Positions 1 through 64,000 of a stretch of DNA of 64,000 bases are shown one piece after another. Under the pieces are notes generated by a model, which was given only the letters and a program-made list of their open reading frames with translations, was not told the DNA's origin and did no database searches. The translations under genes were made by a program, and so were the position numbers. Source of the stretch: a virus; the IMG/VR virus record IMGVR_UViG_3300024264_000015, positions 26,320 through 90,319 of that record; one strand, 5' to 3'. Positions within the stretch are counted from its first letter, which is position 1. Each line of letters begins with the position of its first letter.

Positions 1-2
1 AC

Positions 3-827
3 TTATTAAGAGAGAAGAAAATTGATTATCGCATAAGCGGACAAGATGCCGTAGTGTCTTGCCTTAATCCAGAACATGATGACAGTAATCCGTCTATGCG
101 TATAGATAGGGTAACTGGCGTGTTCAATTGTTTCTCATGCGGTTATAAAGGTAATCTGTTTACATACTTTGGTGCACCTGCTTCTCCACTAGAAGTTCGT
201 ATGCACAGAATTAAAGAATCAATCAACAAAGTCAGGTCAGCAACTGTCGGTATCCAACTCCCAAAGGATAGACTATCGTGGAAAGGTGGTGGTATTCGGA
301 ATATTTCCGAAGAAACTCTCGCTAAATGGGATGCGTTCACATGGAACGTTCCTAAGTTTGAGAATCGCATCATCTTTCCGATACGAGATATCACAGGCAA
401 GACGGTGGCTTTAATAGGCAGAAGCATAGATGACTTCAATCCTAACAAATATTACATTTACCCTAACGGAGTGGAAATGCCTTTCTGTCCCGCTAAGGTA
501 AAACCAATACAAAACAGAGTTATCCTTGTAGAAGGAATCTTTGATGCACTTAACTTATGGGATAAAGGGCTCAAGAATACTGTATGTTGTTTTGGTACAC
601 AGCAGGTAAACTGGGTTAAGCTTAGTTTATTAAAACTCCAAGGGATAACTGGTATAGATATCATGTTTGATGGAGATGAAGCAGGAAGGCAGGCTGGTGA
701 GAAAGCCAAAGACCTTGCAGAGAAACTAGAGATGTCTGCAAGAGTAGTAAAATTACGAGATAACATAGACCCTGGCAACTTAACAAGACCAGAGATAGAA
801 AGATTAAAGGAAAAATTATATGGCTAA
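3..827 (+). CDS. DNA primase, CHC2 zinc finger plus Toprim (5' end outside window)
   Basis: This protein would make RNA primers at the phage fork. The frame is open to the left edge, so the true start lies outside; the GTG at 54 falls inside the zinc-binding domain and is unlikely to be the start. The first visible part carries the CHC2 zinc motif: CLNPEHDDSNPS followed about 15 residues later by CFSC. A Toprim domain follows, with ILVEGIFDAL (the catalytic Glu) and IMFDGDEAGRQA (the DxD-like metal site). The C-terminus is short and no helicase motifs follow, so it is a primase without the T7-type helicase half. It overlaps the DNA polymerase start by 8 bp, consistent with one replication operon. 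Confidence 0.88.
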   Translation, partial: LLREKKIDYRISGQDAVVSCLNPEHDDSNPSMRIDRVTGVFNCFSCGYKGNLFTYFGAPASPLEVRMHRIKESINKVRSATVGIQLPKDRLSWKGGGIRNISEETLAKWDAFTWNVPKFENRIIFPIRDITGKTVALIGRSIDDFNPNKYYIYPNGVEMPFCPAKVKPIQNRVILVEGIFDALNLWDKGLKNTVCCFGTQQVNWVKLSLLKLQGITGIDIMFDGDEAGRQAGEKAKDLAEKLEMSARVVKLRDNIDPGNLTRPEIERLKEKLYG

Positions 828-3081
828 TGTAGCACTAATAGAAACAACAATGTCCAGCACGAACTGGAATAAATACTTTGAGTTTGAATTCGATAGGTTT
901 GCCCTGTGTTCAGATAGTTCAAAGAAGAAAATTTTGAAAAGAGATGTTGATATCGAAATCGATATTGATGCGTACGAATGGCTCATAGTTGTGGGTTCCG
1001 AACCTTTCAAAATGTTTACAAAAAAGACATCAATAACTGAGTACAATGGAAAAGTTGTTGATTCTAAGTTTTTGGCAATAATCAATCCCGCAATGATAAA
1101 GTTCAGACCAGAAGCAAAGAAGTCGTTCGAGGAAGCCGTTGAGAGCATAACGGGATATGTTAGCGGAGAACTACAACAAATGACCATACCAAAAGATAAA
1201 TGTTATGGCATACAAGACACAGAAGAATTAAACGCTTGGTTACAGAAAGCACTAGATGCACCAGGCGATTTTATTGCACTTGACTCAGAGACTTCAGCAC
1301 TATATTGTCGTGATGGCTATATGCTAGGATTCTCTATGTCATATGAACCTGAGCATGGTATCTATGGAGACTGTGATTGCATGGATGAAGAATCAGAAAG
1401 ACTCATGCAGGAAATATTCAACAAGAAAAGAGTCGTCTTTCATAATGCAAAGTTTGACTTACAATGGTTTGAGTATCATTTCAACTTTGAGTTTCCACAG
1501 TTTGAAGACACTATGCTTATGCACTATATGTTTGATGAAAGACCAGGCACACATGGCTTGAAGACACTAGCAATCAAGCATACTCCATATGGAGACTATG
1601 AAGCAGAACTCTCAAACTGGATTGCAGACTTCAAGAAAAGAACAGGTATACTCAAAGATTCATTTGATTATAGTATGGTTCCCTTTGATGTTATGCAGAA
1701 CTATGCTGGTATGGACGCTATTGTAACGTACTTACTATTTGAAAAGTTTGAAAAAGCATTGAAAACAAATGACAAACTATATGGAGTATACAAAAGAATA
1801 TTAATAGAAGGTTGTAGATTTCTAAAATGTATTGAGAGCAATGGTGTTCCATTCGACAAGACTCGTCTAGAATTTGGACAGAAGCGTATGGGCGAAGACA
1901 TTGACACAGCAGTTCAAGCTTTGAATGAGTTTCCTGAAGTAAAAAGATTTATTGCAGATAATCAAGGATTCAATCCAAATAGTACACTACAACTTAGAAC
2001 TTTATTGTTTGATTATTGTGGACTTAAATCTGACAAGAAAACCGCAACGGGTGCACTCAGCACAGATGCTGAAGTACTTGGTAATCTTGCAGAAGAACAT
2101 GGAGTACCAAAACATATTCTTGAAGTTCGTCAAAAAGTTAAAATTAAGAATACATATCTTGATAAAATTATACCAAACCTAGATAGAGATGGTAGACTTC
2201 GTACAGGTTTCAATCTTCATGGTACAACCAGTGGTAGATTGAGTAGTAGTGGTAAACTGAATATGCAACAGCTTCCAAGAGATAATCCCACCGTAAAAGG
2301 TTGTATCAAAGCAAAAGCTGGAAACAAAATAGTTGCGATGGACTTAACAACAGCAGAGGTATACTGTGCGGCTGTACTTGCAGATGACAAAGGACTTATG
2401 AATGTATTTAAGTCTGGTGGTAATTTTCATAGTACGATTGCGAAACAAGTATTCAGACTGCCAGGGGATGTTGACGACATAGCAACAAACTTTGGTGCAC
2501 AAAGACAACAAGCAAAAGCTGTTACCTTTGGTATCATGTATGGAGCGGGACCGAAAAAGATTAGTGAACAAGTAACAAAGGATAGTGGAGAATACTTCAG
2601 TATGCAAGACGCAGCAAATACTATCAAAGATTATTTCGAGGCGTTCCCTAAACTTCGTGAATGGCTAGACAACCAAAAGAAATTTATTCAAGCGAATGGA
2701 TTTGTTTACAGTAGGTTTGGCAGAAAGAGAAGATTACCTGATGTCCATTCACAGGACAAAGGAATCGCCTCACATGAAGTGCGTAGTGGAATCAACTTCT
2801 TAGTACAATCTGTTGCATCTGATATTAACCTTATGGGCGGTATCGATATGCAGAGATATATAGAAAAGACAGGTATGAAAGCGAAGATATTTGCACTTGT
2901 TCACGATTCCGTACTAGCAGAAGTGCCTGAAGATGAGATAGAACATTATTCAGAAAAGCTTCAAGAGTTTATACAAAAAGATAGAGGATTATCAATCCCA
3001 GGCGCTCCAGTTGGATGTGACTTTGATGTTGCAGACGACTATTCATTAGGAAAGTTTGAGAAATTATATGGCATTTCATGA
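820..3081 (+). CDS. polA: Family A DNA polymerase with 3'-5' exonuclease domain
   Basis: This is the replicative polymerase, 753 aa. The exonuclease motifs are present: D155/E157 (LDSETSA), H208-x4-D213 (HNAKFDLQWFE) and Y295-x3-D299 (YAGMDAI), so proofreading should be active. The polymerase motifs are motif A with D508 and E513 (MDLTTAE), motif B R562-K566-F570-Y574 (RQQAKAVTFGIMYG) and motif C H695-D696-S697 (VHDSVLAEV). Motif B keeps Phe at the position equivalent to E. coli Phe762. Motif A reads DLTTAEVY rather than the usual DYSQIELR, and motif C has Ser where Glu is normal. No 5'-3' nuclease domain is fused; that activity is a separate gene at 13.9 kb. Confidence 0.95.
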   Translation: MANVALIETTMSSTNWNKYFEFEFDRFALCSDSSKKKILKRDVDIEIDIDAYEWLIVVGSEPFKMFTKKTSITEYNGKVVDSKFLAIINPAMIKFRPEAKKSFEEAVESITGYVSGELQQMTIPKDKCYGIQDTEELNAWLQKALDAPGDFIALDSETSALYCRDGYMLGFSMSYEPEHGIYGDCDCMDEESERLMQEIFNKKRVVFHNAKFDLQWFEYHFNFEFPQFEDTMLMHYMFDERPGTHGLKTLAIKHTPYGDYEAELSNWIADFKKRTGILKDSFDYSMVPFDVMQNYAGMDAIVTYLLFEKFEKALKTNDKLYGVYKRILIEGCRFLKCIESNGVPFDKTRLEFGQKRMGEDIDTAVQALNEFPEVKRFIADNQGFNPNSTLQLRTLLFDYCGLKSDKKTATGALSTDAEVLGNLAEEHGVPKHILEVRQKVKIKNTYLDKIIPNLDRDGRLRTGFNLHGTTSGRLSSSGKLNMQQLPRDNPTVKGCIKAKAGNKIVAMDLTTAEVYCAAVLADDKGLMNVFKSGGNFHSTIAKQVFRLPGDVDDIATNFGAQRQQAKAVTFGIMYGAGPKKISEQVTKDSGEYFSMQDAANTIKDYFEAFPKLREWLDNQKKFIQANGFVYSRFGRKRRLPDVHSQDKGIASHEVRSGINFLVQSVASDINLMGGIDMQRYIEKTGMKAKIFALVHDSVLAEVPEDEIEHYSEKLQEFIQKDRGLSIPGAPVGCDFDVADDYSLGKFEKLYGIS

Positions 3082-3544
3082 GATAAATTGGTATTGTGAT
3101 ACTGACTATATGAAAGATGTATGGGAAAAGTGTGGTCGTAAACAAACGACTCTAAAAGACCCAAACATAAGTGAGTTTATGCAACCTCTTTTAACAGTAT
3201 TTGATAATGCGCTTAAAGAGAAAAAATATAAATTAGGAATAATGCAAATAGTAAATGACAAAACAACTGTGTCGGGCCCTAACTGGAAATCAGTATATGT
3301 TTGGGGTTTTGACCCTTTTCATGTAAGTATAAATGGATGGAAAGTACATTCCGCAATATGTGATGTAACTAAACCTATAGATATTGTCGGGCCTCACTTA
3401 GCAGTATACACAAATTTAAAGTTTGAAGCATTAAAGTTAGGGTATGATAAATATTGGGGTAAAAGTCAAGTTCAAAGAAAAGTAGTAACAACACAAGAGG
3501 TTTTTGGTGGCAATGTACGTACAGACAACATTGACGTTATGTAA
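3068..3544 (+). CDS. Unknown protein, about 158 aa
   Basis: I do not recognise this protein. It is a soluble mixed alpha/beta sequence rich in Trp and Tyr with no signal peptide, membrane segment or cysteine motif. I chose the ATG at 3068, which overlaps the polymerase stop by 14 bp; a TTG at 3056 is also in frame, but it lies too close to the AGGAAAG upstream for a normal ribosome binding site. The gene sits between the polymerase and the oxygenase/asparagine synthetase group and overlaps the next gene, so it is co-transcribed with them. No function can be assigned. Confidence 0.6.
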   Translation: MAFHEINWYCDTDYMKDVWEKCGRKQTTLKDPNISEFMQPLLTVFDNALKEKKYKLGIMQIVNDKTTVSGPNWKSVYVWGFDPFHVSINGWKVHSAICDVTKPIDIVGPHLAVYTNLKFEALKLGYDKYWGKSQVQRKVVTTQEVFGGNVRTDNIDVM

Positions 3545-4001
3545 GTTTCCTATGTATGTTCTTTCAGAAGAACCAGAACTAGTAGATGGTTTAGTATGGA
3601 TTAATGACGAAGTAGTAGATGATAGAAATATGTTAGGAAAAACTATAGGACATAGAAGGCTACAAACACCAATGAAAAGTTTATATCCTTTACATAGACA
3701 AATAAACGAACCTAGTAATGTATATAAACATAGAGGGAAGCATTTTATAGATACCGAAGGTACATATTATTATAAAGAGTTAAAACCAATAGGAACAATA
3801 AAATATCATAAGATAGCTTCTATAAAAGAAAAACAAGGTATTAGAACCATAAGATGTCGTGACTTGGCTATAACATTAAAGACACTTACTCCGCAACCAA
3901 CTAATGCAAAATGGTGCGGAGTTTTGTATGTAAAAAATATGCCTTGGACTTTATGGGAATATAGCGAAACTAAAAAGAAAAACAGAAAAAGAAACGTATG
4001 A
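3513..4001 (+). CDS. Unknown protein, about 162 aa
   Basis: I do not recognise this protein. The N-terminal half contains an acidic LSEEPELVDGLVWINDEVVDD stretch and the C-terminus is strongly basic (KKKNRKRNV), so nucleic-acid or polyanion contact is possible, but this is inference only. It has no membrane segment. The start is uncertain: TTG 3504, GTG 3507 and ATG 3513 are in frame behind an AGAGG element, and ATG 3513 is given here. It overlaps the genes on both sides (31 bp and 4 bp), which supports coupled translation with the 2OG oxygenase that follows. Confidence 0.55.
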   Translation: MYVQTTLTLCKFPMYVLSEEPELVDGLVWINDEVVDDRNMLGKTIGHRRLQTPMKSLYPLHRQINEPSNVYKHRGKHFIDTEGTYYYKELKPIGTIKYHKIASIKEKQGIRTIRCRDLAITLKTLTPQPTNAKWCGVLYVKNMPWTLWEYSETKKKNRKRNV

Positions 4002-4609
4002 TACATTTAAATATACATAACTTTGTCAATCCTTATGAAGTACAAAGACTAGAAGAAGTCATTGAAAGAGACGAAGACCAAATATTAGGTATACCAAATG
4101 ATAATATACATAGATTTTATCCTGCACTTACAAGTCAGTATCATGTATATAACTGGTTACAAAATGATGCAGTTGCTTCATTAGACTTACCTGATAGATT
4201 TTTTAATATGAAAGCACTAGAATCTTATAATGAATTGTATATTCAATGTTGGTGTAACATAGTAAGAGAAGGGGAAAAATTAAGTAAACATGTTCATGCA
4301 GGAATGAAAAGTCACAATAAATTTTATGCCGCAAACTTATTTATATCAGGAAATACAAAACCAGGTACTTGGTATGAAGGAATAGGTACAGTAGAAAATA
4401 CACCAGGTACATTAACATTTTTTGATTGTAGATTCCCTCACGCAGTTCCTGTGAATAAAACAAAAACACACAGAATCAGTATGGCATTTGATATTTGGTA
4501 CGAAAAACCACCAGGATATGAAGAGCCTCGTTGGCTTACATTTAAAAGAGAAGAATTAATAACTGACCCTATGGGTCGATGCTGGCCCGATTGGCCACCT
4601 GGAGAATAA
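3998..4609 (+). CDS. Putative 2-oxoglutarate/Fe(II) oxygenase
   Basis: This gene encodes a 203-aa double-stranded beta-helix oxygenase-like protein, expected to hydroxylate an unknown substrate using Fe(II) and 2-oxoglutarate. The visible signature is KHVHAGMKSHNKF early in the core, NLFISGNTKPGTWYEG, then GTLTFFDCRFPHAVPVN and TKTHRISMAFDIW. The FPHAVPVN His and the HRISMAF Arg fit the distal iron ligand and the 2OG-binding Arg of the 2OG-FeII_Oxy_5-like group; the proximal ligand is probably in the HVHAG segment. Such small oxygenases are common in marine phages and are often virion- or glycan-linked. The ATG overlaps the previous stop (ATGA). Substrate unknown. Confidence 0.75.
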   Translation: MIHLNIHNFVNPYEVQRLEEVIERDEDQILGIPNDNIHRFYPALTSQYHVYNWLQNDAVASLDLPDRFFNMKALESYNELYIQCWCNIVREGEKLSKHVHAGMKSHNKFYAANLFISGNTKPGTWYEGIGTVENTPGTLTFFDCRFPHAVPVNKTKTHRISMAFDIWYEKPPGYEEPRWLTFKREELITDPMGRCWPDWPPGE

Positions 4610-4610
4610 T

Positions 4611-4859
4611 ATGGTAGACATTGAAAAATTAAAAAAGAAATTAGAGAGTAGTATAGTTTTGATAACTTTTGAATCTCTAAAAAGTGGAGAAATATACAAT
4701 AGAGAGTACACTCTTTCTAAAAACTATTTACCTTTACCTAATCATATATCTAGACAGTCTGGAGATAGACTTATAGTATGGGATGTAGAGTTTCAGAAAT
4801 GGGAAGACTTACTCCTTACGACAATACTAGAATGGAAAACCATGGTGGACATTGACTAA
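4611..4859 (+). CDS. SH3-like small protein (DUF2693-type)
   Basis: This is an 82-aa protein with the layout of the small phage SH3 beta-barrel proteins: a strand-rich core that begins with a change-the-text motif (ITFESLKSGEIYNREYTLS), then NYLPLP and a closing LIVWDVEFQKWEDL strand pair. These proteins occur next to replication and metabolism genes in marine T4-like and other phages, with unknown role. The start lies 1 bp after the previous stop and its stop overlaps the ATG of the asparagine synthetase gene, so it is translated as part of that operon. Confidence 0.55.
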   Translation: MVDIEKLKKKLESSIVLITFESLKSGEIYNREYTLSKNYLPLPNHISRQSGDRLIVWDVEFQKWEDLLLTTILEWKTMVDID

Positions 4860-6373
4860 TGTGCGGATTCGTAGTATCAAATAAATCAGGTGTAGTTAGA
4901 GAAGCACTTATCAGACAAAGGCATCGAGGCCCTGACGCGGTTTCTATGTGGAAAGGTCAAGGATTAGAAATGGGACATGTTTTGCTAGATATAAATGGTA
5001 GTAAAACAATACAGCCTTACACAACAAAGAAAGGAAATGTATTAGTATTCAATGGCGAAATGTATAACTGTCCAATAGAGAATGATACTGCTTGGCTAGG
5101 AGAAGGTATGGATAGATATGGCATACGTTTCTTAGAGTATAATAATTGGCATGGCGCAGTTGCATATCTAAATATAGAGAAGAACGAACTACTAGTAACA
5201 AGAGACCACTTTGGTGCTAAGCCTCTATGGTTTCAAATGCTATCTCCAACAGAGTGGATGTTTAGTACAAGTTTAAGAAGTATGGTACATAAAAAAGTTG
5301 ATGAAAAACACAAACCTTCTTTCTTGTTTAATCCTATATGGCAGGGAACAAGTTGTCCGTACCAAAATACTTGGAAAGTAGCACCTGGTCAGACCTTTAA
5401 GTTTGACTTAAATAATCCAGGAGAAAGAGTACATAAAAATTTATGGGATTATTATAGAATAGAATCTAGAAGATTTAAAAAGGAAAGAGTTAGAGAAAAA
5501 TTAATAACAAGTATACAATCTATTGCTAAGAATAAACAAAAAACAGGAATATTTTTAAGTGGCGGACTAGATAGTACGTTTGCTTTGGCAGCTGTAAAAG
5601 ATATGGGATTAGACCTTACAGCTTATATATTGGCATATGATGAAAAGAAAGGGTCTATACAAGACCATAATACTTTTAGAAATGAATCTAAGATGGCGAT
5701 ACAGACTTGCAAAGAATGGAATATACCATATAAAGTTGCAACTCTACATGAAGAAAATGTAGAGCATTATGGTAAGATGTGGATGAATTATACTCACTTT
5801 CCTTGGACTGATAGACTAAGACAAGCACCTAGATTTTTATTAGCAAAGACTGCTTCTGAAGATGGGTGTAAGGTCATACTTACAGGAGATAGTGCAGACG
5901 AGTTATTCACAGGATATTATCATCACGACAAAAGATTTGAAGAAGGGTACGATGATGAGACAGTAAAAAGAGCAGAAAAGATGAACTGGACTCCGAATAA
6001 AATATGGCATAAAACAGACCACTGGAATAATGGTTTATTTTATGATTTATTAGTAACATCAGAACAAAACGTACTTGCAGCTGACCAGACCTGTGGTATG
6101 TTTGGTATGGAGTCAAGACCTGTATTTTTACAACAAGATTTTGTAAGATGGATATTTGAGCAAGATGGAGAAATTAAGTTCAAAACACACCCCGATTATC
6201 CTAAAGGAACATATAAGTATATTTTAAGAGATTTACTAGGTGATATGTTGCCTGAGCATGTACGAAACAGAAAACAAAAAACAGGGTGGTCAAGTCCTTG
6301 GAACAATAATATAAAAAAATTACAACAAAAATGGAGGAATCAAGATTGGGAAACACTGAAAAGTTATCAATAG
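4859..6373 (+). CDS. asnB: Asparagine synthetase (glutamine-hydrolysing)
   Basis: This 504-aa enzyme transfers ammonia from glutamine to an adenylated carboxylate, normally aspartate. The N-terminal class II amidotransferase domain starts directly with Cys2 (MCGFVVS) and keeps RHRGPDAVSMW, FNGEMYN and TRDHFGAKPLW. The synthetase domain has the PP-loop FLSGGLDST and LTGDSADELFTGYYHHD. All catalytic residues appear intact. The gene lies between a 2OG oxygenase and a cytidylyltransferase and in the same arm as several glycosyltransferases. Either it supplies asparagine for protein synthesis or it amidates a sugar or other acid in a glycan pathway; AsnB-like enzymes do both in bacteria. The sequence alone does not separate these. 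Confidence 0.92.
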   Translation: MCGFVVSNKSGVVREALIRQRHRGPDAVSMWKGQGLEMGHVLLDINGSKTIQPYTTKKGNVLVFNGEMYNCPIENDTAWLGEGMDRYGIRFLEYNNWHGAVAYLNIEKNELLVTRDHFGAKPLWFQMLSPTEWMFSTSLRSMVHKKVDEKHKPSFLFNPIWQGTSCPYQNTWKVAPGQTFKFDLNNPGERVHKNLWDYYRIESRRFKKERVREKLITSIQSIAKNKQKTGIFLSGGLDSTFALAAVKDMGLDLTAYILAYDEKKGSIQDHNTFRNESKMAIQTCKEWNIPYKVATLHEENVEHYGKMWMNYTHFPWTDRLRQAPRFLLAKTASEDGCKVILTGDSADELFTGYYHHDKRFEEGYDDETVKRAEKMNWTPNKIWHKTDHWNNGLFYDLLVTSEQNVLAADQTCGMFGMESRPVFLQQDFVRWIFEQDGEIKFKTHPDYPKGTYKYILRDLLGDMLPEHVRNRKQKTGWSSPWNNNIKKLQQKWRNQDWETLKSYQ

Positions 6374-6762
6374 GATTTACTTGTGGAGCCTTTGACTTAC
6401 TTCATGCAGGGCATATAGTAATGCTCAAAGAAGCAAAAGAAAACTGCGACTATTTAATAGTAGGATTACAGACAGACCCTAGTCTAGATAGACAAGAAAA
6501 GAATATACCTGTTCAATCTGTATTTGAAAGATATATACAACTACGAGCAGTGAAGTACATAGACGAAATTATTCCATATGATACAGAACAAAGTCTACTA
6601 GACTTACTAGAGGCTACAGAAATACATCTTCGATTTGTCGGAGAGGATTATGTCGACAGACATTTTACAGGCAAAGGACTGCATGAGATTTTTTACACAA
6701 GTAGACAGCACTCTTTTTCTAGTACGAATTTGAGAAATAAGATACATGAAAGCAGTTCTTAG
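6346..6762 (+). CDS. Cytidylyltransferase (glycerol-3-phosphate type, TagD-like)
   Basis: This small nucleotidyltransferase would join CTP to a phosphorylated alcohol or sugar (glycerol-3-phosphate in TagD) to give a CDP-activated donor. Near the N-terminus is GAFDLLHAGHIVMLKEA with the HxGH nucleotide-binding motif, and near the end HSFSSTNLRNKI, matching the family's SSTxxR motif. An ATG at 6331 is in frame but has no Shine-Dalgarno. A TTG at 6346 has GGAGG (6333-6337) at an 8-nt spacing, so I chose TTG. Both starts lie inside the end of asnB. It is the only activated-precursor gene in the window and probably feeds one of the glycosyl- or glycerophospho-transferases encoded nearby. Confidence 0.85.
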   Translation: MGNTEKLSIGFTCGAFDLLHAGHIVMLKEAKENCDYLIVGLQTDPSLDRQEKNIPVQSVFERYIQLRAVKYIDEIIPYDTEQSLLDLLEATEIHLRFVGEDYVDRHFTGKGLHEIFYTSRQHSFSSTNLRNKIHESSS

Positions 6763-8026
6763 TAACAGAATATATTTAGAAGTAAATAAAGAAACACATA
6801 ATTCTATCGAGAAGGAACTTACTTATACAATTCCTGCTCGTATGCCTCAAGACCCTCCTTTAGTATTTAAAACAATTAGATACATAAAAGAAGGTTTAAT
6901 CTCCATACCTATTGGAAGAGTGGATTTAATACCAGATGATTACGAAGTAATCGATAAGCGTGTTACCTCACCAACAGAACATGCAGATTTTAAGTTTGAT
7001 TTACGACCTTCCCAAAAAGCGGTTCATGACGAGATAGATGACAATGCTATAGTAAACGCATGGGTAAGTTGGGGCAAGACATTTACAGGTTTAGCTATCG
7101 CAGCGAAGCTTGGTCAGAAAACATTAGTTGTTACCCACACAACTAACTTAAGAAATCAGTGGGAAAAAGAGGTAGAAAAATGCTTTGGAATTAAACCAGG
7201 CAGAATAGGTAGTGGAGACTTTAACACTAATGCTCCTATAGTTATTGGGAATATTCAGAGTTTATACCGAAAAATGACTGACATTAAAAAGATATTCGGG
7301 ACAGTTATTTTAGATGAAATGCACCACGTCAGCAGTCCAACTTTTACACGAATTGTAGATGAAATGCCTGCTCGTTATAAGATAGGCCTCACAGGAACAC
7401 TAGAACGAAAAGATGGGCGTCATGTGGTGTTTAGAGATTACTTTGGGCACAATGTATTTAAACCGCCTAAAGAGAACTATTTAATACCAAAGATTCATAT
7501 TGTAAAGTCAGATGTAATATTTCTTGATGGGGCGTATACTCCATGGGCAGAACGTATAAATCATCTAGCGTACAATGAAGAATATGTACATAGCGTAGCT
7601 CTGATTGCATCAAAGTATGCAGCACTAGGGCACAAAGTATTAGTAGTATCAGATAGAGTTGCATTTCTAAAAGCCTGTGCAAGATTGTGCGGGGATAATG
7701 CAGTATCAATCACTGGAGATATGGATTTTGAAGAAAGAGAAAATACTATGCAACTAATAAAAGAAGATAAAAATATTTTATTTGGAACACAGTCAATCTT
7801 TTCTGAAGGCATATCTTTGAATGATTTGAGTTGCCTAGTACTAGGTACTCCAGTCAATAATGACCCCCTTCTTACACAGTTAATTGGTAGGGTTATAAGA
7901 GATAAAGAAGGAAAACAACAACCAGTAGTGGTTGATATACATTTAAAAGGAAAAACAGCAGCTCGACAAGCAAATGCTAGAATGGGCTACTATATAAAAC
8001 AAGATTACGAGGTAAAAATATTATGA
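6746..8026 (+). CDS. SF2 DNA helicase (UvsW-like)
   Basis: This is a 426-aa ATP-dependent DNA translocase with the two RecA-like lobes of superfamily 2. Lobe one has the Q-region DLRPSQKAVHDEI, Walker A VSWGKTFTGLA, motif Ia VVTHTTNLRNQW, Walker B LDEMHH and motif III GLTGTLERKDGR. Lobe two has SITGDMDFEERENTM, LFGTQSIFSEGISL and LIGRVIRDKEGKQ with the arginine finger. The length and motif spacing fit phage UvsW-type helicases used in fork regression and recombination-dependent replication. The first 70 residues before the helicase core are family-specific. The ATG overlaps the cytidylyltransferase stop by 17 bp, and its stop overlaps the next start as ATGA. Confidence 0.9.
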   Translation: MKAVLSNRIYLEVNKETHNSIEKELTYTIPARMPQDPPLVFKTIRYIKEGLISIPIGRVDLIPDDYEVIDKRVTSPTEHADFKFDLRPSQKAVHDEIDDNAIVNAWVSWGKTFTGLAIAAKLGQKTLVVTHTTNLRNQWEKEVEKCFGIKPGRIGSGDFNTNAPIVIGNIQSLYRKMTDIKKIFGTVILDEMHHVSSPTFTRIVDEMPARYKIGLTGTLERKDGRHVVFRDYFGHNVFKPPKENYLIPKIHIVKSDVIFLDGAYTPWAERINHLAYNEEYVHSVALIASKYAALGHKVLVVSDRVAFLKACARLCGDNAVSITGDMDFEERENTMQLIKEDKNILFGTQSIFSEGISLNDLSCLVLGTPVNNDPLLTQLIGRVIRDKEGKQQPVVVDIHLKGKTAARQANARMGYYIKQDYEVKIL

Positions 8027-8919
8027 GTGTAGAAGTACAACTTAACTTAGAAAAAATGAGGCAGATGAAGATATTTCTTGCAACTCCAATGTATGGAGGT
8101 ATGTGTCATGGTCTATACACAAAATCTTTAATGGACACAACAAATGTAGCAATGCAGTACGGAATACCTATTCAGATTTATTATTTGTTTAATGAATCTT
8201 TAATTACTAGAGCAAGGAATTATTGTGTAGCAAACTTTTTAAAATCAGATGCTACGCATTTACTTTTTATAGATAGCGATATACATTGGAGCGCAATGGA
8301 CTTGATGTATATGTTACATATTGTAACAGAAAAACCAGAACTATATAGAATTATGTGTGCATTATATCCTAAGAAAACTATTGCTTGGGAGAAAGTATTG
8401 AAAGCAGCAAAGTCAGGAGAGTATGATGAAAAACCATGGGAACTAGAAAGATTAGGAGGGGATATGGTATTTAATCCGTTACCTGATGAGTACCCTGATG
8501 GAAGAGCACCTATCAATGAACCAGTAAAAATTAAAGAAGGTGCTACTGGATTTATGTTAATAGAAAGAAGTGTTTTTGAAGAGTATGCAGAAGCTCACCC
8601 CGAGTTACTATATACTCCTGACCATTTAAGAGAAGGAGAGTTTGCTTTAAATGAGAAGATTCATGCTTTCTTTGATTGTATTATAAATGACCAAAACAGG
8701 TATCTATCGGAAGACTACATGTTCTCCGAGTATTGTAGAAATCTAGGTATGGACATATGGGCATTACCTATGATAGAGCTAATGCATTGTGGTAGTTACG
8801 TATTTAAAGGTAGCATAGCAAGAATGGCGCAAGCCGATGTTCATGCTACAGTTGACGAGGAAACTATAATAAAAATGCAAAAGGCTAAAGCTGAAAAAGC
8901 TCAGAAAAATAGTTCTTGA
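8023..8919 (+). CDS. Glycosyltransferase, GT-A fold
   Basis: This 298-aa protein has a GT-A type nucleotide-sugar transferase core. After the KIFLATPMYGG strand comes the metal-binding DSDIHW (a DxD motif) within LLFIDSDIHWSA, and later GATGFMLIERSVFEE and EDYMFSEYCRNLG, which resemble acceptor-site and catalytic-base segments of such enzymes. No membrane segment is seen, so it acts in the cytoplasm. The donor and acceptor are unknown. A perfect promoter is built into its last codons: its TGA stop lies within the -35 box of the promoter for the downstream genes. ATG 8023 is used because it gives an ATGA overlap with the helicase; internal ATGs at 8056 and 8065 are possible. Confidence 0.8.
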   Translation: MSVEVQLNLEKMRQMKIFLATPMYGGMCHGLYTKSLMDTTNVAMQYGIPIQIYYLFNESLITRARNYCVANFLKSDATHLLFIDSDIHWSAMDLMYMLHIVTEKPELYRIMCALYPKKTIAWEKVLKAAKSGEYDEKPWELERLGGDMVFNPLPDEYPDGRAPINEPVKIKEGATGFMLIERSVFEEYAEAHPELLYTPDHLREGEFALNEKIHAFFDCIINDQNRYLSEDYMFSEYCRNLGMDIWALPMIELMHCGSYVFKGSIARMAQADVHATVDEETIIKMQKAKAEKAQKNSS

Positions 8920-8944
8920 CACGCGCTTAAAAATTTGTTATAAT
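8916..8944 (+). promoter_or_regulatory. Sigma70-type promoter P1 (TTGACA-N17-TATAAT)
   Basis: The -35 box TTGACA is at 8916-8921 and the -10 box TATAAT at 8939-8944, with a 17-bp spacer, so both match the consensus exactly. The upstream sequence AAAAATAGTTC is shared with the promoters at 32.78 and 57.77 kb. The predicted start is near 8951. The element overlaps the stop codon of the glycosyltransferase gene and would drive the ssDNA-binding, AhpC and SbcDC genes. Confidence 0.88.
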
Positions 8945-9337
8945 ATGTTACTATTTAATTGGAATAAGATAATAAGAGTAAGCAACGGAAATGTTGATGA
9001 TATGATTCAGATACTTAGAATCATTACTTACAAGATTCAACCAAAAAATTATTACGATAAAACATTTAAGTTTTATAAGCATAAATTCGGAGGCTCTAGC
9101 TTCATCCTAAACCCAAAGGATTTGCTAGAACGAGGAAGGGCATTGAGTGATAGAGAGGTTGTGGAGTATGCAGGTGTCGCATCATTCCGCAACTATTACG
9201 ACTATGTCCGCACAAAAGACACCACACTAGACCTCTTTGACTGTGAAGTTAGTGAGGAAATTATAAATAATAACAGACTGCTTGAGTTAAAAGATGGAAG
9301 GGTACACTTTTTATTCGAGGAGACAATGGAGAAATAA
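8945..9337 (+). CDS. Unknown protein upstream of the ssDNA-binding gene
   Basis: I do not recognise this protein. It is up to 130 aa, charged and soluble, with no cysteine motif or membrane segment. The longest frame starts at ATG 8945, but that codon directly follows the -10 box of promoter P1 and would lie upstream of its transcript. An in-frame ATG at 9002 (111 aa) is the first within the predicted mRNA, with only a weak GGA element before it. ATG 8945 could be used only on readthrough mRNA. Position next to the ssDNA-binding protein suggests a replication accessory, such as a helicase loader or regulator, but this is inference from context. Confidence 0.6.
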   Translation: MLLFNWNKIIRVSNGNVDDMIQILRIITYKIQPKNYYDKTFKFYKHKFGGSSFILNPKDLLERGRALSDREVVEYAGVASFRNYYDYVRTKDTTLDLFDCEVSEEIINNNRLLELKDGRVHFLFEETMEK

Positions 9338-9338
9338 A

Positions 9339-9971
9339 ATGGCAATTGGATTCAACCAAACCAAGGGCTCAGCCCAAAAAAACAAAATAGAAACATATAA
9401 CTACGCAGGTAGAGAAGACCACCACGTAAGACTGGTAGGAGACTTACTTCCTAGATATGTGTACTGGATTAAAGGAGAAAATGGCAAAAACATTCCTATG
9501 GAGTGCTTATCTTTTGACAGAAACTCTGAAACATTCAACAATGTAGAACATGACCATGTTCGAGACTTTTACCCTGATTTAAAATGTGGATGGTCTTATG
9601 CCGTTCAGTGCATAGACTACGCTGATAAATCTGTAAAAGTTCTTAATTTAAAAAGAAAGTTGTTCGACCAAGTTATAGTAGCTATGGAAGAGTTGGGTGA
9701 CCCAACAGACCCAGTTACTGGTTATGACATTCATTTCAAAAGAAAGAAAACTGGTCCGCAGGTATTTAATGTCGAGTATCAATTACAAGTTCTAAAGTGT
9801 AAACCAAGAGAACTTGAAGATTGGGAAAAAGAATTAACTTCAGGACTTAAGTCTATGGACGAAATTCTTGTTAGACCAACAGCAGACGCTCAGTTAGAAC
9901 TACTAAGAAGAGTTAACGATTCTGGTAGTGAAACACCTAGCGAAGTATCAGAGGAGTTTGACGTATCATGA
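9339..9971 (+). CDS. Probable single-stranded DNA-binding protein
   Basis: This protein of about 210 aa probably coats ssDNA during replication and recombination. The N-terminal and central part is basic and aromatic, as in phage SSBs (LLPRYVYWIKGE, CGWSYAVQCIDYADK), and the C-terminus ends in an acidic tail (SETPSEVSEEFDV), typical of SSBs that recruit partner proteins. Start ATG 9339 has GGAG at 9328-9331, 7 nt away, and lies 1 bp after the previous stop; upstream in-frame codons (for example ATG 9294) fall inside the previous gene. It has no CxHxC zinc site like T4 gp32, so it belongs to a different SSB lineage. The assignment rests on composition, tail and position. Confidence 0.65.
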   Translation: MAIGFNQTKGSAQKNKIETYNYAGREDHHVRLVGDLLPRYVYWIKGENGKNIPMECLSFDRNSETFNNVEHDHVRDFYPDLKCGWSYAVQCIDYADKSVKVLNLKRKLFDQVIVAMEELGDPTDPVTGYDIHFKRKKTGPQVFNVEYQLQVLKCKPRELEDWEKELTSGLKSMDEILVRPTADAQLELLRRVNDSGSETPSEVSEEFDVS

Positions 9972-10489
9972 TTGGAGTAGGAGAGAAGTTCCCTGCCTTT
10001 ACACTGCAGGGTGTAGACAAAGATAATAACTTTGTACAAGTATCTGTCACAGAACAGTACGAACCTTTGAAAAAAGATTACACAGTTATATACTTCTATC
10101 CAAAAGACTTTACTTTTATATGTCCAACAGAAATTGCTGGAATGGATATATTAGTAGAAGAAGCTAATGTTATTGGTATTAGTGGTGATAATGAGTTTTG
10201 TAAATTAGCTTGGAAACAAGACAATGAACTTATAGGAAATATACAACATTCCTTAGCGGCAGATTGCGGCTTAGGACTATCTTCTAAACTAGGAATAGTT
10301 CACGAAGAAGTAGGAGTATGTTTTAGAGCTACTTATATTATAGACAGAAATGATATAATACAACATGTAAGTGTTAACGCACTTGACACAGGCAGAAATG
10401 CTCATGAAGTTCTTAGAACTTTACAAGGCATTAAAGCAGGTGGATTAACAGGGTGTGAATGGACACCTGGGGATGAACTATTAGGATGA
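9968..10489 (+). CDS. ahpC: Peroxiredoxin, AhpC/TSA family (2-Cys)
   Basis: This 173-aa thiol peroxidase would reduce hydrogen peroxide and alkyl hydroperoxides in the cytoplasm. The peroxidatic Cys52 lies in DFTFICPTE and the resolving Cys163 in GLTGCEWTPGDELLG near the C-terminus. FRATYIIDRNDIIQHVSVN matches the conserved C-terminal sheet of typical 2-Cys peroxiredoxins. The length is slightly shorter than bacterial AhpC (about 187 aa) but complete. It sits between the SSB and SbcD genes with ATGA overlaps on both sides, so it is firmly part of the phage operon. The phage-encoded glutaredoxin at 13.3 kb could help recycle it, although AhpF or thioredoxin of the host is the usual partner. 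Confidence 0.93.
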   Translation: MIGVGEKFPAFTLQGVDKDNNFVQVSVTEQYEPLKKDYTVIYFYPKDFTFICPTEIAGMDILVEEANVIGISGDNEFCKLAWKQDNELIGNIQHSLAADCGLGLSSKLGIVHEEVGVCFRATYIIDRNDIIQHVSVNALDTGRNAHEVLRTLQGIKAGGLTGCEWTPGDELLG

Positions 10490-11439
10490 TTTTATTTACA
10501 GCAGATTGGCATATTAAATTAGGACAAAAGAACGTACCAGTAGCGTGGGCTTGCTCTCGTTATCAAATGTTCTTTGAACAAGTGCAGGAAGCTGTAGATA
10601 ATCATGAAGTTAATCTTCACATCATAGGCGGGGACTTGTTTGACCGAGTCCCTTCTATGGATGAGCTTACTTTGTACTTTGATTTTGTAAAAAGAACAAA
10701 AGTAAGAACAATTATCTATGATGGCAACCATGAAGCCACTAGAAAAAATAAAACTTTCTTTGATAATTTAAAGAGAGTAACAAATGAATTAAATCCTCTA
10801 GTAAAAGTTATAACAGAAACTTACTATGAGGATGATTGGGCAATCTTACCTTATGCAGACTTGCATAAAAAGAAAAGTATAGAAATGATAGATGCAGACT
10901 ATTTATTTACTCATGTAAGAGGTGAGATACCTCCTCATGTTATGCCCGAAGTAGAACTAGAAAGATTTGATAAGTTTAAGGAAGTGTACGCAGGAGATTT
11001 ACATGCTCACGAGAATACTCAACGAAACATTGTATATCCTGGCAGTCCAATGACAACATCATTTCATAGAAATATTGTAAAAACTGGGTACTTAATAATA
11101 GACGATAACTGGGATTGGACATGGTATGAATTTGATTTACCACAACTAATTCGTAAGACTATCGAAGACCCAGCGGATATGGAACAAACTGACTTTCACC
11201 ATACTATTTATGAAGTCACAGGAGATGTACAAGATTTAGCAAAAGTTAAAAACTCAGACCTTCTTGACAAAAAAGTAGTACGTAGAGAAGTTGATGCTAG
11301 ATTAGATTTGAGCGGAGATTTAACTATGTCAGAAGAGCTTATAAAATATTTACAAGAAATATTATCGCTTGATGATGAAAAAGTTAGACAAATTATAGGA
11401 GTGTTTAATGATTATTCTTCAGAAGCTGAAGTGGGATAA
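10486..11439 (+). CDS. sbcD: SbcD/Mre11-type nuclease subunit (T4 gp47-like)
   Basis: This 317-aa metallophosphoesterase is the nuclease half of an SbcCD/gp46-47 complex, which processes DNA ends for recombination-dependent replication and may degrade host DNA. The metal-binding motifs are D7-x-H9 (TADWH), D50 and D53 (GGDLFD), N81-H82-E83 (YDGNHE), FTHVRGEI and GDLHAHE. A C-terminal extension of about 100 residues would bind the ATPase. ATG 10486 overlaps the AhpC stop as ATGA, and the 3' end overlaps the ATPase gene by 32 bp, as expected for obligate partners. Confidence 0.93.
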   Translation: MILFTADWHIKLGQKNVPVAWACSRYQMFFEQVQEAVDNHEVNLHIIGGDLFDRVPSMDELTLYFDFVKRTKVRTIIYDGNHEATRKNKTFFDNLKRVTNELNPLVKVITETYYEDDWAILPYADLHKKKSIEMIDADYLFTHVRGEIPPHVMPEVELERFDKFKEVYAGDLHAHENTQRNIVYPGSPMTTSFHRNIVKTGYLIIDDNWDWTWYEFDLPQLIRKTIEDPADMEQTDFHHTIYEVTGDVQDLAKVKNSDLLDKKVVRREVDARLDLSGDLTMSEELIKYLQEILSLDDEKVRQIIGVFNDYSSEAEVG

Positions 11440-13222
11440 TTGCTTCTCGTACGGAGAAGGTAATGAGTTGAATTTATCAGATGCAACTCTTACACAGTTA
11501 GTCGGAACAAACGGCGTGGGTAAATCCTCTATACCCCTTATATTAGAGGAAGTCTTATTTAACAAAAATAGTAAAAATGTTAAGAAGGCAGATATAGCGA
11601 ACAGATATGTTAACAAAGGATATGATATTAGCCTTGAGTTTAGTGTCGACAGTGATTTATATAATATTGCTGTTAGTAGGCGTACAAATCTCAAATGCAA
11701 ATTAACTAAAAATGGAGAGGATATATCTTCTCACACTGCGTCTAATACCTATAAAACACTAGGAGATATTTTAGGTATAGACTTTAAAACGTTTAGTCAA
11801 TTAGTGTATCAGAATACTAATGCATCATTACAATTTTTAACAGCAACAGATACAAACCGTAAAAAGTTCTTAATCGACCTATTAAAACTAGACGATTATG
11901 TTTCATACTTTGAAGTTTTTAAAGAAGCTGTACGTAACGTATCTAGTATGGTAACAACAGAGGAAGCCAAAATTGCAACTATTCAAAAATGGTTGACAGA
12001 CAATATTCTCGAAGATAGTTCCATACTCGAAAAGAAAATTTTACCAAAAATTAATGAAAAAGATGAAGAATCTTTACGTTCTTTACAAGTAGAGTTTGCA
12101 AATATCTCGGAAAAGAATAAAAATATAAATTTAAATGAAAATCTGAAACAACAGTTAAACTCAATAGATTTGCACGAAGCCAAAAGACTTATGGCTTTAC
12201 ATCCTGAGTTGAAAGATACCAAAGTTATATTGGAGGGTTTAGGAACGTGGCGTGCTGAAGAAATGCATGAACAACAAATGTTGAAGAAATATCAAGACCT
12301 AGCGGGTATGGAAAACATGGAGTGTCCAACTTGTGAAGGTGCGATTGATATTGACTTTGTAAATAGAATGATTGCTGAACATTCAGAAAGAGTTGAACAA
12401 ACACAACAATTCGCAGCAAAAGATAGACAAAATTTAGAAGAGGCAGAGGCAGATAATGAGATACATAGGAAAGCAAAGAAAGACATCGAGACTTGGGAAA
12501 CTCTCTACAGGGACATTGACAGGGAACTCCCAACTAAAGTCCTCAATGCAGAACAACTCCAAGAGCAGATTTCGGAACTTCGTACAAAGATTACCACTGC
12601 TAGGGAAACTTTTCAAGAGGTAATAGATGAGAATGAAAAAATTGAAAGACATAACACAAGAATTGGAATTATTCTTGAACAAACGGAACAGTTTGAGAGC
12701 GACCTTAGTAACAGCGAGTCTAAACTTAAGAGTGCAGAAACAAAACTGGCGGTACTTGAAACACTTAAAAAAGCGTTCTCAACCAATGGACTCCTCGCGT
12801 ACAAGATAGAAAGTTTAGTAAAAGAGTTAGAGATTCTCACAAACGAATATCTAGCAGAGTTTAGTGATGGTAGATTTGCCATCAATTTTGTAGTGGAGAA
12901 TGATAAATTAAATGTGGAAGTCTCAGACAATGGCAATATTATTGACATCCTTGCTCTTTCTAGCGGCGAGTTAGCCAGAGTAAATATTGCAACACTAGTA
13001 TCAATTAGGAAGTTAATGACTTCAATTAGTAGAAGTCAAATTAATGTTCTTTTCCTTGACGAAGTAAACCAGGCGTTAGACGAAGTCGGAAAAGAAAAAG
13101 TAGTAGAAGTGTTATTAAAAGAAGAAACCTTAAATACTTATATGGTATCACATGGTTGGACACACCCTCTACTAGAGAAAATAGAAATAACAAAAGAGGA
13201 TAACATTAGTTATCTTGAATAG
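11408..13222 (+). CDS. sbcC: SbcC/Rad50-type ATPase subunit (T4 gp46-like)
   Basis: This is a 604-aa SMC-like ATPase. Walker A is GTNGVGKSS at residues 33-41, followed by ABC head sequence to about residue 170. Coiled-coil arms follow and meet at a zinc hook C306-P-T-C309 (MECPTCEGAI). The second coil leads to the signature motif LSSGELARV near 517 and Walker B VLFLDEVNQAL with D551/E552. The short coiled-coil arms are typical of phage gp46 rather than bacterial SbcC (about 1000 aa). It works with the adjacent nuclease subunit in DNA-end processing. It ends 18 bp before the next promoter. Confidence 0.93.
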   Translation: MIILQKLKWDNCFSYGEGNELNLSDATLTQLVGTNGVGKSSIPLILEEVLFNKNSKNVKKADIANRYVNKGYDISLEFSVDSDLYNIAVSRRTNLKCKLTKNGEDISSHTASNTYKTLGDILGIDFKTFSQLVYQNTNASLQFLTATDTNRKKFLIDLLKLDDYVSYFEVFKEAVRNVSSMVTTEEAKIATIQKWLTDNILEDSSILEKKILPKINEKDEESLRSLQVEFANISEKNKNINLNENLKQQLNSIDLHEAKRLMALHPELKDTKVILEGLGTWRAEEMHEQQMLKKYQDLAGMENMECPTCEGAIDIDFVNRMIAEHSERVEQTQQFAAKDRQNLEEAEADNEIHRKAKKDIETWETLYRDIDRELPTKVLNAEQLQEQISELRTKITTARETFQEVIDENEKIERHNTRIGIILEQTEQFESDLSNSESKLKSAETKLAVLETLKKAFSTNGLLAYKIESLVKELEILTNEYLAEFSDGRFAINFVVENDKLNVEVSDNGNIIDILALSSGELARVNIATLVSIRKLMTSISRSQINVLFLDEVNQALDEVGKEKVVEVLLKEETLNTYMVSHGWTHPLLEKIEITKEDNISYLE

Positions 13223-13239
13223 CAACACAAAAGTATATC

Positions 13240-13268
13240 TTGACATGAAACTTATTTTCTGTTATAAT
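13240..13268 (+). promoter_or_regulatory. Sigma70-type promoter P2 (TTGACA-N17-TATAAT)
   Basis: The -35 box TTGACA is at 13240-13245 and TATAAT at 13263-13268 with a 17-bp spacer. Upstream is AAAAGTATATC, similar in position and A-content to the other four promoters but less close to AAAAATAGTTC. It lies in the only gap of the right part of this arm and feeds glutaredoxin, nucleases, ribonucleotide reductase and the glycosyltransferases. The first gene has GGAG at 13280-13283. Confidence 0.88.
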
Positions 13269-13288
13269 ATATATCTTATGGAGAAAAA

Positions 13289-13516
13289 ATGAAAGTAGAA
13301 ATTTATAGTATACCAAATTGTACTTATTGCAAGAAGGCTAAGTTTTTAGCTGACCATGTAGATGAAGTAACAGAGGTGTCATATAAAATGATTGGCAAAG
13401 ATTTTTCTGCGTCTGATGTTAGAGAACTATTTCCTGGTGCTAGGACATTCCCACAAATACTTGTAGACGATAAGCACATTGGCGGCTACATAGAACTGGA
13501 GAAGTTAATTGGTTAA
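13289..13516 (+). CDS. Glutaredoxin
   Basis: This 75-aa protein is a dithiol glutaredoxin with the thioredoxin fold. The redox pair is C11-T-Y-C14 in SIPNCTYCKKA, the cis-proline loop is ARTFPQILVD and the glutathione-binding segment is HIGGYIELEKL. It is full length for a phage glutaredoxin. It is first in the operon that also carries nrdA and nrdB, so its most likely task is to supply electrons to ribonucleotide reductase. ATG 13289 follows the GGAG at 13280 and the promoter ending at 13268. Confidence 0.92.
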   Translation: MKVEIYSIPNCTYCKKAKFLADHVDEVTEVSYKMIGKDFSASDVRELFPGARTFPQILVDDKHIGGYIELEKLIG

Positions 13517-13997
13517 TGGTAGACAGAAAGGTAATAACGCAGAAATAAAAGTAGCAGAAATGTTACACAGATATACAGGAGAAGCTTTTGTACAAACCCC
13601 AGGCTCAGGTAGTGGTAAGATAAAAGGCGACTTAATGGTAGCACACAAAGAAAACTTGTTTGCTATAGAAGTAAAGTTCTATAGAGATATGTCTTTTAAC
13701 CACAAAATGTTTACACAAAAAAGTAATAAATTTGTAAACTGGTGGAGTAAGATAGTGAAACAAGCTGAGCAAATGAAACAAGAACCTATATTGTTCTTCA
13801 AAGAAAACCACTCACAATGGTATGTGGCAACGACAAGAAAGCCACTTTACAAAAAACATATGTACTTTAATTGGCTAGGTTGCTATGTAACTTTAGCTGA
13901 TAAATTTTTAGAAACACAAAACATGGAATTTACAAATGGCGATACAATTTATGAACCATGGAAAGCCGACCCCGAATGGGAACTTATTGATTGTTGA
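13509..13997 (+). CDS. PD-(D/E)XK nuclease, Holliday-junction-resolvase-like
   Basis: This 162-aa protein has the archaeal-type resolvase layout: an N-terminal GNNAEIKVAEML with the helix Glu, then KGDLMVAHKENLFAIEVKFYRD, which gives the Asp and the E-x-K of the nuclease core. It should cleave branched DNA or structured ends during replication and packaging. Start TTG 13509 is supported by GGAG at 13498-13501, 7 nt upstream; no in-frame ATG exists nearby and the start overlaps the glutaredoxin stop. The C-terminal half has no recognised domain. Another DNA repair nuclease of the same fold is possible. Confidence 0.75.
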   Translation: MVNGRQKGNNAEIKVAEMLHRYTGEAFVQTPGSGSGKIKGDLMVAHKENLFAIEVKFYRDMSFNHKMFTQKSNKFVNWWSKIVKQAEQMKQEPILFFKENHSQWYVATTRKPLYKKHMYFNWLGCYVTLADKFLETQNMEFTNGDTIYEPWKADPEWELIDC

Positions 13998-14787
13998 TGG
14001 ACTCAATCTGGCTTTTCGATGGAAACACCAAGGTAATACTGACTTCGAGCATGATTATGTAAGAACTGTTCAGTCTTTGGCAAAGTCCTATAACTGTGGA
14101 GAGATAGTCGTTTTAGGCGACGGCGGTAGTAACTATCGTAAGGAAATCTATCCAGAGTATAAAGCAAATCGTAAAGAACGATATGCAGAACAAACAGAAA
14201 AAGAAGCAAAAGAATTTGAAATGTTCTTAGCAGAATTTTCAACTACTTTAAGTGCGTTAAAGCGTAAGGGATATCTTACGCTTAAATATCCTGGAGTAGA
14301 AGCTGATGATATTGCAGCTCTTATTTGTCAAAACAGAGAAGAGTTAGGTCTCGATGAGATTTGGATGATATCTTCAGATAGAGACTGGGATTTACTAGTC
14401 GATGGTAATATAAGTAGATTTTCTACAGTTACCAGAAAAGAAACAACACTCCTAAATTGGGACGAGCATTATGACTTTGACCCTGAGTACTTTTTAACAT
14501 ATAAGTGCTTAACTGGAGATAAAGGAGATAACGTTCCTGGTGTTGATGGAATCGGGCCTAAAAGAGCCACACAGATTATACAACAGTATGGAGATATCTT
14601 TGATATTATGGCGAGTTTGCCAATGGAAGGAAAGTACAAATTCATTCAGAACTTAAATGAGTTCGGAGAAGAAGGACTAGAGATTGGTATTAAACTCATG
14701 GATTTAACTTATGACGTAGACGGTGCTGTCTTAGGTCATGCAGAAGAAATTATAGGATTAGTAGAAGATTATGTCAGTAAAAATTGA
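13936..14787 (+). CDS. 5'-3' exonuclease, FEN/RNase H (T4 rnh-like)
   Basis: This 283-aa flap-endonuclease-type enzyme would remove RNA primers and flaps, supplying the activity missing from the phage polymerase. The core starts with LLIVDGLNLAFRW (first metal Asp), then GDGGSNYRKEIYPEYKANRKER (the bridging region), PGVEADDIAALIC, SSDRDWDLLV and the helix-hairpin-helix GDKGDNVPGVDGIGPKRA. The start is uncertain: ATG 13936 gives a 17-residue leader inside the previous gene, ATG 13951 a shorter one, and TTG 13984 starts right at the core. The 3' end overlaps nrdA by 17 bp. Confidence 0.9.
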   Translation: MAIQFMNHGKPTPNGNLLIVDGLNLAFRWKHQGNTDFEHDYVRTVQSLAKSYNCGEIVVLGDGGSNYRKEIYPEYKANRKERYAEQTEKEAKEFEMFLAEFSTTLSALKRKGYLTLKYPGVEADDIAALICQNREELGLDEIWMISSDRDWDLLVDGNISRFSTVTRKETTLLNWDEHYDFDPEYFLTYKCLTGDKGDNVPGVDGIGPKRATQIIQQYGDIFDIMASLPMEGKYKFIQNLNEFGEEGLEIGIKLMDLTYDVDGAVLGHAEEIIGLVEDYVSKN

Positions 14788-16543
14788 TTTTAGTAAAGAC
14801 AAACTTTTAGATGATTTTGCATTAGCAACTCTAAAAGATAGATATATGGTAGGTGATGAAACTTCACCACAAGAAGCTTTTGCTCGTGCTGCAATGGCTT
14901 TTGCAGATGATGACGACCATGCACAAAGGTTATATGATTATGTAAGTAAACTATGGTTTATGTTTGCTACGCCTGTATTATCAAATGGAGGTACTCGCAG
15001 AGGACTTCCCATTAGTTGTTTTTTGAACTATGTAGACGATAGTAGAGAAGGAATAACAGACCATTTTACAGAAAATGCGTTCTTAAGTTCTTTCGGTGGT
15101 GGTATCGGAGGACATTGGTCTGATGTTAGGTCTATGGGAAGTAAAACTTCTAAAGGGTCTGAATCGACTGGTGTGATACCATTCATGAAAGTGGTAGATG
15201 CAGAAATGCTTGCTTTCTCACAAGGGGTTACAAGAAGAGGAAGTTATGCAGCGTATCTACATATTAGTCACCCAGAAATAGAGGAGTTCTTAGATGGAAG
15301 AAAACCCACTGGTGGAGATGTTAATAGGAAGTTCACTAATCTGCATCATGGTATTGTTATACCTGATGCTTTTATGGAACTAATTCATAGAGCAAGTAAA
15401 GAAGAAGGCTTTGATGACTCTTGGGAATTAATTGACCCACATTCAAAAGAAGTAAAAAAAGTAGTATCTGCTAGAGCCTTATGGGTAAAGATATTACAAA
15501 ATAGAATAGAAACAGGAGAGCCCTATGTAATGTATGAAGATGCAGTGCAAAATGGATTACCTGAGTTTCAAAAAAGAAAGGGGTTACAAGTACATCACTC
15601 TAATTTATGTAGCGAAATTACTCTTGCTACTAATGAGGAAAGAACAGCAGTATGTTGTCTTTCTAGTGTAAATTTAGAGTATTATGATGAATGGAAAAAT
15701 CACCCTTCTTTTATCCCTGACTTAGTTAGGATGTTAGATAATGTATTAACATACTTTATTGAAAATGCACCTAGCCAATTAGATAAAGCTAAGTTTAGTG
15801 CTTACAGGGAGAGAAGCATTGGACTTGGCGCTATGGGGTTTCATGCATACCTGCAAAAGAATGGTATTCCATTTGAGAGTGCTATGGCAGGCGGTACTAA
15901 TTTAGAGATGTTTGCGTTTATAAAAAGACACGCAGACAACGAAACCAGAAAACTAGCAGCAGAAAGAGGCGCTTGTCCAGATGATGATTCTTGCACAGTA
16001 AGAAATGCTCATCTATTAGCGATTGCTCCTAATGCTAGTTCTAGTATTATTTGTGGAAACACAAGTCCAAGTATTGAGCCATTTAGAGCCAATGCTTATA
16101 CACAGAAAACAAAAACAGGAAGTAACCTAGTAAAGAACAAGTACTTAGATGCAATCATCAAAGAAAAAGTTACTCCTGAACTGTATGATGAAACATGGTC
16201 TAGTATAGTTGCGAACAAAGGAAGTGTTCAGCACTTAGATATACTAGACGAGTGGGAGAAAGATGTATTCAAAACAGCAGTTGAAATCAACCAGGCATGG
16301 GTAGTGGAACACGCTTCAGTCAGACAAGAATTTATTTGTCAGTCTCAAAGTGTGAATCTATTCTTTCCACCTGATGTAAATAAAGGGGATTTGCACAATG
16401 TACATATGTTAGCATGGGCAAAGAACTTAAAAACATTATATTACCTAAGAAGTGAAGCTATCGGACGTGCCGATAATGTATCTTCTCAGGCTAAAAGAGA
16501 GATAATCTTTGAACAATCAGATTGTCTAAGTTGCGAGGGATAA
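14771..16543 (+). CDS. nrdA: Ribonucleotide reductase class I, large subunit
   Basis: This 590-aa subunit reduces ribonucleotides to deoxyribonucleotides. The active-site residues are C83 (LPISCFLNY), N278-C280-E282 (NLCSEITL), C295/C296 (AVCCLSSVNL), the tyrosine pair in KTLYYLRSEA and the C-terminal redox pair C585/C588 (DCLSCEG). The N-terminal ATP-cone is missing: the catalytic region begins within about 60 residues, so dATP feedback inhibition through that domain should be absent. It is shorter than E. coli NrdA (761 aa), as is usual for phage forms. It is followed directly by nrdB and preceded in the operon by glutaredoxin. Confidence 0.95.
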   Translation: MSVKIDFSKDKLLDDFALATLKDRYMVGDETSPQEAFARAAMAFADDDDHAQRLYDYVSKLWFMFATPVLSNGGTRRGLPISCFLNYVDDSREGITDHFTENAFLSSFGGGIGGHWSDVRSMGSKTSKGSESTGVIPFMKVVDAEMLAFSQGVTRRGSYAAYLHISHPEIEEFLDGRKPTGGDVNRKFTNLHHGIVIPDAFMELIHRASKEEGFDDSWELIDPHSKEVKKVVSARALWVKILQNRIETGEPYVMYEDAVQNGLPEFQKRKGLQVHHSNLCSEITLATNEERTAVCCLSSVNLEYYDEWKNHPSFIPDLVRMLDNVLTYFIENAPSQLDKAKFSAYRERSIGLGAMGFHAYLQKNGIPFESAMAGGTNLEMFAFIKRHADNETRKLAAERGACPDDDSCTVRNAHLLAIAPNASSSIICGNTSPSIEPFRANAYTQKTKTGSNLVKNKYLDAIIKEKVTPELYDETWSSIVANKGSVQHLDILDEWEKDVFKTAVEINQAWVVEHASVRQEFICQSQSVNLFFPPDVNKGDLHNVHMLAWAKNLKTLYYLRSEAIGRADNVSSQAKREIIFEQSDCLSCEG

Positions 16544-17506
16544 ATGAGCAAACTATTAGAAGAAAGAGATTATTATAAACCTTTTGATTATCCTTGGGCA
16601 TTTGAGTTTTACAAAAAACAACAACAAATGCATTGGCTACCTGAAGAAGTGCCACTCCAAGATGACATCAAAGATTATAATGTAAAACTATCAGAAGGCG
16701 AGAGGAAACTTATAGATAACATATTTAAGTTTTTTACACAAGCCGATGTAGATGTATGTTGTGGATATGCAAAGCATTATCTTCCAACATTTAAAGTACC
16801 AGAAATAAGAATGATGCTAGTAAGTTATGCTGCTATGGAAGCAGTACACCAAGAAGCGTATTCTTTATTGCTGGAGACATTAGGAAAATCAGATGACCAA
16901 TACACAGAGTTTTTTGAAATACAAGCTATGGCAGAAAAGCATGAGTATTTAACTGATTTTAATATGTCAAACCCACACGAGATTGCAAAGACAATGGCAG
17001 TCTATAGTGGTTTTACAGAAGGAGTACAACTATTTAGTAGTTTTGCTATCCTTTTAAACTATCCAAGACATAATCTTATGAAAGGTATGGGGCAGATAGT
17101 AACATGGTCTATAAGAGACGAGTCACTTCACGTTGAAGGATTATCAAAACTCTTTAGGGCTTTCATTGCAGAAAATCCAGAAATATGGACAGATAAACTA
17201 AAATATGAGATATATTGTGCAGCAGAGCGCGTTGTTGAATTAGAAGATAAGTTTATTGATGTTTGTTTTGATAAAGCAGATATCAAAGATTTAACAGCAA
17301 AAGAAGTGAAAGAATACATAAGATACATCGCCGATAGACGATTATTAGGTCTTGGTATGAAAGCAATATTCCATAGTACAGTTAATCCACTTCCTTGGAT
17401 TGATATGCAAGTAAATGCAGTTGAGCATACCAACTTTTTTGAAAACCGTGCTACTGAGTATGCTAAGGCTAGTACACAAGGCAATTGGCAGGATATATTT
17501 AAATAA
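16544..17506 (+). CDS. nrdB: Ribonucleotide reductase class I, small subunit
   Basis: This 320-aa ferritin-like subunit holds the radical cofactor. The metal ligands are visible as D68 or D70 (TQADVDVC), E99 and H102 (MEAVHQEAY), E159 (GFTEGVQL) and E193-x2-H196 (RDESLHVEG). Y106 sits 7 residues after E99, matching the radical Tyr122 of E. coli, so this is a tyrosyl-radical enzyme and not a phenylalanine (Mn/Fe class Ic) form. The ATG directly follows the nrdA stop with no gap, and the stop overlaps the next start. It forms the holoenzyme with NrdA. Confidence 0.95.
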   Translation: MSKLLEERDYYKPFDYPWAFEFYKKQQQMHWLPEEVPLQDDIKDYNVKLSEGERKLIDNIFKFFTQADVDVCCGYAKHYLPTFKVPEIRMMLVSYAAMEAVHQEAYSLLLETLGKSDDQYTEFFEIQAMAEKHEYLTDFNMSNPHEIAKTMAVYSGFTEGVQLFSSFAILLNYPRHNLMKGMGQIVTWSIRDESLHVEGLSKLFRAFIAENPEIWTDKLKYEIYCAAERVVELEDKFIDVCFDKADIKDLTAKEVKEYIRYIADRRLLGLGMKAIFHSTVNPLPWIDMQVNAVEHTNFFENRATEYAKASTQGNWQDIFK

Positions 17507-17718
17507 TGAATAATTTACCAGAGTCCATAGAAATCGATGGTGTAACGTATTATACTGATGATATGGCAGAAAACCAAAGGCTTATTCTACTAGCTATAAG
17601 TCAATGTGATATAGAGTTAGATAGAGCAAAGCACATGATGGCTATTTGCCAAACAGCGAGACAAGCATATATAAATGATTTAGGTACACAACTTAAAGAA
17701 GATGCAAAAGAATCTTAG
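17506..17718 (+). CDS. Small coiled-coil protein, DUF6447-like
   Basis: This 70-aa protein has a short beta motif SIEIDGVTYYTDDM followed by one long helix (AENQRLILLAISQCDIELDRAKHM) with an ICQTARQAYINDLG ending. That order, an IDG-x-Y-x-TDDL strand turn and a helix ending with a TARxAY segment, is the pattern I associate with DUF6447-type small proteins common in marine phages. Function is unknown. It overlaps nrdB (1 bp) and the next glycosyltransferase gene (17 bp), so it is translated between them. Confidence 0.6.
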   Translation: MNNLPESIEIDGVTYYTDDMAENQRLILLAISQCDIELDRAKHMMAICQTARQAYINDLGTQLKEDAKES

Positions 17719-19021
17719 ATTTTATATATTAGTAACTCATACTTTACACAAGGTTCAAAGACACTTTTCTTACTCAGGAATACAACCTAAGGAAGCTATG
17801 GTAGTTATAAATACTACTAATGATGTTTTCTATAAACAATGTAGCAACTGGTGTGAATCGCAAGGCATACCATGGATTCGTACAGAATCTGATGGTACAC
17901 CTGCGACTGGAAAGAATAGTGTCTTGGATTTGTTTTTAAAAAGTAAAGATGATTATATGGTAGCTGTAGATGGTGATGATTATATCACTAAATATGGCTA
18001 TGCTTATTATAAAAATGTTGTAAACCAAGATAACACCCCCGATAGTTTATGTCTATATAAACAACAATCCCAACTAATCACCATTTTTGGTCAAAGAATA
18101 TGGATTAATCTTATGGGACTCCCCACAGATTTAGATACTGAAATGCATATACGTAGAAGTCATTTAATGGGAGAAGTGTACGCACACCATTTAAAAGATT
18201 ATTATGAAGAAAAGTATGGAGACCTAGAACTATATGTAGAAGATTGTTTGAAACATACAAAAGAAAATTTATATTATGTCTATAAGTATTATGAAAGATA
18301 TAAAATATATGATAACGATTTTGCAGAATCTCATTGTAGACCTGTATTGTTTTCCAAAGCAGCAGCAAAAGAATGTCATTTTCCTAGTAATGTACCTGTA
18401 GGAGAAGATACTTTAGTATATTTACAACTTAAAAATGCACATTTTCAAGGAAGAATACATACTGAACTAGTAGATGAACTAAAAGAAAATATGACTTATC
18501 TTTATGACTGTATAAAAGCGGACGGAGACGATTTAGGAGCTATGCTAGGAATTACTCTTAATCAGACAGACTATACTTGGGTACGTTTAATAAATATAAA
18601 ATTAAAAGAAATGGAACAAAAAGGAGAGTTACATGCTATTCCGCTACCTGTAAATAATTGTTTACCAAGTAAGTGGAAAAAAGATAACATAATACCTGCA
18701 AGACCCCAGTTTCCTCTTGATTTTAATTTAAAGAAATGGGATGAAAGATGGGAAGACAAACCCCAATACGATAAACCAAGTGATAAAGCTATGGAATTAA
18801 TAGATAATATAAGAATGTGTGAGTATTATGCGTCTACGGAATCTGGAGTAGTATTGCAAATAATAGAACAACAAAAAGAAAACAAAAAACAATTATTAGA
18901 AGTTTTAGGCCTAAGTCCTAATGCTATGGTCAAGTTTCCTAAAGGCTACTTTAAAAACTCTAGACCTTACTTTCACCACGCTACTCCTCAAGAAGTAGCA
19001 CAACTTTATCCAAAATCATGA
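17702..19021 (+). CDS. Glycosyltransferase, GT2-like with C-terminal extension
   Basis: This 439-aa protein starts with a GT-A nucleotide-sugar core: FYILVTHTLHKVQRHF, AMVVINTTND, the loop SDGTPATGKNSVLDLFL, then VAVDGDDYITKYG, where DGDD is the metal-binding DxD of GT2 enzymes. VPVGEDTLVYLQL fits the catalytic-base region (ED). The last 150 residues are helical and charged and may hold the acceptor or a partner. There is no membrane segment, so it acts in the cytoplasm. It is first of three glycosyltransferase genes in a row, overlapping the next by 4 bp. Donor and acceptor are unknown. Confidence 0.8.
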   Translation: MQKNLRFYILVTHTLHKVQRHFSYSGIQPKEAMVVINTTNDVFYKQCSNWCESQGIPWIRTESDGTPATGKNSVLDLFLKSKDDYMVAVDGDDYITKYGYAYYKNVVNQDNTPDSLCLYKQQSQLITIFGQRIWINLMGLPTDLDTEMHIRRSHLMGEVYAHHLKDYYEEKYGDLELYVEDCLKHTKENLYYVYKYYERYKIYDNDFAESHCRPVLFSKAAAKECHFPSNVPVGEDTLVYLQLKNAHFQGRIHTELVDELKENMTYLYDCIKADGDDLGAMLGITLNQTDYTWVRLINIKLKEMEQKGELHAIPLPVNNCLPSKWKKDNIIPARPQFPLDFNLKKWDERWEDKPQYDKPSDKAMELIDNIRMCEYYASTESGVVLQIIEQQKENKKQLLEVLGLSPNAMVKFPKGYFKNSRPYFHHATPQEVAQLYPKS

Positions 19022-19647
19022 AAATCTTTATAGGTTATGAATCTGCATACCCACAAATGTTTGACGTCTGTGCAAAAAGCATAAATCGTTACAATTCCAA
19101 TCATGAAATCATACCACTCAAAAAATCGGAAATATCCGAATATACTCGTCCTTTTCAGAACGAGAGTACAGAGTTTGCCTTTACTCGTTTTCTAGTACCA
19201 CAGCTCTGTGACTACGAAGGGGAAGCTTTATTCTGTGATGGAGATTTCTTATGGCTCTGTGACCCTGAAGAAGTTATGGATTATTTTTCCGATGAACATA
19301 CAGTTCATGTGGTAAAACATCCTAGTTTCCTCGTCAAACCTAAGAAAATGAAAAACAAGAAAAACCATGCTTATCCTAGAAAATACTGGTCAAGTCTTAT
19401 GCTTTTCAATAATCCTAAGTGTAAAGAACTTACTTATGATTATGTAAACCAAGCCCCAGCGGGTGCATTGCATGAGTTACATTGGGCAGATAGTATAGGG
19501 GAACTTCCTGCGCAGTATAATGCCATGGTAAATTATTACAAATTCAAGAGACCAAAAGCACTCCACTATACAGACGGCGGGCCTTGGTTAAATATAAACG
19601 AGTGTTCGGAGTACACAGCAAAATGGATGACACTTTACAAAAGTTAA
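19018..19647 (+). CDS. Glycosyltransferase, GT8-like
   Basis: This 209-aa protein has the GT-A pattern of small phage glycosyltransferases: it opens with KIFIGYESAYPQMFDVC, then STEFAFTRFLVPQL and ALFCDGDFLWLCDPEE, where DGD is the DxD metal site. HYTDGGPWLN near the C-terminus resembles the conserved His-containing end of GT8-like enzymes. The ATG overlaps the previous stop (ATGA). Base composition is slightly less AT-rich than its neighbours at the 3' half. Substrate unknown; it should act with the adjacent sugar-transfer enzymes. Confidence 0.78.
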   Translation: MKIFIGYESAYPQMFDVCAKSINRYNSNHEIIPLKKSEISEYTRPFQNESTEFAFTRFLVPQLCDYEGEALFCDGDFLWLCDPEEVMDYFSDEHTVHVVKHPSFLVKPKKMKNKKNHAYPRKYWSSLMLFNNPKCKELTYDYVNQAPAGALHELHWADSIGELPAQYNAMVNYYKFKRPKALHYTDGGPWLNINECSEYTAKWMTLYKS

Positions 19648-20273
19648 CAGAAGATAAAAATATTATACTTGTGGGAAATTCAGTGGAAATGTTGGAGCAT
19701 GAGTATGGGGAGTACATAGAAAAGTTTGATACAATTGTACGATTTGGAAATGGTATACCTGATAAACACCCTAAGAATATGGGCACTCGCACAGATATAT
19801 GGATTACAGGGTGGCTTCGTATGATTAAACATAAACATTTTCCAACCGCGTATAAATTATTCAATCGTTGCAGAATACACTTGGATATAAAACCTAAAGA
19901 AATGAAACCTGAGTTTGAATATGAGACTATGTTCGATGATGACGAATTAAAAAATATTTATAAAATGGTAGGGGCAAAGAATAATGTGAAGATGGGAAAT
20001 AGACCGAGTGCAGGTTTCTTAGGTATATTATTTTTTCTTACTAAAACCAATCCTAAGTCAATTACTCTAATTGGCTTTGACTTTTTCTCTAAAAAATTAC
20101 CTTTTAAAAGTGGCAATGATTACCCTGCAAGTTGGCATCTACCACACAATTCACAAGAGGCTAGTCCGCATAATATTATGGAAAAACCACTTGTGCAAAA
20201 ATGGGCAAAGGAAGGTAAGTTGAAATGGAAAATCTTATCTGACTTGAACGAAGAGTTCTTAGATTTTTCCTAG
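19623..20273 (+). CDS. Glycosyltransferase family 29 (sialyltransferase-like)
   Basis: This protein of about 216 aa has the sialylmotifs of GT29. Motif L is IILVGNSVEMLEHEYG followed by FDTIVRFGNG, matching the VGNSGxL..YG..I...D.V.R.N pattern that binds the CMP-sugar. Motif S is RPSAGFLGILFFL plus ITLIGFDFF. A His lies in the SPHNIMEKPL segment where motif VS is expected. GT29 enzymes use CMP-activated sugars. The likely start is ATG 19623, which overlaps the previous gene by 25 bp; a longer TTG-started frame from 19584 has no support. Its last codons overlap the 3' end of the opposing gene by 15 bp. Confidence 0.82.
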   Translation: MDDTLQKLTEDKNIILVGNSVEMLEHEYGEYIEKFDTIVRFGNGIPDKHPKNMGTRTDIWITGWLRMIKHKHFPTAYKLFNRCRIHLDIKPKEMKPEFEYETMFDDDELKNIYKMVGAKNNVKMGNRPSAGFLGILFFLTKTNPKSITLIGFDFFSKKLPFKSGNDYPASWHLPHNSQEASPHNIMEKPLVQKWAKEGKLKWKILSDLNEEFLDFS

Positions 20274-21239
20274 TTTATATCCGACTTCAATTAATTTTCT
20301 TGATACTTGTTTCTGTTTATTTGATTTAAATAATAGAAGTTCGTTGAGTCTAGCATTTCTTAAATTTACAGGTATGTTCGGTATCTGTGCAGTCCACAAA
20401 TCCCAAGGTATTCCTAATTGTACTCCTGCAGGTAGATACTCATATTTTTTAAGTAACCACTCTGGTTTTACATGGACACTAAATGCTTTTCTCATAATTA
20501 CATTGTGATTAATAAAGTCTTTTGTATTTAGTGCTTCGTAAGTAAGAAGTTTATCATTTTTACCGTTTACATAAACTGGCATTGCTTTTCCTCTGTAATG
20601 AAACTTCTCAAAGAAAGACTGATTCCAACTACCCATAACTCTTCTATCTATATGATGTGGATAGAGTACAGGATTGATTCTATTAGTCTGACCTCTTGCA
20701 AATAGTAATTTTTCATCGAAAGTAACCATTTTATCCCAATTTATAATAAAGAACTGGGGGTCAACCATACCTTTACTTACAGTTTCTTTTCTACCTACAT
20801 GCTCTTCTTCAAACATTTGACTTTTCCAACCTAAAATATCATAGTACTTTTTATAAGTAGGATGGTCTTTATAGACATGATTATGGCTATATAAAACAAA
20901 TTTATCATCAAAGTATTTATTATCAGGTAATTCGTTTTTCCAATTATTTCTTAAGAATATTCTTGCACCACCTGCGTACATAACTCTTTTGTTTAGTCCG
21001 CCTTTATCTTTCCAATACTCTTTTAAGTATCTTATAGCTCTAGCTTGTTCTTCACCTTTCCAGAAACTTTGATATACTTTTACGTTTTCTATATTACTTA
21101 TTACCCACTCTACTACACTTTTATCCCAGTCATCTTCGTGAATAAATAAATGCAAGCGAAAGTCCTCGTCTTTCTCAATCAGAGAAGCAAGTGTAAATAA
21201 ACTAAAATCTTTTATGTATGTATGTACTATCTCAATCAT
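20259..21239 (-). CDS. Unknown protein, possible glycan-modifying enzyme
   Basis: I do not recognise this 326-aa protein with certainty. It is soluble, with many Trp, Tyr and His residues, and a start MIEIVHTYIKDFSLFTLASLI that resembles the first Rossmann strand-helix of glycosyltransferases. Internal segments VLYSHNHVYKDHPTYKKYYD and LYPHHIDRRVMGSWNQSFFE are histidine-rich. It is the last gene of the minus-strand arm, overlaps the previous gene by 8 bp and meets the GT29 gene head to head. Its place beside other sugar-transfer genes makes a glycan role plausible, but this is inferred from position. Confidence 0.55.
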   Translation of the reverse strand: MIEIVHTYIKDFSLFTLASLIEKDEDFRLHLFIHEDDWDKSVVEWVISNIENVKVYQSFWKGEEQARAIRYLKEYWKDKGGLNKRVMYAGGARIFLRNNWKNELPDNKYFDDKFVLYSHNHVYKDHPTYKKYYDILGWKSQMFEEEHVGRKETVSKGMVDPQFFIINWDKMVTFDEKLLFARGQTNRINPVLYPHHIDRRVMGSWNQSFFEKFHYRGKAMPVYVNGKNDKLLTYEALNTKDFINHNVIMRKAFSVHVKPEWLLKKYEYLPAGVQLGIPWDLWTAQIPNIPVNLRNARLNELLLFKSNKQKQVSRKLIEVGYKLGKI

Positions 21240-22143
21240 CTTGTTTTTTATATTCCCAAAAATTATTTATAAACCTTTCAAGTCTTTCTTCAGCATCGTC
21301 ATCAAAATCAAATATGATTCCTGAATTTTTTGCTGATAGAATCTTACGTATAGTATGCGAGGCTTTTGTCCCAGATACTGCATGGTAAATGCTTTCGTAT
21401 GTTAATAAATTCTTTTCTCTTTCTTTTTTAGTATGACTTATCATACCAAGTTTTTTGTTTAATAATAATGCTACTATGCCCATTTCACTGTTTGGCATTG
21501 TAGCAACTTCTTTACAGTTGTATAAAATTTCATGCCCACTTTGTTTTTTATTTAATACTTTATCTGCTCCAAAATCTTTTTTAAATTTAGCCATATAAAG
21601 TGCATTAGTGATAGGATGTGGTTTTATTACATAACCTTGTTTTATGTATTCTCTCATTCTACCCCAATGTATAACTCTATCTTTACATATTAAATTACTA
21701 CCTGGTGGAAAAATTACTTTATCATAATGTTCTTGTGTTTGTGCTAAAATGTATTTATCTTCTATACAATTTAGTATTTTTTCTATTCTTTCTTCGTCAA
21801 TTTCTATATCTGAATTAGCAATAGATAGCATTAACTTATCGTTAATTTTTATGGAATTTGTTTTTACATAAATTCCTCTACCTAAAAAATCTGTGTATAA
21901 CCACTTTCGTATTGTAAACAATTCATTTGTGTTAAACCAAACGTCATATTCAAATCTAACACCTTCTCTCCACTCTGGTATTACTCTTTGTTTGAACTTT
22001 AGTAATGCGTCTCTTTGATGGTCGGGTCTATAGCAAGAGCCTGATTTCATAAAGTGAGTAACCTTATCTCCAAGACTCTCATTACTTGCCATCGGAACTA
22101 ATTTATCTTTTTTGACTGGACTTTTATTTATTTTTAGTTCCAT
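21232..22143 (-). CDS. Possible GT-B glycosyl/glycerophospho-transferase
   Basis: This 303-aa protein has C-terminal features of capsule-type GT-B transferases: YVIKPHPITNALYM followed by KEVATMPNSEMGIVALLLNKKLGMI, the KPHP and S-E-x-G-x-x-A-x-x-x-x-K pattern seen in KpsC/KpsS and CDP-glycerol glycerophosphotransferases. The N-terminal third is more divergent and includes RFEYDVWFNTNEL. If it uses CDP-activated donors, the TagD-like cytidylyltransferase at 6.3 kb would supply them; this is inference. It overlaps a 52-aa coiled-coil gene upstream by 20 bp and the next gene by 8 bp. Confidence 0.5.
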   Translation of the reverse strand: MELKINKSPVKKDKLVPMASNESLGDKVTHFMKSGSCYRPDHQRDALLKFKQRVIPEWREGVRFEYDVWFNTNELFTIRKWLYTDFLGRGIYVKTNSIKINDKLMLSIANSDIEIDEERIEKILNCIEDKYILAQTQEHYDKVIFPPGSNLICKDRVIHWGRMREYIKQGYVIKPHPITNALYMAKFKKDFGADKVLNKKQSGHEILYNCKEVATMPNSEMGIVALLLNKKLGMISHTKKEREKNLLTYESIYHAVSGTKASHTIRKILSAKNSGIIFDFDDDAEERLERFINNFWEYKKQDD

Positions 22144-22282
22144 TCTTTAACTCAAATAATTGTGTTTCTATATTTTTTAATCTATCTTCTTGTTCTACGA
22201 TTGTGTCCATTAGTGCTACAACGATGCTTTCTAGTTTATCGTTGACATACTTGGGGGTTATATCTTTGTCCTTTAGTTTCAT
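22124..22282 (-). CDS. Small coiled-coil protein, 52 aa
   Basis: This short gene starts at ATG 22282, directly after the stop of the Thr-rich fibre gene, and ends at TAA 22124-22126. The product is highly charged and helical: KDKDITPKYVNDKLESIV followed by a heptad-like region ALMDTIVEQEDRLKNIETQL. It resembles short fibre-associated chaperones or trimerisation helices. Its start is set by the TAA-ATG junction, and its 3' end overlaps the next start by 20 bp. Function unknown; a fibre-assembly role is inferred from position. Confidence 0.7.
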   Translation of the reverse strand: MKLKDKDITPKYVNDKLESIVVALMDTIVEQEDRLKNIETQLFELKNGTKNK

Positions 22283-25200
22283 TTATTCTGTCCATGTTGA
22301 ACCGTCCCAGTAACTTGCACTAAAGTCGCTTATACTTGCGACTTCCGTGTCAAAGATTGTACCCGCCTGAGACGCTGTTATTCTTTCAAATACTGTGGTA
22401 CTCGTATTAAATGTAGTTGTGGTAAGGTGGTCAGTATCTCTAGTAGTTTCTGTTACCTTACCTGTGGCAAATGTTGTGGTTGTTGTTTTGCCTGTTTCAA
22501 ATTCTGTTGTTCTAGTAGTTTCAAAAGTAGTTGTTGTGTCATACGCTGTAGACTTAGATGTCGTTGTAGACCTATTTGTCTCAAATGTAGATACTGTACT
22601 TCTGCTTGATGCTGTATCTCTTGCAGTAAGTGTTGCTCTAGCAGTATTAAATGTACTTGTAGTTTCTCTACTAGATTGCGTAGCTCTAGTGGTTATTGTT
22701 CCTAAAGTTGTAGCATATACTGTTGTTGTATCTCTACTTGTAGTTGTTCCTCTAGCTGTATTGAACGTAGTAGTAGTTGCTCTAGAAGTTCCTGTTACTC
22801 TTTGTGAGCCTCTACTTGTTAAGTATGCTGTTTCATATGCAGTACTTCTTGATGTGTTTGTATTTCTAGTAGTTCCGAATGATGTATTATCTACATACGC
22901 TGTTGTTCTTGAAGTTTCTGTTCCTCTGCTTGTATTTGTGCTTCTACTTGTATTTGTACTTCTGCTTGTTGTAAATACTGTATTATCTACATATGCTGTT
23001 GTATAGTTTGTATTTACTAAGAATACAGTAGTGAAATTAGTACTATCTACGTATGCGGTTGTTCTTGTAGTATTCGTATTTCTTGTAGTTGCAAAACTTG
23101 TATTATCTACATAGGCTGTTGTTCTACTTGTTTCAGTAGTTCTAGAAGTGTTTGTTGCTTGTGTAGTTGTATATGCAGTTTCATTTGTAAATGATGTATT
23201 ATCTACATATGCTGTTGTAAATGATGTATTATCTACATACGCTGTTGTTCTTGAAGTATTTGTGCTTCTTGTAGTTGAGAATGAAGTATTATCTACATAA
23301 GCTGTTGTAAATGATGTATTATCTACATACGCGGTTGTTCTAGCTGTATTTGTACTTCTTGTAGTTGAGAATGAAGTATTATCTACATATGCTGTTGAGA
23401 AACTTGTATTATCTACATATGCTGTTGTTCTAGCTGTATTTGTGTTTCTTGTAGTTGCAAATGCAGTGTTATCTACATATGCTGTTGTAAATGAAGTGTT
23501 ATAACTTGTGTTGTTTGTAAATCCTGTATCTCTACTTGTGTTAGTGGCTTGTGTTGTATTATATGCTGTGCTATTTGTAAACCCAGTATTTCTACTTGTA
23601 TTCGTTGCTTGTGTTGTATTATATGAAGTAGAGTTTGTAAAGCCTGTATTTCTACTTGTATTTGTAGCCTGTGTAGTTGTTCTAGATGTATTCGTGTTTC
23701 TAGAAGTGTTTGTGTTTCTACTTGTATTTGTTGCTTGCGTAGTATTGTAAGCAGTATTTCTAGAAGTATTCGTGTTTCTACTTGTATTCGTTGCTTGTGA
23801 AGTATTGTAAGCAGTATTAAATGAAGTATTATTTGCAAATCCTGTAGACCTAGTTGTATTATATGAAGTATTACGTGCACCAGTTGCTCTAGTTGTATTT
23901 ACTTGTCTAAATGCTGAACTTGCAGAAGTACCTGTTCTTCTTTGATAAGTTCCAGAATATCCACTATTCTGACCACCACCCCAGCCGGAATAATAGTTTC
24001 CTGGGCTAGACCAGTATACTGTAGTAATTCTATTGTAGTAATAAGTCAGGTATGAAGTAGAGTCTGTAGTTGACCTTGTAGTTCCATAAGAAGTATTCCT
24101 ACTAGTATTTGTACCTCTAATTGTACCTCTACTTGTACCAAATGATGTGTTATCTACATAAGCTGTACTGTTTGTAAATCCTGTACCTCTAGTTGTTCCG
24201 AATGAAGTGTTGTCTACATATGCTGTACTATTTGTAAATGAAGTAGAGTTTGTAAATGAAGTACTAAAAGATGTGTTGTCTACATATGCAGTGCCTCTAG
24301 TTGTATTTGTATTTCTTGTTGTACCAAATGAAGTGTTATCTACGTATGCAGTACTTCTACTTGTGTTTGTATTTCTACTTGTTCCAAAAGAGGTGTTATC
24401 TACATAAGCAGTAGACCTACTTGTATTTGTACTTCTTGTTGTGCTTCTTGTTGTACTTCTCGATGTATTTGTTGCTTGAGTAGTTGTATACGAAGTAGAG
24501 TTTGTAAATCCTGTAGACCTAGAAGTATTTGTAGATTGTGTAGTTGTTCTAGATGTATTTGTTGCTTGAGTAGTTGTATACGAAGTATTATTAGTAAATC
24601 CTGTACTTCTACTTGTATTCGTAGACTGTGTAGTTGTTCTACTCGTATTAGTAGATTGTGTAGTATCATAACTTGTATTGTTACTAAATCCTGTACTTCT
24701 ACTTGTGTTAGTAGACTGTGTAGTTGTTCTACTTGTGTTTGTACTTCTAGCTGTATTTGTATTTCTTGTTGTACCAAATGAAGTGTTGTCTACATATGCT
24801 GTTGCTGTTCCATATACAGTAGTTCTAGAAGTGTTTGTTGCTTGTGTAGTTGTATACGAAGTAGAGTTTGTAAATCCTGTGTCTCTTGATGTATTTGTAT
24901 TTCTACTTGTAGTTACACTTGTATTAGAAGCTCTAGAAGTTGTTCTACTCGTATTAGTAGATTGTGTAGTATCATAACTTGTATTATTCGTAAATCCTGT
25001 ATTATCTACATAAGCTGTTGATGTATTATATACAGTAGTTCTAGAAGTGTTTGTTGCTTGTGTAGTTGTATACGCTGTCTGGTTTGTAAATCCTGTAGAC
25101 CTAGATGTACCAATTACAGTATCAAAACTTGTAACATATGTTGTAGTTGTATTGTAGTTGGTAGTAGTGCTACGTGCGGTATTAAAGGTCGTAGTAGTTG

Positions 25201-25699
25201 TATACGTAGTAGTAGTATCGTGACTTGTTAAAAAAGTGGTTGTAGTTGTATACGCTGTTGTAGTATTAAATACTGTTGTAGTACCTTGTGTAGTTGTAAA
25301 GGTAGTTGTAGTATTGAATGTTGTAGTAGTTGTAAATAGAGTTGTAGTTGTAGTGGTTGTATTATATGTTGTAGTCGTATTGTGAGTAGTGCTTCTACTT
25401 GTATTCGTAGCTCTATCCGTATCAAATGTTGTTACTCTATCTGTGTTATATGTTGTTGTTGTGCCACGAGTTGTATCAAATCCAGTAGTCGTATTAAACG
25501 CTGTTACCTGTACACCTGATATGGTAGTTCTAGCTGTTGCTGTATTTCTTGAAGTTTCGTGAACGACAGAAAATGGCCCTTCTAGAGCACCACTATCGTT
25601 TACGTATACTTCATTAACCCTTCGTATTGTGCCATTGTCGTTGATGGCGAGAAAGGATATCTGACGTAATGTACCATTGTCATTAACATATATTGCCAT
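22283..25699 (-). CDS. Giant Thr/Asn/Ser/Arg repeat fibre protein
   Basis: This 1138-aa protein is almost all low-complexity repeats. The N-terminus has three VNDNGTLRQI-like units (residues about 4-40), probably the attachment part. Then comes a poly-TTT region with F, Y, H or R every 4-6 residues, and a long array of NTSRTT, TNTSRST and AYVDNTSF units; YVDN occurs about 17 times. A Gly/aromatic island (YWSSPGNYYSGWGGG) interrupts the array near 23.95-24.07 kb. The C-terminus (SASYWDGSTWTE) is non-repetitive. Lys, Cys and Pro are nearly absent. It is a fibre-like virion protein by position. Antisense reading frames are open over much of it because of codon bias and are not genes. Confidence 0.8.
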   Translation of the reverse strand: MAIYVNDNGTLRQISFLAINDNGTIRRVNEVYVNDSGALEGPFSVVHETSRNTATARTTISGVQVTAFNTTTGFDTTRGTTTTYNTDRVTTFDTDRATNTSRSTTHNTTTTYNTTTTTTTLFTTTTTFNTTTTFTTTQGTTTVFNTTTAYTTTTTFLTSHDTTTTYTTTTTFNTARSTTTNYNTTTTYVTSFDTVIGTSRSTGFTNQTAYTTTQATNTSRTTVYNTSTAYVDNTGFTNNTSYDTTQSTNTSRTTSRASNTSVTTSRNTNTSRDTGFTNSTSYTTTQATNTSRTTVYGTATAYVDNTSFGTTRNTNTARSTNTSRTTTQSTNTSRSTGFSNNTSYDTTQSTNTSRTTTQSTNTSRSTGFTNNTSYTTTQATNTSRTTTQSTNTSRSTGFTNSTSYTTTQATNTSRSTTRSTTRSTNTSRSTAYVDNTSFGTSRNTNTSRSTAYVDNTSFGTTRNTNTTRGTAYVDNTSFSTSFTNSTSFTNSTAYVDNTSFGTTRGTGFTNSTAYVDNTSFGTSRGTIRGTNTSRNTSYGTTRSTTDSTSYLTYYYNRITTVYWSSPGNYYSGWGGGQNSGYSGTYQRRTGTSASSAFRQVNTTRATGARNTSYNTTRSTGFANNTSFNTAYNTSQATNTSRNTNTSRNTAYNTTQATNTSRNTNTSRNTNTSRTTTQATNTSRNTGFTNSTSYNTTQATNTSRNTGFTNSTAYNTTQATNTSRDTGFTNNTSYNTSFTTAYVDNTAFATTRNTNTARTTAYVDNTSFSTAYVDNTSFSTTRSTNTARTTAYVDNTSFTTAYVDNTSFSTTRSTNTSRTTAYVDNTSFTTAYVDNTSFTNETAYTTTQATNTSRTTETSRTTAYVDNTSFATTRNTNTTRTTAYVDSTNFTTVFLVNTNYTTAYVDNTVFTTSRSTNTSRSTNTSRGTETSRTTAYVDNTSFGTTRNTNTSRSTAYETAYLTSRGSQRVTGTSRATTTTFNTARGTTTSRDTTTVYATTLGTITTRATQSSRETTSTFNTARATLTARDTASSRSTVSTFETNRSTTTSKSTAYDTTTTFETTRTTEFETGKTTTTTFATGKVTETTRDTDHLTTTTFNTSTTVFERITASQAGTIFDTEVASISDFSASYWDGSTWTE
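22380..25520 (-). repeat. Degenerate coding repeat array (NTSR/AYVDNTSF units)
   Basis: The DNA here is a degenerate tandem array of short coding units. The AYVDNTSF unit appears on the plus strand as its reverse complement, about 17 copies, many with synonymous changes, so the array is old or selected at protein level rather than freshly duplicated. Neighbouring units (SRTT, TNTSR) recur with 9-30 bp offsets. It is in frame throughout and is not a CRISPR array. Confidence 0.85.
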
Positions 25700-25702
25700 T
25701 TT

Positions 25703-25924
25703 TTAACTCGAATAGACAAACCATACATGACCGTCACTCGTTCCTGAAGTATTTGTTGGTGCTGTTGTTGTTATTGTAAAAGGTAGTCTAGCTTTTGCGA
25801 TAGTACCAGAGCCAATCTTTCCTGATGCGACCGCTCCTTGAAAGTTTCTGCTAGAGTCAACTACCTGTGTTCCATCAATCTTGATACCTGCGTCTTCGAT
25901 GTTAAAATCTAATTTTTGTCCCAT
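25703..25924 (-). CDS. Small virion-associated protein, 73 aa
   Basis: I do not recognise this 73-aa protein by family. It contains FNIEDAGIKIDGTQVVDSSR, then NFQGAVASGKIGSGTIAKARLP and a C-terminal GHVWFVYSS strand. The GKIGSGTIAKAR part looks like one turn of the decapeptide fibre repeat of the gene before it (xxKIxxxxIxxA), suggesting shared origin or a fibre cap. It lies 1 bp from the upstream fibre gene stop and 3 bp from the downstream gene, inside the fibre operon. Confidence 0.65.
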   Translation of the reverse strand: MGQKLDFNIEDAGIKIDGTQVVDSSRNFQGAVASGKIGSGTIAKARLPFTITTTAPTNTSGTSDGHVWFVYSS

Positions 25925-25925
25925 T

Positions 25926-28900
25926 TTATACCTCTATTGTTGTTCTTATGAACTTGTATGCCATTGTGTCTGCACTTGCTGGCGTTACTCTTAATCTTAC
26001 ATTACCTGCACTTACATCTGCGTCAAATGTTGCTTGTGCTCCATTGTCAAAGATAGACGCGTACTGTGTTAAGTATACATCTGACCCATCATGGAATAGG
26101 AAAATTTCTAATGCTTGATAATCTGAATCTGTTGTGTTTTTAATCTGTACTACATATTTAGCAGTTCTAAATACAGTAGTTGCAAAACTATCTAGTGTAA
26201 ATACTGTCGTTGCAGATGAACTTCCTGTACCAACATCCATACCAGCTACTTCGTCTATGTGAAGTTTTTGTGGTGGATTAGTGTCTTGAATACCTATGCT
26301 ACCTGCTACATTTACTTTATTAGATGTGCTTCCACCAAACCCTAAATCTCCTCCAAATGTAATACTTCCTGTCATTGTTTTACCACCAAGTGCTGCACTT
26401 GATAATTGTGTAGTTGTTATAGAGTTATTTGCAATCTCACTTGACCCAATAGCGTTTGCTGCTATTTTACTGGCGTCTATAGCATTGTCTTGAATTTTTG
26501 CAGTTGTTACTGAATTACCAGCTAATTGTGCTGTATTAATTAGACCATCTTGTATAAAGCTAACGCTATTTATTGCGTTTGCAGCTAGTTGTGTTGCTGT
26601 GATAGAAGCGTTTGGTATTTTTGCAGAAGTAATAGCATTATCAGCTATCTCTACTGCTGTTATTGTACCATTTGGTATTTTAGCACCTGATACAGAGTTA
26701 TCAGCTAATTTACCTACTGTTACTGCTCCTGTGCCTATTTGTTCTTCTGTTACTGCACCTGAAGCTATTTTGTTTACTGTTACGGAGTTAGAACCAAGTT
26801 TTGCTTCTGTTACAGAACCAGTTGATAAATGAATAGCATCTATACTTCCTGTTACTAACTCTGCTGAATCAACGGAGTTAGAAGCAATATGTCTGGCTAG
26901 TACAGCGTCTGTTGCTAGTTTAGTAGCATCTATTGAGTTGTCAGCCATATTGCCTGTAGCAATAGTATTGGCTGCTATTTTTCCTGTTGTGACCGAGGCG
27001 TCTGCTAGATGCTCGTTATCTATACTTCCTGCAACATAATGTTCTGAATTTATAACATCATCTGCTATTTTTGTGCCGTCTACTATGTCTGCGGCTAAAT
27101 GTATTCTGTCTATACTGCCTGATACGAGTTCTGAACTGTCTACAGAGTTTGCTGCTAAGTGTAATGCTCCTACAGAGCCAGTAATTAATTCTGAAGCTCC
27201 GACAGCATTTGCTGCTATCTTACTAGCGTCTACAGCATTTGTTCCTATTTTTGCACTTATTACTGCACCAGAAGCTAACTGTGTAGAGCCTACTGCTCCT
27301 CCAGCTATTTCTGCAGCTCCTACAGCATTGTCTGCTATATGAGAAGCATCAATAGACCCTGTTGATATTTTATTAGCATTTATTGCGTTATTTGCAATGT
27401 TTGGCCCTGTAATAGTTTCTGAGCCTACTTTGGCACCAGTGACTGCGTCATCTGCTAAGTGTATAGTATCAATGCTACCTGTCACTAATTCTGCTGAATC
27501 TACTGAGTTTGCTGCTAGTTCACTTGCTGTTATGCTTCCTGCGACTATCTTACTTGCATTTACTGTGTTGTTTGCAATCGCACTTGCTGTTCCTGTTAAG
27601 TTACCTGTAACGTTGCCTTCTACATTTGCTACTATAGTACCTGTTGTAATTGTTAGGTCACCTGTTGAAGCACCTGTAAATGTGCCTGTACCTACTTTAA
27701 ATTTATCTTCACTTTCATCAAATCCTATAAATGCGTTATTTGAATCTCCTCTTTCAATTACTATACCAGCGTCTCCATTTGGAGACCCTGTTGTACCTGT
27801 ACCTAATTCTAATAATGGGTCAGATATTGTAGTTGTAGTAGAGTTAACAGTCGTTGTTGTACCGTTTACTGTTAAGTTTCCTGAAAGTGTAACGTTTCCT
27901 GTGAATGTTTGACCACCTAATGCATCTGATTTAAGTTCAGAAGCTGATACTGCATTTGCTGATATTTCACTGTTACCAACTGCATTTGCGGCTATCTTTG
28001 CTCCTGTTACAGCATTGCCTGCTATATGTATTGCATCAATAGAGCCAGAGATTAATTCTGCGCTGTCTACTGAATTGTCTGCTAGTTCGCTTGAACCTAC
28101 AGCACCTGCATTGATGTGTCTTGCTAGTATTTGGTCTGTTGCAATTTTTGCTGAAGTAACTTGGTTAGCTGCAATATGTATTGTGTCAATACTACCAGTT
28201 GCTATTTCTGAACTATCTATTGAGTTTTCAGCTATATGTGTTACATCTATAACACCTGTACCTATTTTTGCAGCAGTGATTGAATTATCCCCTAAATGTA
28301 TAGTATCTATACTACCTGTTACTAACTCTGCTGAATCTACTGAGTTTGCTCCTAAGTGGTCTGCTGTTATTGTTGCTGTAGGTATGTGTCTTGCAACGAT
28401 TGAATTTTGTGCTATCTTAGTTCCGTCTACTGCGTTATCTGCAATATTGGCTAAGGCTATTGTATTGGCGGCTATTTTTGCGCCTGTTACTTGTAAGTTT
28501 CCTATATGTGCAGTATCTATACTACCATCTACTAAATGTTCTGAATCTATTGAGTCATCTGCAATTTTTGAGCCACTTACTGCATCCGCTCCTATTTTTC
28601 CACTAGTTACTGCTCCTGTACCTATTTTTGCTTCTGTTACTTGTGAAGCTCCAATATGTATAGTATCAATGCTACCTGATACAAGTTCAGAACTATCAAT
28701 AGAGTTTGCAGCTATTTGTGTAGAACCTACACTATTAATTCCTACATTGGAACTATTTACTATTGCTGTCCAACCCATGTTAGCGTGTGCTGAACATTGG
28801 TAATACAATATTTGAGGAGTAGTACTCGTAACGGCAATTTCTGTGTATGCACCTGAACTTCCTGCTGTTCCGTTATTTGTAACTCCTGTAGTATAAGCCG

Positions 28901-29801
28901 TTGTTTTATTGGCTTCTAAATAAAATCTGAAAGGATGGTTAGCGTTTGACGAGTCATCTTGCTTAAATTTATAGGTATTCCCAGGTTGTAATACTAATAC
29001 TGGAGACTCTTTGCTTTCGAACTTATATCCTAGAGTGCTACCATTTCCGTAGTCACCATGTGCGGAAGTTTTTGTAACAACCGTTACATCATATTCATAA
29101 GTTCCAAATTCTTGAATTGATTTTGCGTTCTTGTGTATTTCACTTGAAGTAACATTATCAGCAACTATTTTTGCTGTACTCACTGAATTTGTGCTTAGTT
29201 TTGCACCTGTTACTTGTAAAGCTCCAATATGTATAGTGTCAATACTACCTGTTATTAGTTCGCTAGAGTCTACTGAGTTTGCGCCAAGTTGTGTTGAAGT
29301 AATACTCCCATCAGCAATATGATGAGCAGTAACTGCATTTTGGGCAATCCTCGCTGTTGTTATTTGATTTTCAGCAATCTTGTCTGTAGTTACAGCATTA
29401 TCAGCTATCTGTAATGTTTCGATTGCGTTTGTTGCTATCTCTGAAGTGTCTACTGAGTTTGCAGCTATCTCGTTGGAAGTAACAGCGTTAGCAGCTATTT
29501 TGGCTGTTGTGACTTGTCCTGTTCCAAGGTGAATAGTATCAATAGAACCACTTACTAACTCACTTGAATCTACTGAGTTTGCAGATATACCTGCGTTTGT
29601 TACTGAGTTATCTCCTACACCTGTTACCGCACTAGCTTGTAGCTGTGCAGCTCCAACAGAGTTTGTAGCAAGTTCTGAGGTGGTAATAGCATTAACTGCT
29701 ATTTCAGAAGCACCAATAGCATTTGCAGCTATCTTTGATGCTACTACACTATTGTTTCCTATTGAATCTTGTTGTACTAAAAATTTACCGATTAGTGGCA
29801 T
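25926..29801 (-). CDS. Decapeptide-repeat fibre with embedded cupredoxin domain
   Basis: This 1291-aa fibre protein is built from 10-residue units of the type ANSVDSSELVSGSIDTIHIG and NAVTSxKIAx, which run from residue 20 to about 225, 350 to 630 and 790 to 1130. A non-repeat domain (residues 229-350) carries a type 1 copper site. A central part (about 640-770: GNVTLSGNLTVNGTTTTVN, then PLLELGTGT) and a C-terminal domain of about 150 residues (LHIDEVAGM, FRTAKYVVQIKN, then RLRVTPASADTMAYKFIRTTIEV) are fibre-head types common in marine phage structural proteins. The repeats should form a beta-helical stalk. ATG 29801 has GGAG about 10 nt upstream. Confidence 0.82.
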   Translation of the reverse strand: MPLIGKFLVQQDSIGNNSVVASKIAANAIGASEIAVNAITTSELATNSVGAAQLQASAVTGVGDNSVTNAGISANSVDSSELVSGSIDTIHLGTGQVTTAKIAANAVTSNEIAANSVDTSEIATNAIETLQIADNAVTTDKIAENQITTARIAQNAVTAHHIADGSITSTQLGANSVDSSELITGSIDTIHIGALQVTGAKLSTNSVSTAKIVADNVTSSEIHKNAKSIQEFGTYEYDVTVVTKTSAHGDYGNGSTLGYKFESKESPVLVLQPGNTYKFKQDDSSNANHPFRFYLEANKTTAYTTGVTNNGTAGSSGAYTEIAVTSTTPQILYYQCSAHANMGWTAIVNSSNVGINSVGSTQIAANSIDSSELVSGSIDTIHIGASQVTEAKIGTGAVTSGKIGADAVSGSKIADDSIDSEHLVDGSIDTAHIGNLQVTGAKIAANTIALANIADNAVDGTKIAQNSIVARHIPTATITADHLGANSVDSAELVTGSIDTIHLGDNSITAAKIGTGVIDVTHIAENSIDSSEIATGSIDTIHIAANQVTSAKIATDQILARHINAGAVGSSELADNSVDSAELISGSIDAIHIAGNAVTGAKIAANAVGNSEISANAVSASELKSDALGGQTFTGNVTLSGNLTVNGTTTTVNSTTTTISDPLLELGTGTTGSPNGDAGIVIERGDSNNAFIGFDESEDKFKVGTGTFTGASTGDLTITTGTIVANVEGNVTGNLTGTASAIANNTVNASKIVAGSITASELAANSVDSAELVTGSIDTIHLADDAVTGAKVGSETITGPNIANNAINANKISTGSIDASHIADNAVGAAEIAGGAVGSTQLASGAVISAKIGTNAVDASKIAANAVGASELITGSVGALHLAANSVDSSELVSGSIDRIHLAADIVDGTKIADDVINSEHYVAGSIDNEHLADASVTTGKIAANTIATGNMADNSIDATKLATDAVLARHIASNSVDSAELVTGSIDAIHLSTGSVTEAKLGSNSVTVNKIASGAVTEEQIGTGAVTVGKLADNSVSGAKIPNGTITAVEIADNAITSAKIPNASITATQLAANAINSVSFIQDGLINTAQLAGNSVTTAKIQDNAIDASKIAANAIGSSEIANNSITTTQLSSAALGGKTMTGSITFGGDLGFGGSTSNKVNVAGSIGIQDTNPPQKLHIDEVAGMDVGTGSSSATTVFTLDSFATTVFRTAKYVVQIKNTTDSDYQALEIFLFHDGSDVYLTQYASIFDNGAQATFDADVSAGNVRLRVTPASADTMAYKFIRTTIEV
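28752..29117 (-). other. Cupredoxin-like domain with type 1 copper ligands
   Basis: Residues 229-350 of the 1291-aa fibre interrupt the decapeptide array. They contain VLQPGNTYKFKQD, then NHPFRFYLE with H289, and ILYYQCSAHANMGWTAIV with C336, H339 and M342. H to C spacing is 47 residues, as in plastocyanin, and C-x2-H-x2-M matches the amicyanin ligand loop. The strand pattern fits a blue-copper Greek-key fold. Whether copper is bound is not shown by sequence alone. Confidence 0.75.
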
Positions 29802-29802
29802 T

Positions 29803-30135
29803 TTATGTTTGCTCCAAATAAGATAGAACTACGTCTATCGAGCTTGACGTGTTTGACTGTACTTTAATTGCATCACCAGCTTCTAATACTACTTTTGCGT
29901 CTCCACCAATTGGTGCGAGTGTTGAACCTGCTGGTATTTCTATTCCATGAACTATACTGATGTGATTAGTTGTACTTGCGTCATAAAATTGAGCAGTAGC
30001 ATTTATATCTGCGCCGCCAACATTACATAGATATAAACCTATAATCGTTGTTGTTGTTGAACTAGGACAAGTGTATACTGTAGATAAACTTGTTCCTATG
30101 TCATTTCCTGTTGCTGTTTTAAATGCTGATGCCAT
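29803..30135 (-). CDS. Virion structural protein, 110 aa
   Basis: I recognise the general type: a small beta-rich protein beginning MASAFKTATGNDIGTSLSTVYTCPS, with TIIGLYLCNVGG, INATAQFYDASTTNHISI, IPAGSTLAPIGGDAKVVLEAGDAI and VVLSYLE. This pattern, a short jelly-roll-like domain with a conserved IPxGSxL and LxxGDxIxV, is found in phage tail and decoration proteins. Two Cys are present, probably not paired in a cytoplasmic phage protein. It lies 1 bp from the decapeptide fibre start and belongs to the same operon. Exact role unknown. Confidence 0.7.
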   Translation of the reverse strand: MASAFKTATGNDIGTSLSTVYTCPSSTTTTIIGLYLCNVGGADINATAQFYDASTTNHISIVHGIEIPAGSTLAPIGGDAKVVLEAGDAIKVQSNTSSSIDVVLSYLEQT

Positions 30136-30139
30136 AATC

Positions 30140-30349
30140 TTATCCTAATGCTATCGAGAAAGCTACTAGGTCATCTGTTGTTAATGCTCCTGGTACATGA
30201 CTGGCTATAGTTATTATTGAGCCGTCTGCTTTCTTTGTATAAATCTTTTGGTCAGCCACATTCATAGCAAGTTCATGTGTTTGTAAATCGCTTGACTGTG
30301 GCACAGATAATGCTGTTTCTGACCTTTTTGGTTTAATAACGTGAGACAT
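30140..30349 (-). CDS. Small fibre-adaptor protein, 69 aa
   Basis: This 69-aa protein has the same start motif as the 547-aa fibre upstream: VIKPKRSETALSVPQSSDLQ followed by ELAMNVADQKIYTKKADGSI, that is, an IKxKRS..A..P....L...ELA..... unit. Such a module occurs at the N-terminus of phage fibre and tail-adaptor proteins and probably anchors the protein to the virion. Here it is almost the whole protein, so it may be a trimer adaptor or a truncated fibre. ATG 30349 follows the previous gene with a 2-bp gap. Confidence 0.65.
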   Translation of the reverse strand: MSHVIKPKRSETALSVPQSSDLQTHELAMNVADQKIYTKKADGSIITIASHVPGALTTDDLVAFSIALG

Positions 30350-30351
30350 TC

Positions 30352-31995
30352 TTAGAAAGTACCTCCGTCTAATGTGTTAGTCCATGTTATTGTTCCGTTG
30401 TTTCCTACTTGTAATACTTGTCCTACAGAGTGTGTAGAGTCGTATGTTCCGATTGATAAAGAAGCAAAAGAGCTACCACCATTTGCACCATATAATAGTG
30501 TACCTTCTGGTAGTGCGCTTACTCCTTTTAATCTTGCTGTGTCTGAATTAAGTTCTATTGTAGTATTATCTACATTTACAGATAATGTATTTCCTGATTT
30601 TGCTAAACCGTTTCCTGCTGTAACACTACCAGCTCCTGAGAACTGTGTAAATGTTAAACTATCTGTACCAATGGAAGCTGAGCCAGTTATGTTTGAAAGT
30701 ACAAAACCTGCATCTGCATCACTACCTTCTTCAACAAATGTAAACATACCACCAGTAACTTCTGCTGCACTGTCTGCATCTGTTGTTCTTGTAAGAACGT
30801 ATGGGTTTCCAACATCACCTACTGTTGTTACAGAGTAGATACCGTTTTGTTTTCCGTCTGTCTGTGCTTTTACAAGTACTCTGTCTCCAGATGTTAAGTT
30901 AGTGCTATCTATAGAAACCGCACCATTACCACTTGCTGTAAGTGTTGCACCGACGCCACTAGTACCATTATTATAAGTTGTATTTAAATTACTCTGTGAG
31001 CCAACTCTTACTGAATCTTTGATATCTAGTGCTTGTTTTACAGAATCAACATATGCTTTAGTTGTAGCATCAGTTGCTTGTGCTGGAGTACCAATATTAG
31101 TTATTTTGTTACCGCCCATATCAACTGTTTGTGAGCCTGCGACTGTTAAGCCACCATCAAAGTCAGCTGATTGTGTGAATGTTGCTGTACCAGTAACTGT
31201 TACTGTATCTCCTGAATTATCTCCAAGAATAACATTACCGTCTGCTTTTAACTGTCCGTCTACTTCTAAGTTTGAAGAGAAAGTCGCATTATTAGTTACT
31301 GCTAATGTACCTGCGATTGCTGTATTACCTTCTCCGCTTGTTACTGTGAATTTGTCTGTGTTAATTGTTAAGTTACCAGCAGCTGATATAGCTCCATTAG
31401 AAGATAAAGAATTAACTGTTGCAGAACTTGATACATCTAAAGTACCATTTAAATCTACGTTCTTGCCAAGTTCAATTTCTTCACTACCGTTTGTGGTAAT
31501 TAATTTAATATAAGAAGTACCGCCTTCATTAATATCTAACGCTGCTGCATTATCATCTAAGATAGTGATTGAGTTAGATTGTGAGGCTAAAGATAAAGTA
31601 CCTCCATGAGTGACTGTTACTGTACCAGCTGCATTTAATCCTAATGCTCCTGCTGATGAAATTGTTATGTCGCCACTTGTTACTGTTTTTAAAGTAAGTG
31701 CTGAAGCTGAAGTTGCTAATGTATTGTTAGCACCTGTAATTGCTGTAGCCCCAGTAAGTATTCTATCTATTTTACTATCTGAGCCAACAATAACTGCTGA
31801 GTTAGCTGTTAAAGTCCCATGTGCATGGTCGAGCATTGCAACATACAAATCTCCACCGATTGTTGTTACTGCTGAACTACTAGGGTGACCTATAAATAGC
31901 TTTTGCGAATTAGAAGAATACGCTAACTCACCAGCACCTAACGAGGTAGGAGCAGCGGTGGAACTACTTCTTTTGATTTTAATGGTTTGTGCCAT
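30352..31995 (-). CDS. Tail fibre protein, 547 aa
   Basis: This long beta-structured fibre starts with an adaptor motif (AQTIKIKRSSSTAAPTSLG then GELAYSSNSQKLFIG), followed by repeated short beta strands (TGTLDVSSSATV, TLAVTNNATFSSNLEVDGQ) as in trimeric beta-helix stalks. TNIGTPAQATDATTKAYVDS (near residue 310) is the collagen-like trimerisation/knob segment commonly preceding C-terminal fibre domains. The last part has LTSGDRVLVKAQTDGKQNGI and TWTNTLDGGTF. It would bind the host surface or connect to a receptor-binding tip. The N-terminal motif is shared with the 69-aa protein downstream. Confidence 0.85.
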   Translation of the reverse strand: MAQTIKIKRSSSTAAPTSLGAGELAYSSNSQKLFIGHPSSSAVTTIGGDLYVAMLDHAHGTLTANSAVIVGSDSKIDRILTGATAITGANNTLATSASALTLKTVTSGDITISSAGALGLNAAGTVTVTHGGTLSLASQSNSITILDDNAAALDINEGGTSYIKLITTNGSEEIELGKNVDLNGTLDVSSSATVNSLSSNGAISAAGNLTINTDKFTVTSGEGNTAIAGTLAVTNNATFSSNLEVDGQLKADGNVILGDNSGDTVTVTGTATFTQSADFDGGLTVAGSQTVDMGGNKITNIGTPAQATDATTKAYVDSVKQALDIKDSVRVGSQSNLNTTYNNGTSGVGATLTASGNGAVSIDSTNLTSGDRVLVKAQTDGKQNGIYSVTTVGDVGNPYVLTRTTDADSAAEVTGGMFTFVEEGSDADAGFVLSNITGSASIGTDSLTFTQFSGAGSVTAGNGLAKSGNTLSVNVDNTTIELNSDTARLKGVSALPEGTLLYGANGGSSFASLSIGTYDSTHSVGQVLQVGNNGTITWTNTLDGGTF

Positions 31996-32015
31996 GATTA
32001 TTTCCTATCGAGCTA

Positions 32016-32396
32016 TTAAAAGCTCCCTGCGTCTACCGTGTCTGAGTCGGCTGAATTGTTACCTATCATTATAGGGACAAATTCAAAGTTTCCACTCGAT
32101 GTTTCACGGTAAATCTTTAACTGATTATCATCAGTATCATAAAATAAATCTCCTTCAGCCAAGTCTGTTGTACTTGATGTAGGAGCTGTTGTTGAGACAA
32201 AGAATTGATTTGCTAGAAAGTTAAGTGCACCTTCTACAGTCGTTTCACTTGCCAGTGTACCTACAGGATTAGAGAGACTAATTCCTGCAGCGTCATCAGC
32301 TGTACCAGCAATTGCGTTAGATATTGTTAGAGTTGTACTTTGAGATGTAGCACTGATGCTTGTATTATTAGGAGTAATAGTTATCGTTGTTGCCAT
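32016..32396 (-). CDS. Fibre-associated structural protein, 126 aa
   Basis: This 126-aa protein is Ser/Thr-rich with beta strands (TITITPNNTSISATSQSTT) and a C-terminal WxxxDxQ-like segment LAEGDLFYDTDDNQLKIYRE, the short sandwich that occurs at the end of many phage fibre and tail proteins. It has no catalytic signature. It lies directly after the BppU-like gene (1-bp overlap) in the fibre operon that starts at the promoter at 32.78 kb. Role unknown; probably part of the tail-tip or fibre connection. Confidence 0.65.
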   Translation of the reverse strand: MATTITITPNNTSISATSQSTTLTISNAIAGTADDAAGISLSNPVGTLASETTVEGALNFLANQFFVSTTAPTSSTTDLAEGDLFYDTDDNQLKIYRETSSGNFEFVPIMIGNNSADSDTVDAGSF

Positions 32397-32734
32397 TATC
32401 TTGTTACATTTGGTGTAACTCTTGCTACACCCTCGATTAATCTAGTCATGCTTGAGGCTGATGAATTGAATAATTCTAAATCATAGTAATACTTTCCTGC
32501 CGCAACGTTTGCTGTTACAGTATAAGGCAAAGCCATTTTTATAGTTCCATTGGCGGAGTCTATAACTGTACAGGTAAATGTTGCTGAGAGAGTATTTGAA
32601 GTAGGAGTAGGTCTTAATTGTGCAGTTGCGGTGTGATTTGATAAGTTTATTGGTTCGCCATCTTGGGCAAGACTGAGCGACAAAGCGAAATCTGCGCCCT
32701 GGTCGATAACTATATCATATTTTCCTGCTGCCAT
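32396..32734 (-). CDS. Small baseplate/tail beta-sandwich protein (BppU-N-like)
   Basis: This 112-aa protein has the layout IVIDQGADFALSLSLAQDG, then INLSNHTATAQLRP, TCTVIDSANGTIKMAL, VAAGKYYYDLEL and VARVTPNVTR. That pattern, a strand-rich Ig-like domain with an IDQGADF start, is widespread at the head of phage fibre operons and resembles the N-terminal domain of baseplate upper proteins. It is the first gene after promoter P3 (-10 at 32756-32761), with ATG 32734 about 20 nt beyond the -10 box and AGGAG at about 32743. A fibre-attachment role is likely but inferred. Confidence 0.72.
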   Translation of the reverse strand: MAAGKYDIVIDQGADFALSLSLAQDGEPINLSNHTATAQLRPTPTSNTLSATFTCTVIDSANGTIKMALPYTVTANVAAGKYYYDLELFNSSASSMTRLIEGVARVTPNVTR

Positions 32735-32755
32735 ATTTGTACTCCTATATGCTAA

Positions 32756-32784
32756 ATTATATCAAAAACTTGAGGTGGTGTCAA
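32756..32784 (-). promoter_or_regulatory. Sigma70-type promoter P3 (TTGACA-N17-TATAAT)
   Basis: On the minus strand TTGACA lies at 32784-32779 and TATAAT at 32761-32756 with a 17-bp spacer. The upstream part reads TACCCCTCAAAAATAGTTC, closely matching the promoter at 57.77 kb over about 25 bases and the one at 8.92 kb over AAAAATAGTTC. It lies in the gap between the 61-aa gene and the BppU-like gene and splits the fibre genes from the tail-tip genes. Confidence 0.88.
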
Positions 32785-32813
32785 GAACTATTTTTGAGGG
32801 GTATATGCTTAAC

Positions 32814-32999
32814 CTACGAGTTTGGGAATTTATCTTTGACGGCCTTTCTAGCTAGATAAAATTGTCCAGTTTTTGCTGCGTCACCAAACTTGCCATCATC
32901 TATATCGTGGTATAGTAAATCCAATTGCTCTCTTAGCATTGTATAGTATTTTGCTCTTTGTTGTGCTGGAGTGTCCCCTTTACTTAAATTTATATTCAT
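32814..32999 (-). CDS. Unknown small protein, 61 aa
   Basis: I do not recognise this protein. It is a charged helical 61-aa product (INLSKGDTPAQQRAKYYTML then LDLLYHDIDDGKFGDAAKTG) ending VKDKFPNS. It overlaps the upstream gene by 4 bp (ATGA) and is the last gene before promoter P3, so it ends the tail-tip transcript. Helical content and position suggest a small tail-assembly chaperone or regulator, but nothing in the sequence proves it. Confidence 0.65.
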   Translation of the reverse strand: MNINLSKGDTPAQQRAKYYTMLREQLDLLYHDIDDGKFGDAAKTGQFYLARKAVKDKFPNS

Positions 33000-33415
33000 T
33001 GTCCGTACCTCTTTACATTTACTGTTGTTCCACTATGTTGTTTATAATGGAGTTTTTTAAATTTTATTACGTATTGCCCTGGTTCTTGTATTGTTAATGT
33101 TAGGGTAGTATCTGACATAACTCCCATAGATTCGCCATCTTTAAATACTTCTGTACCTACTGGAACTCCAGTTACATTAACTACTTCGTCTATTGCAGGT
33201 GTAGTTGTAGAAAAAGTAAAATCAAATATTGATTTCTCTACTAAAGCAGTTGCGTCACTATTTAAATGAAAATCACCATCGGGTAAATTTTCAGATTCTA
33301 AGGCAACGTGACTGTTTCCTAAATCTGATTGTGCACTTTTTATTGCATCATTTATTAGTCCTGTAGTAGACCACACTATTTCTTTATTACTATTATAAAA
33401 TATATTATATATCAT
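32996..33415 (-). CDS. Unknown tail-region protein, 139 aa
   Basis: I do not recognise this protein. The start ATG 33415 forms an ATGA overlap with the previous stop; a longer frame from 33466 would lie inside the previous gene. The N-terminal part (MIYNIFYNSNKEIVWSTTG) is followed by an acidic stretch and a C-terminal beta domain (GVPVGTEVFKDGESMGV, SDTTLTLTIQEPGQYVIKF) with an Ig-like pattern, similar to small phage tail-fibre chaperones or tail-tip beta domains. It completes the run of three MANR paralogues upstream. Confidence 0.6.
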   Translation of the reverse strand: MIYNIFYNSNKEIVWSTTGLINDAIKSAQSDLGNSHVALESENLPDGDFHLNSDATALVEKSIFDFTFSTTTPAIDEVVNVTGVPVGTEVFKDGESMGVMSDTTLTLTIQEPGQYVIKFKKLHYKQHSGTTVNVKRYGQ

Positions 33416-34032
33416 AAACTTTCTCCGTTTAAAAAATTCTCTGCTGTAAATATTATACAACTCCAAAAATAACGAGCATTAGTATTAACAGAACCAGCTG
33501 ACATAAACCCAGTACCTGCATTTGGGTTAAAATCATCATCATGATACTGGCCCACGCTGTTGTGTAATACTATAGTGTTATTTGTTGTGCTACTTACTTG
33601 TAATCCGCTATACGCCCCCATACCTGGAAATACTACTTCATCTCCATCTTCGTCTCCTTCTTCAGTACGCTCACTCAAATCAATATTATAACTAAAAGGA
33701 GGGTAAGTTTCAGTTGCTACTCCACTGCTGATTTGATTAAAAGTACACCATCTGACTGCAAAACAAGGTACATAACCTAAATTATGTGTTATTGTAGTTG
33801 TATGTTGATTATAAGTAACATTATTATAAGTAAAACTAATTTGTGTTCCGTTATATGTTTGAACATTTGGGACTAATATTCCTTGTGAAGCAGAATGTAC
33901 AATAAGACTTTCTGCAGCTCTTGAATCAAATCCTAAAGGTTGATTAGAATTTGTTACATCTTGTCCTGCCCTAGAAACAAATAGACCATAATCTGTACTT
34001 CCTCTTTTTCCTAATAATACTCTATTTGCCAT
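33412..34032 (-). CDS. MANR-family tail-tip protein, paralogue C
   Basis: This 206-aa protein opens with MANRVLLGKRGSTDYGLFVS then RAGQDVTNSNQPLGF, the same first 25-30 residues as the two genes upstream. The rest differs: VQTYNGTQISFTYNNVTYNQ, NLGYVPCFAVRWCTF, acidic RTEEGDEDGDEVVFPG and aromatic RYFWSCIIFTAENF. The shared start is probably a virion attachment module, and the variable part could be a receptor-contact domain. Its start overlaps the previous stop by 1 bp and its stop overlaps the next start (ATGA). Confidence 0.7.
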   Translation of the reverse strand: MANRVLLGKRGSTDYGLFVSRAGQDVTNSNQPLGFDSRAAESLIVHSASQGILVPNVQTYNGTQISFTYNNVTYNQHTTTITHNLGYVPCFAVRWCTFNQISSGVATETYPPFSYNIDLSERTEEGDEDGDEVVFPGMGAYSGLQVSSTTNNTIVLHNSVGQYHDDDFNPNAGTGFMSAGSVNTNARYFWSCIIFTAENFLNGESL

Positions 34033-34514
34033 TAGAATATCGCCAAGTTTGAGTATCTAGGTACTACAAATGATTTTACATTTACAGATAGAGTTCCTGT
34101 ATTTTCTATGCTTATTGTTTCTAAAGACTCACTTACACTGAAATCATACGATAGTGCACCAGATGCAGAACTATATGTTGTTGGGGCTAAAAGTCCGAAA
34201 CCTATAAAACCAAAATCAATTCCAAAATCTATACTACTTAAATCTAAAGTTGCTGTACTTCCTGCACTAACAGTAGTGGTGACTGTAGTAGTGGTTCCTC
34301 CTCCTACTACAGGTATAGGAGCAAGTTGGTACATAGATATTATTCTTCCTAAACTAGTTCCTACCCCGTTGTCAGTATTAAATATTAATTCATCTGCCGT
34401 ACAAGTGGTTACATCTTTCCCAGGTCTTGATATGTATAATCCATACCCAGGACTTCCAGCACTATGTCCGTGATTGCTATTTATATTTTTTCCTAATATT
34501 AATCTATTTGCCAT
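34032..34514 (-). CDS. MANR-family tail-tip protein, paralogue B
   Basis: This 160-aa protein begins MANRLILGKNINSNHGHSAG then PGYGLYISRPGKDVTTCTAD, sharing the MANRxxLG...YGLxxSRxGxDVT module with its neighbours but with an insertion of about 10 residues. The body is Thr-rich beta structure (GGGTTTTVTTTVSAGST, LDLSSIDFGIDFGFIGFGLL) and ends LSVNVKSFVVPRYSNLAIF. It is the shortest of the three paralogues. Attachment or tip function is inferred from the shared module and its place after the J-type host-specificity gene. Confidence 0.7.
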   Translation of the reverse strand: MANRLILGKNINSNHGHSAGSPGYGLYISRPGKDVTTCTADELIFNTDNGVGTSLGRIISMYQLAPIPVVGGGTTTTVTTTVSAGSTATLDLSSIDFGIDFGFIGFGLLAPTTYSSASGALSYDFSVSESLETISIENTGTLSVNVKSFVVPRYSNLAIF

Positions 34515-34516
34515 AA

Positions 34517-35419
34517 TTATCCAAAGTAAGTGCTTGTCATATATCCATAAGCACAGGGTATTCTTAATACAAAGAAACTTGCATTAATCATTTCTGTTTG
34601 TTGTGGTATCTCTGCATTATTATAAGTATAATTTCTTCCAATAGAAACAGGAGCTCCTACGTCAGTACCATTTGCACCTTGAGAAGTTGGACTATCTGCA
34701 GCAGCTTCTACTGGGTACATTGTACTAGAAGTTGTTTTAAATAAACTTAGTCTATTTACAGATTCATATATTTCTTCTTCTTCCTCTTCACCTTCGTAGC
34801 CTCCTCCGTGTTGTTCTGATAAAACTATTAAAGGTACATACCCTAAACTCGGCTTTATTGTCCCCGAACCAGTTAGAAAATTTACTCCAGTAGAAGATAG
34901 CTCTGGATAATCATAAGTTCCTCCAGCTATTCCTATAAATGTTTCTAGAGAATTGGATGCAGGATAACTTATTACCATATCAGAGGTTGTTTTCATAAGT
35001 GTTAATCTATGGTCGACACTAGAAAGATTGCTTGTAAGAGCTGTTACTCCTGATATACTTGCAGCATTAATATCTGCTTTCATATTGTCTACAGTAGTAA
35101 AAGTGACACCAGACGATGTTGTTGTTGTGCTAAGAGTTACTGTTGTTCCATCTATTATTATTTTCTTTCCTGTTAAATTTACTGGGTTAGTAAATGCTGT
35201 ACCAAATCTATTGACTGAGCCTCTTACATATGCTTCTTGGTCTGCTGAGTAGTCTACAAAATTTAATCCTGCACCTCCTGCATATATTTGTCCTGTTCTA
35301 TTTTTTGTGGAGTCAAAAATCATATCTTTATCTGCTCCAGTAGTAACGTCAGTACCTGCTCTAGATACTTTTAATCCATAGGTGCTTCCTATGTCTCCTA
35401 ATAATACTCTATTTGCCAT
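34517..35419 (-). CDS. MANR-family tail-tip protein, paralogue A
   Basis: This 300-aa protein begins MANRVLLGDIGSTYGLKVS then RAGTDVTTGADKDMIFDS, the fullest copy of the shared module. The body has beta-rich segments (GKKIIIDGTTVTLSTTTTSS, DHRLTLMKTTSDMVISYP) and an acidic loop (GYEGEEEEEEIYES), then TQGANGTDVGAPVSIGRNYT. It directly follows the tail-tip J gene (1-bp overlap). I infer a tail-tip accessory or receptor-binding role; no enzymatic motif is seen. Confidence 0.7.
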   Translation of the reverse strand: MANRVLLGDIGSTYGLKVSRAGTDVTTGADKDMIFDSTKNRTGQIYAGGAGLNFVDYSADQEAYVRGSVNRFGTAFTNPVNLTGKKIIIDGTTVTLSTTTTSSGVTFTTVDNMKADINAASISGVTALTSNLSSVDHRLTLMKTTSDMVISYPASNSLETFIGIAGGTYDYPELSSTGVNFLTGSGTIKPSLGYVPLIVLSEQHGGGYEGEEEEEEIYESVNRLSLFKTTSSTMYPVEAAADSPTSQGANGTDVGAPVSIGRNYTYNNAEIPQQTEMINASFFVLRIPCAYGYMTSTYFG

Positions 35420-38400
35420 TAGTCTGTAATTAAAATCCTCCCATTTGTTCCGTCTATTGTTATATTTCCTACTACTATGCTTCCTCCAGAAGCAACACTC
35501 ATACTTGAAGTTACGTTTCCTGATGAATTTATAGCAGTGCCATTGTGTGTGGCTTTTCGTACACTTGCTACATTTATACCACTTGAATCTGATGTTATTT
35601 GAGCATCCGCTGCTGTTAGTGTTATATCATTATTTGAGCCATTATTTAATCTTAAAAGCCCTGTACTTGGTCTGCTAAAACTAATTTGGTCATTTTTTAA
35701 TGCGCTTGGAGCTCCTGCGCTTTGTATAACAGTAGTTCCTTTCTTAATTCTAACTGTAGTTCCACTATAGTCAATATCTAAATCACTGTTTCTTACGTCA
35801 ACGTCACTCAATACAGTACCATTAGCTTGTTTAAGGTTAGTACCTGCTATAGCTCCTACTGTAGCTCCACTAGCTGGTAGTGTACTAAATACTTTACCAC
35901 TTCCTGATATATCTGAAGATACAATACTAGCATTCTTTAAAGCATCAGGAGCTCCTGCGCTTTGTATAACAGTAGTTCCTTTCTTAATTCTAACTGTAGT
36001 TCCACTATAGTCAATATCTAAATCACTGTTTCTTACGTCAACGTCACTCAATACAGTACCATTAGCTTGTTTAAGGTTAGTACCTGCTATAGCTCCTACT
36101 GTAGCTCCACTAGCTGGTAGCGTACTAAATACTTTACCACTTCCTGATAAATTGGTAGATATTATTTTATCATTTGAAAGTACTACACTATTAAATGCGG
36201 AACTTGCTCCTGTTATTTTTCCATTACTATCTATACTAATACCGTCATTTTTTACAGCACCTTGTGAAGCTCCGTCAATAAATAAATTATTACCTGTTAC
36301 TGCTGTTTCATTTGCGTTGTTTGATACTCCTGATAAATTTATTAAACTTTGGGTTAAACCTCCAGTACTACCATTTGTTATTGTTGTACTTCCAAATTTT
36401 ATTTTTAAAGAAGTTCCATCTTGGAAAAGATTTAATTGTTCGTTACTTATTTTGTCAGGTATATTACTCTCAGAAAATTGTTTTACGTCATCTACATTAG
36501 TAAGTCCAACGTCTGCTTTTCCAAGTCCAACATCAGTATTTGCTCCTGTATTTGTAAGTCTAATTTGTCCGTTTACTTTACTTAAAACGATTTCGTCATT
36601 TCTGTATTTATCAGTAATTACAGCTTCTTTATAAGTTATAGAATTATCGGGTCTAAATTTAATTTTATTATTAGTATCATCTATAACAATATCTATGTTA
36701 TCTGGGTCAAAGATTTCCCACTTACCTCCTGCTGGTCTAACAGGGCCTGAAGTAATTGTTAAGCCAGTTGTACTGTCAAAAGTAGCCTCTTTTACTGTAA
36801 AAGTTGCATGGGCAAAAGGAACTACTCCTAAAGTCTGTGACCATCCGCTTGTAAGTCCTGATAAAGTTTTTGTTGTAAAATTAAAGCCTGTTGCAGTTGG
36901 AGCGCTTGGTAAAGCACCATATGCCCAAGCATCGTAAAATACTTGTACTGTTTCTGTTCTTGGTTGTTGTGCTTCTGACTGTATTGCTGGTGTTGACCAT
37001 TCGCCTGTTGCAACAACATCTGTTGCTGTGTTTGAGGTTGCAGTTGCAGAACAACTCCATAAATATTGAGCTGTACCTGTCGGTACTTCATTTAATGACC
37101 ATCCATCTAAGTCTGCTGTGTTTGTTACTGAAGAACTAGCGAATGTATATGTTACATTTCCATTTGGTACTGCCGGTGCAGAACTTCCACTAGTACTTCT
37201 TTTATAAAGTGTTAGAGTTGCTGTATTATTACCATCTGTACCATTTGAACCTTCTATTCTTGTAGGTTCTTGCCATGTAGTTTTGAATCCATAATTTCCG
37301 CTTACTATACTAAACTGTGTTGTTCCTTTGGATACCCATATTGGATTACTACCTGAAGGTACATCTCCTATATCATTATACCAGTTAGTTGGTATAACAG
37401 GAAAGTTTGTTATAGCAGGCGCATTTGGTTGAGTTGCACCTCTTTGAAATATAAACTCTACCTGATTTTGTGGACTCTTAGAATTACCTGGTGCAGACCA
37501 GGATAAACTTCCAGAAGTATTAGCTGTTGAACTTTCTGTAGCAAGAGCTTCTGATGTCCAATAAATTGCCCCCTCTGCATCTTCGGGTATTGCTTGTTGC
37601 CATCCTGAAGATATACTTGCTATGACTCCATTACCAAAATAATATACTCCAGAACTAGGAGCTGTTGGTAGTGTAAATGAGTTATTATTAAATGTTGCTG
37701 GATAATATAGAATTAACTCTTTTACTTTTCTGCCGTCAGTCCCTGGTGCACCATCATCTCCTACTTTTGATTTTGTGAATGTTTGTGCTTTTGTGAGTGT
37801 TACTTGATTTTCTATATTTATACTATATTCTATTTCTGAAAGGTCTACACCATTTGCAACACCACTATGGTCTGCGACTGTAATATTTTTTTCACTTCCT
37901 GTATTTAAAGTAAAACTTCCTACAGTTATATTAGTTGCTGTAGTAGTTACATCGTATTGATTTGTTGAAGGAGTACCTGTGTTTGCTACTGGAGTAAGTT
38001 GTGTTGCTCCTTTGTATACTTCTATTTTTGTTCCTGAACCTGCAAAACTACTTACTGCTCCAGTATTTGATGCTGGAAATGCGTGTGCTTCGTTTGTAAT
38101 AATAGCAGTGTATGCTGGTGCGCCATCCACCCCTTGACTTCCTTGTTGTAGTGAGGTAAGTGTAATGGTATCAAATGCAAGTTCTGTTTGATTTGCTTCT
38201 GATACACCAACTTTAATTGTTTGTGGAGCAGTATTTATAGTTGAAGGAATACTAAAACTAAAGGTATCTGATGCATTATCTGCGCCATCTGTAAAAGTGC
38301 CTTCATCAGATATACCATCTCCTGTAAATCTAAAGTATGGATTAGAAAAATTTTGTGAGGTTGCGGTTAGTGTAATTGTTCCACTAGGATTTGGCGTTGT

Positions 38401-41400
38401 CCCATCTGCTGCATAAATTATTGAGTAGTCACTTGCAGTTAAATTTACTGTTCTTGAATCTGTACCAGCTCCAGCTGCTCCAGGTATACTTTTACCAAGA
38501 GAAACTACTCTTGTTCCTATTGTTTCACTAGTACCTCTATCAGTTATAGTAACTACAAAAGAAGCTGTATCTGCTGTTATTGCTGTAACAGTAATTGCAC
38601 CATTACTAGAGTTTACTACTGTAGTACAGTTTGTATCTGCAGTAGCTATTCCAAACGTATTTGTTGCTGTGCCACTACTTGCAAAAGTATAGCTTATAGT
38701 GCCTTTATTAACTGTGTATAAATTTGAAAAACTTGAGAAATCACTAACAACTCCAGCTGCATTTGAAGGGAAGTTATGGTTTTCATTTGTACCGTTTATA
38801 CTGTAAGCATCTCTTCCTCTGTTTCCACTAGAAAAATTAATTAGTGAGAATACTCCACCTGTATTACTTATTGAAGCTAGTATACAATCTTCTGCATTTG
38901 AGATTCTAAGAGCTTGTCTAAATACATTCTTACCGCTATATGCTCTTGTTGAAACTGTTGATAAGCTAAGTTCTGTATCGCTTGTTATATGACTTACTGT
39001 AGAAAAGAATCTAGTTGCGCCAGCAGTGTCTATTATTATGACATCTCCTGGTTGAAAGTCTGTTGTAAATGCGGTGCTACTTCCTGAAACTTCTGTTGAG
39101 TTTGCAGCTAAAGTTATAGTACCACTTGCTTGTACAAAATCTTCATTTGATTCTCCAAGTCTTTTTGTATATTTAAAATAGTTTTCAGTACCATCTATGT
39201 CTGTTGTTGTTTCTTCTGTATGAAATACTATAGGTTGTAACAAGTCAGTACGAGTTGCTCCTCGTGATAAACTACCGTCATGGTCTAGTAATAGATATCC
39301 AGTTTGTCCATCTGATAAATTATTAAAATCTGCTTGTGTTGTAAATGCTGTGTTTCCAGAACTAACTGTTATTGTACTTTCTTCTTCGGAACTTGGTGAA
39401 TCAAAGGTATAAGAGCTACTTGCAAAAGTTACAGTACCATTTGAAGATTCTATGTTTATAGGGCAAGATAATATACCCCCTTTCATTATACCTCCATTTA
39501 ATCCTTCTCCAAGAGTAGGTACGCCGAAAGGTAAAATTTTGTCTTCATTTACAGTAAGCCTTCGTTGTGTCCAAGAAGAAGTAACACCTAAACTATTTAT
39601 TGTTCTAACTCTAACTATTATCTCACCGACTCCGCTAACTTCTGAAAGATTATAAGAAGTAGTATTTAAACTAGGAAGACTTACTCTAATAAACTTATCT
39701 GGGTCATCTGCACCTGGGTGTCTGTATGCGATTTCATATCCTGCTAAATGTTCATAGACATCATTAATAGCATTGCCATTATCGTCTAGTCTTGTTGTTA
39801 CAGGATGTTGCCATGAAATTAACAAATCTCTATCTGTACTAGAACCTACTTCTGAACCGAATCCTGAAGCTACCATTTCAAGAGCTAGGCTTGTAGGTGC
39901 TGGGACTGCGTCACTATCTTTAGGCGGTTGCATTATTTCAGGAACATCTGGTATTATATATCCTCTATCTATTTTTGTAAACTTTTCTATTTTGTATTCT
40001 TGCGCAGTTATAGCAAAAGACATATTTTTAATATCTTCTTTTATAGAATTTACTATATATTGTTTTAAACTTCCTGCTACGTTAGCTCCATCTTCTTCTT
40101 GTCCTGATACTGTGTAAATAACTTCAGCATTTGGTACAGATGAAAAAGCAGAGCTAACAGTTACTGATGTAGTATTAAATGAAGATATTGGTTTAGTTTC
40201 TACTCTTACTTGGTCTGACCAAAATAATTGAACTATACTACCTGAATCATCTCGCACATTAGCGGCTTTAGCGTCTGTATCTATAGCTGCTCCGCTTTCA
40301 TCTAGTAGTACTAAGTCTCCTTGCTTATAATCTACAGAATTTATAGTTGCACTCTGTTGTGTTAAATATGCGCCCCCTTTAGGGTAGATTAAATGAAGAT
40401 TAAAATTGTCAGTTGTATTTAAAAAACTACTTATATCTCGGTCTGTTTTTATAACTGTAGTAGTAGAACTAGAAGTTGTTGTTATTCTACCACTTGCTAC
40501 TACATCATGAATATCTGGGTCTTGTACATTTATTACATCTCCAGGTCGTAACATTGCTCCATTTATACCAGTAGTAAAAGTAACAACTTCTTCTTCGTTT
40601 AACTCAGAAAATAAATGCCATTTACCATATCGCATTGCTTGTCCTTTAGAAGTACAACCAAATGCTGTTACGTTTTTCGTTTTAAGTATACCTGTTTTAG
40701 CTATATTACTGCTGTCTTCTATAACTACTGTATCTTGTTTAAATTGTTTTTCTGGGTTATTCCAAGTTACTATTACTTGGTTGTGTTTAAATCTGGTTGA
40801 AGTTCCTGTATAATTAAAAATACCATCTACTACGTTTGCCTTTGTAAAAGTATATACTGCACCTTTTTGTATATTAGCACCTAAAGTAACTCCTCCGTTC
40901 CACCAGATTAACATACTTCTCATTGTAGCACTAAAATCTTTTAATATTTTTATAGCATTGGATGATTTTTGAATATAAACATTACACTCAAATCTAGGTT
41001 CTTGTCCGCCTTTTCCATCTGGTACGAGTTCATCACAATACTTTGCTAATCCAAATAAAGTATATTTGTCTATTTGTGAAAAATCAAAATTCGGATTAAT
41101 ATATTGTCCTAATCCATATCTTTGATTAGTCATTAAATCCATAAAAATCCATACAGGATTACTAGTATATACTGCATCGTAATTTGCGTGTCCAGGAGCA
41201 AATGTTTTTAAGTCTCCTCTAAAATTACCATCCCAATCTACATAATTTGAAGTATCTGTACCATTAGTAATATTTCTTGTATAAGAAGGAGTTGTTCTTC
41301 TTACAGAACTTCCTTTTATTAATTCATCTTTTGGAAAATAATTAGTTGGAACTTGTACTTTCAGTCCTCTTATTTCATAACTTCTTTTTGGTATTGATGA

Positions 41401-42846
41401 AAAATCTTGTGCGTCTACAATTACTGCTCCGTAAGCAGAGTACGGATAACTTAATCTATCCATTACTATATTTTCTACAATTTTTAATACTGCATTATTT
41501 TGTATTACCCAGTTGCCATATTCTCCGCCAACTTCATTTATTCTTTCAAAAGTTAAGTAGTAGTCGTCAAAAGGGCCATACTGACTTACATCAAATTCAA
41601 ATAAATAGTTAAATGCTTGTTTTGTTCTATTACTGAAGCCTCCTGCAGCATAATGACCATCATCTGGAGTATATCCTTCACTTCTATTTAAGTTAGAATA
41701 TGATGAAGCTCCGTTTACAATAACGGTTTTGTAAGCATTACTGCCTCTTTGATAGTGAAATTTAATTCTAATTAATGCACCTGCGTGTCTTAAAGTACTG
41801 TCTTTTGCTTTCCATTTGTAACATCCTTGTGGAAAACTGAAAGTACATCTTATTAAATCAATTTCTCCTGGAACATCAATACCCATCTCGGTTGCTGTTA
41901 TAGTTTTTGTAGTGCCAGTGTACGCAGGGTTATCACCTATAGTTACTCTTAGTTGACTCCATGTAGGATAGCCTGTATTAGGAACTGTTTTTAAGTCTCC
42001 ACCTGACACATTATGAGCAGCAGAGCCACTTCCTACTCCTGCAGGTGTAGGTAGGTATGACTGGTCTCTTTCTCCATTTCTAAACGCCCATAAAAAGTTA
42101 TCGTATTTTGCTAAAGGGGATTGTTCTGTGGTTCTTTCAGGAGTACTTAGAGTTGCTGAAACATTGCTTACGTTTCGTCCTCCTGCTGTAATTGTTACTC
42201 TATTATTTGAGTTATCATAACTGCTTACTGTACCGACATAGTCTAATTCAACTGCTGTTCCTGACACACTAGCAGAAGGTGCTAAAGCTACTTTAACTGA
42301 TGTGGTGCTAATAAATTCTGTAATTGTTGTAATTAAATCTGAACCGTCTATTCCTGCTGATGTTATTCTAATTTGTGGTTGTAATCTTTTTTCTCCTTCG
42401 CCAATAACATCACTAGCTACAAAAGTAAATCCAGAAGCGTTTGTAATTGTATTATTTCCGATAGCAGTAGTAATTGTACCTGCTTTAGAACCTCCTACAA
42501 TAAGTATATCTCTAGAGCCTTGTGCTGTGTTTGCTGAATCTATAAAACTTGGATTGTTGTGGTCAGTAATTACTCCAGTTGAAGCTACATAACTAACATC
42601 ATTACTATCTAAAATAGCTACTATATCTTTGTCTCCAAAATTATATGCAGGATTACCATTCAGTTTTATACTAGCTCCTTGGTCTACTAATCCTTCAATT
42701 GGTCCTTCTGATAAAGTATCATATATAACTGCTGTCTGTTGTCTTGTCATTCCATTAGAAGTAGAACCAGTTATCTGGTCTCCAATTATAGGCGCGTTTT
42801 CTTCTCTAAGTAGTGCCATTGTATTTAAGTTGTTTTGTATACTCAT
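35419..42846 (-). CDS. Tail tip/host-specificity protein, lambda gpJ-like (2475 aa)
   Basis: This very long protein forms the tip of the siphovirus tail and probably contacts the receptor. The N-terminal half has the gpJ layout: VIYDTLSEGPIEGLV, NPVWIFMDLMTNQRYGLGQ, CDELVPDG, and GAMLRPGDVINVQDPDIHDV. A fibronectin type III-like segment lies near residues 990-1120 (SLALEMVASGF, LLISWQHPV, YEIAYRHPGADD). The C-terminal half holds repeated Ig-like and collagen-like modules (PGAAGAGTDSR, PGTDGRKVKELIL), then a tandem 80-residue duplication and a final fibre-like region. Lambda gpJ is 1132 aa, so the extra C-terminal 1300 residues are phage-specific. Confidence 0.88.
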   Translation of the reverse strand: MSIQNNLNTMALLREENAPIIGDQITGSTSNGMTRQQTAVIYDTLSEGPIEGLVDQGASIKLNGNPAYNFGDKDIVAILDSNDVSYVASTGVITDHNNPSFIDSANTAQGSRDILIVGGSKAGTITTAIGNNTITNASGFTFVASDVIGEGEKRLQPQIRITSAGIDGSDLITTITEFISTTSVKVALAPSASVSGTAVELDYVGTVSSYDNSNNRVTITAGGRNVSNVSATLSTPERTTEQSPLAKYDNFLWAFRNGERDQSYLPTPAGVGSGSAAHNVSGGDLKTVPNTGYPTWSQLRVTIGDNPAYTGTTKTITATEMGIDVPGEIDLIRCTFSFPQGCYKWKAKDSTLRHAGALIRIKFHYQRGSNAYKTVIVNGASSYSNLNRSEGYTPDDGHYAAGGFSNRTKQAFNYLFEFDVSQYGPFDDYYLTFERINEVGGEYGNWVIQNNAVLKIVENIVMDRLSYPYSAYGAVIVDAQDFSSIPKRSYEIRGLKVQVPTNYFPKDELIKGSSVRRTTPSYTRNITNGTDTSNYVDWDGNFRGDLKTFAPGHANYDAVYTSNPVWIFMDLMTNQRYGLGQYINPNFDFSQIDKYTLFGLAKYCDELVPDGKGGQEPRFECNVYIQKSSNAIKILKDFSATMRSMLIWWNGGVTLGANIQKGAVYTFTKANVVDGIFNYTGTSTRFKHNQVIVTWNNPEKQFKQDTVVIEDSSNIAKTGILKTKNVTAFGCTSKGQAMRYGKWHLFSELNEEEVVTFTTGINGAMLRPGDVINVQDPDIHDVVASGRITTTSSSTTTVIKTDRDISSFLNTTDNFNLHLIYPKGGAYLTQQSATINSVDYKQGDLVLLDESGAAIDTDAKAANVRDDSGSIVQLFWSDQVRVETKPISSFNTTSVTVSSAFSSVPNAEVIYTVSGQEEDGANVAGSLKQYIVNSIKEDIKNMSFAITAQEYKIEKFTKIDRGYIIPDVPEIMQPPKDSDAVPAPTSLALEMVASGFGSEVGSSTDRDLLISWQHPVTTRLDDNGNAINDVYEHLAGYEIAYRHPGADDPDKFIRVSLPSLNTTSYNLSEVSGVGEIIVRVRTINSLGVTSSWTQRRLTVNEDKILPFGVPTLGEGLNGGIMKGGILSCPINIESSNGTVTFASSSYTFDSPSSEEESTITVSSGNTAFTTQADFNNLSDGQTGYLLLDHDGSLSRGATRTDLLQPIVFHTEETTTDIDGTENYFKYTKRLGESNEDFVQASGTITLAANSTEVSGSSTAFTTDFQPGDVIIIDTAGATRFFSTVSHITSDTELSLSTVSTRAYSGKNVFRQALRISNAEDCILASISNTGGVFSLINFSSGNRGRDAYSINGTNENHNFPSNAAGVVSDFSSFSNLYTVNKGTISYTFASSGTATNTFGIATADTNCTTVVNSSNGAITVTAITADTASFVVTITDRGTSETIGTRVVSLGKSIPGAAGAGTDSRTVNLTASDYSIIYAADGTTPNPSGTITLTATSQNFSNPYFRFTGDGISDEGTFTDGADNASDTFSFSIPSTINTAPQTIKVGVSEANQTELAFDTITLTSLQQGSQGVDGAPAYTAIITNEAHAFPASNTGAVSSFAGSGTKIEVYKGATQLTPVANTGTPSTNQYDVTTTATNITVGSFTLNTGSEKNITVADHSGVANGVDLSEIEYSINIENQVTLTKAQTFTKSKVGDDGAPGTDGRKVKELILYYPATFNNNSFTLPTAPSSGVYYFGNGVIASISSGWQQAIPEDAEGAIYWTSEALATESSTANTSGSLSWSAPGNSKSPQNQVEFIFQRGATQPNAPAITNFPVIPTNWYNDIGDVPSGSNPIWVSKGTTQFSIVSGNYGFKTTWQEPTRIEGSNGTDGNNTATLTLYKRSTSGSSAPAVPNGNVTYTFASSSVTNTADLDGWSLNEVPTGTAQYLWSCSATATSNTATDVVATGEWSTPAIQSEAQQPRTETVQVFYDAWAYGALPSAPTATGFNFTTKTLSGLTSGWSQTLGVVPFAHATFTVKEATFDSTTGLTITSGPVRPAGGKWEIFDPDNIDIVIDDTNNKIKFRPDNSITYKEAVITDKYRNDEIVLSKVNGQIRLTNTGANTDVGLGKADVGLTNVDDVKQFSESNIPDKISNEQLNLFQDGTSLKIKFGSTTITNGSTGGLTQSLINLSGVSNNANETAVTGNNLFIDGASQGAVKNDGISIDSNGKITGASSAFNSVVLSNDKIISTNLSGSGKVFSTLPASGATVGAIAGTNLKQANGTVLSDVDVRNSDLDIDYSGTTVRIKKGTTVIQSAGAPDALKNASIVSSDISGSGKVFSTLPASGATVGAIAGTNLKQANGTVLSDVDVRNSDLDIDYSGTTVRIKKGTTVIQSAGAPSALKNDQISFSRPSTGLLRLNNGSNNDITLTAADAQITSDSSGINVASVRKATHNGTAINSSGNVTSSMSVASGGSIVVGNITIDGTNGRILITD
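35708..36149 (-). repeat. In-frame 240-bp tandem duplication in the J-type gene
   Basis: Two 202-bp copies (35708-35909 and 35948-36149) have one mismatch, T/C at 35881/36121, which is synonymous (Thr ACA/ACG). The period is 240 bp (80 codons), and the 38 bp between the copies is more diverged. Each copy encodes SGKVFSTLPASGATVGAIAG then LSDVDVRNSDLDIDYSGTTV and the following strand, a fibre-like module. The near-identity implies a recent duplication in the C-terminal tip region. Confidence 0.93.
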
Positions 42847-43487
42847 TATAAATTCCAGTTATATCCGTAGGCATTTTTGTTATAGCCTGTTGAGTTTTGT
42901 ACTCTTGATTTTGTAAAGGCAAAATTAGTTACAACACCACCAGCTTGTACTTTTCCATACGCCATTGGTATAGGTACTCCTGTTTTAGTAGTATTAACAG
43001 GGCCATTAAATAAAGTTGCCGACTCTTCATTATTACTATCAGGGTCTGGCGTTGTTAATTCTATAATTCCTTTTAGAGCTAATTGCATACCAGTACTAAA
43101 CAGAGCTGCGGCTAGATTACCACTAGGGTCTACATAAAAGGATAAAACCATAAGTATAACTCCTATAATAATTTTGGCCCAGCTTTCTAATTTACTAGCA
43201 GCTCCTGAAGGTATTGGTGTAATAATTATAGCCTCGTCATCTATAAAAGGTAATTCATCTGCTGCTAAAAAGCTAGGCATGTTTTCTTTTGTGTAATCCT
43301 TGACTGTTTTTCCTTTTTGTACTGTAAACACTGTTCCTTGGTCTGTACATTCCATTAAGTATCTACGAAGACCCCCTTTCATAACATCTATTGCATGCAT
43401 TGCTTCCTGCACACTTCGTACATTTAAATTATGCTCTTCTCCAAATAGTTTTCCCATTTGTCCTTTTAGTATTATTTTTCTATTCAT
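42846..43487 (-). CDS. Tail assembly protein, lambda gpI-like
   Basis: This 213-aa protein lies between the gpK-type and gpJ-type genes, as gene I does in lambda. It has an N-terminal beta part (NRKIILKGQMGKLF, GTVFTVQKGKTVKD), a central hydrophobic stretch (KIIIGVILMVLSFYVDP), and a C-terminal VPIPMAYGKVQAGGVVTNFAF segment typical of gpI. The start ATG 43487 lies inside AATGAATAG at the previous stop; a longer frame from 43598 is inside the previous gene and is not used. It helps assemble the tip and is probably not in the mature virion. Confidence 0.78.
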   Translation of the reverse strand: MNRKIILKGQMGKLFGEEHNLNVRSVQEAMHAIDVMKGGLRRYLMECTDQGTVFTVQKGKTVKDYTKENMPSFLAADELPFIDDEAIIITPIPSGAASKLESWAKIIIGVILMVLSFYVDPSGNLAAALFSTGMQLALKGIIELTTPDPDSNNEESATLFNGPVNTTKTGVPIPMAYGKVQAGGVVTNFAFTKSRVQNSTGYNKNAYGYNWNL

Positions 43488-43797
43488 TTGGTTGTAAAAT
43501 TGTGTATTCTTTGTCTGGGTACGATACGATAAAGTATGGTATACCAAGATTGTTACAGTTCGTTTTGTCAAGGTCACTTGGGCAAGATTTTTGCTCATAG
43601 TGACTATGGACTACATATAATATTTTAAAAATAGCCTGGAAAGATGCAAAAGCTAACTCGTCCATTTGAAAGTAATTTTCTTTTTCAGAAATATTTTCCA
43701 TGGGAATATATCGTTTGTTGTTACCATCTTCTATAATAAGTCCACAACACTCTAATGGGGCACACTCGGCGGCATGTTGATATATCTCTTCTATCAC
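43480..43797 (-). CDS. JAMM/Mov34 metallopeptidase, lambda gpK N-terminal-like
   Basis: This 105-aa protein has the JAMM zinc-peptidase motif: HSHYEQKSCPSDLD gives H-x-H followed by S-x-x-D at the right spacing, and APLECCGLIIEDGN gives the upstream Glu segment. Lambda gpK has this domain plus an NlpC/P60 domain; the second domain is absent here (the protein ends at residue 105 with YTILQPNE), so only the JAMM half is present. It would process or remodel the tail tip during assembly. The stop overlaps the gpI-like start. Confidence 0.85.
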   Translation of the reverse strand: MIEEIYQHAAECAPLECCGLIIEDGNNKRYIPMENISEKENYFQMDELAFASFQAIFKILYVVHSHYEQKSCPSDLDKTNCNNLGIPYFIVSYPDKEYTILQPNE

Positions 43798-44990
43798 TTA
43801 AATGTCCTTGCTGCTGGAAAGCCCCCGAAAGGTAATACAACTCTTTTATCTGTTGTTACACTTCCATTAGTTGTACTTCCATTTTTTACCCATCCGAATC
43901 TCATTTTACACCCTGAAGTTGATTTACTACAAGCATCTCCTTTTTCCCAGAATTCTCCATATGTTGGAGTTTGACCTTTACAAGCTTGCTCAACTTTCCA
44001 TAATAATGATTTATTATAGTTTTCAGAGGAAGAAACTCCATCTGTATATACTACATAGTCATTATCTCTATCATCTAAGTAAGTATAGTATTCGGTATTA
44101 GCATTATAAGTACTATATATTCGTACTCTTTTAAAATTTGTGTTTGAATCTGTTGGAGAACCAGGACTACTAGTTCCGAAAACAGCTTGCCAATAATTAT
44201 TTACAGTTACTGAACTAGTTGTTCCATCTGCATTAAATCTTGTTGTTGTTTTAGTAGTTTTATAATAAGCATTTTTTACTACAGTACCAGAAGTATATAA
44301 TGTAAAAGTAGTTGAACTTGGTATTACATACTCATCATCTTGATTTACAAAAATTACATGGGAAACCCCATTTACATAGTAACTTCCGTCTACAGCCCAA
44401 GGACATCCACTTTGTGCTTTCTTCCATCTATCTAAGTGAGGACTTGCTCCTTGGTATTTATGAGAACATTTATCCGCATATACTTTTCTTGCTGGTATAG
44501 TTACTGTTTCAAGGTCAAAAGGAGAAACTAATTCCATTTGTACTGCTGTTTTACTTCTTGCTTTAATTCTGTCTATTATCCAAACTTGTCTTGCAAACTC
44601 TACTGGAGGATTTGAACTATTTCCAGTACCATTATCCAAATATTTTTTTAAAGTGGTTCTTCTAATTAATTTTAATCCTAGTAAACTATTGTAATTAAAA
44701 CTTCCTGTAGCAGTACTTAAAGCATTAGTTACATTTGCTATAGTTACATTAGGCCTTGCCATTGCTCCATCATTTTTTGTTTCAAAGTTTTGTGCTTCTA
44801 TCGGTATAGGAGCATATGTTCTAATTGTAGCAGGAGAATCATAATCTCTAAATTTAAGACTACTTAAATCTGACTCTACTCCGCTGCCTGAAAAGTAAGT
44901 AAACACTCCCTTAGAAACTTCTAATTCATATAAATGTATTAGTTCTGAGGCGGGGTCTAGTTTTTGAAAATCTTCTATTATATTCGACAT
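43794..44990 (-). CDS. Minor tail protein, lambda gpL-like (probable Fe-S)
   Basis: This 398-aa tail-tip protein has the gpL cysteine pattern: YADKCSHKYQG, KKAQSGCPWAVDG, then EKGDACSKSTSGCKMRFGW, which in lambda gpL supplies ligands of a 4Fe-4S cluster. The N-terminal half contains the fold segments LYELEVSKGVFTYFSGSGVE and VEFARQVWIIDRIKARS. The middle part is longer than in lambda. Start and stop overlap the M- and K-type genes by 1 and 4 bp. It forms part of the tail-tip ring that binds gpJ. Confidence 0.85.
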   Translation of the reverse strand: MSNIIEDFQKLDPASELIHLYELEVSKGVFTYFSGSGVESDLSSLKFRDYDSPATIRTYAPIPIEAQNFETKNDGAMARPNVTIANVTNALSTATGSFNYNSLLGLKLIRRTTLKKYLDNGTGNSSNPPVEFARQVWIIDRIKARSKTAVQMELVSPFDLETVTIPARKVYADKCSHKYQGASPHLDRWKKAQSGCPWAVDGSYYVNGVSHVIFVNQDDEYVIPSSTTFTLYTSGTVVKNAYYKTTKTTTRFNADGTTSSVTVNNYWQAVFGTSSPGSPTDSNTNFKRVRIYSTYNANTEYYTYLDDRDNDYVVYTDGVSSSENYNKSLLWKVEQACKGQTPTYGEFWEKGDACSKSTSGCKMRFGWVKNGSTTNGSVTTDKRVVLPFGGFPAARTFK

Positions 44991-45367
44991 TATGCTTCGT
45001 ATATTCTCCTAAATTTAGCTGACAAGCTATAAAAATCATCATAATCCCAAGTTTGGTCCCAGCTTTCGCAAACTATTTTTACTGTTTCTTCATTACCGCT
45101 CTCATTTGTGTCTGCAAAGTTAAAATCAAATGCAGTTGCTCCTTTCTTACTTTCAAAGAAAGCAACTATATCATCTATTTCATCTTTTGGTCTAGTTGCA
45201 AACTGAACACTAAACTGTTGCTCTAAATTATTTATACCATTTGCTAAGCGTTGTTCATACCCATCCCCAAATTTTTGTACATGTACTCTAGGTGTGTTAT
45301 TTCTTGTAAATCCTTTATCTGGAGCTACTGTCCCTAAACTTCCTCCTACATTAAACCCTATCGCCAT
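44990..45367 (-). CDS. Minor tail protein, lambda gpM-like
   Basis: This 125-aa protein matches the Phage_min_tail family: VQKFGDGYEQRLANGINNLE, QQFSVQFATRPKDEIDDIVA, AFDFNFADTNE, and ends DFYSLSAKFRRIYEA. In lambda gpM caps the distal end of the tail tube and joins the tip. ATG 45367 lies 1 bp after the tape-measure stop and its stop overlaps the gpL-like start, so the M-L-K-I-J order is intact. Confidence 0.9.
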   Translation of the reverse strand: MAIGFNVGGSLGTVAPDKGFTRNNTPRVHVQKFGDGYEQRLANGINNLEQQFSVQFATRPKDEIDDIVAFFESKKGATAFDFNFADTNESGNEETVKIVCESWDQTWDYDDFYSLSAKFRRIYEA

Positions 45368-45368
45368 A

Positions 45369-48300
45369 TTATGCTCCTAGTAATCCGCCTGGTCTTTGTT
45401 GTTTTTCTATTTCAGCTAGTACTGCCATATTAATTGCACTTGCCATTTGTTCTGCACCTTCTGCTTCCATTTTTGTAGTTGTTCCACTTTCTGCTATATT
45501 TACACTAATATTTGTATTATTGGTAGAGTTTGCTCCTCTTCCTAGGTCTACAGGGATGCTTTTATTATCGGGCAAGGGTACTACTGCTTCATTTTGTTTT
45601 CCTTCTCCTACAAGATAGGTAGGTTGAGTTGCAACTCCACCTTTTGCATATCTTGTTATACCGCCTTTTGCTAATCCAATAACTCCACCTCTTTCTAATC
45701 CGAAGAAGCTACCTATTGTAGACATAAGGCCTCCGCCTCCACCTCCGCCAAAGAGTCCTGAGAACATTCCTCCAAGTTTATCAAATAGTCCACTAAACAT
45801 ATTTGTAAACATGTCCTTGAACCCACCATCTGCAAGGGCATCTAATGCTTCATCTGCGCTTCCTGTTCCTGTACTAGTACTTCCATATCCATCTTTGCTA
45901 AGTAACTGACCTTTAAATAAACTTGCCAAATCACCTTTTTCGTCTAATCCACCAGTGGATATTCCCATAGAATGTCCAAAAGCATTTGAATGTGCTTGTA
46001 ATACTTCTGATAGTTGGGTAACGTGGTCAGTATGTACTTTTTGTATAGCCTCTGCTTCTGGAGTTAGTTTTACACTTTCTGGTCCCATACCTAGCATTTT
46101 TTTAAATCCTCCAGTTATAGGATTCATAATCATATCTGACATAGAACTCGTTGCAACTTTTTTCAGCTTTTCAGCCATTCCTCTGAGAGCCTCTCCACCA
46201 CTTCCACCTTCAAGTATTGATTGAAGAGCATCTCCTCCTGCAGCATCAAAAGTCTCTATTGTAGCTTTTCTAATTTGATGAAATCTATCTAATTGATTTC
46301 CAAGAACTTCTAGTTGTGCGTCCATTACTTCTTTCTGAGTCATAAGTTCTTGAGTTGTTAAATCATGTACAATTTTTGTATCTTTTTGCATGCCGTTTGT
46401 TTCTACACTTCTATCTAAAATTTTTCCTTGTAAAATTAAGTGGTCGGCTTGTAGTGCTTTTATTTTTACATCTATTGCAAGTCTTTTACTGTGTCTATCG
46501 CTTAATTGATTTATAAGTAGTAATTCTGCATTTTGTAAATTTTTTCTTGCTTTTTGCATTAAAACAGCTCTATTTAACTCATCGTTAATGGCTAATAAAT
46601 GGTCTCTTTCGTCTAATAATAATTTTGCTTGCTCTTTTGATATGTTTAATTTATGCATCATCTTAAAGATGGCTGCGCTGTCTATTGTTAAGTTAAATCC
46701 TTTTTCTTTTGCTAAATCTTGTTCTTCTTGTGTTAACTGGTTTGAGATTATCTTCTCAATATCCATACCCTTCTTCTTGCCTTCTTGTATTTTTCTCTGT
46801 GCTGTGTCATACTGATTAAATACTTGTGATAAATTTGCTGACATTGTTGCAAAAGCGGTAGGCTTAGGCATACTTAGTTTTATAGCTTCCATTAGATTGT
46901 CTAAAGGTTCTGACATATCTGATAAAGAAACAATAGCAGTTTTTGCCGCCTCTGTTCCTGCATCAATACTACTAAAGAAAGAATTAAAGATGCCGGTAGC
47001 ATTTACTACTGTTTTGCCTCCTTCCTCGGTTACGTCAAAAAAGTCTCTTGAATCTACTTTTAACATTCTAAAATGTTCTCTTATATTCTCTAAACTTTGA
47101 GAATACTCTGTAGTATCTGAAGTCGTTGACCCCATAGAAGTAAGTTCCTTCATTATTTCATTGGTTCTATTTTCAATAAACTCTTTAGTAAGATACCCAC
47201 TCATCTCTCCGTCGCTGTCTGTCTTCTCACTGGAAGCGTTCATAAATGCTAGGAATGCGGCCTGTACTTCATCTCCGCCACCTGCAGCCATGCCCATTTG
47301 AGAAGCTCTAATCATTTCCATAACTGCCAAAGGTACTGAAGCTTTTTTTGTTTTCTTTCCACCATCTACTATACTTGATTCTACTGTTTCTACTAAATTA
47401 CTGCCCATGTCTTTTATATCTGCAGTTTTTAGAATATTGGCTAAATGGTCGACTGCTTTTGCCATTTGCATCATAGGTTCTACGCCTTCTCTAATAGAAT
47501 CTCCTATGGCTTTTAATTTTCCTACCTCAAATCCTACAATAGCGTTGTTTAATTCGCCTGCTGCTGTCTCAGAATCTTCTAATTTATCTTTTAAGTCTTG
47601 TACAGCTTCTTTTGCTTTTGCTACCCCAGGTAGCATATCATAGAACATAGTAGCAATTGACAAGAACATAAATACACTAAATGCGGAATTTATTATTCCA
47701 CCTAAAGCTGCAAATGCAGGTCCTGCTTTCATAGCTCCTTGAGCTAATTTAGCCATTGCACTTTGTCCTAGTAATTTAACTCTAATTAAACTTTTTTCTG
47801 CTTGTAGAAGTCCTGAAGATAGTCCTAAACCTACTTTTTTTCCTGTAACATTCGACATTGCAACAATTTTTTTGTAAGCAGCGTCTTGAATTGCAATTTG
47901 CCTTTGCATACTCTTACCAGTAGCTTTTTCTTGTTTTTTTAATGCGTTAATGTGTGCTGTTATTGACCTTTTTTGGTTAGCAGCAGATTTATCAAAAAAT
48001 TCTTCTTCAGACATTCGTCGTCTCTTTAAAGAAGCTTTAAAAGCTTTTGAAACTGTTGATGTAGTTTTATTCTGTTCCAGTCCTAATTTTTTATATTTTT
48101 TACTATTACCGTCTAATTGTGTATTTAATTCTGTGATTCTTGTTTTTGAACTATTAACCCAATTTTGTGTCGCTGCTCCTACTCCTTTTAGTCCTGGCAT
48201 GATATCATTTGTTAATCTTAAAGCAAAAATAGTTAAAACTCCAAATAATATGGGTTTATTTCTGTCTAAGAAGGATATAAAAGTGTTGATTGCGGGAAGA

Positions 48301-49112
48301 ATTGTCCCTGAAATTGCTATTCCAATATCTCCTAAAGATGTTGTGAATGCGGTGATTTGATTCGTTAAACTATTAGCATCGTCTCCAATATCTCCAAAAT
48401 TACTTTCTAGCTGTTTGTTAACTTCGTTATACACAGCAGCTCTTCTTTGAGCAATAGTAAGTTTGTCTGCACTTGCGCCTATACTTGCAGCATAGTTTCT
48501 TGTTGCAATATCTAGTCTTAAAATGATACCTAATTCATCGAGTAGTTCGGGTTCGGCTTTTGTCACACCACGAATCAATCTGTTAAATGAGTCTGTCATA
48601 TCTCGACCTAATGCAACCGAAGCTCGTTTTGCTCCTTCCGCTAGTCCTTCAATTTGGTCTGCACTAAAACCTGCTGCTGTTGCTATAGCTGTTTGTTGTG
48701 CTGCTGTTTGAAAGTCAAGTAATCCATTAGTTGCTTCTCTAACTCTGTTTGTTATAGTAAGCAAAGATGTACCAGTAACTTTTGTAAGCGTTTCAAATCC
48801 TTTAATTTGTTGTTGAATATTTTGTGCGTTTTCTAGCGCTCTGAAAGCAGCTGTTACAGCAAAGACTGTTGATGCAAGAATCGCGTAGGACTGCACGAGG
48901 CCGCCAGTACCTTGCTGTAAACGTGAAAATGATTTTGACGCAGATTCTGTACGTCCTGACATAGATTGTAAATTTCTACGAGTATCGCCCGCAGACCTAC
49001 CTACACCAGCTATGTCTTTACTTGCTGATTTGGCTCTTCTTCCTACCTGTTTTAGAGTACCGTCATCGGTGACCTCAAAACTTATAATTGCGCCTTTTTT
49101 CTTTCTTGCCAT
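45369..49112 (-). CDS. Tape measure protein, 1247 aa
   Basis: This long protein sets tail length. The N-terminal region has a helical head and a hydrophobic segment (SYAILASTVFAVTAAFRALE) near residue 75, with others near 300 (KPILFGVLTIFALRL) and 480 (GIINSAFSVFMFLSIATMFY). Long coiled coils fill the middle. The C-terminus has a Gly-rich linker (GMFSGLFGGGGGGGLMS) and the frequent phage ending GLAKGGITRYAKGGVATQPT, VGEGKQNEAVVPLPDNKSIP. At about 1.5 angstrom per residue a tail near 190 nm is expected. It follows the G/GT chaperone genes. Confidence 0.93.
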   Translation of the reverse strand: MARKKKGAIISFEVTDDGTLKQVGRRAKSASKDIAGVGRSAGDTRRNLQSMSGRTESASKSFSRLQQGTGGLVQSYAILASTVFAVTAAFRALENAQNIQQQIKGFETLTKVTGTSLLTITNRVREATNGLLDFQTAAQQTAIATAAGFSADQIEGLAEGAKRASVALGRDMTDSFNRLIRGVTKAEPELLDELGIILRLDIATRNYAASIGASADKLTIAQRRAAVYNEVNKQLESNFGDIGDDANSLTNQITAFTTSLGDIGIAISGTILPAINTFISFLDRNKPILFGVLTIFALRLTNDIMPGLKGVGAATQNWVNSSKTRITELNTQLDGNSKKYKKLGLEQNKTTSTVSKAFKASLKRRRMSEEEFFDKSAANQKRSITAHINALKKQEKATGKSMQRQIAIQDAAYKKIVAMSNVTGKKVGLGLSSGLLQAEKSLIRVKLLGQSAMAKLAQGAMKAGPAFAALGGIINSAFSVFMFLSIATMFYDMLPGVAKAKEAVQDLKDKLEDSETAAGELNNAIVGFEVGKLKAIGDSIREGVEPMMQMAKAVDHLANILKTADIKDMGSNLVETVESSIVDGGKKTKKASVPLAVMEMIRASQMGMAAGGGDEVQAAFLAFMNASSEKTDSDGEMSGYLTKEFIENRTNEIMKELTSMGSTTSDTTEYSQSLENIREHFRMLKVDSRDFFDVTEEGGKTVVNATGIFNSFFSSIDAGTEAAKTAIVSLSDMSEPLDNLMEAIKLSMPKPTAFATMSANLSQVFNQYDTAQRKIQEGKKKGMDIEKIISNQLTQEEQDLAKEKGFNLTIDSAAIFKMMHKLNISKEQAKLLLDERDHLLAINDELNRAVLMQKARKNLQNAELLLINQLSDRHSKRLAIDVKIKALQADHLILQGKILDRSVETNGMQKDTKIVHDLTTQELMTQKEVMDAQLEVLGNQLDRFHQIRKATIETFDAAGGDALQSILEGGSGGEALRGMAEKLKKVATSSMSDMIMNPITGGFKKMLGMGPESVKLTPEAEAIQKVHTDHVTQLSEVLQAHSNAFGHSMGISTGGLDEKGDLASLFKGQLLSKDGYGSTSTGTGSADEALDALADGGFKDMFTNMFSGLFDKLGGMFSGLFGGGGGGGLMSTIGSFFGLERGGVIGLAKGGITRYAKGGVATQPTYLVGEGKQNEAVVPLPDNKSIPVDLGRGANSTNNTNISVNIAESGTTTKMEAEGAEQMASAINMAVLAEIEKQQRPGGLLGA

Positions 49113-49114
49113 TC

Positions 49115-49938
49115 TTACCTTTTCATTTTAGCTTTACGCTCTTCAGCTTGTCTTTTAGCTTTAATATTTTTATTAATTTTTTCTGAATTAAAATATTCAA
49201 TATGTTTCAAGAAGTACAAAGATTGCTTTGCATCTTCTATGTTAAATATGTTTATGTAAGTTTCTAAGGCTGAGTAGTCTTTTCCGAGGTAGTAGCCATT
49301 CATGCCATCCCATTTATCAGATAAAAAGTCATGAAGCATAAATGCTTCTTGGACTTCCAATGGAAAAATAGCACGTTCTACAGGCATTTTGTCTAAATCA
49401 GGCTCTTCTCCTAACTGTTCACATACTGCTAGATATTTATCTACATCTATTCCTGTATCTTTATAGCTTTTTTCAAATAAAGCAAGTATATATTCTACTT
49501 GCTTTGCGTAAAATTTTCCAAAGCGCCTACAGTATCAGTTACCCATTGGTCGAAATCACCTGAGTTTTTCATTAATAACTCTGCGTTTTCTACCGTGTAG
49601 CCGAGTTCTGACTCTAAGTCTTGTCCGCTTACATCTACCAATAGAAACTCTTCTAAGTATTTGTATTTTAGACCTGTCCATCCTTTTATAATTGAACTAA
49701 CGTACTCTATTAAAAACAGGTCTTCGTCGAGTGAATCTTCAAAAGCTCTTGTCTTTTTATTAAACTTTTGTTTCATGCATCTGTTTCTAAGTTTAACTAA
49801 TTCTTCTCTGCTTAAATATGTTAGGTCAACTGAAAAGCCATCATAACCGGGATAATCAATTGAAACTGTTTTACTAGGAGTTAATAAACTCTTTAGTGAA
49901 ACGGGTTGTACTTTTTTTACTTCTTTCTGTTCTGTCAT
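49115..49938 (-). CDS. Tail assembly chaperone GT fusion (via -1 frameshift)
   Basis: A -1 frameshift near the end of gene G joins it to the downstream T frame. The sequence at 49510-49516 (minus strand) is A AAT TTT, the canonical X XXY YYZ slippery heptamer with G-frame codons GAA AAT TTT ACG. After slipping, translation continues YAKQVEYILALFEKSYKDTG, DVDKYLAVCEQLGEEP, then KMPVERAIFPLEVQEAFMLH. The T part has the short helical fold of gpT-like chaperones and ends KAKRQAEERKAKMKR. The order G, GT, tape measure is as in lambda, where the ratio of the two products controls tail assembly. Only the T-frame tail from 49387 has an ATG of its own. Confidence 0.88.
49495..49938 (-). CDS. Tail assembly chaperone G
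   Basis: This 147-aa protein is the unshifted product of the G/GT region. It begins EQKEVKKVQPVSLKSLLTPS and contains DYPGYDGFSVDLTYLSREEL and RNRCMKQKFNKKTRAFEDS; the C-terminus is WVTDTVGALENFTQSK. It has the size and charge of gpG-like chaperones, which bind the tape measure and prevent its aggregation. The TAG stop lies 15 bp after the slippery site, so about the last 4 residues differ from the GT form. Confidence 0.85.
   Translation of the reverse strand: MTEQKEVKKVQPVSLKSLLTPSKTVSIDYPGYDGFSVDLTYLSREELVKLRNRCMKQKFNKKTRAFEDSLDEDLFLIEYVSSIIKGWTGLKYKYLEEFLLVDVSGQDLESELGYTVENAELLMKNSGDFDQWVTDTVGALENFTQSK
49510..49516 (-). promoter_or_regulatory. Programmed -1 frameshift slippery site (A AAT TTT)
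   Basis: The heptamer AAATTTT is read in the G frame as A-AAT-TTT. Slipping back one base re-pairs the tRNAs on AAA and TTT and moves into the T frame, open to 49115. The G stop follows 15 nt downstream. Downstream RNA structure was not assessed. Confidence 0.88.
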
Positions 49939-49984
49939 TTTTTTGTCCTAAAAAGTGGGAGGGAATGACCCCTCCCGAGTTTTA

Positions 49985-51211
49985 TTATGCTACTTTGTAT
50001 GTTACTTTAACTTCATCAGTTGCACTTGCTGCTGTTGCTGATGATAAATCGGTAGCTAAGCCATGGAAGGCTACGTCTACAGATACTACATCTTCAAAAC
50101 TGTGAGAGGGTAACTCTAAGTGTGCTTTTGGCACATCAACTACTACTCTAGGAGTAGCTGCTGTTTGTCCACCGATTGAGAAAACTAAATCAAAAGCGTT
50201 AGTAATAACTCCTCTTGATTCTTGAAGTTTCTCAAATAAGTCTAGAGAGCTATTAGCGTCTGAATTTAGATAACAAGTAAAGTTACCTGAGACACTTCTA
50301 GTTCCTGTTATATGACCTATTGGTAGATTTACTGTACCTAGCGTTTCTGGTGTTAAATATGTGAGATTGTTCTCAATTGTTATATTTCCACCTGTTAAGG
50401 TTATACCATAAGCTTGGTCACTTGAGCCTAAAGCTCCTAGTGTACCTGTAGATGCCGAAGCATCATAAGTTATAGATAAATCTGTTAATTTATTTCTGAT
50501 AAAGTTAGTTGTTGAACTAACTCCTTCAGCAATTAGTCCTTTTGGTGCTGCCGCATTTGAAGTAGTTAAATCTAAATCTGCTACTTCTTCTATTGACTTA
50601 CCATTTCCAGACCATGCAATCTGAGCAATACCTTCTATATCAAAATCAATTGATGCAGAACCTACTGAACAATCTGCTAGTTTGTAAATAGTAACACCTT
50701 CTGTACCTGTTTCGTAATTGCCTCCTGTGTCTTTTGAAGCTCCTAGTACGAAGAACATATTAAATGTTCCTACTTGTACGTTATTGGAATTTGCAAAATC
50801 AAAAGCTAGTCCGCCGGTACCTGTTCCTGCTGTGAAGTCTCCTCCACATGCTTTGTCATAGTCTTTTGCAGTCAAAGCTGCCCATAGTGGGCCTTCTACT
50901 GCAAAATGAGCTAATGCTGCGGAGTGTTCTCCACTAGTATAAGCTGCTGCACTACCTGACTTTGTAGGTCTCATATAAGTACTAAAGCTCCATTCTGCAG
51001 GCGCGAAAGAGTCAGTAAACATTGCTCTGCCTCTCTTGCTGTATCCTGCTGAAGTTGCTGCTTCGCTTAATGTTACCTCTGAAGTATTTGTGCCTTGGCT
51101 AAAAGAAAACCCATCTAATACAGGTATCTCATACAGAGCTGTATTTGCTGTAGTGCTATCCTCTGACCATTCCATAAATACTTTGGTATCTCTACTAAAG
51201 AAAAATGCCAT
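49985..51211 (-). CDS. Major tail tube protein
   Basis: This 408-aa protein is in the tube position between tail terminator and chaperone G. It starts FFFSRDTKVFMEWSEDST and continues LYEIPVLDGFSFSQGTNTSE and SYKRG-type strands (YSKRGRAMFTDSFAPAEWSF), which fit the phage tail tube fold (IPVLDGxSFSQ is a recurrent tube-protein start). A longer C-terminal part with Ig-like strands (RSVSGNFTCYLNS, PRVVVDVPKAHLELP) may be exposed. It forms hexameric rings around the tape measure. Larger than lambda gpV (246 aa). Confidence 0.85.
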   Translation of the reverse strand: MAFFFSRDTKVFMEWSEDSTTANTALYEIPVLDGFSFSQGTNTSEVTLSEAATSAGYSKRGRAMFTDSFAPAEWSFSTYMRPTKSGSAAAYTSGEHSAALAHFAVEGPLWAALTAKDYDKACGGDFTAGTGTGGLAFDFANSNNVQVGTFNMFFVLGASKDTGGNYETGTEGVTIYKLADCSVGSASIDFDIEGIAQIAWSGNGKSIEEVADLDLTTSNAAAPKGLIAEGVSSTTNFIRNKLTDLSITYDASASTGTLGALGSSDQAYGITLTGGNITIENNLTYLTPETLGTVNLPIGHITGTRSVSGNFTCYLNSDANSSLDLFEKLQESRGVITNAFDLVFSIGGQTAATPRVVVDVPKAHLELPSHSFEDVVSVDVAFHGLATDLSSATAASATDEVKVTYKVA

Positions 51212-51224
51212 TCTTTTCTCCTAA

Positions 51225-51686
51225 TTAATATCGAATCTCTAAGGTGATTTCTCCTACACCTAGAGGTTCCAATACGCCTTCATCTGTATCTACAGTACCA
51301 ATTGTTGTTTGTACTGTATTATGAGATGTTCCTGTTGAATCATAGTATGTTAGTGGGTCGTTATCCTCTATTACCGTTTCAACGTCTTCTAACAATTCTT
51401 CGAGTGCTTCGATAACATCACTGTCATCTGAAACATAACATCGAACTGTTATTCTTAAAAATCTAAATCTGAAACCACCGCCATCATATTCGCGTGTTTC
51501 AGTACCTGCTCCGACATGTATTGTTGGGAATTCATTTACTTCATCCCAAAACTTAAGTCGTCTTTCTACCTTTGCAACTGAAGTTCTAAAAGGTGCGCTA
51601 CCATTTATTCCTTCTAGTTTTAAAGCTAGGGCTTCAACAATGGCTCTGCGACGCGTGGTATGTTTCCTTGCTAGTGCTGTTTCCAT
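51225..51686 (-). CDS. Tail terminator protein
   Basis: This 153-aa protein has the tail-terminator layout: TTRRRAIVEALALKLEGING, ERRLKFWDEVNEFPTIHVGA, RFRFLRITVRCYVSDDSDVI, EDVETVIEDNDPLTYYDS, and VLEPLGVGEITLEIRY. The FPTIHV and LGVGEITLEIRY strands match the gpU/DUF3168-like group. It forms the ring that ends the tail tube at the head side. It overlaps the neck gene by 1 bp and is followed by the tube protein after 13 bp. Confidence 0.8.
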   Translation of the reverse strand: METALARKHTTRRRAIVEALALKLEGINGSAPFRTSVAKVERRLKFWDEVNEFPTIHVGAGTETREYDGGGFRFRFLRITVRCYVSDDSDVIEALEELLEDVETVIEDNDPLTYYDSTGTSHNTVQTTIGTVDTDEGVLEPLGVGEITLEIRY

Positions 51687-53197
51687 TATTGTATATTTAT
51701 CCCAAATCTTGCTCCGATTAAACCTGAAGCTACTTGTCTAATTGACTTTCTAATTAATTTTTCAGGGTTTCTTTGAGTAGTATACATTTTTCCTCCTGGA
51801 GCAAATGTTTCATAAGGATTATTCATATAAGTTGCTTCAATTATTGTATTTCCACCTCTTGGTCCTTGTGTTACATTATCAACTCTTACTGAGTTTGCTA
51901 ATCTACCTGTTCTAAAATTTAGTGCAGGGCTCCCCATATTTTGTGCTACTGTTTGAGGTAATATTTCATTTAATAAACTTCTTAAGGCCATTGGATTCGT
52001 TCCTGCTTTCTTTTCAACATGACCCATACCTCTGCCATACCCTGAAGTCTTTTTAACAGCTTTTTTTCCTGTGCGTTTTGTTGTTATGCTACCTTGTTTG
52101 CTACTAATTTTTGCTTTTTGACTTCTTTTAATTCTTTTTGCATCACTTAGCATTTTTCTATTAACTTTAAGTCTCATATCAGGATTTATCTTATGTGGAA
52201 ATCCTAAAAGTTTTTCTATTACTATCTTTCCTGCCGCTGCTGTTAGATGTTGCTTAGGACTTGGAGAAGTTTTCATTTCCTCATCTGTAAGCTGATTACT
52301 TAGTGTTTTAATAACTGAGCTTTCATACTTATTTATAAACTTTTGAAGTTCTTTACTATCGTAATCCTTCATTGTAGCGTTTTTATTAGCAGGGTCAAAA
52401 GTTATCTGAACTTTAAGATTTTTTCTCATATCTTCTACTGACATATCAAGATATTGTTCTAATCCTACTTCTGTTAAAAATGCTTTGCTATACTCTTGGT
52501 AAACCTTGTCATATAGCTCATTTATATTATGTCCTGCACTTATAGCTTGTGTAAAATCTTTTTCTTCTAGTGAATCATGTCTAGTAGATGCATTTCCTTT
52601 CATCTTTTCTGCACCACCAAAAGCCGCTACTGTTGTTCTATTACTTTTTGTTCCATGTAAAGCACTTAATCTGATTCCTTGTCTACCTTTTTTCGTATCT
52701 GCTTTATAGCCCTCTTGCATTTGTGAACCAGTTAAACCACTTCCTATTAAGTCATTTATATCATTTCTAACGTGATTTAAAACAGTTCCTTGCATAGCTC
52801 CCATTGCCGCTTGGTTAGTAGTAAATGCACTCTTTGCGCCTGATTTTAAAGTATGTTTGTTACCATATCCCTCCATAGGGAACTTAATTAGTAAAGTATT
52901 ATTACTAGTTTGATAACTTAATTTTCTAGCTGTTTTACCACCTGCTAATTTTTTATACTCTATATGGTGAGCATCACGTGTAAAATGGCCTCTTACATTA
53001 GATGTTATTATACGAGCTAAATCTCTATCAGGTACTGTTAAACTATTATCTTTTAGTACTCTTCTACAAACTTCTTTTATATTCTTTTCTACATCGTTTA
53101 AATTTATTGTAAATTCGTGTCTATACCCTTGGTTTATTGCTTCTCTATCTGCTGCTCTAATTGCTTTAACAATTTCATCTTTTACTAATTGTATCAT
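51686..53197 (-). CDS. Neck protein with HK97 gp10-like C-terminus (503 aa)
   Basis: The C-terminal 120 residues resemble HK97 gp10-type head-tail proteins: ALNFRTGRLANSVRVDNVTQ, IIEATYMNNPYETFAPGGKM, RKSIRQVASGLIG. The N-terminal 350 residues are long and unusual, rich in Lys/Asn, with no recognised domain (REAINQGYRHEFTINLNDVE, RHDSLEEKDFTQAISAGHNI). The size is more than three times the usual gp10, so this looks like a fusion of an extra domain to the neck protein. It lies between the gp6-like connector and the tail terminator, the expected neck order, with 1-bp overlaps on both sides. Confidence 0.7.
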   Translation of the reverse strand: MIQLVKDEIVKAIRAADREAINQGYRHEFTINLNDVEKNIKEVCRRVLKDNSLTVPDRDLARIITSNVRGHFTRDAHHIEYKKLAGGKTARKLSYQTSNNTLLIKFPMEGYGNKHTLKSGAKSAFTTNQAAMGAMQGTVLNHVRNDINDLIGSGLTGSQMQEGYKADTKKGRQGIRLSALHGTKSNRTTVAAFGGAEKMKGNASTRHDSLEEKDFTQAISAGHNINELYDKVYQEYSKAFLTEVGLEQYLDMSVEDMRKNLKVQITFDPANKNATMKDYDSKELQKFINKYESSVIKTLSNQLTDEEMKTSPSPKQHLTAAAGKIVIEKLLGFPHKINPDMRLKVNRKMLSDAKRIKRSQKAKISSKQGSITTKRTGKKAVKKTSGYGRGMGHVEKKAGTNPMALRSLLNEILPQTVAQNMGSPALNFRTGRLANSVRVDNVTQGPRGGNTIIEATYMNNPYETFAPGGKMYTTQRNPEKLIRKSIRQVASGLIGARFGINIQ

Positions 53198-53793
53198 TAA
53201 ATAACTACTTTATATAAATCAAGTACTCTTTTTATGTGGTCTGGAAAATCTGTACTATTTCTAATTCCAGCTGTTCCTTGATTCTGTTGGATAGCTCCGC
53301 CTAATGCTCTTCTTTCTTTATGCTCGTCTTTTATATAGTAATTTACTAAATCAAACAAAGCTAGTTGTAAGTCTTTTGGAGTACTAGCATAACCTGCCTT
53401 ATATGTGACTCTAACAGAACCTACGCCTTTCTTCCAACTTATTGGATTACCGCTTGTAGTAGTTCTTATAATAGCATCGGCTTCTTCATCTATATAGTAC
53501 TCATATTTAGTTGTAAGTAATTCTTGATAATCATCTGAATAACTTGTTCTTTCTTCCACTTTATTAATTGATACTAACGGACTCTCGCTGACTATTATCG
53601 TTGAGGTGTAGTTATCTTCAATTGTAAAAGTTTCTACTTTATTTGTACTGTAGTAATCAAGAAATGATACTCCACAATATTTTTTAACTAATTCAGATAT
53701 TTGAGGTACAATTATTGCAAGACGGTCATCGTCTTTCTCGCCTCTTAGACCTTCTGCGTCTTTGTATTCATTTACTGTAATTAAATCTGCCAT
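53197..53793 (-). CDS. Head-tail connector, HK97 gp6-like
   Basis: This 198-aa protein matches the phage connector group: ITVNEYKDAEGLRGEKDDDR, LVKKYCGVSFLDYYSTNKVE, PLVSINKVEERTSYSDDYQE, VRVTYKAGYASTPKDLQLAL, and FDLVNYYIKDEHKERRALGG. The TYKAGYASTPxDLxxAxxxLV core is the most typical part. It forms the ring under the portal. The order capsid, connector, neck, terminator, tube is the standard siphovirus order. Confidence 0.88.
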   Translation of the reverse strand: MADLITVNEYKDAEGLRGEKDDDRLAIIVPQISELVKKYCGVSFLDYYSTNKVETFTIEDNYTSTIIVSESPLVSINKVEERTSYSDDYQELLTTKYEYYIDEEADAIIRTTTSGNPISWKKGVGSVRVTYKAGYASTPKDLQLALFDLVNYYIKDEHKERRALGGAIQQNQGTAGIRNSTDFPDHIKRVLDLYKVVI

Positions 53794-53843
53794 AGTTAAA
53801 AAGTGGTGGGTTATAGGTAACCCACCAAAACCGTAATTAGGTA

Positions 53844-55895
53844 TTAACTACCTTTATACATCCAACCCCACTTAGAAGTTGCACCGTCAATTAAGTCAGT
53901 GAATCCTAATCTCTGAGAAGCCACTAGGACTCTTCTTTGATTAGCTACTTCGTAGTCTGATTCAATTGTAACACCTCTTAATCTTGGCATTACATAGTTT
54001 CTTGGGTTAACAGCGATAGCTGCGAACTTAGATATTGCTGGTGCAGCAAACTCGTCACACATTAAGACTCTAGAGCCATAAACCTGTCCGATTTCACCGT
54101 TTAGCTTAGTAGCCATGTCGCCAACTAGGTTAGCGTCTTGGAACTCAGCATCTTCTAATAGTTCATAGTAAGACCTTTGTGAAACAATATATACTACTTC
54201 ACTTGGATTTATACCATATTTACCCATATTCTTTCTCATTTCAAGTAAGTCAGAAGCTACAATTTTATCAGTAGCAAAAGCTGTTGCTGATTGTGTGTAG
54301 TCACTGTCATTTCTTGCTAAGTGTAGTAAACCTTCGAAGGTTGCTTGTGATGTACCATATACACCGTCAGCGTCATCACCAGCTAGGATAGCATTTTCGA
54401 TACCTCTAGCGTGTGCTCTAACCATTGATTCTCTAATTAAAGGAAGAATCGGTAAGATTGCATCTTCTTCAGTTTCGTTACCTAAGTAAGATTGTGAGAT
54501 TAATTTTTTGGTTGAAAGAACTCTTTCAGTCATATCTACCCCACCTGCTGAACCAGGGTTATAAGAATCCCCTCTTTCTTGCAAGTTACCATGTGGTGAA
54601 GCACCACTAGCTGCTTGGTTGCCTGTAAATTCAGCATAACCAGCATCTGGTAAGATTGGGATAATCATATTAGCGGAATTCATAGCTATTTCTCTAAATA
54701 GAGGTGCTAATACTAATTCGTTTTGAATATCTCTTTCGATTTGTGTTGATACGATTTGCTCAAAGTCTGCTGAAGAAACGCCAACACCACTATGTGCGTT
54801 AACTTTTTCCATTAAACCTTTTGCATAATCACTGTTCCATCCTTTACCAGTCGCTAAACCAGCAAATTTTGCGTCAATGATATCATTCTCGTAAGCTTTT
54901 TTCCAGTCGCCTTGACCTTGTCTGTCCGCAAAGATTCTTTTTGATTCTCTGATTGACATGATTTCTTCTGATTTCTCAGCTAGTTGTTTCTCTAATGAGT
55001 CTACAACTGTTTTTAAGTCTTCATGTTTTTCAGAAACTCTTTTCTCTACGTCATTCATTAATCTTTCAGCGCCAGTTAAACCAGCTTCGATAATAGTTTT
55101 TTGCTCGTCCTGTTTTGCTTCTTGAACAGCCTTTTCATTAGCCTCTACTTCAGCTTGCTTTTCAGCCTGCTCTTGTAGTGCTTTTTCGTCTGCTGCTTTC
55201 TGCTCGGCTTGCTTCATAGCAATTTTAGCAGCTGTATCTTCAGCTACTTTCTTTGCAAATGCTTCCAAGTCGATTGAAGTTTCAGGAGATTTTTTCTCTT
55301 CTGACATATCAGTCTCCGTTGATGAGGATTTCTCCTCGCTTGGCTGCTCAATTTTAACAGCGTCTGCTGCTGCGGTTGAGTTAGCCTGTAATATTTCTTT
55401 TTGGTACTTTCTGTATTCATCCATACTATCAAATGACTTGCTTAAGCCAAAGGTTGCCCCTTGGTTGCAAGGTACTGATACTACAGACACTTCAAAAAGT
55501 TCCGCGTCTTTAATTTTGAATCCATCACTTTCAACCATGTATTCAGAATCTTTACATCTGAATCCAACTGAAAATGCTCCCAGGACTCCATCTTTCACTA
55601 AATGAGTAATGTCACCTGCGGCTTTTGATATCTTTGCAGTGATATCTAAACCTTTATCAGTGACCTCTAAACCAGTTGCTCTACCGATAGGTTTGTTGTA
55701 GTCGTGGTTAAAAAGAATGATTGGATTACTTTTGAAGTTTTCCAGTCCCCCTTTTGTCCATGCCTCGCTTTCGATTATATCTCCAGCTCTATCTAGTGCA
55801 TTTGTACTTGCAGAACCTTTGATGTTTATTCCACCATCTTCGGTTTCGCCTAGTGATTTAAAAGTACTCGTCCAATGATAAATTTTATTCGACAT
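53844..55895 (-). CDS. Fused prohead protease, scaffold and major capsid protein
   Basis: This 683-aa protein has three parts. Residues 1-170 are an HK97-type prohead protease: GSASTNALDRAGDIIESEAW, LFNHDYNKPIGRATGLEV, GAFSVGFRC and ELFEVSVVSVPCNQGA, with the expected His, Ser and Glu. Residues about 197-330 are charged coiled coil (AAKIAMKQAEQKAADEKALQ), a scaffold or delta domain. Residues about 345-683 are an HK97-fold capsid: QIERDIQNELVLAPLFREI, ENAILAGDDADGVYGTSQA, VVYIVSQRSYYELLEDAEFQ, and WGWMYKGS at the end. An internal ATG at 55307 with GGAG 6 nt upstream could make the scaffold-capsid alone. Confidence 0.9.
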   Translation of the reverse strand: MSNKIYHWTSTFKSLGETEDGGINIKGSASTNALDRAGDIIESEAWTKGGLENFKSNPIILFNHDYNKPIGRATGLEVTDKGLDITAKISKAAGDITHLVKDGVLGAFSVGFRCKDSEYMVESDGFKIKDAELFEVSVVSVPCNQGATFGLSKSFDSMDEYRKYQKEILQANSTAAADAVKIEQPSEEKSSSTETDMSEEKKSPETSIDLEAFAKKVAEDTAAKIAMKQAEQKAADEKALQEQAEKQAEVEANEKAVQEAKQDEQKTIIEAGLTGAERLMNDVEKRVSEKHEDLKTVVDSLEKQLAEKSEEIMSIRESKRIFADRQGQGDWKKAYENDIIDAKFAGLATGKGWNSDYAKGLMEKVNAHSGVGVSSADFEQIVSTQIERDIQNELVLAPLFREIAMNSANMIIPILPDAGYAEFTGNQAASGASPHGNLQERGDSYNPGSAGGVDMTERVLSTKKLISQSYLGNETEEDAILPILPLIRESMVRAHARGIENAILAGDDADGVYGTSQATFEGLLHLARNDSDYTQSATAFATDKIVASDLLEMRKNMGKYGINPSEVVYIVSQRSYYELLEDAEFQDANLVGDMATKLNGEIGQVYGSRVLMCDEFAAPAISKFAAIAVNPRNYVMPRLRGVTIESDYEVANQRRVLVASQRLGFTDLIDGATSKWGWMYKGS
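55305..55317 (-). promoter_or_regulatory. Internal ribosome binding site and ATG in the capsid gene
   Basis: On the minus strand GGAG (55317-55314), a 6-nt spacer and ATG (55307-55305) lie in frame inside the fused gene, at residue 197 (MSEEKKS). Initiation here would produce a 487-aa scaffold-capsid protein lacking the protease. This is the place where HK97-type phages have a separate capsid gene start. Confidence 0.65.
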
Positions 55896-56154
55896 CTTTA
55901 TTCTCCACTTTCACAGCTTTCTTTTTAGGAGCAGGTTTTTTAACTACCTTCTCTTCTACAACTGCTACTTGGACAGGATGTCTTTTCTTCATGGCAGATA
56001 ATACTCTATTCCAAGAACCAAATGCTCTTCTAAGCAAATAGTCTTTGACAGGTACATCATTACCGTGAGATTTGTATGCAGGTAAATCCATTACTTCAAC
56101 GCCTTTTTCGGCCATGAAATCGGATAAAGCCTTTATCATTTTGTCTTTTGTCAT
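55885..56154 (-). CDS. Basic protein of unknown function, 89 aa
   Basis: I do not recognise this protein. It starts TKDKMIKALSDFMAEKGVEV, has a central YLLRRAFGSWNRVLSAMKKR and a Lys/Pro/Val-rich tail (EEKVVKKPAPKKKAVKVENK). The N-terminal helix and basic tail resemble small DNA-binding or capsid-linked proteins. It lies between portal and protease/capsid and its 3' end overlaps the protease start by 11 bp; head-assembly involvement is inferred from position. Confidence 0.6.
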   Translation of the reverse strand: MTKDKMIKALSDFMAEKGVEVMDLPAYKSHGNDVPVKDYLLRRAFGSWNRVLSAMKKRHPVQVAVVEEKVVKKPAPKKKAVKVENKDVE

Positions 56155-56156
56155 AA

Positions 56157-56513
56157 TTATTCTTCCTCGCTTGGCGGAGTTTCTTCCGGCCTGCCACCTT
56201 CTTCTGGGTTTGTGGCTGAACCTGCGATATTTGCAGGAACTCTTGGTGTATCAAACCCTTCAATAGTCTCAAGTCTTAACGCCTCCCTTGCTTCATTCGG
56301 TGTCATTATACCTGTGTTGACAAGTGTGGCGTAATAGCCTGCTTGGTCTCTTAACTCTGGTTGTAAAGCAGGTATACCTGATACATTTTCATCAAGTTTG
56401 AAACCGAAATATCTCTCGAAAGCATACGCTATTTTGTTAATAATAGGTAGTATGGTTTCTAAATAATATAGACGGTGGTTAGGCCTTAAGTTGGCATTAT
56501 TACCACTATCCAT
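56157..56513 (-). CDS. Portal protein, C-terminal fragment after frameshift
   Basis: This frame holds the end of the HK97-type portal: RPNHRLYYLETILPIINKIA, AFERYFGFKLDENVSGIP, LRDQAGYYATLVNTGIMTPN and the final NEAREALRLETIEGFD, which contains the TPNEAR-LxL portal end. Read upstream, the frame continues from DLDFQEAIASNEKIILKAIG then VPPILMDSGNNANLRP, the expected continuation of the N-terminal part at 56582-57364. The ATG at 56513 is therefore internal and not a real gene start. The C-terminus is Glu/Pro-rich. Confidence 0.8.
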   Translation of the reverse strand: MDSGNNANLRPNHRLYYLETILPIINKIAYAFERYFGFKLDENVSGIPALQPELRDQAGYYATLVNTGIMTPNEAREALRLETIEGFDTPRVPANIAGSATNPEEGGRPEETPPSEEE

Positions 56514-56581
56514 TAATATTGGTGGAACTCCTATTGCTTTTAGAATTATTTTTTCATTAGAAGCTATTGCTTCTTGAAAGT

Positions 56582-57364
56582 CTAAATCTTTAAGTTAACT
56601 TCAGTTAGGTTTTCCACTGTTAATCCGCCATCTAAAAATAGCGGTCTTCTACCACCTGACTGAGGATTGTATCTTGCAACCCAAGCCTGTAACATTCTTT
56701 CTTTGATTTTCTCTGAAAGAGTGTTCGGTGACTTTAAAACTAGTCCTGGAACTGCTCCATTTTTAAAGAAGTTGTCCTGAAACCTTCTCATGCTACCCAT
56801 TAATTGCATAGTTCTGAGTGCAGGTTTTAATCTAGGGACTCCTCTATAAATAGAACGGAAACTGTTTTCTTTAATATGAATTATTTCTGATGGCTTATAA
56901 TCAATAGAGTTGTCGTAAGTATATTTTTCAACATACTGTTTGTCATCACTATATATGGTTACATGCTCTGCTGGAAGATGATACAGATGTGCACCATCAA
57001 AGTAGACAAATATATTTCCATCAATTAGTAAGTCAATTATCAGATTTCTTTTAAATGTACTTACGTCTTGAAATGGATTTGGTTCACTATTTAGTAATAA
57101 ATCTACTCTACTTCTTCGTATGTTTTTTACAACAGGAGACGTTCCTATAATCTTATCGCCAATATCAAAAGGCACTTCAGCAGTATCGTCAACTACCATG
57201 TTGACTGCTCTATTTACTATTTCTATAGTTTCATAAGCATTTCTATAACTTATCTGGTGCTCAATACTGTCAATGGTCAAGCCTTCGTTTCTAGCAATAA
57301 CATATTGAGCAGGATTGTCTTTTTCCTCTCTATCTATTCCTAAAAATCTATCATACCATGCCAT
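56582..57364 (-). CDS. Portal protein, N-terminal part (HK97 family)
   Basis: This 260-residue part of the portal starts at ATG 57364 (AWYDRFLGIDREEKDN), 14 bp inside the HNH gene end; an upstream in-frame ATG at 57385 would lengthen that overlap. It has ISYRNAYETIEIVNRAVNMV, LLLNSEPNPFQDVSTFKRNL, IDLLIDGNIFVYFDGAHLYH, and GSMRRFQDNFFKNGAVPGLV, all typical of phage portals, then stops early at NLKI-TAG (56584-56582). The missing 140 residues lie in the -1 frame downstream. A one-base change in AAC TTA AAG restores the full protein of about 400 aa. See the frameshift finding. Confidence 0.85.
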   Translation of the reverse strand: MAWYDRFLGIDREEKDNPAQYVIARNEGLTIDSIEHQISYRNAYETIEIVNRAVNMVVDDTAEVPFDIGDKIIGTSPVVKNIRRSRVDLLLNSEPNPFQDVSTFKRNLIIDLLIDGNIFVYFDGAHLYHLPAEHVTIYSDDKQYVEKYTYDNSIDYKPSEIIHIKENSFRSIYRGVPRLKPALRTMQLMGSMRRFQDNFFKNGAVPGLVLKSPNTLSEKIKERMLQAWVARYNPQSGGRRPLFLDGGLTVENLTEVNLKI

Positions 57365-57722
57365 ATTTTTGTCTCTGTATTTCAACCCATTTCTGTTGCT
57401 TTTTTGCTGTTACCAACTTGGGTCGTTTGCCGTATATACTATGTAATCGTAAATGATGGTCATGACATATTGTAACAGCTTGATTATATATTTCGTCTTC
57501 TTTTTCTGCGATAAATTTTATTCTAAGGTCTAATATTTCTTGTTCAGATTCTATTTTTATCTTATTTACTTTCATCCATTGTTCTAATAATTCGGTTAAT
57601 CCGTAAAAATGATGAAAGTCTAGATTCTTCGTACTTCCGCAGATGTGACATTCCGTTGCTTTATTATATTTAGACTTGGCCTTGTCACGAACATACTTTA
57701 CTAAATCTCTTTTTAAATCCAT
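57351..57722 (-). CDS. HNH endonuclease
   Basis: This 123-aa nuclease has the HNH motif with a zinc frame: ECHICGSTKNLDFHHFYG, then VTICHDHHLRLHSIYG near residue 90, giving C-x2-C, D-H-H and C-x2-H-H-x3-H. It lies directly upstream of the portal and after the terminase, the position where HNH proteins in HK97-like phages stimulate terminase cleavage during packaging. It is the first gene of the promoter P4 transcript. Stop overlaps the portal start. Confidence 0.9.
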   Translation of the reverse strand: MDLKRDLVKYVRDKAKSKYNKATECHICGSTKNLDFHHFYGLTELLEQWMKVNKIKIESEQEILDLRIKFIAEKEDEIYNQAVTICHDHHLRLHSIYGKRPKLVTAKKQQKWVEIQRQKYGMV

Positions 57723-57744
57723 AAACCTACTCGTTATAAAGATA

Positions 57745-57773
57745 ATTTTAGCAAAATTTTAAGTTCATGTCAA
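57745..57773 (-). promoter_or_regulatory. Sigma70-type promoter P4 (TTGACA-N17-TAAAAT)
   Basis: On the minus strand TTGACA is at 57773-57768 and TAAAAT at 57750-57745, with a 17-bp spacer. Upstream sequence TACCCCTTGAAAAAATAGTTC nearly repeats that of P3. It lies between terminase and HNH, so it starts the head-to-tail transcript. The -10 is one base off the consensus. Confidence 0.82.
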
Positions 57774-57796
57774 GAACTATTTTTTCAAGGGGTAGA

Positions 57797-59095
57797 TTAG
57801 AATGTAGTGACACTTGTCTCGAATGAGTATAGCGCGTATCGAATGGCGTCTGCCATGTGAGATGCATAATTGTGTTTGGGTTTTTCTTTTAATAAGTTAG
57901 GATTTGGGTCCCACTGATATTGGTCTAAACTTGATATAGATTCACGACAAGCTTGATGAACTATTAATTTATCATTATCCACTACTCCGGCTACGTGTCC
58001 TATACCGTCTAAAACAGATTTCTTTGCATTGATAGTAGTGATATCGTAATTTTGTGCAAAATCGAACCTTGTTTGCTGAGCAGCAGAATCGATGTAAATG
58101 TAATCTATGTCCCACTTTTGAATTAGTTTCTGAATCTCTATTGCGTGTTGTTCCGTAGTTCGTTCTGCATTAAGATATTCATCCAGTAAGTAGTACGTTT
58201 CTGAATCCCAATCATATCCGAAAACACAGAAAGCCGTAGGGTCTTTATAACCAACGTCCATTCCTGCGAAGATATCCATTCTCGAGGTATCTATTTCTGA
58301 CAAATCTGATAGACACTTTTCATGATTGAACGCCCATACTTGACCTTCAAACACATTGAAGTCCGCCATATACTCTTGATTAAACTCAGCTTCAGACATC
58401 GTCTTCTTTGCCTCGATTATATCTTGTTCTGATATTCTAGGATTCTCGTGATATGTTGCTTTGATACTTGCCCATTCTGGAAACTCATCTGAGAATCCTC
58501 TGTACCAAAACTCTGCAAACCAGTTATTTCTACCCCTTGGAGTAGATATAAAGAGTGCTTTTGAGTTTTCTTTATCTAGTGTGGGCCTGAGCGCAACATT
58601 GAAAGCATCCCGCCCGTCAACGAGAGCGGCCTCGTCGAATATGATGAGGTCATAAGACCTACCCACGACCGAGTCAACTTGGTTAACGGAACCCATACGA
58701 ATCGTACTATGGTTTGAAAGTTCAATAACTTTATCTTTTGCATTGTCTCTTAATACCTCTAAGTCAAAGTGCTTAATTAATTGCCTTTGTAAATCAAATG
58801 AAATTTGAGAAAGTGAATAGTTAGGTGACATCAATAATACATTAGCTCCTGGAACTAAAGTAGTTAATTGACCTATAATGTTGGCAATGTAGGTTTTACC
58901 TTGCCTTCTTGAAACTGCGGCAGTAACAAAACGATACTTTGGATTATTGATTGCATTTATAATTCCATGCTGAGAACTATTAGGTGTAATTCCTAACAAG
59001 TTCATATATCCATCAATAGGTAATTTTATAAATCTTCTATCATCGAACTTCATAATGTGGTCTGAAACCACATCTGTTCTGCTTATTTCAATCAA
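57797..59095 (-). CDS. terL: Terminase large subunit
   Basis: This 432-aa motor packs DNA into the head. The ATPase has Walker A S62-RRQGKT68, Walker B LIIFDEA with D154/E155 and the coupling motif LFISTPRGRNN. The RNase H-like nuclease has D280 (FAGMDVGYKDP), D336 (YIYIDSAAQQ) and D416 (SHMADAIRY). Length and motifs are complete. The Arg-finger-like SRRQGKT variant of Walker A is usual for terminases. It starts inside the previous small gene (4-bp ATGA-type overlap). Confidence 0.95.
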   Translation of the reverse strand: MIEISRTDVVSDHIMKFDDRRFIKLPIDGYMNLLGITPNSSQHGIINAINNPKYRFVTAAVSRRQGKTYIANIIGQLTTLVPGANVLLMSPNYSLSQISFDLQRQLIKHFDLEVLRDNAKDKVIELSNHSTIRMGSVNQVDSVVGRSYDLIIFDEAALVDGRDAFNVALRPTLDKENSKALFISTPRGRNNWFAEFWYRGFSDEFPEWASIKATYHENPRISEQDIIEAKKTMSEAEFNQEYMADFNVFEGQVWAFNHEKCLSDLSEIDTSRMDIFAGMDVGYKDPTAFCVFGYDWDSETYYLLDEYLNAERTTEQHAIEIQKLIQKWDIDYIYIDSAAQQTRFDFAQNYDITTINAKKSVLDGIGHVAGVVDNDKLIVHQACRESISSLDQYQWDPNPNLLKEKPKHNYASHMADAIRYALYSFETSVTTF

Positions 59096-59319
59096 TGTAT
59101 CGTCTCGTCTTCAAATATATATTCGTGGTCTTCTTCGTTTAGAACACCACATTCTTTAGCTTTTTCGTATAGGTAACAGTAAGAAGCGGCTAGTTGTTTA
59201 AAATTCTCCTCTCCATTTGTGAGGTTTCTTTTCTTTTCTGTGTTTAGCATTTGTGCTAGAAATTTTCCTGCATTTACTAAACTTTCATCTAACCATAATT
59301 TTCTGCCGTCTGCTTTCAC
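59092..59319 (-). CDS. Small protein before the terminase, possible small terminase
   Basis: This 75-aa protein starts with GTG at 59319, supported by AGGAGAATAA just upstream. It is helical and charged: LWLDESLVNAGKFLAQMLNT, NFKQLAASYCYLYEKAKECG, ending acidic (EDHEYIFEDETI). Its place directly before the large terminase and overlapping it is where TerS is expected, but it lacks a clear helix-turn-helix and is short, so TerS is a possibility and not a firm call. Confidence 0.6.
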   Translation of the reverse strand: MKADGRKLWLDESLVNAGKFLAQMLNTEKKRNLTNGEENFKQLAASYCYLYEKAKECGVLNEEDHEYIFEDETIH

Positions 59320-59327
59320 TTATTCTC

Positions 59328-60038
59328 CTATACTTCTAGTAAATCGTTTGAAATGTGGTCGTTATGTTTTGTTGGAATATATGGCCACTTCATATACTCC
59401 CATGCAACACTATATCTATAGTCTCGACTTTTATTCTCATAGCACCCATGTATTAGATTAGGATGAAAAAATACTGCAAAAGGTTCGTTTAGTTCTAAAT
59501 CTATAATTTCTGCATTAGCTTTAAGGTCTATCCACTTAATCCATTCTTGATGCGATTGCTTATTATGATTAAGTATACCTTGTTTATGAGATTCTTTTAC
59601 TATTCGTAAGCACCCACTTTCTTTTGTTGCTCCATTTACAAAAACATCACAACTTATTAGCTTATCTGGATGTGCTTCAATATAATAGTTGTCTTGATGC
59701 CAACTTACTGACCTTCCTTCTCGTGGAATCATTGGAAAAAACTTAGATATATAAGTACTTAAGTGATTTGTTCGTAGTAATGCTCTTGCTACTTTTAATA
59801 ACTTAGGATTTCTACCTAATTTTTTAAAAGTTTCATTATATTTCATCGCTCCTTGTAACACCATAGGGTTATACGGAGTGTTCATTAGCCAATTTTCTTG
59901 TGTATGCGCCGAAATAGTCTTTGCATATCTAGTCAAAGTGTTACATGTGCGGTTGAGCTCTTCATGTTCCTCTTTACTTAGAAAGTTTTTTACTATTAAA
60001 TAACCTTTTTTACGAAATTGACTAATGTCATAGTTCAC
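59328..60038 (-). CDS. Phytanoyl-CoA dioxygenase-like 2OG oxygenase
   Basis: This 236-aa protein has the PhyH fold signature: ISQFRKKGYLIVKNFLSKEE at the start, then the iron site H-x-D in SVSWHQDNYYIEAH and the distal His in FFHPNLIHGCYENKS, followed by the 2OG-binding Arg in DYRYSVAWEYM. It should hydroxylate a small molecule or glycan with Fe(II), oxygen and 2-oxoglutarate. The GTG start at 60038 is used because no ATG is near; the upstream GGTAAAAA is a weak ribosome site. It sits between the basic proteins and the terminase genes, an unusual place, but the substrate is unknown. Confidence 0.88.
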   Translation of the reverse strand: MNYDISQFRKKGYLIVKNFLSKEEHEELNRTCNTLTRYAKTISAHTQENWLMNTPYNPMVLQGAMKYNETFKKLGRNPKLLKVARALLRTNHLSTYISKFFPMIPREGRSVSWHQDNYYIEAHPDKLISCDVFVNGATKESGCLRIVKESHKQGILNHNKQSHQEWIKWIDLKANAEIIDLELNEPFAVFFHPNLIHGCYENKSRDYRYSVAWEYMKWPYIPTKHNDHISNDLLEV

Positions 60039-60041
60039 TTT

Positions 60042-60335
60042 TTACCATTTTACCTTATTTGCCCAATAAGCTGCGGACATTTTGCCTCTAGCTATATTTT
60101 TAGCGTGACGAGCTTTGAAACTTTTACGCTTCATCTTCATTCTACGTGACTCTCCTGCTTTAGGTTTGCCTGCAGTCTTAGCTCCTTTCTGTCCAAATCT
60201 TATTGTTTTGATTTTACCACCCACCTTTGCCACAACTATATGTGATTTAGTTCTGTGACCTGGTGTTCTTTTTGGTTTATTAAAACCTGAGACTCCTGCT
60301 CTTTTTAATCTAGGGTCTCTCTTACGCTTAGGCAT
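60042..60335 (-). CDS. Arg/Lys-rich basic protein, 97 aa
   Basis: This highly basic protein (PKRKRDPRLKRAGVSGFNKP, GESRRMKMKRKSFKARHA) has no acidic clusters and a net positive charge like ribosomal or histone-like proteins. SHIVVAKVGGKIKTIRFGQK and KPKAGESRRMKMKRKSFKAR give a short beta-turn pattern. ATG 60335 has GGAGG 5-6 nt upstream, a strong site. It is one of four adjacent basic genes and could condense packaged DNA or act in the virion; I cannot name a family. Confidence 0.75.
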   Translation of the reverse strand: MPKRKRDPRLKRAGVSGFNKPKRTPGHRTKSHIVVAKVGGKIKTIRFGQKGAKTAGKPKAGESRRMKMKRKSFKARHAKNIARGKMSAAYWANKVKW

Positions 60336-60337
60336 TT

Positions 60338-60601
60338 CTACCTCCTACGTAATATTCTGCTATGTCCTTTTTTACTGAATCTAGCTTTTTTAGGATTCTT
60401 TGTTTTTCCGAATCTAGGACCAACAGCTTTTGCTGCAGATGCGTATCTCATTGCTTCCATACTTCCTGCTTTTCTGCTATTTACAGTAGCTCCTGCTGCT
60501 GCATTCATGTCTCTAGTAACTCCTCTTTTAAGTCTGTGTTTACGGATTTTCTGTGTGCTGTGAACACCAGTAGGTCCGCTTAAAAAACCGCCTCTAGCCA
60601 T
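60338..60601 (-). CDS. Arg/Lys-rich basic protein, 87 aa
   Basis: This 87-aa basic protein begins ARGGFLSGPTGVHSTQKIRK and contains HRLKRGVTRDMNAAAGATVN, SRKAGSMEAMRYASAAKAVG, and ends GKTKNPKKARFSKKGHSRIL. It has a good GGAGAATAA-ATG start at 60601. Not a recognised domain; the charge and cluster position suggest a DNA- or capsid-associated role. Confidence 0.75.
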   Translation of the reverse strand: MARGGFLSGPTGVHSTQKIRKHRLKRGVTRDMNAAAGATVNSRKAGSMEAMRYASAAKAVGPRFGKTKNPKKARFSKKGHSRILRRR

Positions 60602-60602
60602 T

Positions 60603-60743
60603 TTATTCTCCTACAAGCTTTTTTAATTGCTCGTCTCGAAAGACGCATCTGTTCATTGATGCATAATCTTTCAGTTTCTTTAAATTTGTTAACTTCTGTC
60701 TTGATTCTATTATTAACGATGCTACTGCTTTCTCTATACCCAT
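60603..60743 (-). CDS. Small helical protein, start uncertain
   Basis: A reading frame ending at TAA 60603-60605 encodes MGIEKAVASLIIESRQKLTN followed by LKKLKDYASMNRCVFRDEQL from the ATG at 60743 (46 aa). The frame is open further upstream (ISIKQLDHKLELAYNL precedes the ATG) and reaches back into the DUF5872-like gene, so the true start may be a non-ATG codon near 60780. No Shine-Dalgarno precedes ATG 60743. The protein is amphipathic and helical; function unknown. Confidence 0.5.
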   Translation of the reverse strand: MGIEKAVASLIIESRQKLTNLKKLKDYASMNRCVFRDEQLKKLVGE

Positions 60744-60790
60744 AAGGTTATAAGCTAGTTCTAGTTTGTGGTCTAGCTGCTTAATGGAGA

Positions 60791-61084
60791 TTATCTTCTT
60801 TTTCTTCGTGTAGTTTTTCGTTTTTTGCCTCTCTTTGCATATGTGCGAACGTTGGTAGGTCTTCCTCCAACGCCTTGTGCTACTTTTCTTTTTCTTCTTA
60901 CTGCTGAACGTTTTTGAGCTTTACTCATAGTTCTAGCACGAGCTAAAGGAACACATTTAGGATAGCCTTTTCTTGATGTTTTAGCCTTCCCTCTTCCACA
61001 AGGTTGATATCTGCCTTTCTTTTTTGGTCTTCCAATATCTACCCATTTTTCTTTAAACCATTTTTTAAGTCCGGTACTAGCCAC
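60791..61084 (-). CDS. DUF5872-like basic protein, 97 aa
   Basis: This 97-aa protein begins ASTGLKKWFKEKWVDIGRPK, followed by KGRYQPCGRGKAKTSRKGYP and KCVPLARARTMSKAQKRSA, a pattern I associate with DUF5872 proteins of large eukaryotic viruses and phages (GLKKWFKEKWVDIGRPKK..PCGR...YPKC). The C-terminus is almost pure Arg/Lys (RTYAKRGKKRKTTRRKRR). Two conserved Cys segments could bind metal. Function is not established in the literature I know. It partners the next gene. Confidence 0.75.
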   Translation of the reverse strand: MASTGLKKWFKEKWVDIGRPKKKGRYQPCGRGKAKTSRKGYPKCVPLARARTMSKAQKRSAVRRKRKVAQGVGGRPTNVRTYAKRGKKRKTTRRKRR

Positions 61085-61268
61085 GTCTGTACCTCCCGCC
61101 TCTTTTCTTGTATTCTCTAACTAACCATGCATTTGCATATGCGCTAGGATATACTGCGAACTTTCTTTTTGTTGCTGCTTTTACTCTTGCATAGAGTTTT
61201 TTATTAGTAGGTAAATTACGTGATTTTCTTGCTACCTTCCTTCTTGATTTTTTCCTACGTGCTGCCAT
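61077..61268 (-). CDS. DUF5872-like basic protein, 63 aa
   Basis: This small protein (start ATG 61268; an ATG at 61295 is also in frame) begins AARRKKSRRKVARKSRNLPT, then KKLYARVKAATKRKFAVYPS and AYANAWLVREYKKRGGRYRR. The YARVKAxxKRKFxVYPSAYANxWLVREYKKRGG core is the second DUF5872 segment and is usually found fused to, or next to, the first. Here the two halves are separate genes overlapping by 8 bp. It is highly basic. Confidence 0.75.
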   Translation of the reverse strand: MAARRKKSRRKVARKSRNLPTNKKLYARVKAATKRKFAVYPSAYANAWLVREYKKRGGRYRRG

Positions 61269-61329
61269 AATTAAAGTGTAGAGTCCCCCACTCATTGACT
61301 GAAGAAGAGAACTCTAACTGGGTATTAAC

Positions 61330-61506
61330 CTACTTGTCCTTGGCTTTCCACACGTTTAATGCGCACCAGTCCATAATCATATAAAGTTTTTTCATCAAAC
61401 CGTCATCAATTGGTGTCGGTGTGACAGCTGCTACAAAAGAGCAGATTGTTACAATTACGGGGACAACTGATATTAATTTTCCTACTAATAAGAAAAAATC
61501 TATCAT
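61330..61506 (-). CDS. Small membrane protein, holin-like (58 aa)
   Basis: This 58-aa protein begins IDFFLLVGKLISVVPVIVTI then CSFVAAVTPTPIDDGLMKKL, giving one or two membrane spans near the N-terminus and a charged C-terminal tail ending VWKAKDK. ATG 61506 has GAGGAGAGAAAT upstream. The size, hydrophobic start and charged end fit holins, and it lies in a block of small late proteins together with an XhlA-like protein. No endolysin is seen in the window, so the holin call is a suggestion. Confidence 0.55.
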   Translation of the reverse strand: MIDFFLLVGKLISVVPVIVTICSFVAAVTPTPIDDGLMKKLYMIMDWCALNVWKAKDK

Positions 61507-61555
61507 ATTTCTCTCCTCAGTCCTTTCCGCTCTTACGAGCTAGACTGCTTAACCA

Positions 61556-61744
61556 CTATTTATAAGAGCCTTCGCTAAGGTTAACTCCATCGCCGTTGTG
61601 GTCACTACTCGGCTTAAATTGTGTGATTTCTTTTGCAGTTTTTCTTTCTGCTTCAATCATCTTATCTTTAATGTCGACTTTACCGTCTCCATTTAAGTCA
61701 TTGGGGTCTACCCCCTTTAATATATTCCAAATTCTTTTAAACAT
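61556..61744 (-). CDS. EF-hand/dockerin-like small protein, 62 aa
   Basis: This protein contains two calcium-loop-like segments: DPNDLNGDGKVDIKDKMIEA (a D-x-N-x-D-G-x-V-D-x-x-D loop as in dockerin or EF-hand repeats) and DHNGDGVNLSEGSYK. The first 15 residues are helical. ATG 61744 has AGGAAAC upstream. Similar short EF-hand-like proteins appear in phage late operons; role unknown, perhaps calcium-dependent virion or lysis function. Confidence 0.65.
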   Translation of the reverse strand: MFKRIWNILKGVDPNDLNGDGKVDIKDKMIEAERKTAKEITQFKPSSDHNGDGVNLSEGSYK

Positions 61745-61876
61745 AATGTTTCCTATTAGGGCGGAGCTGGGACCCCTTGATTTATTTCCGTGTCATGAAA
61801 TTTACTTCATGCAGTTTTGCTTAGTATAAGGTCACCCGCTCCTAAAAATTAATCACCTCCTCAGGTTAAACTTTGG
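61745..61876 (-). other. Noncoding gap with perfect SD match and structured sequence
   Basis: This is the longest gap without a gene in the late operon (132 bp). On the minus strand, AGGAGGTGAT (61861-61852) is an exact 10-nt complement of the 16S anti-Shine-Dalgarno, yet no ATG, GTG or TTG gene follows. Downstream, GGAGC-GGG (61842-61835) can pair with CCC-GCTCC (61763-61771 region), with inner CCTT/AAGG and a further hairpin CATGAA/TTCATG (61794-61811). The stem region resembles a structured RNA or a regulatory leader for the EF-hand-like gene. Confidence 0.5.
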
Positions 61877-61960
61877 TTACTTTTTCTTCTTCTTGCCTGT
61901 TTTCTTTTTCTTTTTGGGCCGTCCGACCCTGGAACCATAAGTTCCTTTTCCATATGGCAT
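61877..61960 (-). CDS. Lys-rich microprotein, 27 aa
   Basis: ATG 61960 has AGGAGAAAGCA just upstream and the frame runs to TAA 61877-61879. The product is PYGKGTYGSRVGRPKKKKK followed by TGKKKKK. The MPYGKGTYGxxVGRP start is a recurring short phage protein pattern. Its length and poly-Lys tail suggest an RNA/DNA or capsid contact; function unknown. Confidence 0.7.
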   Translation of the reverse strand: MPYGKGTYGSRVGRPKKKKKTGKKKKK

Positions 61961-61969
61961 TGCTTTCTC

Positions 61970-62131
61970 CTAAGTCCAACGAGGTGGCTCGTCTGGACAC
62001 TCAGCCCATCTTAATTTAGTTTTGAGGGGCATAAAACATTTACATATTGTACAAGTTTTCCAAAACTTACTATATTTTGGACACTTCTTACAAATCTTTA
62101 GTCGCTCTTCAGGCGACTTCTTTCGGTTCAT
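61970..62131 (-). CDS. Small zinc-ribbon-like protein, DUF6171 type
   Basis: This 53-aa protein begins NRKKSPEERLKICKKCPKYS, then KFWKTCTICKCFMPLKTKLR and WAECPDEPP. Two C-x2-C pairs plus extra Cys (CKKC, CTIC, C in KCF, CPDE) indicate a small zinc-binding fold; the KFWKTCxxCxCFMPLKTKLxWAxCP pattern fits DUF6171-like phage proteins. The ATG overlaps the upstream gene stop (ATGA). Function unknown. Confidence 0.75.
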   Translation of the reverse strand: MNRKKSPEERLKICKKCPKYSKFWKTCTICKCFMPLKTKLRWAECPDEPPRWT

Positions 62132-62286
62132 GTTCTATCGCGTCTGTTTTTGTTGTGTTTTCTACGTTGTAGATTCTTTTTTCTAGCAAAGAGTTTTTTT
62201 AGTCTAGCAGATTGTGGAGTTTCTCCGTGTTCTTCTTCTGATTTTTCTACTGCTTTTTTTAATTTTTCTTCTATCTGATTAGCCAT
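62128..62286 (-). CDS. Charged coiled-coil protein, 52 aa
   Basis: This protein begins ANQIEEKLKKAVEKSEEEHG then ETPQSARLKKLFARKKNLQR and ends RKHNKNRRDRT. It is acidic in the first half and strongly basic in the second, without hydrophobic core, so it is probably a flexible or helical accessory protein. The start overlaps the end of the preceding gene (8 bp) and its stop overlaps the next. I do not recognise a family. Confidence 0.65.
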   Translation of the reverse strand: MANQIEEKLKKAVEKSEEEHGETPQSARLKKLFARKKNLQRRKHNKNRRDRT

Positions 62287-62458
62287 TAATAAACTTCCAT
62301 GCTTCTTCTTCTGATTTATATTGTGTTAAGGCATTTTGGTCATCTCTTACACACCACACACCTCTTTTAAGAAACATCTTCCACCCTTCAGGTAAAGCTT
62401 TTTCTGCTTTAGCTTTTGGTGACTTAGATATATCTTTTTTGTTATATTCCATTTCCAT
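62279..62458 (-). CDS. Small unknown protein, 59 aa
   Basis: ATG 62458 has AGGAGAAAACA just upstream; an alternative ATG is at 62452. The product includes EYNKKDISKSPKAKAEKALP, EGWKMFLKRGVWCVRDDQNA, and LTQYKSEEEAWKFI. It is a mixed charged protein with a central strand-like GVWCVRDDQ. I do not recognise a family. It ends where the next gene begins. Confidence 0.65.
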   Translation of the reverse strand: MEMEYNKKDISKSPKAKAEKALPEGWKMFLKRGVWCVRDDQNALTQYKSEEEAWKFING

Positions 62459-62467
62459 TGTTTTCTC

Positions 62468-62695
62468 CTAGTGCATTGTCATCATTGTTCCAACAATGCC
62501 CATTAAGGATACAAGTAAAAAACCTGCGCATCCTAATAATATAGATTCTAATCTAGAAACTTGTCCTTCGATTCCATTGAATCTGTCCGAAGCTCCTTTT
62601 TCCATAGATTCTATTTTGTTAAATATCGTCTTCCATCGTTCTGCACAGATAGCTTCGTGTTTCTCTAAGTTGGCAGCTACCTGCTCGATTTCCAT
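62468..62695 (-). CDS. XhlA-like membrane protein, 75 aa
   Basis: This protein has a helical, charged N-terminus (EQVAANLEKHEAICAERWKT, IFNKIESMEKGASDRFNGIE) with a heptad pattern and a C-terminal membrane segment LLGCAGFLLVSLMGIVGTMM. That layout fits the XhlA (haemolysin) family, small holin-partner proteins in phage lysis regions. It is the first gene after promoter P5, with ATG 62695 and the GGGG of AAGGGGACTAAC upstream. Its neighbours are the small late proteins; no endolysin is seen in this window. Confidence 0.65.
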   Translation of the reverse strand: MEIEQVAANLEKHEAICAERWKTIFNKIESMEKGASDRFNGIEGQVSRLESILLGCAGFLLVSLMGIVGTMMTMH

Positions 62696-62740
62696 GTTAG
62701 TCCCCTTTAAGTCTTTGTGGATATTTCCACATTTATAAAA

Positions 62741-62769
62741 ATTATATCAAAATATCAACAAGATGTCAA
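62741..62769 (-). promoter_or_regulatory. Sigma70-type promoter P5 (TTGACA-N17-TATAAT)
   Basis: On the minus strand TTGACA is at 62769-62764 and TATAAT at 62746-62741 with a 17-bp spacer. The A-rich upstream AAAATAATAC overlaps the last codons and stop of the cyclase gene. It feeds the XhlA-like gene and the rest of the late operon down to the terminase. Confidence 0.88.
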
Positions 62770-62772
62770 GTA

Positions 62773-64000
62773 TTATTTTCGTATGGTATAGATTTTTACT
62801 GGCTCCGACTTGCCTTTTACAGTTACCTCGTCAAGAAACTCGTACTCATAACCATCTACTAAACTGTGTTCGGATATGATTAAATCCGCATCGTAGTCTT
62901 TACAACTAGATTCTAGCCTAGCAGCCAGATTAACCGCATCACCAAGAACACTGTAATCGAAGCGAGTACTAGAGCCAAAATTTCCAACCACACACGGACC
63001 TGAATTAATCCCAGCACCCGTATTAATTTGGTCAAGGCCTTCCTCTGCAAGTGTTTCATTTAATTCCTCCAAGGCTATTCTCATTTCAATAGCCGCTTTT
63101 GTTGCATTCTCTATATGGTTTTCGTCAGGTAACGGTGCTCCCCAAAATGCCATGATGCAATCTCCCATGTATTTATCTATCGTGCCTCCATGCTTGAGAA
63201 TAATCTCAGTCTGATTGTCGAGAAAACGATTAATGAGTCTGGTAAGACCTTGTGGGTCTTTCTGGTATTTTTCAGAGATGGGAGTAAATCCTCTTATATC
63301 CGAAAAAAGAAAAGTTAGTTGTTCCGTGAACCCACCCAATCTCAGTAATGATGGGTCTTCCTGTAATTTTTTTACTAAGTCGGGGCTTACGTACGTCCCG
63401 AATTGTTGTTTGATTCGAAGTTTCTGACGATACTCGGAAAGGAAACTCAGGAATGTATGATACCCCCAGTACAGAATCGAGATAAGAATAATGCCTGTGA
63501 CGTCAAACAAGTAAGAAGATTGATATAAATACCAGGCTCCGTATATTGACCCACCAACTATTAATAACAGTGAGGGCAACGAGAACCATATGGATCTTGT
63601 TGCAAATGCAAGGGATAGTAGGACGAGTATTGCTGCTGCGAGCTCTGCTCCGAGTACCCAAGTAGGTATAGAAGGAGCAGTCCCTGTAATAAGATTATGA
63701 AGAATGTTAGCTTGTATTTCATGTGGGTACTTCGCCCCCGCAGGGGTCGGCACAGGGTTTGTTACACCCTCTGCAGTAGTGCCGAAGATAATGAATGGAG
63801 CTTCTATAGGATTCTTTAGAAACTCCAATCCTGTTTGTTTGTAAAACTTCGTATTCCAGTTTAAAAAGATACGACCATTCGCATCTGTATTCATTAAAGG
63901 GTAGTTTGGTATTCTAACCCATTGCACGCCTTCTGGTGTTGTTTTTAGCTGGTACGAAGGATCGCTTACTGCGACTCTTAAGAGTTCCAAGGCGAAACTC
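62773..64000 (-). CDS. CHASE2-type class III adenylate/guanylate cyclase (5' end outside window)
   Basis: This membrane cyclase runs off the right edge; the frame stays open beyond the TTG at 63990 used here for numbering. It ends with a CHASE2-type sensor end (PFIIFGTTAEGVTNPVP, PHEIQANILHNLITG), then three membrane spans (about 111-131, 136-155 and 161-182), then a class III cyclase domain: D231 (FLFSDIRGFTP), K273 (GGTIDKYMGD), D277, and S347-V-L-G with N354 and R358 (YSVLGDAVNLAARLES). K273 and a small hydroxyl residue at the D/T position favour ATP as substrate. GC content looks higher than the phage genes. The stop codon overlaps the phage promoter P5. Confidence 0.9.
   Translation of the reverse strand, partial: SFALELLRVAVSDPSYQLKTTPEGVQWVRIPNYPLMNTDANGRIFLNWNTKFYKQTGLEFLKNPIEAPFIIFGTTAEGVTNPVPTPAGAKYPHEIQANILHNLITGTAPSIPTWVLGAELAAAILVLLSLAFATRSIWFSLPSLLLIVGGSIYGAWYLYQSSYLFDVTGIILISILYWGYHTFLSFLSEYRQKLRIKQQFGTYVSPDLVKKLQEDPSLLRLGGFTEQLTFLFSDIRGFTPISEKYQKDPQGLTRLINRFLDNQTEIILKHGGTIDKYMGDCIMAFWGAPLPDENHIENATKAAIEMRIALEELNETLAEEGLDQINTGAGINSGPCVVGNFGSSTRFDYSVLGDAVNLAARLESSCKDYDADLIISEHSLVDGYEYEFLDEVTVKGKSEPVKIYTIRK

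Follow-up and report, generated by a model that had tools for sequence, protein, structure and literature searches.

Serine-rich repeat glycoprotein (SRRP) adhesins associate a low-complexity Ser/Thr repeat protein with dedicated glycosyltransferases (GTs) that are encoded beside it, and GT29 enzymes are users of CMP-sialic acid. A plant member of GT29, RCKT1, has been reported as a CMP-Kdo transferase (PMC11288761). In phages, glycosylation of capsid or tail-tube proteins is known from the mycobacteriophages Che8, Corndog and Myrna (Freeman 2023, as cited in PMC12363180).

The locus considered here is part of a 90,319-base IMG/VR virus record, of which bases 26320-90319 were analysed (64,000 bases, hereafter the window; genes are named by their start in the window). 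It contains a gene for a putative glycosyltransferase, gM2, next to a gene for a Thr-rich repeat protein, and this pairing is found in both search directions and in many lineages.

Gene content and conservation of the locus

The GC content is 0.357. T5-like phages have the closest relatives of the DNA polymerase (43% identity) and of the large terminase (49-50% identity), and the tail genes include a lambda-J-like tip protein (phrog_31). The sequence-only reading of this DNA, made before our analysis, had proposed a possible glycan pathway (Table 1). This proposal is well supported, and the pathway extends beyond what had been seen, as more genes of glycan type (GT8, carbamoyltransferase, NDP-sugar dehydratase/epimerase and methyltransferase) precede the window in the same record. 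These upstream genes and the Thr-rich protein encoded at 22283-25699 on the minus strand had both been overlooked.

Table 1. Features of the locus, with positions in the window.
Feature	Position	Strand	Basis or remark
AsnB-type glutamine amidotransferase/synthetase	4859..6373	+	Pfam Asn_synthase, E=9.5e-31
CTP_transf_like enzyme (PECT/TagD-type)	6331..6762	+	Pfam, E=2.9e-14
GTA1, GT-A-like glycosyltransferase (phrog_1574)	8023..8919	+	invariant FIDSD
GTA2, putative GT2-like glycosyltransferase, lineage-specific	17702..19021	+	motifs only
GTA3, GT-A glycosyltransferase	19018..19647	+	D-x-D; C-terminal H-x-T-D-G-G-P-W in clade
GT29 sialyltransferase-family enzyme, 216 aa	19623..20273	+	PF00777
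gM1, GT-A-fold protein, closest to GT8/GT24, clade-specific	20259..21239	-	fold
gM2, GT-B-fold putative glycosyltransferase, partner of the Thr-rich predicted fibre	21232..22143	-	fold, motifs
Small ORF (52 aa) with a predicted coiled coil, separating the predicted fibre gene from gM2	22124..22282	-	sequence
Thr-rich repeat protein, predicted tail fibre	22283..25699	-	1138 aa; same place in every relative read
Neighbouring tail fibre protein	25926..29801	-	phrog_892

The enzymes named in the sequence-only reading are confirmed in part. The GT29 gene at 19623 is confirmed by a match to PF00777 above the cut-off (E=1.2e-6) and by sialyltransferase profile matches, a profile of 15 GT29 relatives matching pig ST3Gal-I (E=2.2e-5, residues 7-171), then ST6Gal1 and ST8SiaIII. 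In this profile, the sialylmotif L/S region (VGNS...YG..IDSFD..VRF and PSAGF...GFDFF) aligns to ST3Gal-I, and the C-terminus, compared with the motif III and VS histidines (HxxxxE), contains invariant SWH172, H183 and E187, spaced as HxxxE or HxxxxE by lineage, as judged by eye. The ORF is open from a TTG at 19584, and the start in relatives is the ATG at 19623. Three GT-A enzymes had been read at 8023, 17702 and 19018. GTA1, with a weak match to phrog_34859 'glycosyltransferase' (E=8.6e-5), and GTA3, with an invariant D-x-D and homologs annotated as glycosyltransferases, are indeed GT-A-like; the GT2-like reading of GTA2 comes from conserved DGDD and GEDT motifs, and no family model of Pfam, PHROGs or NCBIfam is matched by it. 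The asparagine synthetase-type gene holds as well: the AsnB protein starts with MCGF (N-terminal Cys), has both the GATase and the synthase domain, and scores below the asn_synth equivalog cut-off of NCBIfam. The TagD-like cytidylyltransferase had been assigned to the right family, with a start at 6346 that has to be moved to the first ATG, at 6331; it contains an HxGH motif (HAGH) and resembles phosphoethanolamine/glycerol-phosphate cytidylyltransferases (PECT E=8e-22, TagD E=3e-15), below the NCBIfam equivalog cut-offs.

On the minus strand, AlphaFold gave models of interpretable confidence for gM1 and gM2. The GT-B-like character that had been attributed to gM2 agrees with its model (pLDDT 78.3), whose closest folds in Foldseek are the Kdo transferases WbbB (GT99), KrkA and KpsC, plus TagF (E from 2.6e-4, prob 1.0, TM only ~0.4 to solved structures). 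KPHPIT and NSEMG are invariant in gM2 of the clade. In a profile search, gM2 of named phages reaches KpsC at E=0.62, individual members of the KVP40 type give weak matches to GT52 and Capsule_synth, and the clade and named-phage profiles are homologous to each other (E=6e-34). Among the matches listed, gM2 separates by single linkage into 9 clusters when the cut is at 40%, and into 15 when it is at 50%. The possible further enzyme at 20259, gM1, does have a GT-A fold (pLDDT 83.5), and the nearest structures are those of xyloside xylosyltransferase, UGGT and glycogenin (E ~1e-6, prob 1.0). The place of the DXD motif of GT8/GT24 is occupied by A-G-G in most gM1 sequences, and gM1, being devoid of DXD, may be inactive. 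No match to gM1 was found in named phages, and KVP40.0257 was rejected as its homolog (hhalign prob 1.9).

Wherever a contig reaches, the order SbcD-SbcC-Grx-Endo-Exo-RNR-g17506-(GTA2)-GTA3-GT29 is found facing gM1-gM2-Thr-rich-fibre. Among the 59 GT29-bearing loci that were fetched, all but one distant match keep this order, and its conservation in ~58 syntenic IMG/VR loci is more than chance. Of the genes named in the sequence-only reading, all except GTA2 are conserved in order in a marine phage clade whose replication genes are T5-like. Long records extend the conserved set, within the window, to GTA1, AsnB and the cytidylyltransferase, the latter two being found in every long record that reaches their region. 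Upstream of the window, genes for a JmjC cupin, a GT8, an SGNH-like protein and a carbamoyltransferase of the NodU type also belong to this set. GTA2 is lineage-specific, as is the NDP-sugar epimerase/dehydratase. GT29 is present in six of seven clade records and in DLP_6, and absent from KVP40 and Lullwater, in which gM2 is present. Pattern scans of GTDB genomes found no bacterial relatives of GT29 or gM2.

Mean identity to the window is 82% for the replication genes, 62% for GTA3, 59% for gM2 and 57% for GT29. The cytidylyltransferase, with 81%, thus behaves like a replication-operon gene; the core GTs range from 40% (gM1) to 69% (GTA1), and AsnB stands at 51%. It had been suggested as a source of donors for the pathway. 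This link is weak in view of its replication-gene-like conservation and PECT-like family, and PECT/TagD-type chemistry differs from CMP-sugar synthesis; it is doubtful that the enzyme belongs to the glycan pathway, and it probably does not provide the GTs with their donors. The divergence of AsnB, at the pace of the GTs, fits a glycan role and says nothing on its substrate.

The Thr-rich gene and its pairing with gM2

The Thr-rich protein, encoded between gM2 and g25703 and directly upstream of gM2, consists of 35% T, 12% S and 11% N (58% together) and has no match in PHROGs and Pfam. In complete relatives, the ORF at this place is of 752-1621 aa with 34-39% T, and ORFs cut by contig ends attain 2670 aa and 45% T; they occupy the same place, yet their sequences are often no longer alignable. 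Conserved ends surround the repeat, namely an N-terminal stretch of ~50 aa, which begins MAIYVNDSGTLRQISFLAINDSGT, and a C-terminal one of ~35 aa (FERITAS.AGT.FDTEV...WDGS.W). The middle shows even spacings only, of 6, 10, 16 and 20, with a periodicity (z=14-20 versus shuffles) that neighbouring fibres do not display. Such an even spacing would be consistent with the alternating beta strands of a fibre shaft. A high Thr content could by itself serve the packing of a beta-fibre. Thr-rich ORFs are otherwise rare, with one among 96 ORFs in this record, one among 38 in Lullwater and none among 141 in 100 kb of KVP40.

Where gM2-bearing loci leave room upstream, an adjacent same-strand Thr-rich ORF is found in 75 of 76, a fraction that, like those of the reverse test below, is descriptive and does not represent independent samples, since the contigs are related and the counts cover the matches listed only. 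In the single miss, DLP_6, that place is taken by a fibre with Ig-like repeats, whose gene continues across the ends of the record. The gM2 homologs with a Thr-rich neighbour include those of KVP40 and of a Caulobacter autographivirus. In KVP40, the Thr-rich gene (.0254), the coiled-coil gene (.0255) and gM2 (.0256) follow each other, and QD01 and BL199 agree; in F86, D484 and D479, a translated search revealed an unannotated Thr-rich gene directly upstream of coil and gM2. Small ORFs similar to that of the window, by eye, are found at the same place in KVP40, QD01, F86, D484, D479 and DLP_6 (001). The Caulobacter phage Lullwater has a 215-aa Thr-rich repeat protein, gp41, directly upstream of its gM2 homolog, gp42, and the small neighbour in Cr30 is weakly Thr-rich (19% Thr), below the threshold and devoid of periodicity. 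In the shorter Thr-rich proteins of named phages the spacing is mostly 4, not 6/10, which indicates that the kind of repeat is shared rather than its exact unit.

The pairing was also assessed in reverse, with a DNA pattern for TTFNTTTT that is blind to gM2, by counting contigs with a Thr-rich ORF and sufficient room. Among the matches listed, gM2 lies within 1.5 kb downstream in 74 of 89 contigs, most of which carry no other genes of the window's clade. Eight of the 15 misses have next a methyltransferase-like gene and, after it, another Thr-rich gene. In four of these eight, gM2 is found ~2 kb on, behind that other Thr-rich gene, and the remaining contigs end there. In at least five contigs, the neighbours of the Thr-rich structural protein are T4-like structural genes, a different gene adjoins it and gM2 is lacking, and two misses fall outside both groups, again among the matches listed. 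Furthermore, six contigs form a second lineage in which GT29 and GTA3 are present at 37-40% identity. The pairing is not described in the searchable literature on phage GT29, Thr-rich fibres and fibre glycosylation, mostly outside subscription journals, and it appears to be undescribed so far.

Donor sugar and possible targets

The sequence-only reading had stated that GT29 would need a separate supply of CMP-sugar, and our results are in agreement with it. A CMP-sugar synthetase (PF02348) is absent from this record and from nine other phage records, and a supply of CMP-sugars by these ten phages themselves is rejected. The same family was found in 11 of the 14 genomes used as controls. CMP-sugar would thus probably come from the host. 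The fold relatives of gM2 use CMP-Kdo or CDP-glycerol, and the donor would probably be host CMP-Kdo or a related sugar.

Sugar-transfer genes adjoin the Thr-rich gene here and co-travel with it in many unrelated phages. This points to viruses that make a fibre of their own and coat it with sugar, and we consider it rather likely that the locus encodes a dedicated system for O-glycosylation of a Thr-rich virion fibre. This system would comprise the minus-strand genes at 20259-25699 and the convergent plus-strand enzymes at 17702-20273. The data establish the pairing of the genes in both directions, the folds and families of the enzymes and the absence of a CMP-sugar synthetase from the phages tested; the presence of the Thr-rich protein in the virion, its glycosylation, the enzyme acting first and the identity of the sugar are inferred, as follows. 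The phage would produce a long, Thr-rich, beta-structured fibre (22283-25699), and gM2, encoded directly behind it, would glycosylate its Thr/Ser residues or a first sugar placed there, probably using a CMP-activated acidic sugar (CMP-Kdo or CMP-nonulosonate) drawn from the LPS/capsule pool of the host. The glycan could then be extended or capped by GTA3, GT29, gM1 and lineage-specific enzymes, and AsnB, together with the carbamoyltransferase, methyltransferase and NDP-sugar enzyme encoded upstream, could decorate it.

Host surface, virion and DNA had all been listed as targets in the sequence-only reading; the virion fibre is now favoured, as gM2 and the Thr-rich gene are paired in both directions and in many lineages, and DNA is not. 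The GT set could instead remodel the LPS or the capsule of the host, with exclusion of superinfecting phages as one conceivable benefit, the Thr-rich fibre being a mere neighbouring late gene. Surface glycans are the usual products of GT99/KpsC/TagF-like and GT29 enzymes, GTA3, GT29, AsnB and GTA1 are located in or beside the replication/RNR operon, outside the tail operon, and GTA3 relatives in other phages adjoin methyltransferase and sulfotransferase-type genes. However, a chance neighbour would not keep its pairing with gM2 across lineages, contexts and search directions, and we hold host remodelling to be unlikely. Assembly or folding of the fibre by gM2 (and gM1), which would use a GT fold and transfer no sugar, has a low probability. 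Fibre chaperones typically adjoin fibre genes, gM1 has no DXD, and the small coiled-coil gene between fibre and gM2 could likewise encode an assembly factor; nevertheless, the invariant KPHP and NSEMG of clade gM2, its likeness to CMP-sugar enzymes and its presence alongside GT29 and GTA3 in two or more lineages all argue against this reading.

Glycosylation of a hypermodified base of phage DNA is very improbable, even though phage GTs often modify DNA (review PMC12619734) and the replication operon holds AsnB and the CTP-transferase. None of the five records tested encodes a thymidylate-synthase-fold enzyme of the type producing hydroxymethyl-pyrimidines, which leaves DNA modification through these bases unsupported, and the genes for gM2 and gM1 accompany those for tail fibres. 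GT29 and GT99/KpsC-like enzymes are not known to have a role in DNA.

Fibre glycosylation by gM2 and its partners would give a concrete, testable role to a 'hypothetical' family that well-studied phages such as KVP40 and Caulobacter podophages share with many environmental viral contigs, and would tie a low-complexity fibre that is missed by annotation pipelines to its likely modifying enzyme. More tentatively, these proteins might represent a widespread new class of fibre, with a Thr-rich beta shaft densely O-glycosylated into a mucin-like coat with acidic keto-sugars (Kdo or nonulosonates), which the dedicated phage enzymes would draw from LPS or capsule precursors of the host; this broader proposal is speculative. 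Should fibre glycosylation hold true, many marine phages would display glycosylated fibres made from host sugar pools, and the recognition, adsorption and stability of their particles would be affected. Direct tests are feasible in the Caulobacter phage system, as C. crescentus CB15, the host of Lullwater, is a harmless laboratory strain.

Comparison with known systems

With the mycobacteriophages, as they are presented in the citing source, the locus shares phage-encoded GTs and a virion-protein target, here a predicted one. The glycosylated proteins named there are capsid and tail tube, in contrast to the Thr-rich fibre and CMP-sugar-type GTs predicted here, and, unlike what that source presents, enzyme and predicted fibre gene here stay firmly together in many lineages. 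The phage GT29 resembles the sialyltransferases and RCKT1 by its profile match to ST3Gal-I and, as read by eye, by a conserved C-terminal His/Glu pattern, and differs from them in being phage-borne, of 216 aa, and accompanied by no phage CMP-sugar synthetase. WbbB (GT99), KpsC, KrkA and TagF are the best, though tentative, fold matches of gM2 (E=2.6e-4), with an HP motif in common; the TM of ~0.4 and the weak sequence link set gM2 apart, as does its partner, which is a fibre gene and not a polysaccharide operon. Finally, the locus is reminiscent of SRRP adhesins in that a repeat protein is encoded next to GTs; in the ORF lists, SecA2/SecY2 export genes as in the accessory Sec system were not noticed. 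It differs in being borne by a phage rather than made for the Gram-positive cell wall, and in having a repeat that is Thr-rich (Thr 34-45%, Ser 10-21%) rather than Ser-rich and has a beta-type even spacing.

Further candidate genes in the record

The genes of the virus record running from GT8 to a methyltransferase, upstream of the window, are possibly additional parts of the glycan pathway. The same record holds several 2OG-Fe(II)-oxygenase-like genes. Its NAD-dependent DNA ligase is apparently carried in two separate genes, both of which are kept in relatives. At the record's extreme end lies a gene resembling a bacterial CHASE2/adenylate cyclase; it may stem from host DNA or mark a chimeric contig end.

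Additional features, in window (W) or whole-record (R) coordinates
Feature	Position	Strand	Basis
GT8, JmjC cupin, NodU-type carbamoyltransferase, SGNH-like gene, NDP-sugar dehydratase/epimerase, methyltransferase	R 9987-26264		
2OG-Fe(II)-oxygenase-like	W 3998-4609	+	Pfam
2OG-Fe(II)-oxygenase-like	W 59328-60038	-	by eye
2OG-Fe(II)-oxygenase-like	R 4305-4811	-	by eye
2OG-Fe(II)-oxygenase-like	R 4801-5355	-	by eye
2OG-Fe(II)-oxygenase-like	R 13080-13736	+	matches DUF6445
DNA ligase part-gene	R 16719-17687		
DNA ligase part-gene	R 20309-21067		
CHASE2/adenylate cyclase-like	W 62773-63990	-	by eye

Thr-rich genes in other phages

In eight contigs (L221, L232, L289, L305, L304, L312, L201 and L267), two tandem Thr-rich genes flank a methyltransferase-like gene, which may modify the fibre or the fibre's sugar; gM2, the putative GT-B-fold glycosyltransferase, follows the second Thr-rich gene in four of them.

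In Vibrio phages F86, D484 and D479 (L182, L183 and L184), a Thr-rich ORF lies immediately upstream of the gM2 homolog. These ORFs and those of L188-L190, together spanning 170-185 aa, sit where the published annotation leaves a gap; they were probably discarded as low complexity.

The very long Thr-rich proteins (T 26-37%) of the T4-like contigs L210, L241, L254, L261 and L297, which adjoin other structural genes and where gM2 is absent, are a different kind of Thr-rich structural protein.

Follow-up and report, generated by a model that had tools for sequence, protein, structure and literature searches.

A cupredoxin-like domain with four putative metal ligands in the shaft of a probable tail fibre of an uncultured ocean phage

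The fibre gene and its interrupted shaft

The window (the whole 64-kb stretch of DNA that was analysed) carries on its minus strand a long gene that starts with ATG and matches PHROG tail fibre families; the phage is an uncultured one from the ocean, and the 1291-aa product of the gene probably serves as its side tail fibre. Most of the protein is a shaft of 10-residue repeats, within which lies a domain with four candidate metal ligands (Table 1).

Table 1. Coordinates of the fibre gene, its domains and the codons of the putative ligands
Feature	Position in window	Strand	Basis or remark
Fibre protein ORF, 1291 aa	25926..29801	minus	ATG start; 10-residue repeats; PHROG tail fibre families
Cupredoxin-like domain, residues 229-350 (~122 aa)	28752..29117	minus	AlphaFold2, Foldseek, VIA-align, phrog_30742
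Modelled stretch, residues 224-356	28734-29132	minus	Input of AlphaFold2 model
H289 codon, putative first His ligand	28935..28937	minus	Kept in 79/84 representatives
C336 codon, putative Cys ligand	28794..28796	minus	Kept in 76/84 representatives
H339 codon, putative second His ligand	28785..28787	minus	Kept in 77/84 representatives
M342 codon, putative axial Met ligand	28776..28778	minus	Kept in 79/84 representatives
Fibre C-terminal domain, residues 1162-1291	25929..26318	minus	Common to 69 distinct fibre ORFs of the fetched set

An earlier note on this DNA described the domain as breaking a strict 10-residue repeat. This was borne out: at a lag of 10 residues, three segments of the shaft gave identities of 0.30, 0.29 and 0.28, against 0.04 for the domain. 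The same note considered a location at the tip of the fibre. We dropped this placement, since the domain sits in the shaft (with 228 residues on its N-terminal side and 941 on its C-terminal side) and since, of 43 distinct fibres that share the C-terminus, 40 do not have it. Of nine distinct fibres that share the N-terminal start, six do not have it. The domain is most likely an optional decoration within the shaft, as far as such comparisons of fibre sequences tell; the alignment with relatives that have no such domain is uncertain within the repeats, therefore we left the exact insertion joint undefined.

No second copy of the domain and no tRNA genes were found within the window, and its positions 44000-64000 had no megablast match to named phages. 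Two automatic assignments, PADLOC PD-Lambda-5_A and the NCBIfam ‘acyl carrier protein’, were set aside; both fall on the fibre repeats.

Predicted fold and relatives of the domain

The AlphaFold2 model of the domain is all-beta, with pLDDT 90.5 and pTM 0.83, and its best matches among solved structures, by Foldseek as well as by VIA-align, are cupredoxins; the fold anticipated by the earlier note was thus recovered with a confident model. All 50 rows listed by VIA-align were proteins with cupredoxin-type domains (best among the matches listed: 2dv6, Z 9.4, rmsd 2.8, 102 residues), while Foldseek against the PDB gave no match for the domain below E 0.001. Alignments A1, A2 and A3 contained 50 of 67 listed domains, 45 of 67 and 39 of 66, respectively; as A2 leaves out a ligand-less copy (L071) and four named-phage rows, the AlphaFold2 alignment holds only ligand-bearing rows. 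We consider it very likely, on the strength of the model, that the domain has a cupredoxin fold (Greek-key beta-sandwich). In the model H289 lies just ahead of a strand, C336 at a strand end, and H339 and M342 in the loop preceding the last strand; these strand positions fit the ligand assignment.

The domain matched phrog_30742 (E 1.9e-45). Its Pfam and NCBIfam matches were all sub-threshold: Pfam PF25489 (At5g54830-like) matched the greater part of its length weakly, at E 9e-4 and with 19.6 bits, below the curated cut-off of 27 bits, and PF00127 (Copper-bind) did not match even when E values up to 1 were allowed. A sequence search of the PDB with the domain returned pseudoazurin at E 0.05 to 0.1.

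By hhalign, a comparison of profiles, the domain matched marine proteins that pass PF00127 with probability 96.2 and score 55, the maximum score in 200 shuffled controls being 23. The matching proteins are secreted 148-aa Prochlorococcus cupredoxins (L324, L326) and the end of a Bacteroidetes protein (L325); they share with the fibre domain ‘HPFYI’ around the first His as well as the ligand set. However, they are free-standing proteins above the PF00127 cut-off, which the fibre domain is not, and the Prochlorococcus loop is C-x2-H-x4-M rather than C-x2-H-x2-M. It is well supported by these sequence profiles that the fibre domain and the secreted cupredoxins belong to one branch.

A profile match of probability 99.0 was found to the C-terminal domain of gp9 (baseplate wedge tail fibre connector, phrog_677): the same module makes up the C-terminal end of this baseplate-tail fibre connector in T4-like cyanophages. 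The gp9 domain has the same four ligands; it is shorter, terminal and placed on a baseplate connector, whereas the fibre domain is inside a shaft. Eight of 39 gp9-type members match PF00127 at E up to 0.01. The module occurs in 325 phage records, and in named phages the genes that contain it are mostly annotated as tail fibre, baseplate or structural protein; a phage gene with the label ‘PetE’ may likewise code for a tail-type protein with this domain. The earlier note called such a fold unexpected on a virion, a statement to be revised, as marine phages commonly have the module in their tail proteins.

Ligand residues and their conservation

All four residues named as ligands (H289, C336, H339 and M342) are present in the domain, with a His-to-Cys distance of 47 and the loop C-x2-H-x2-M. 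The distance is that between the copper ligands His37 and Cys84 of plastocyanin; the loop has the amicyanin spacing, as confirmed against amicyanin chains of the PDB. The domain shares with type 1 cupredoxins (amicyanin, plastocyanin, pseudoazurin, rusticyanin) the predicted fold, the ligand set and its order, as well as the loop spacing of amicyanin; those proteins, however, are soluble periplasmic carriers, while the domain is part of a virion fibre. Also, the fibre domain lacks a PF00127 match and, unlike classical type 1 sites, in which Asn or Ser is usual, has Pro directly after the first His.

C336 is the sole Cys among the 1291 fibre residues. Avoidance of Cys was dropped as support for the site, for 62 of 174 distinct viral ORFs with the domain have no other Cys and 112 have one.

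The pattern H-x(40-60)-C-x2-H-x2-M arose in 8 of 200,000 shuffles of the domain. With this frequency, and with conservation in relatives fetched without the pattern as bait, the ligand pattern is beyond what chance would give. The count of the C-x2-H-x2-M loop made in the same analysis is in part built in, as these columns define the set, and its His was chosen with a simple pattern. Conservation was assessed in several sets: (i) In a scan with baits lacking the Cys, the second His and the Met (one of the two baits includes the first His) the H-C-H-M set was complete in 78 of the 79 domains from viruses and in 40 of the 43 from genome contigs. An earlier scan gave 63 of 64 domains with ligands, a count that we discounted because its baits contain the copper loop; one scan of relatives kept the best 80 of 596. 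(ii) In the gp9-type branch the set was complete in 66 of 66 distinct domains, including 34 of 34 of those carrying the loop-free bait. (iii) In 84 diverse representatives, thinned from 208 distinct near-full-length rows out of 240, all four ligands were present in 74; Cys and second His occurred together in 76, both were absent from seven, His alone occurred once and Cys alone never (Fisher values on this co-occurrence ignore relatedness). (iv) In cultured phages the ligands were conserved in 21 of 28 matches, two of which are halves of one doubtful domain (locus L217); the matches came from 25 loci picked by hand from 56 records, mainly against duplicates of one strain. Ten ORFs with more than one profile match each keep exactly one H-C-H-M copy.

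As the earlier note had asked of homologues, the four residues co-conserve, and Cys and second His are lost as a pair. The fold is predicted to be cupredoxin-like and the ligands are lost as a set, not freely; hence neither a different fold nor free variation of the ligands, the two outcomes that would have spoken against a cupredoxin site, was observed.

The domain could, on the other hand, be just a structural knob, a stiff beta-sandwich in which the ligand residues persist through descent or for the sake of packing, with no binding that matters. Phage fibres commonly bear side domains of the beta-sandwich type; there exist ligand-less copies that still match the family profile (in S-WAM1, P-RSM6, S-SZBM1 and S-CREM1 the tail protein has only such a copy in the fetched stretch); and Foldseek with the gp9 branch returned Ig-like folds mixed among cupredoxins, with a type II secretion chain as the top row. 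However, among the 84 representatives the ligand columns are the third, fourth, sixth and seventh best conserved of 126, and a rough tree has the ligands vanishing jointly in several lineages, which packing alone would not predict. We therefore see a mere knob as unlikely. Ligands that are kept and lost together make the four-ligand site look selected as a set, beyond the fold alone.

Metal binding and possible role

Co-conservation and concerted loss argue that most copies of the module bind a soft metal, and we regard metal binding by most copies as likely. The metal would most likely be copper, acquired extracellularly after lysis. The cytoplasm, in which phage proteins acquire their fold, contains little copper, and this counts against a copper site. 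Folding there would favour zinc over copper, and Cys/His/His/Met sites are able to hold other metals; one could imagine that the site has ceased to be a type 1 copper site and holds zinc or another metal, or makes use of the bare Cys. We find this improbable, as 79 of the 84 representatives retain the Met and the amicyanin loop spacing is a copper pattern.

The reading that we prefer, with a probability of roughly 60%, is an optional module of the cupredoxin superfamily with an amicyanin-type loop, which holds a metal and aids engagement with the cell surface. The module would fold as a cupredoxin, in agreement with structure prediction, and would have common ancestry with the secreted Copper-bind proteins of Prochlorococcus and Bacteroidetes, in agreement with profile comparison. 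Rigid and metal-loaded, on fibres and on gp9, it might help the particle to engage the host surface and to dwell on it, as a decoration rather than a catalytic or electron-transfer part. This role in cell contact is proposed from the location of the module only, and we offer it tentatively, with slightly less than even odds.

An electron-transfer function, with copper changing its state at cell contact and triggering fibre or baseplate movement, would suit the gp9 branch, found on a protein annotated as baseplate-fibre connector. It appears very improbable: a redox partner is absent from the data, Pro replaces Asn or Ser after the first His, and the domain is optional in this type of fibre.

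Metal on tail fibres has been discussed in print before, as iron at HxH sites of the fibres of T4 (gp37) and of Alteromonas phage R22Y (PMC11705849). The idea of a metal on tail fibres is shared with these systems; fold, motif and metal all differ. One could speculate, by analogy with what is proposed there for iron in tails, that bound copper serves as Trojan-horse bait, recognised by a host receptor for copper or metal complexes, and ocean hosts are indeed metal-scarce. However, the candidate receptor is hypothetical, the domain is in the shaft, and nowhere in its 1291 residues does the fibre have an HxH motif, so we give this version little credence.

We found no published description of a cupredoxin-type domain on a phage fibre in a search that left most subscription journals and all of bioRxiv outside, and none of a plastocyanin-like domain in connection with a tail fiber. 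In the portions of text covered, cupredoxin and cyanophage were paired only in unrelated work on Borgs, nothing related to a copper-binding phage tail fiber appeared, and the word ‘cupredoxin’ was absent from the covered part of the Melnitz phage paper.

A stronger version of the preferred reading, in which marine tailed phages of several kinds have true type 1 copper sites on gp9, fibres and baseplate proteins, assembled in the apo form and filled with copper from seawater after lysis, with occupancy tuning attachment, is rather doubtful, albeit worth stating. If it were true, virions would count among the constituents of the sea that bind copper, and infection would be influenced by the chemistry of copper.

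A predicted fold can now be assigned to a domain that many phage records list as ‘hypothetical protein’ or ‘tail fiber’. Related four-ligand domains are present in tail proteins of hundreds of sequenced ocean phages, therefore metal may be present on virus particles; should copper be bound at these sites, ocean phage virions would carry a metalloprotein on the very parts that touch the cell. This gives a testable form to the open idea that metals in phage tails bear on infection and on the chemistry of trace metals.

Tail region and fibre architecture

The window covers bases 26320–90319 of an IMG/VR record of 90,319 bases. From its tail genes (see table) we infer a siphovirus-like phage, in which the 1291-aa protein would be a side fibre. 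The strict 10-residue repeat that the earlier note had described in this fibre was recovered (lag-10 identity 0.28–0.30 in three shaft segments), and so was its interruption by a non-repetitive domain, residues 229–350 (lag-10 identity 0.04), where the proposed ligands H289, C336, H339 and M342 were all present; C336 is the sole cysteine of the fibre. The suggested location at the fibre tip had to be given up, as the domain has 228 residues before it and 941 after it. No second copy of the domain was found in the 64-kb window. Histidines of the shaft repeats have residue numbers ending in 2 (10 residues) or 1 (8 residues); therefore, they would stack as a ladder along a trimer.

Features of the window, including the tail region and the fibre
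Feature	Position	Strand	Remark
Asparagine synthase-like gene	4859–6373	+	genes for DNA polymerase A and ribonucleotide reductase lie in the same stretch
Large tail-region protein	22283–25699		1138 residues, 0 Cys
1291-aa fibre	25926–29801	-	reached after smaller and fibre-like genes downstream of tail genes
Shaft repeats of the fibre	26412–28751		18 His across residues 351–1130
Large tail-region protein	30352–31995		547 residues, 0 Cys
Lambda J-like central fibre match	35419–42846	-	gene match
Tape measure protein match	45369–49112	-	gene match; 1247 residues, 0 Cys
Major tail protein match	49985–51211	-	gene match

Predicted fold and relation to copper proteins

The AlphaFold2 model of the domain, made with 45 aligned relatives, was all-beta (pLDDT 90.5, pTM 0.83). 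H289 immediately precedes the strand at model residues 68–71, C336 ends strand 108–113, and H339 and M342 are situated in the loop preceding the last strand; this is the cupredoxin arrangement. The copper-loop spacing is of amicyanin length, as noted earlier. Top PDB matches by Foldseek were rusticyanin (E 1.2e-3) and then two-domain laccases; none passed 1e-3, therefore the fold match is moderate by this measure. VIA-align, a re-examination of Foldseek's own match list rather than an independent search, had nitrite reductase 2dv6 at the top (Z 9.4, rmsd 2.8, 102 residues); all 50 rows listed were proteins with cupredoxin-type domains, including factor VIII. Thus, model confidence and the best matches of both programs agree with the fold claimed before, and we put the probability that the domain adopts a cupredoxin fold at about 93%. 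Short 'beta-sandwich proteins' of giant viruses (BFVD A0A481Z6J5, A0A481Z7Q7 and A0A481YWX9, from Pithovirus and Marseillevirus metagenomic records) also matched the model, with E from 9e-9 to 6e-7.

By sequence only, the link of the window domain to cupredoxins is weak: Pfam Copper-bind gave no match at E up to 1, and pseudoazurin was a weak PDB match (E 0.05). Scores stayed below the Copper-bind and At5g54830 cut-offs, so the domain is filed in neither family. The Copper-bind cut-off was exceeded by 148-aa Prochlorococcus proteins (loci L324 and L326) and by the end of a Bacteroidetes protein (L325); their alignment matched the phage family in profile–profile comparison with probability 96.2 and score 55 (controls: maximum 23 in 200 column-shuffled, 9 reversed). 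These intermediates connect the phage domain to Copper-bind proteins. The phage profile also matched one of these three proteins, at G010:C9 (E 7.6e-4). A comparison with four more classical copper proteins reached a probability of just 28 (score 26, controls at most 20 after shuffling); the first His, the Cys and the second His lay in register. Predicted fold, ligand order and co-conservation would together place the domain in the cupredoxin superfamily.

Distribution and conservation of the putative ligands

In a tblastn search of the named phage collection the window domain matched 56 records, most of them from phages of Synechococcus and Prochlorococcus and some from phages of Pelagibacter and Methylophilales; gene names included hypothetical protein, tail fiber and gp7 baseplate wedge initiator. 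Autographiviridae cyanophages P-GSP1 and P-SCSP2 and Pelagibacter phage Baldr also carry the domain. On genome contigs, marine archaeal proteins (L208, L211) and Actinomarina proteins (L198, L202) have a lipobox-like start (judged by eye), a collagen-like or Thr-rich stalk, respectively, and the domain at the end; they look like surface lipoproteins, cell-surface counterparts of the phage design. Some other genome-contig matches, e.g. L181, look like phage sequence. A gene of Synechococcus phage S-SCSM2R annotated 'PetE' (plastocyanin; L329:2288–2794), adjoining S8 peptidase and FhaB annotations, seems to encode a structural-type protein with the domain of this family at its end.

A second branch of the family forms the C-terminal domain of gp9, the baseplate wedge tail fibre connector of cyanophages (e.g. 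P-SSM4, L328:2501–2788), and matches the window family with profile probability 99.0. The P-SSM4 gp9 domain as query matched 325 records, the rest of gp9 294 and another query 328; not every match among these is gp9. The gp9 domain model (pLDDT 94.8) had a type II secretion chain first in Foldseek (E 3.3e-3), followed by plastocyanin (3.5e-3), amicyanin (5.0e-3), AcoP and pseudoazurin, with Ig-like folds interspersed; 2dv6 was first in VIA-align (Z 10.0, rmsd 1.9, 85 residues), and plastocyanin was the first, weak, PDB match of the profile (E 0.03).

A first scan was excluded from ligand counts because the copper loop was among its baits; baits of a later scan hold no Cys, no second His and no Met. 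Counting distinct domains that span all four ligand columns, we found H-C-H-M in 78 of 79 viral domains (from the best 80 of 596 relatives) and in 40 of 43 genome-contig domains; the co-conservation on which the earlier note had made its copper reading depend was borne out. All 66 distinct gp9-branch domains carried H-C-H-M, including 34 of 34 with a loop-free bait. Among cultured phages (tblastn with no pattern, 25 chosen loci) it was present in 21 of 28 distinct hits, and four of the other seven have lost the loop (S-WAM1, P-RSM6, S-SZBM1 and S-CREM1).

In a set thinned to below 70% identity, 74 of 84 representatives had all four ligands; Cys and second His occurred together in 76 and were jointly missing from 7, with His alone in one and Cys alone in none. 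When the 126 columns are ranked by conservation, those of the ligands come third, fourth, sixth and seventh, next to or after fold-core residues. On a rough tree, Cys is missing at 8 tips through 6 parsimony changes and second His at 7 tips through 5. Ten ORFs with more than one profile match (L071, L150, L210, L213, L215, L084 and L217 among them; three are near-copies of one another and two have only partial second matches) hold exactly one H-C-H-M copy each, and their remaining matches are degenerate or partial; in one ORF, two more copies retain three of the four ligands. As the fold tolerates ligand loss and yet most copies keep the ligands, selection acting on a putative metal site is the simplest reading.

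Optional presence and possible role

Among 43 distinct ORFs sharing the window fibre's C-terminal domain (each opening from a stop inside its locus), 40 lack the cupredoxin-like domain; the three that carry it make up the close group of the window fibre itself. Nine start with the window fibre's N-terminal sequence, and six of these lack the domain, five being ∼260 residues shorter with repeats where it would be. The domain is optional in this fibre type and, missing from most such fibres, dispensable for building one.

In the open-licence literature searched, no paper was found to describe phage tail proteins with cupredoxin domains. The nearest printed idea, in PMC11705849, concerns iron bound by HxH motifs of phage fibres; the HxH motif is absent from the 1291-aa fibre. 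The kind of domain is already known; what is new is that it occurs on virions and retains an intact, apparently selected site there, and that across cyanophages it has also spread to gp9.

Most copies probably bind metal; copper would be favoured because Met is kept and the loop has amicyanin length, and loading would have to take place outside the cell. The domain is best explained as a metal-holding decoration module on the fibre, sharing a branch with cupredoxins that marine cells secrete. It may aid cell contact, a tentative role in which help in adsorption is suggested by location alone.
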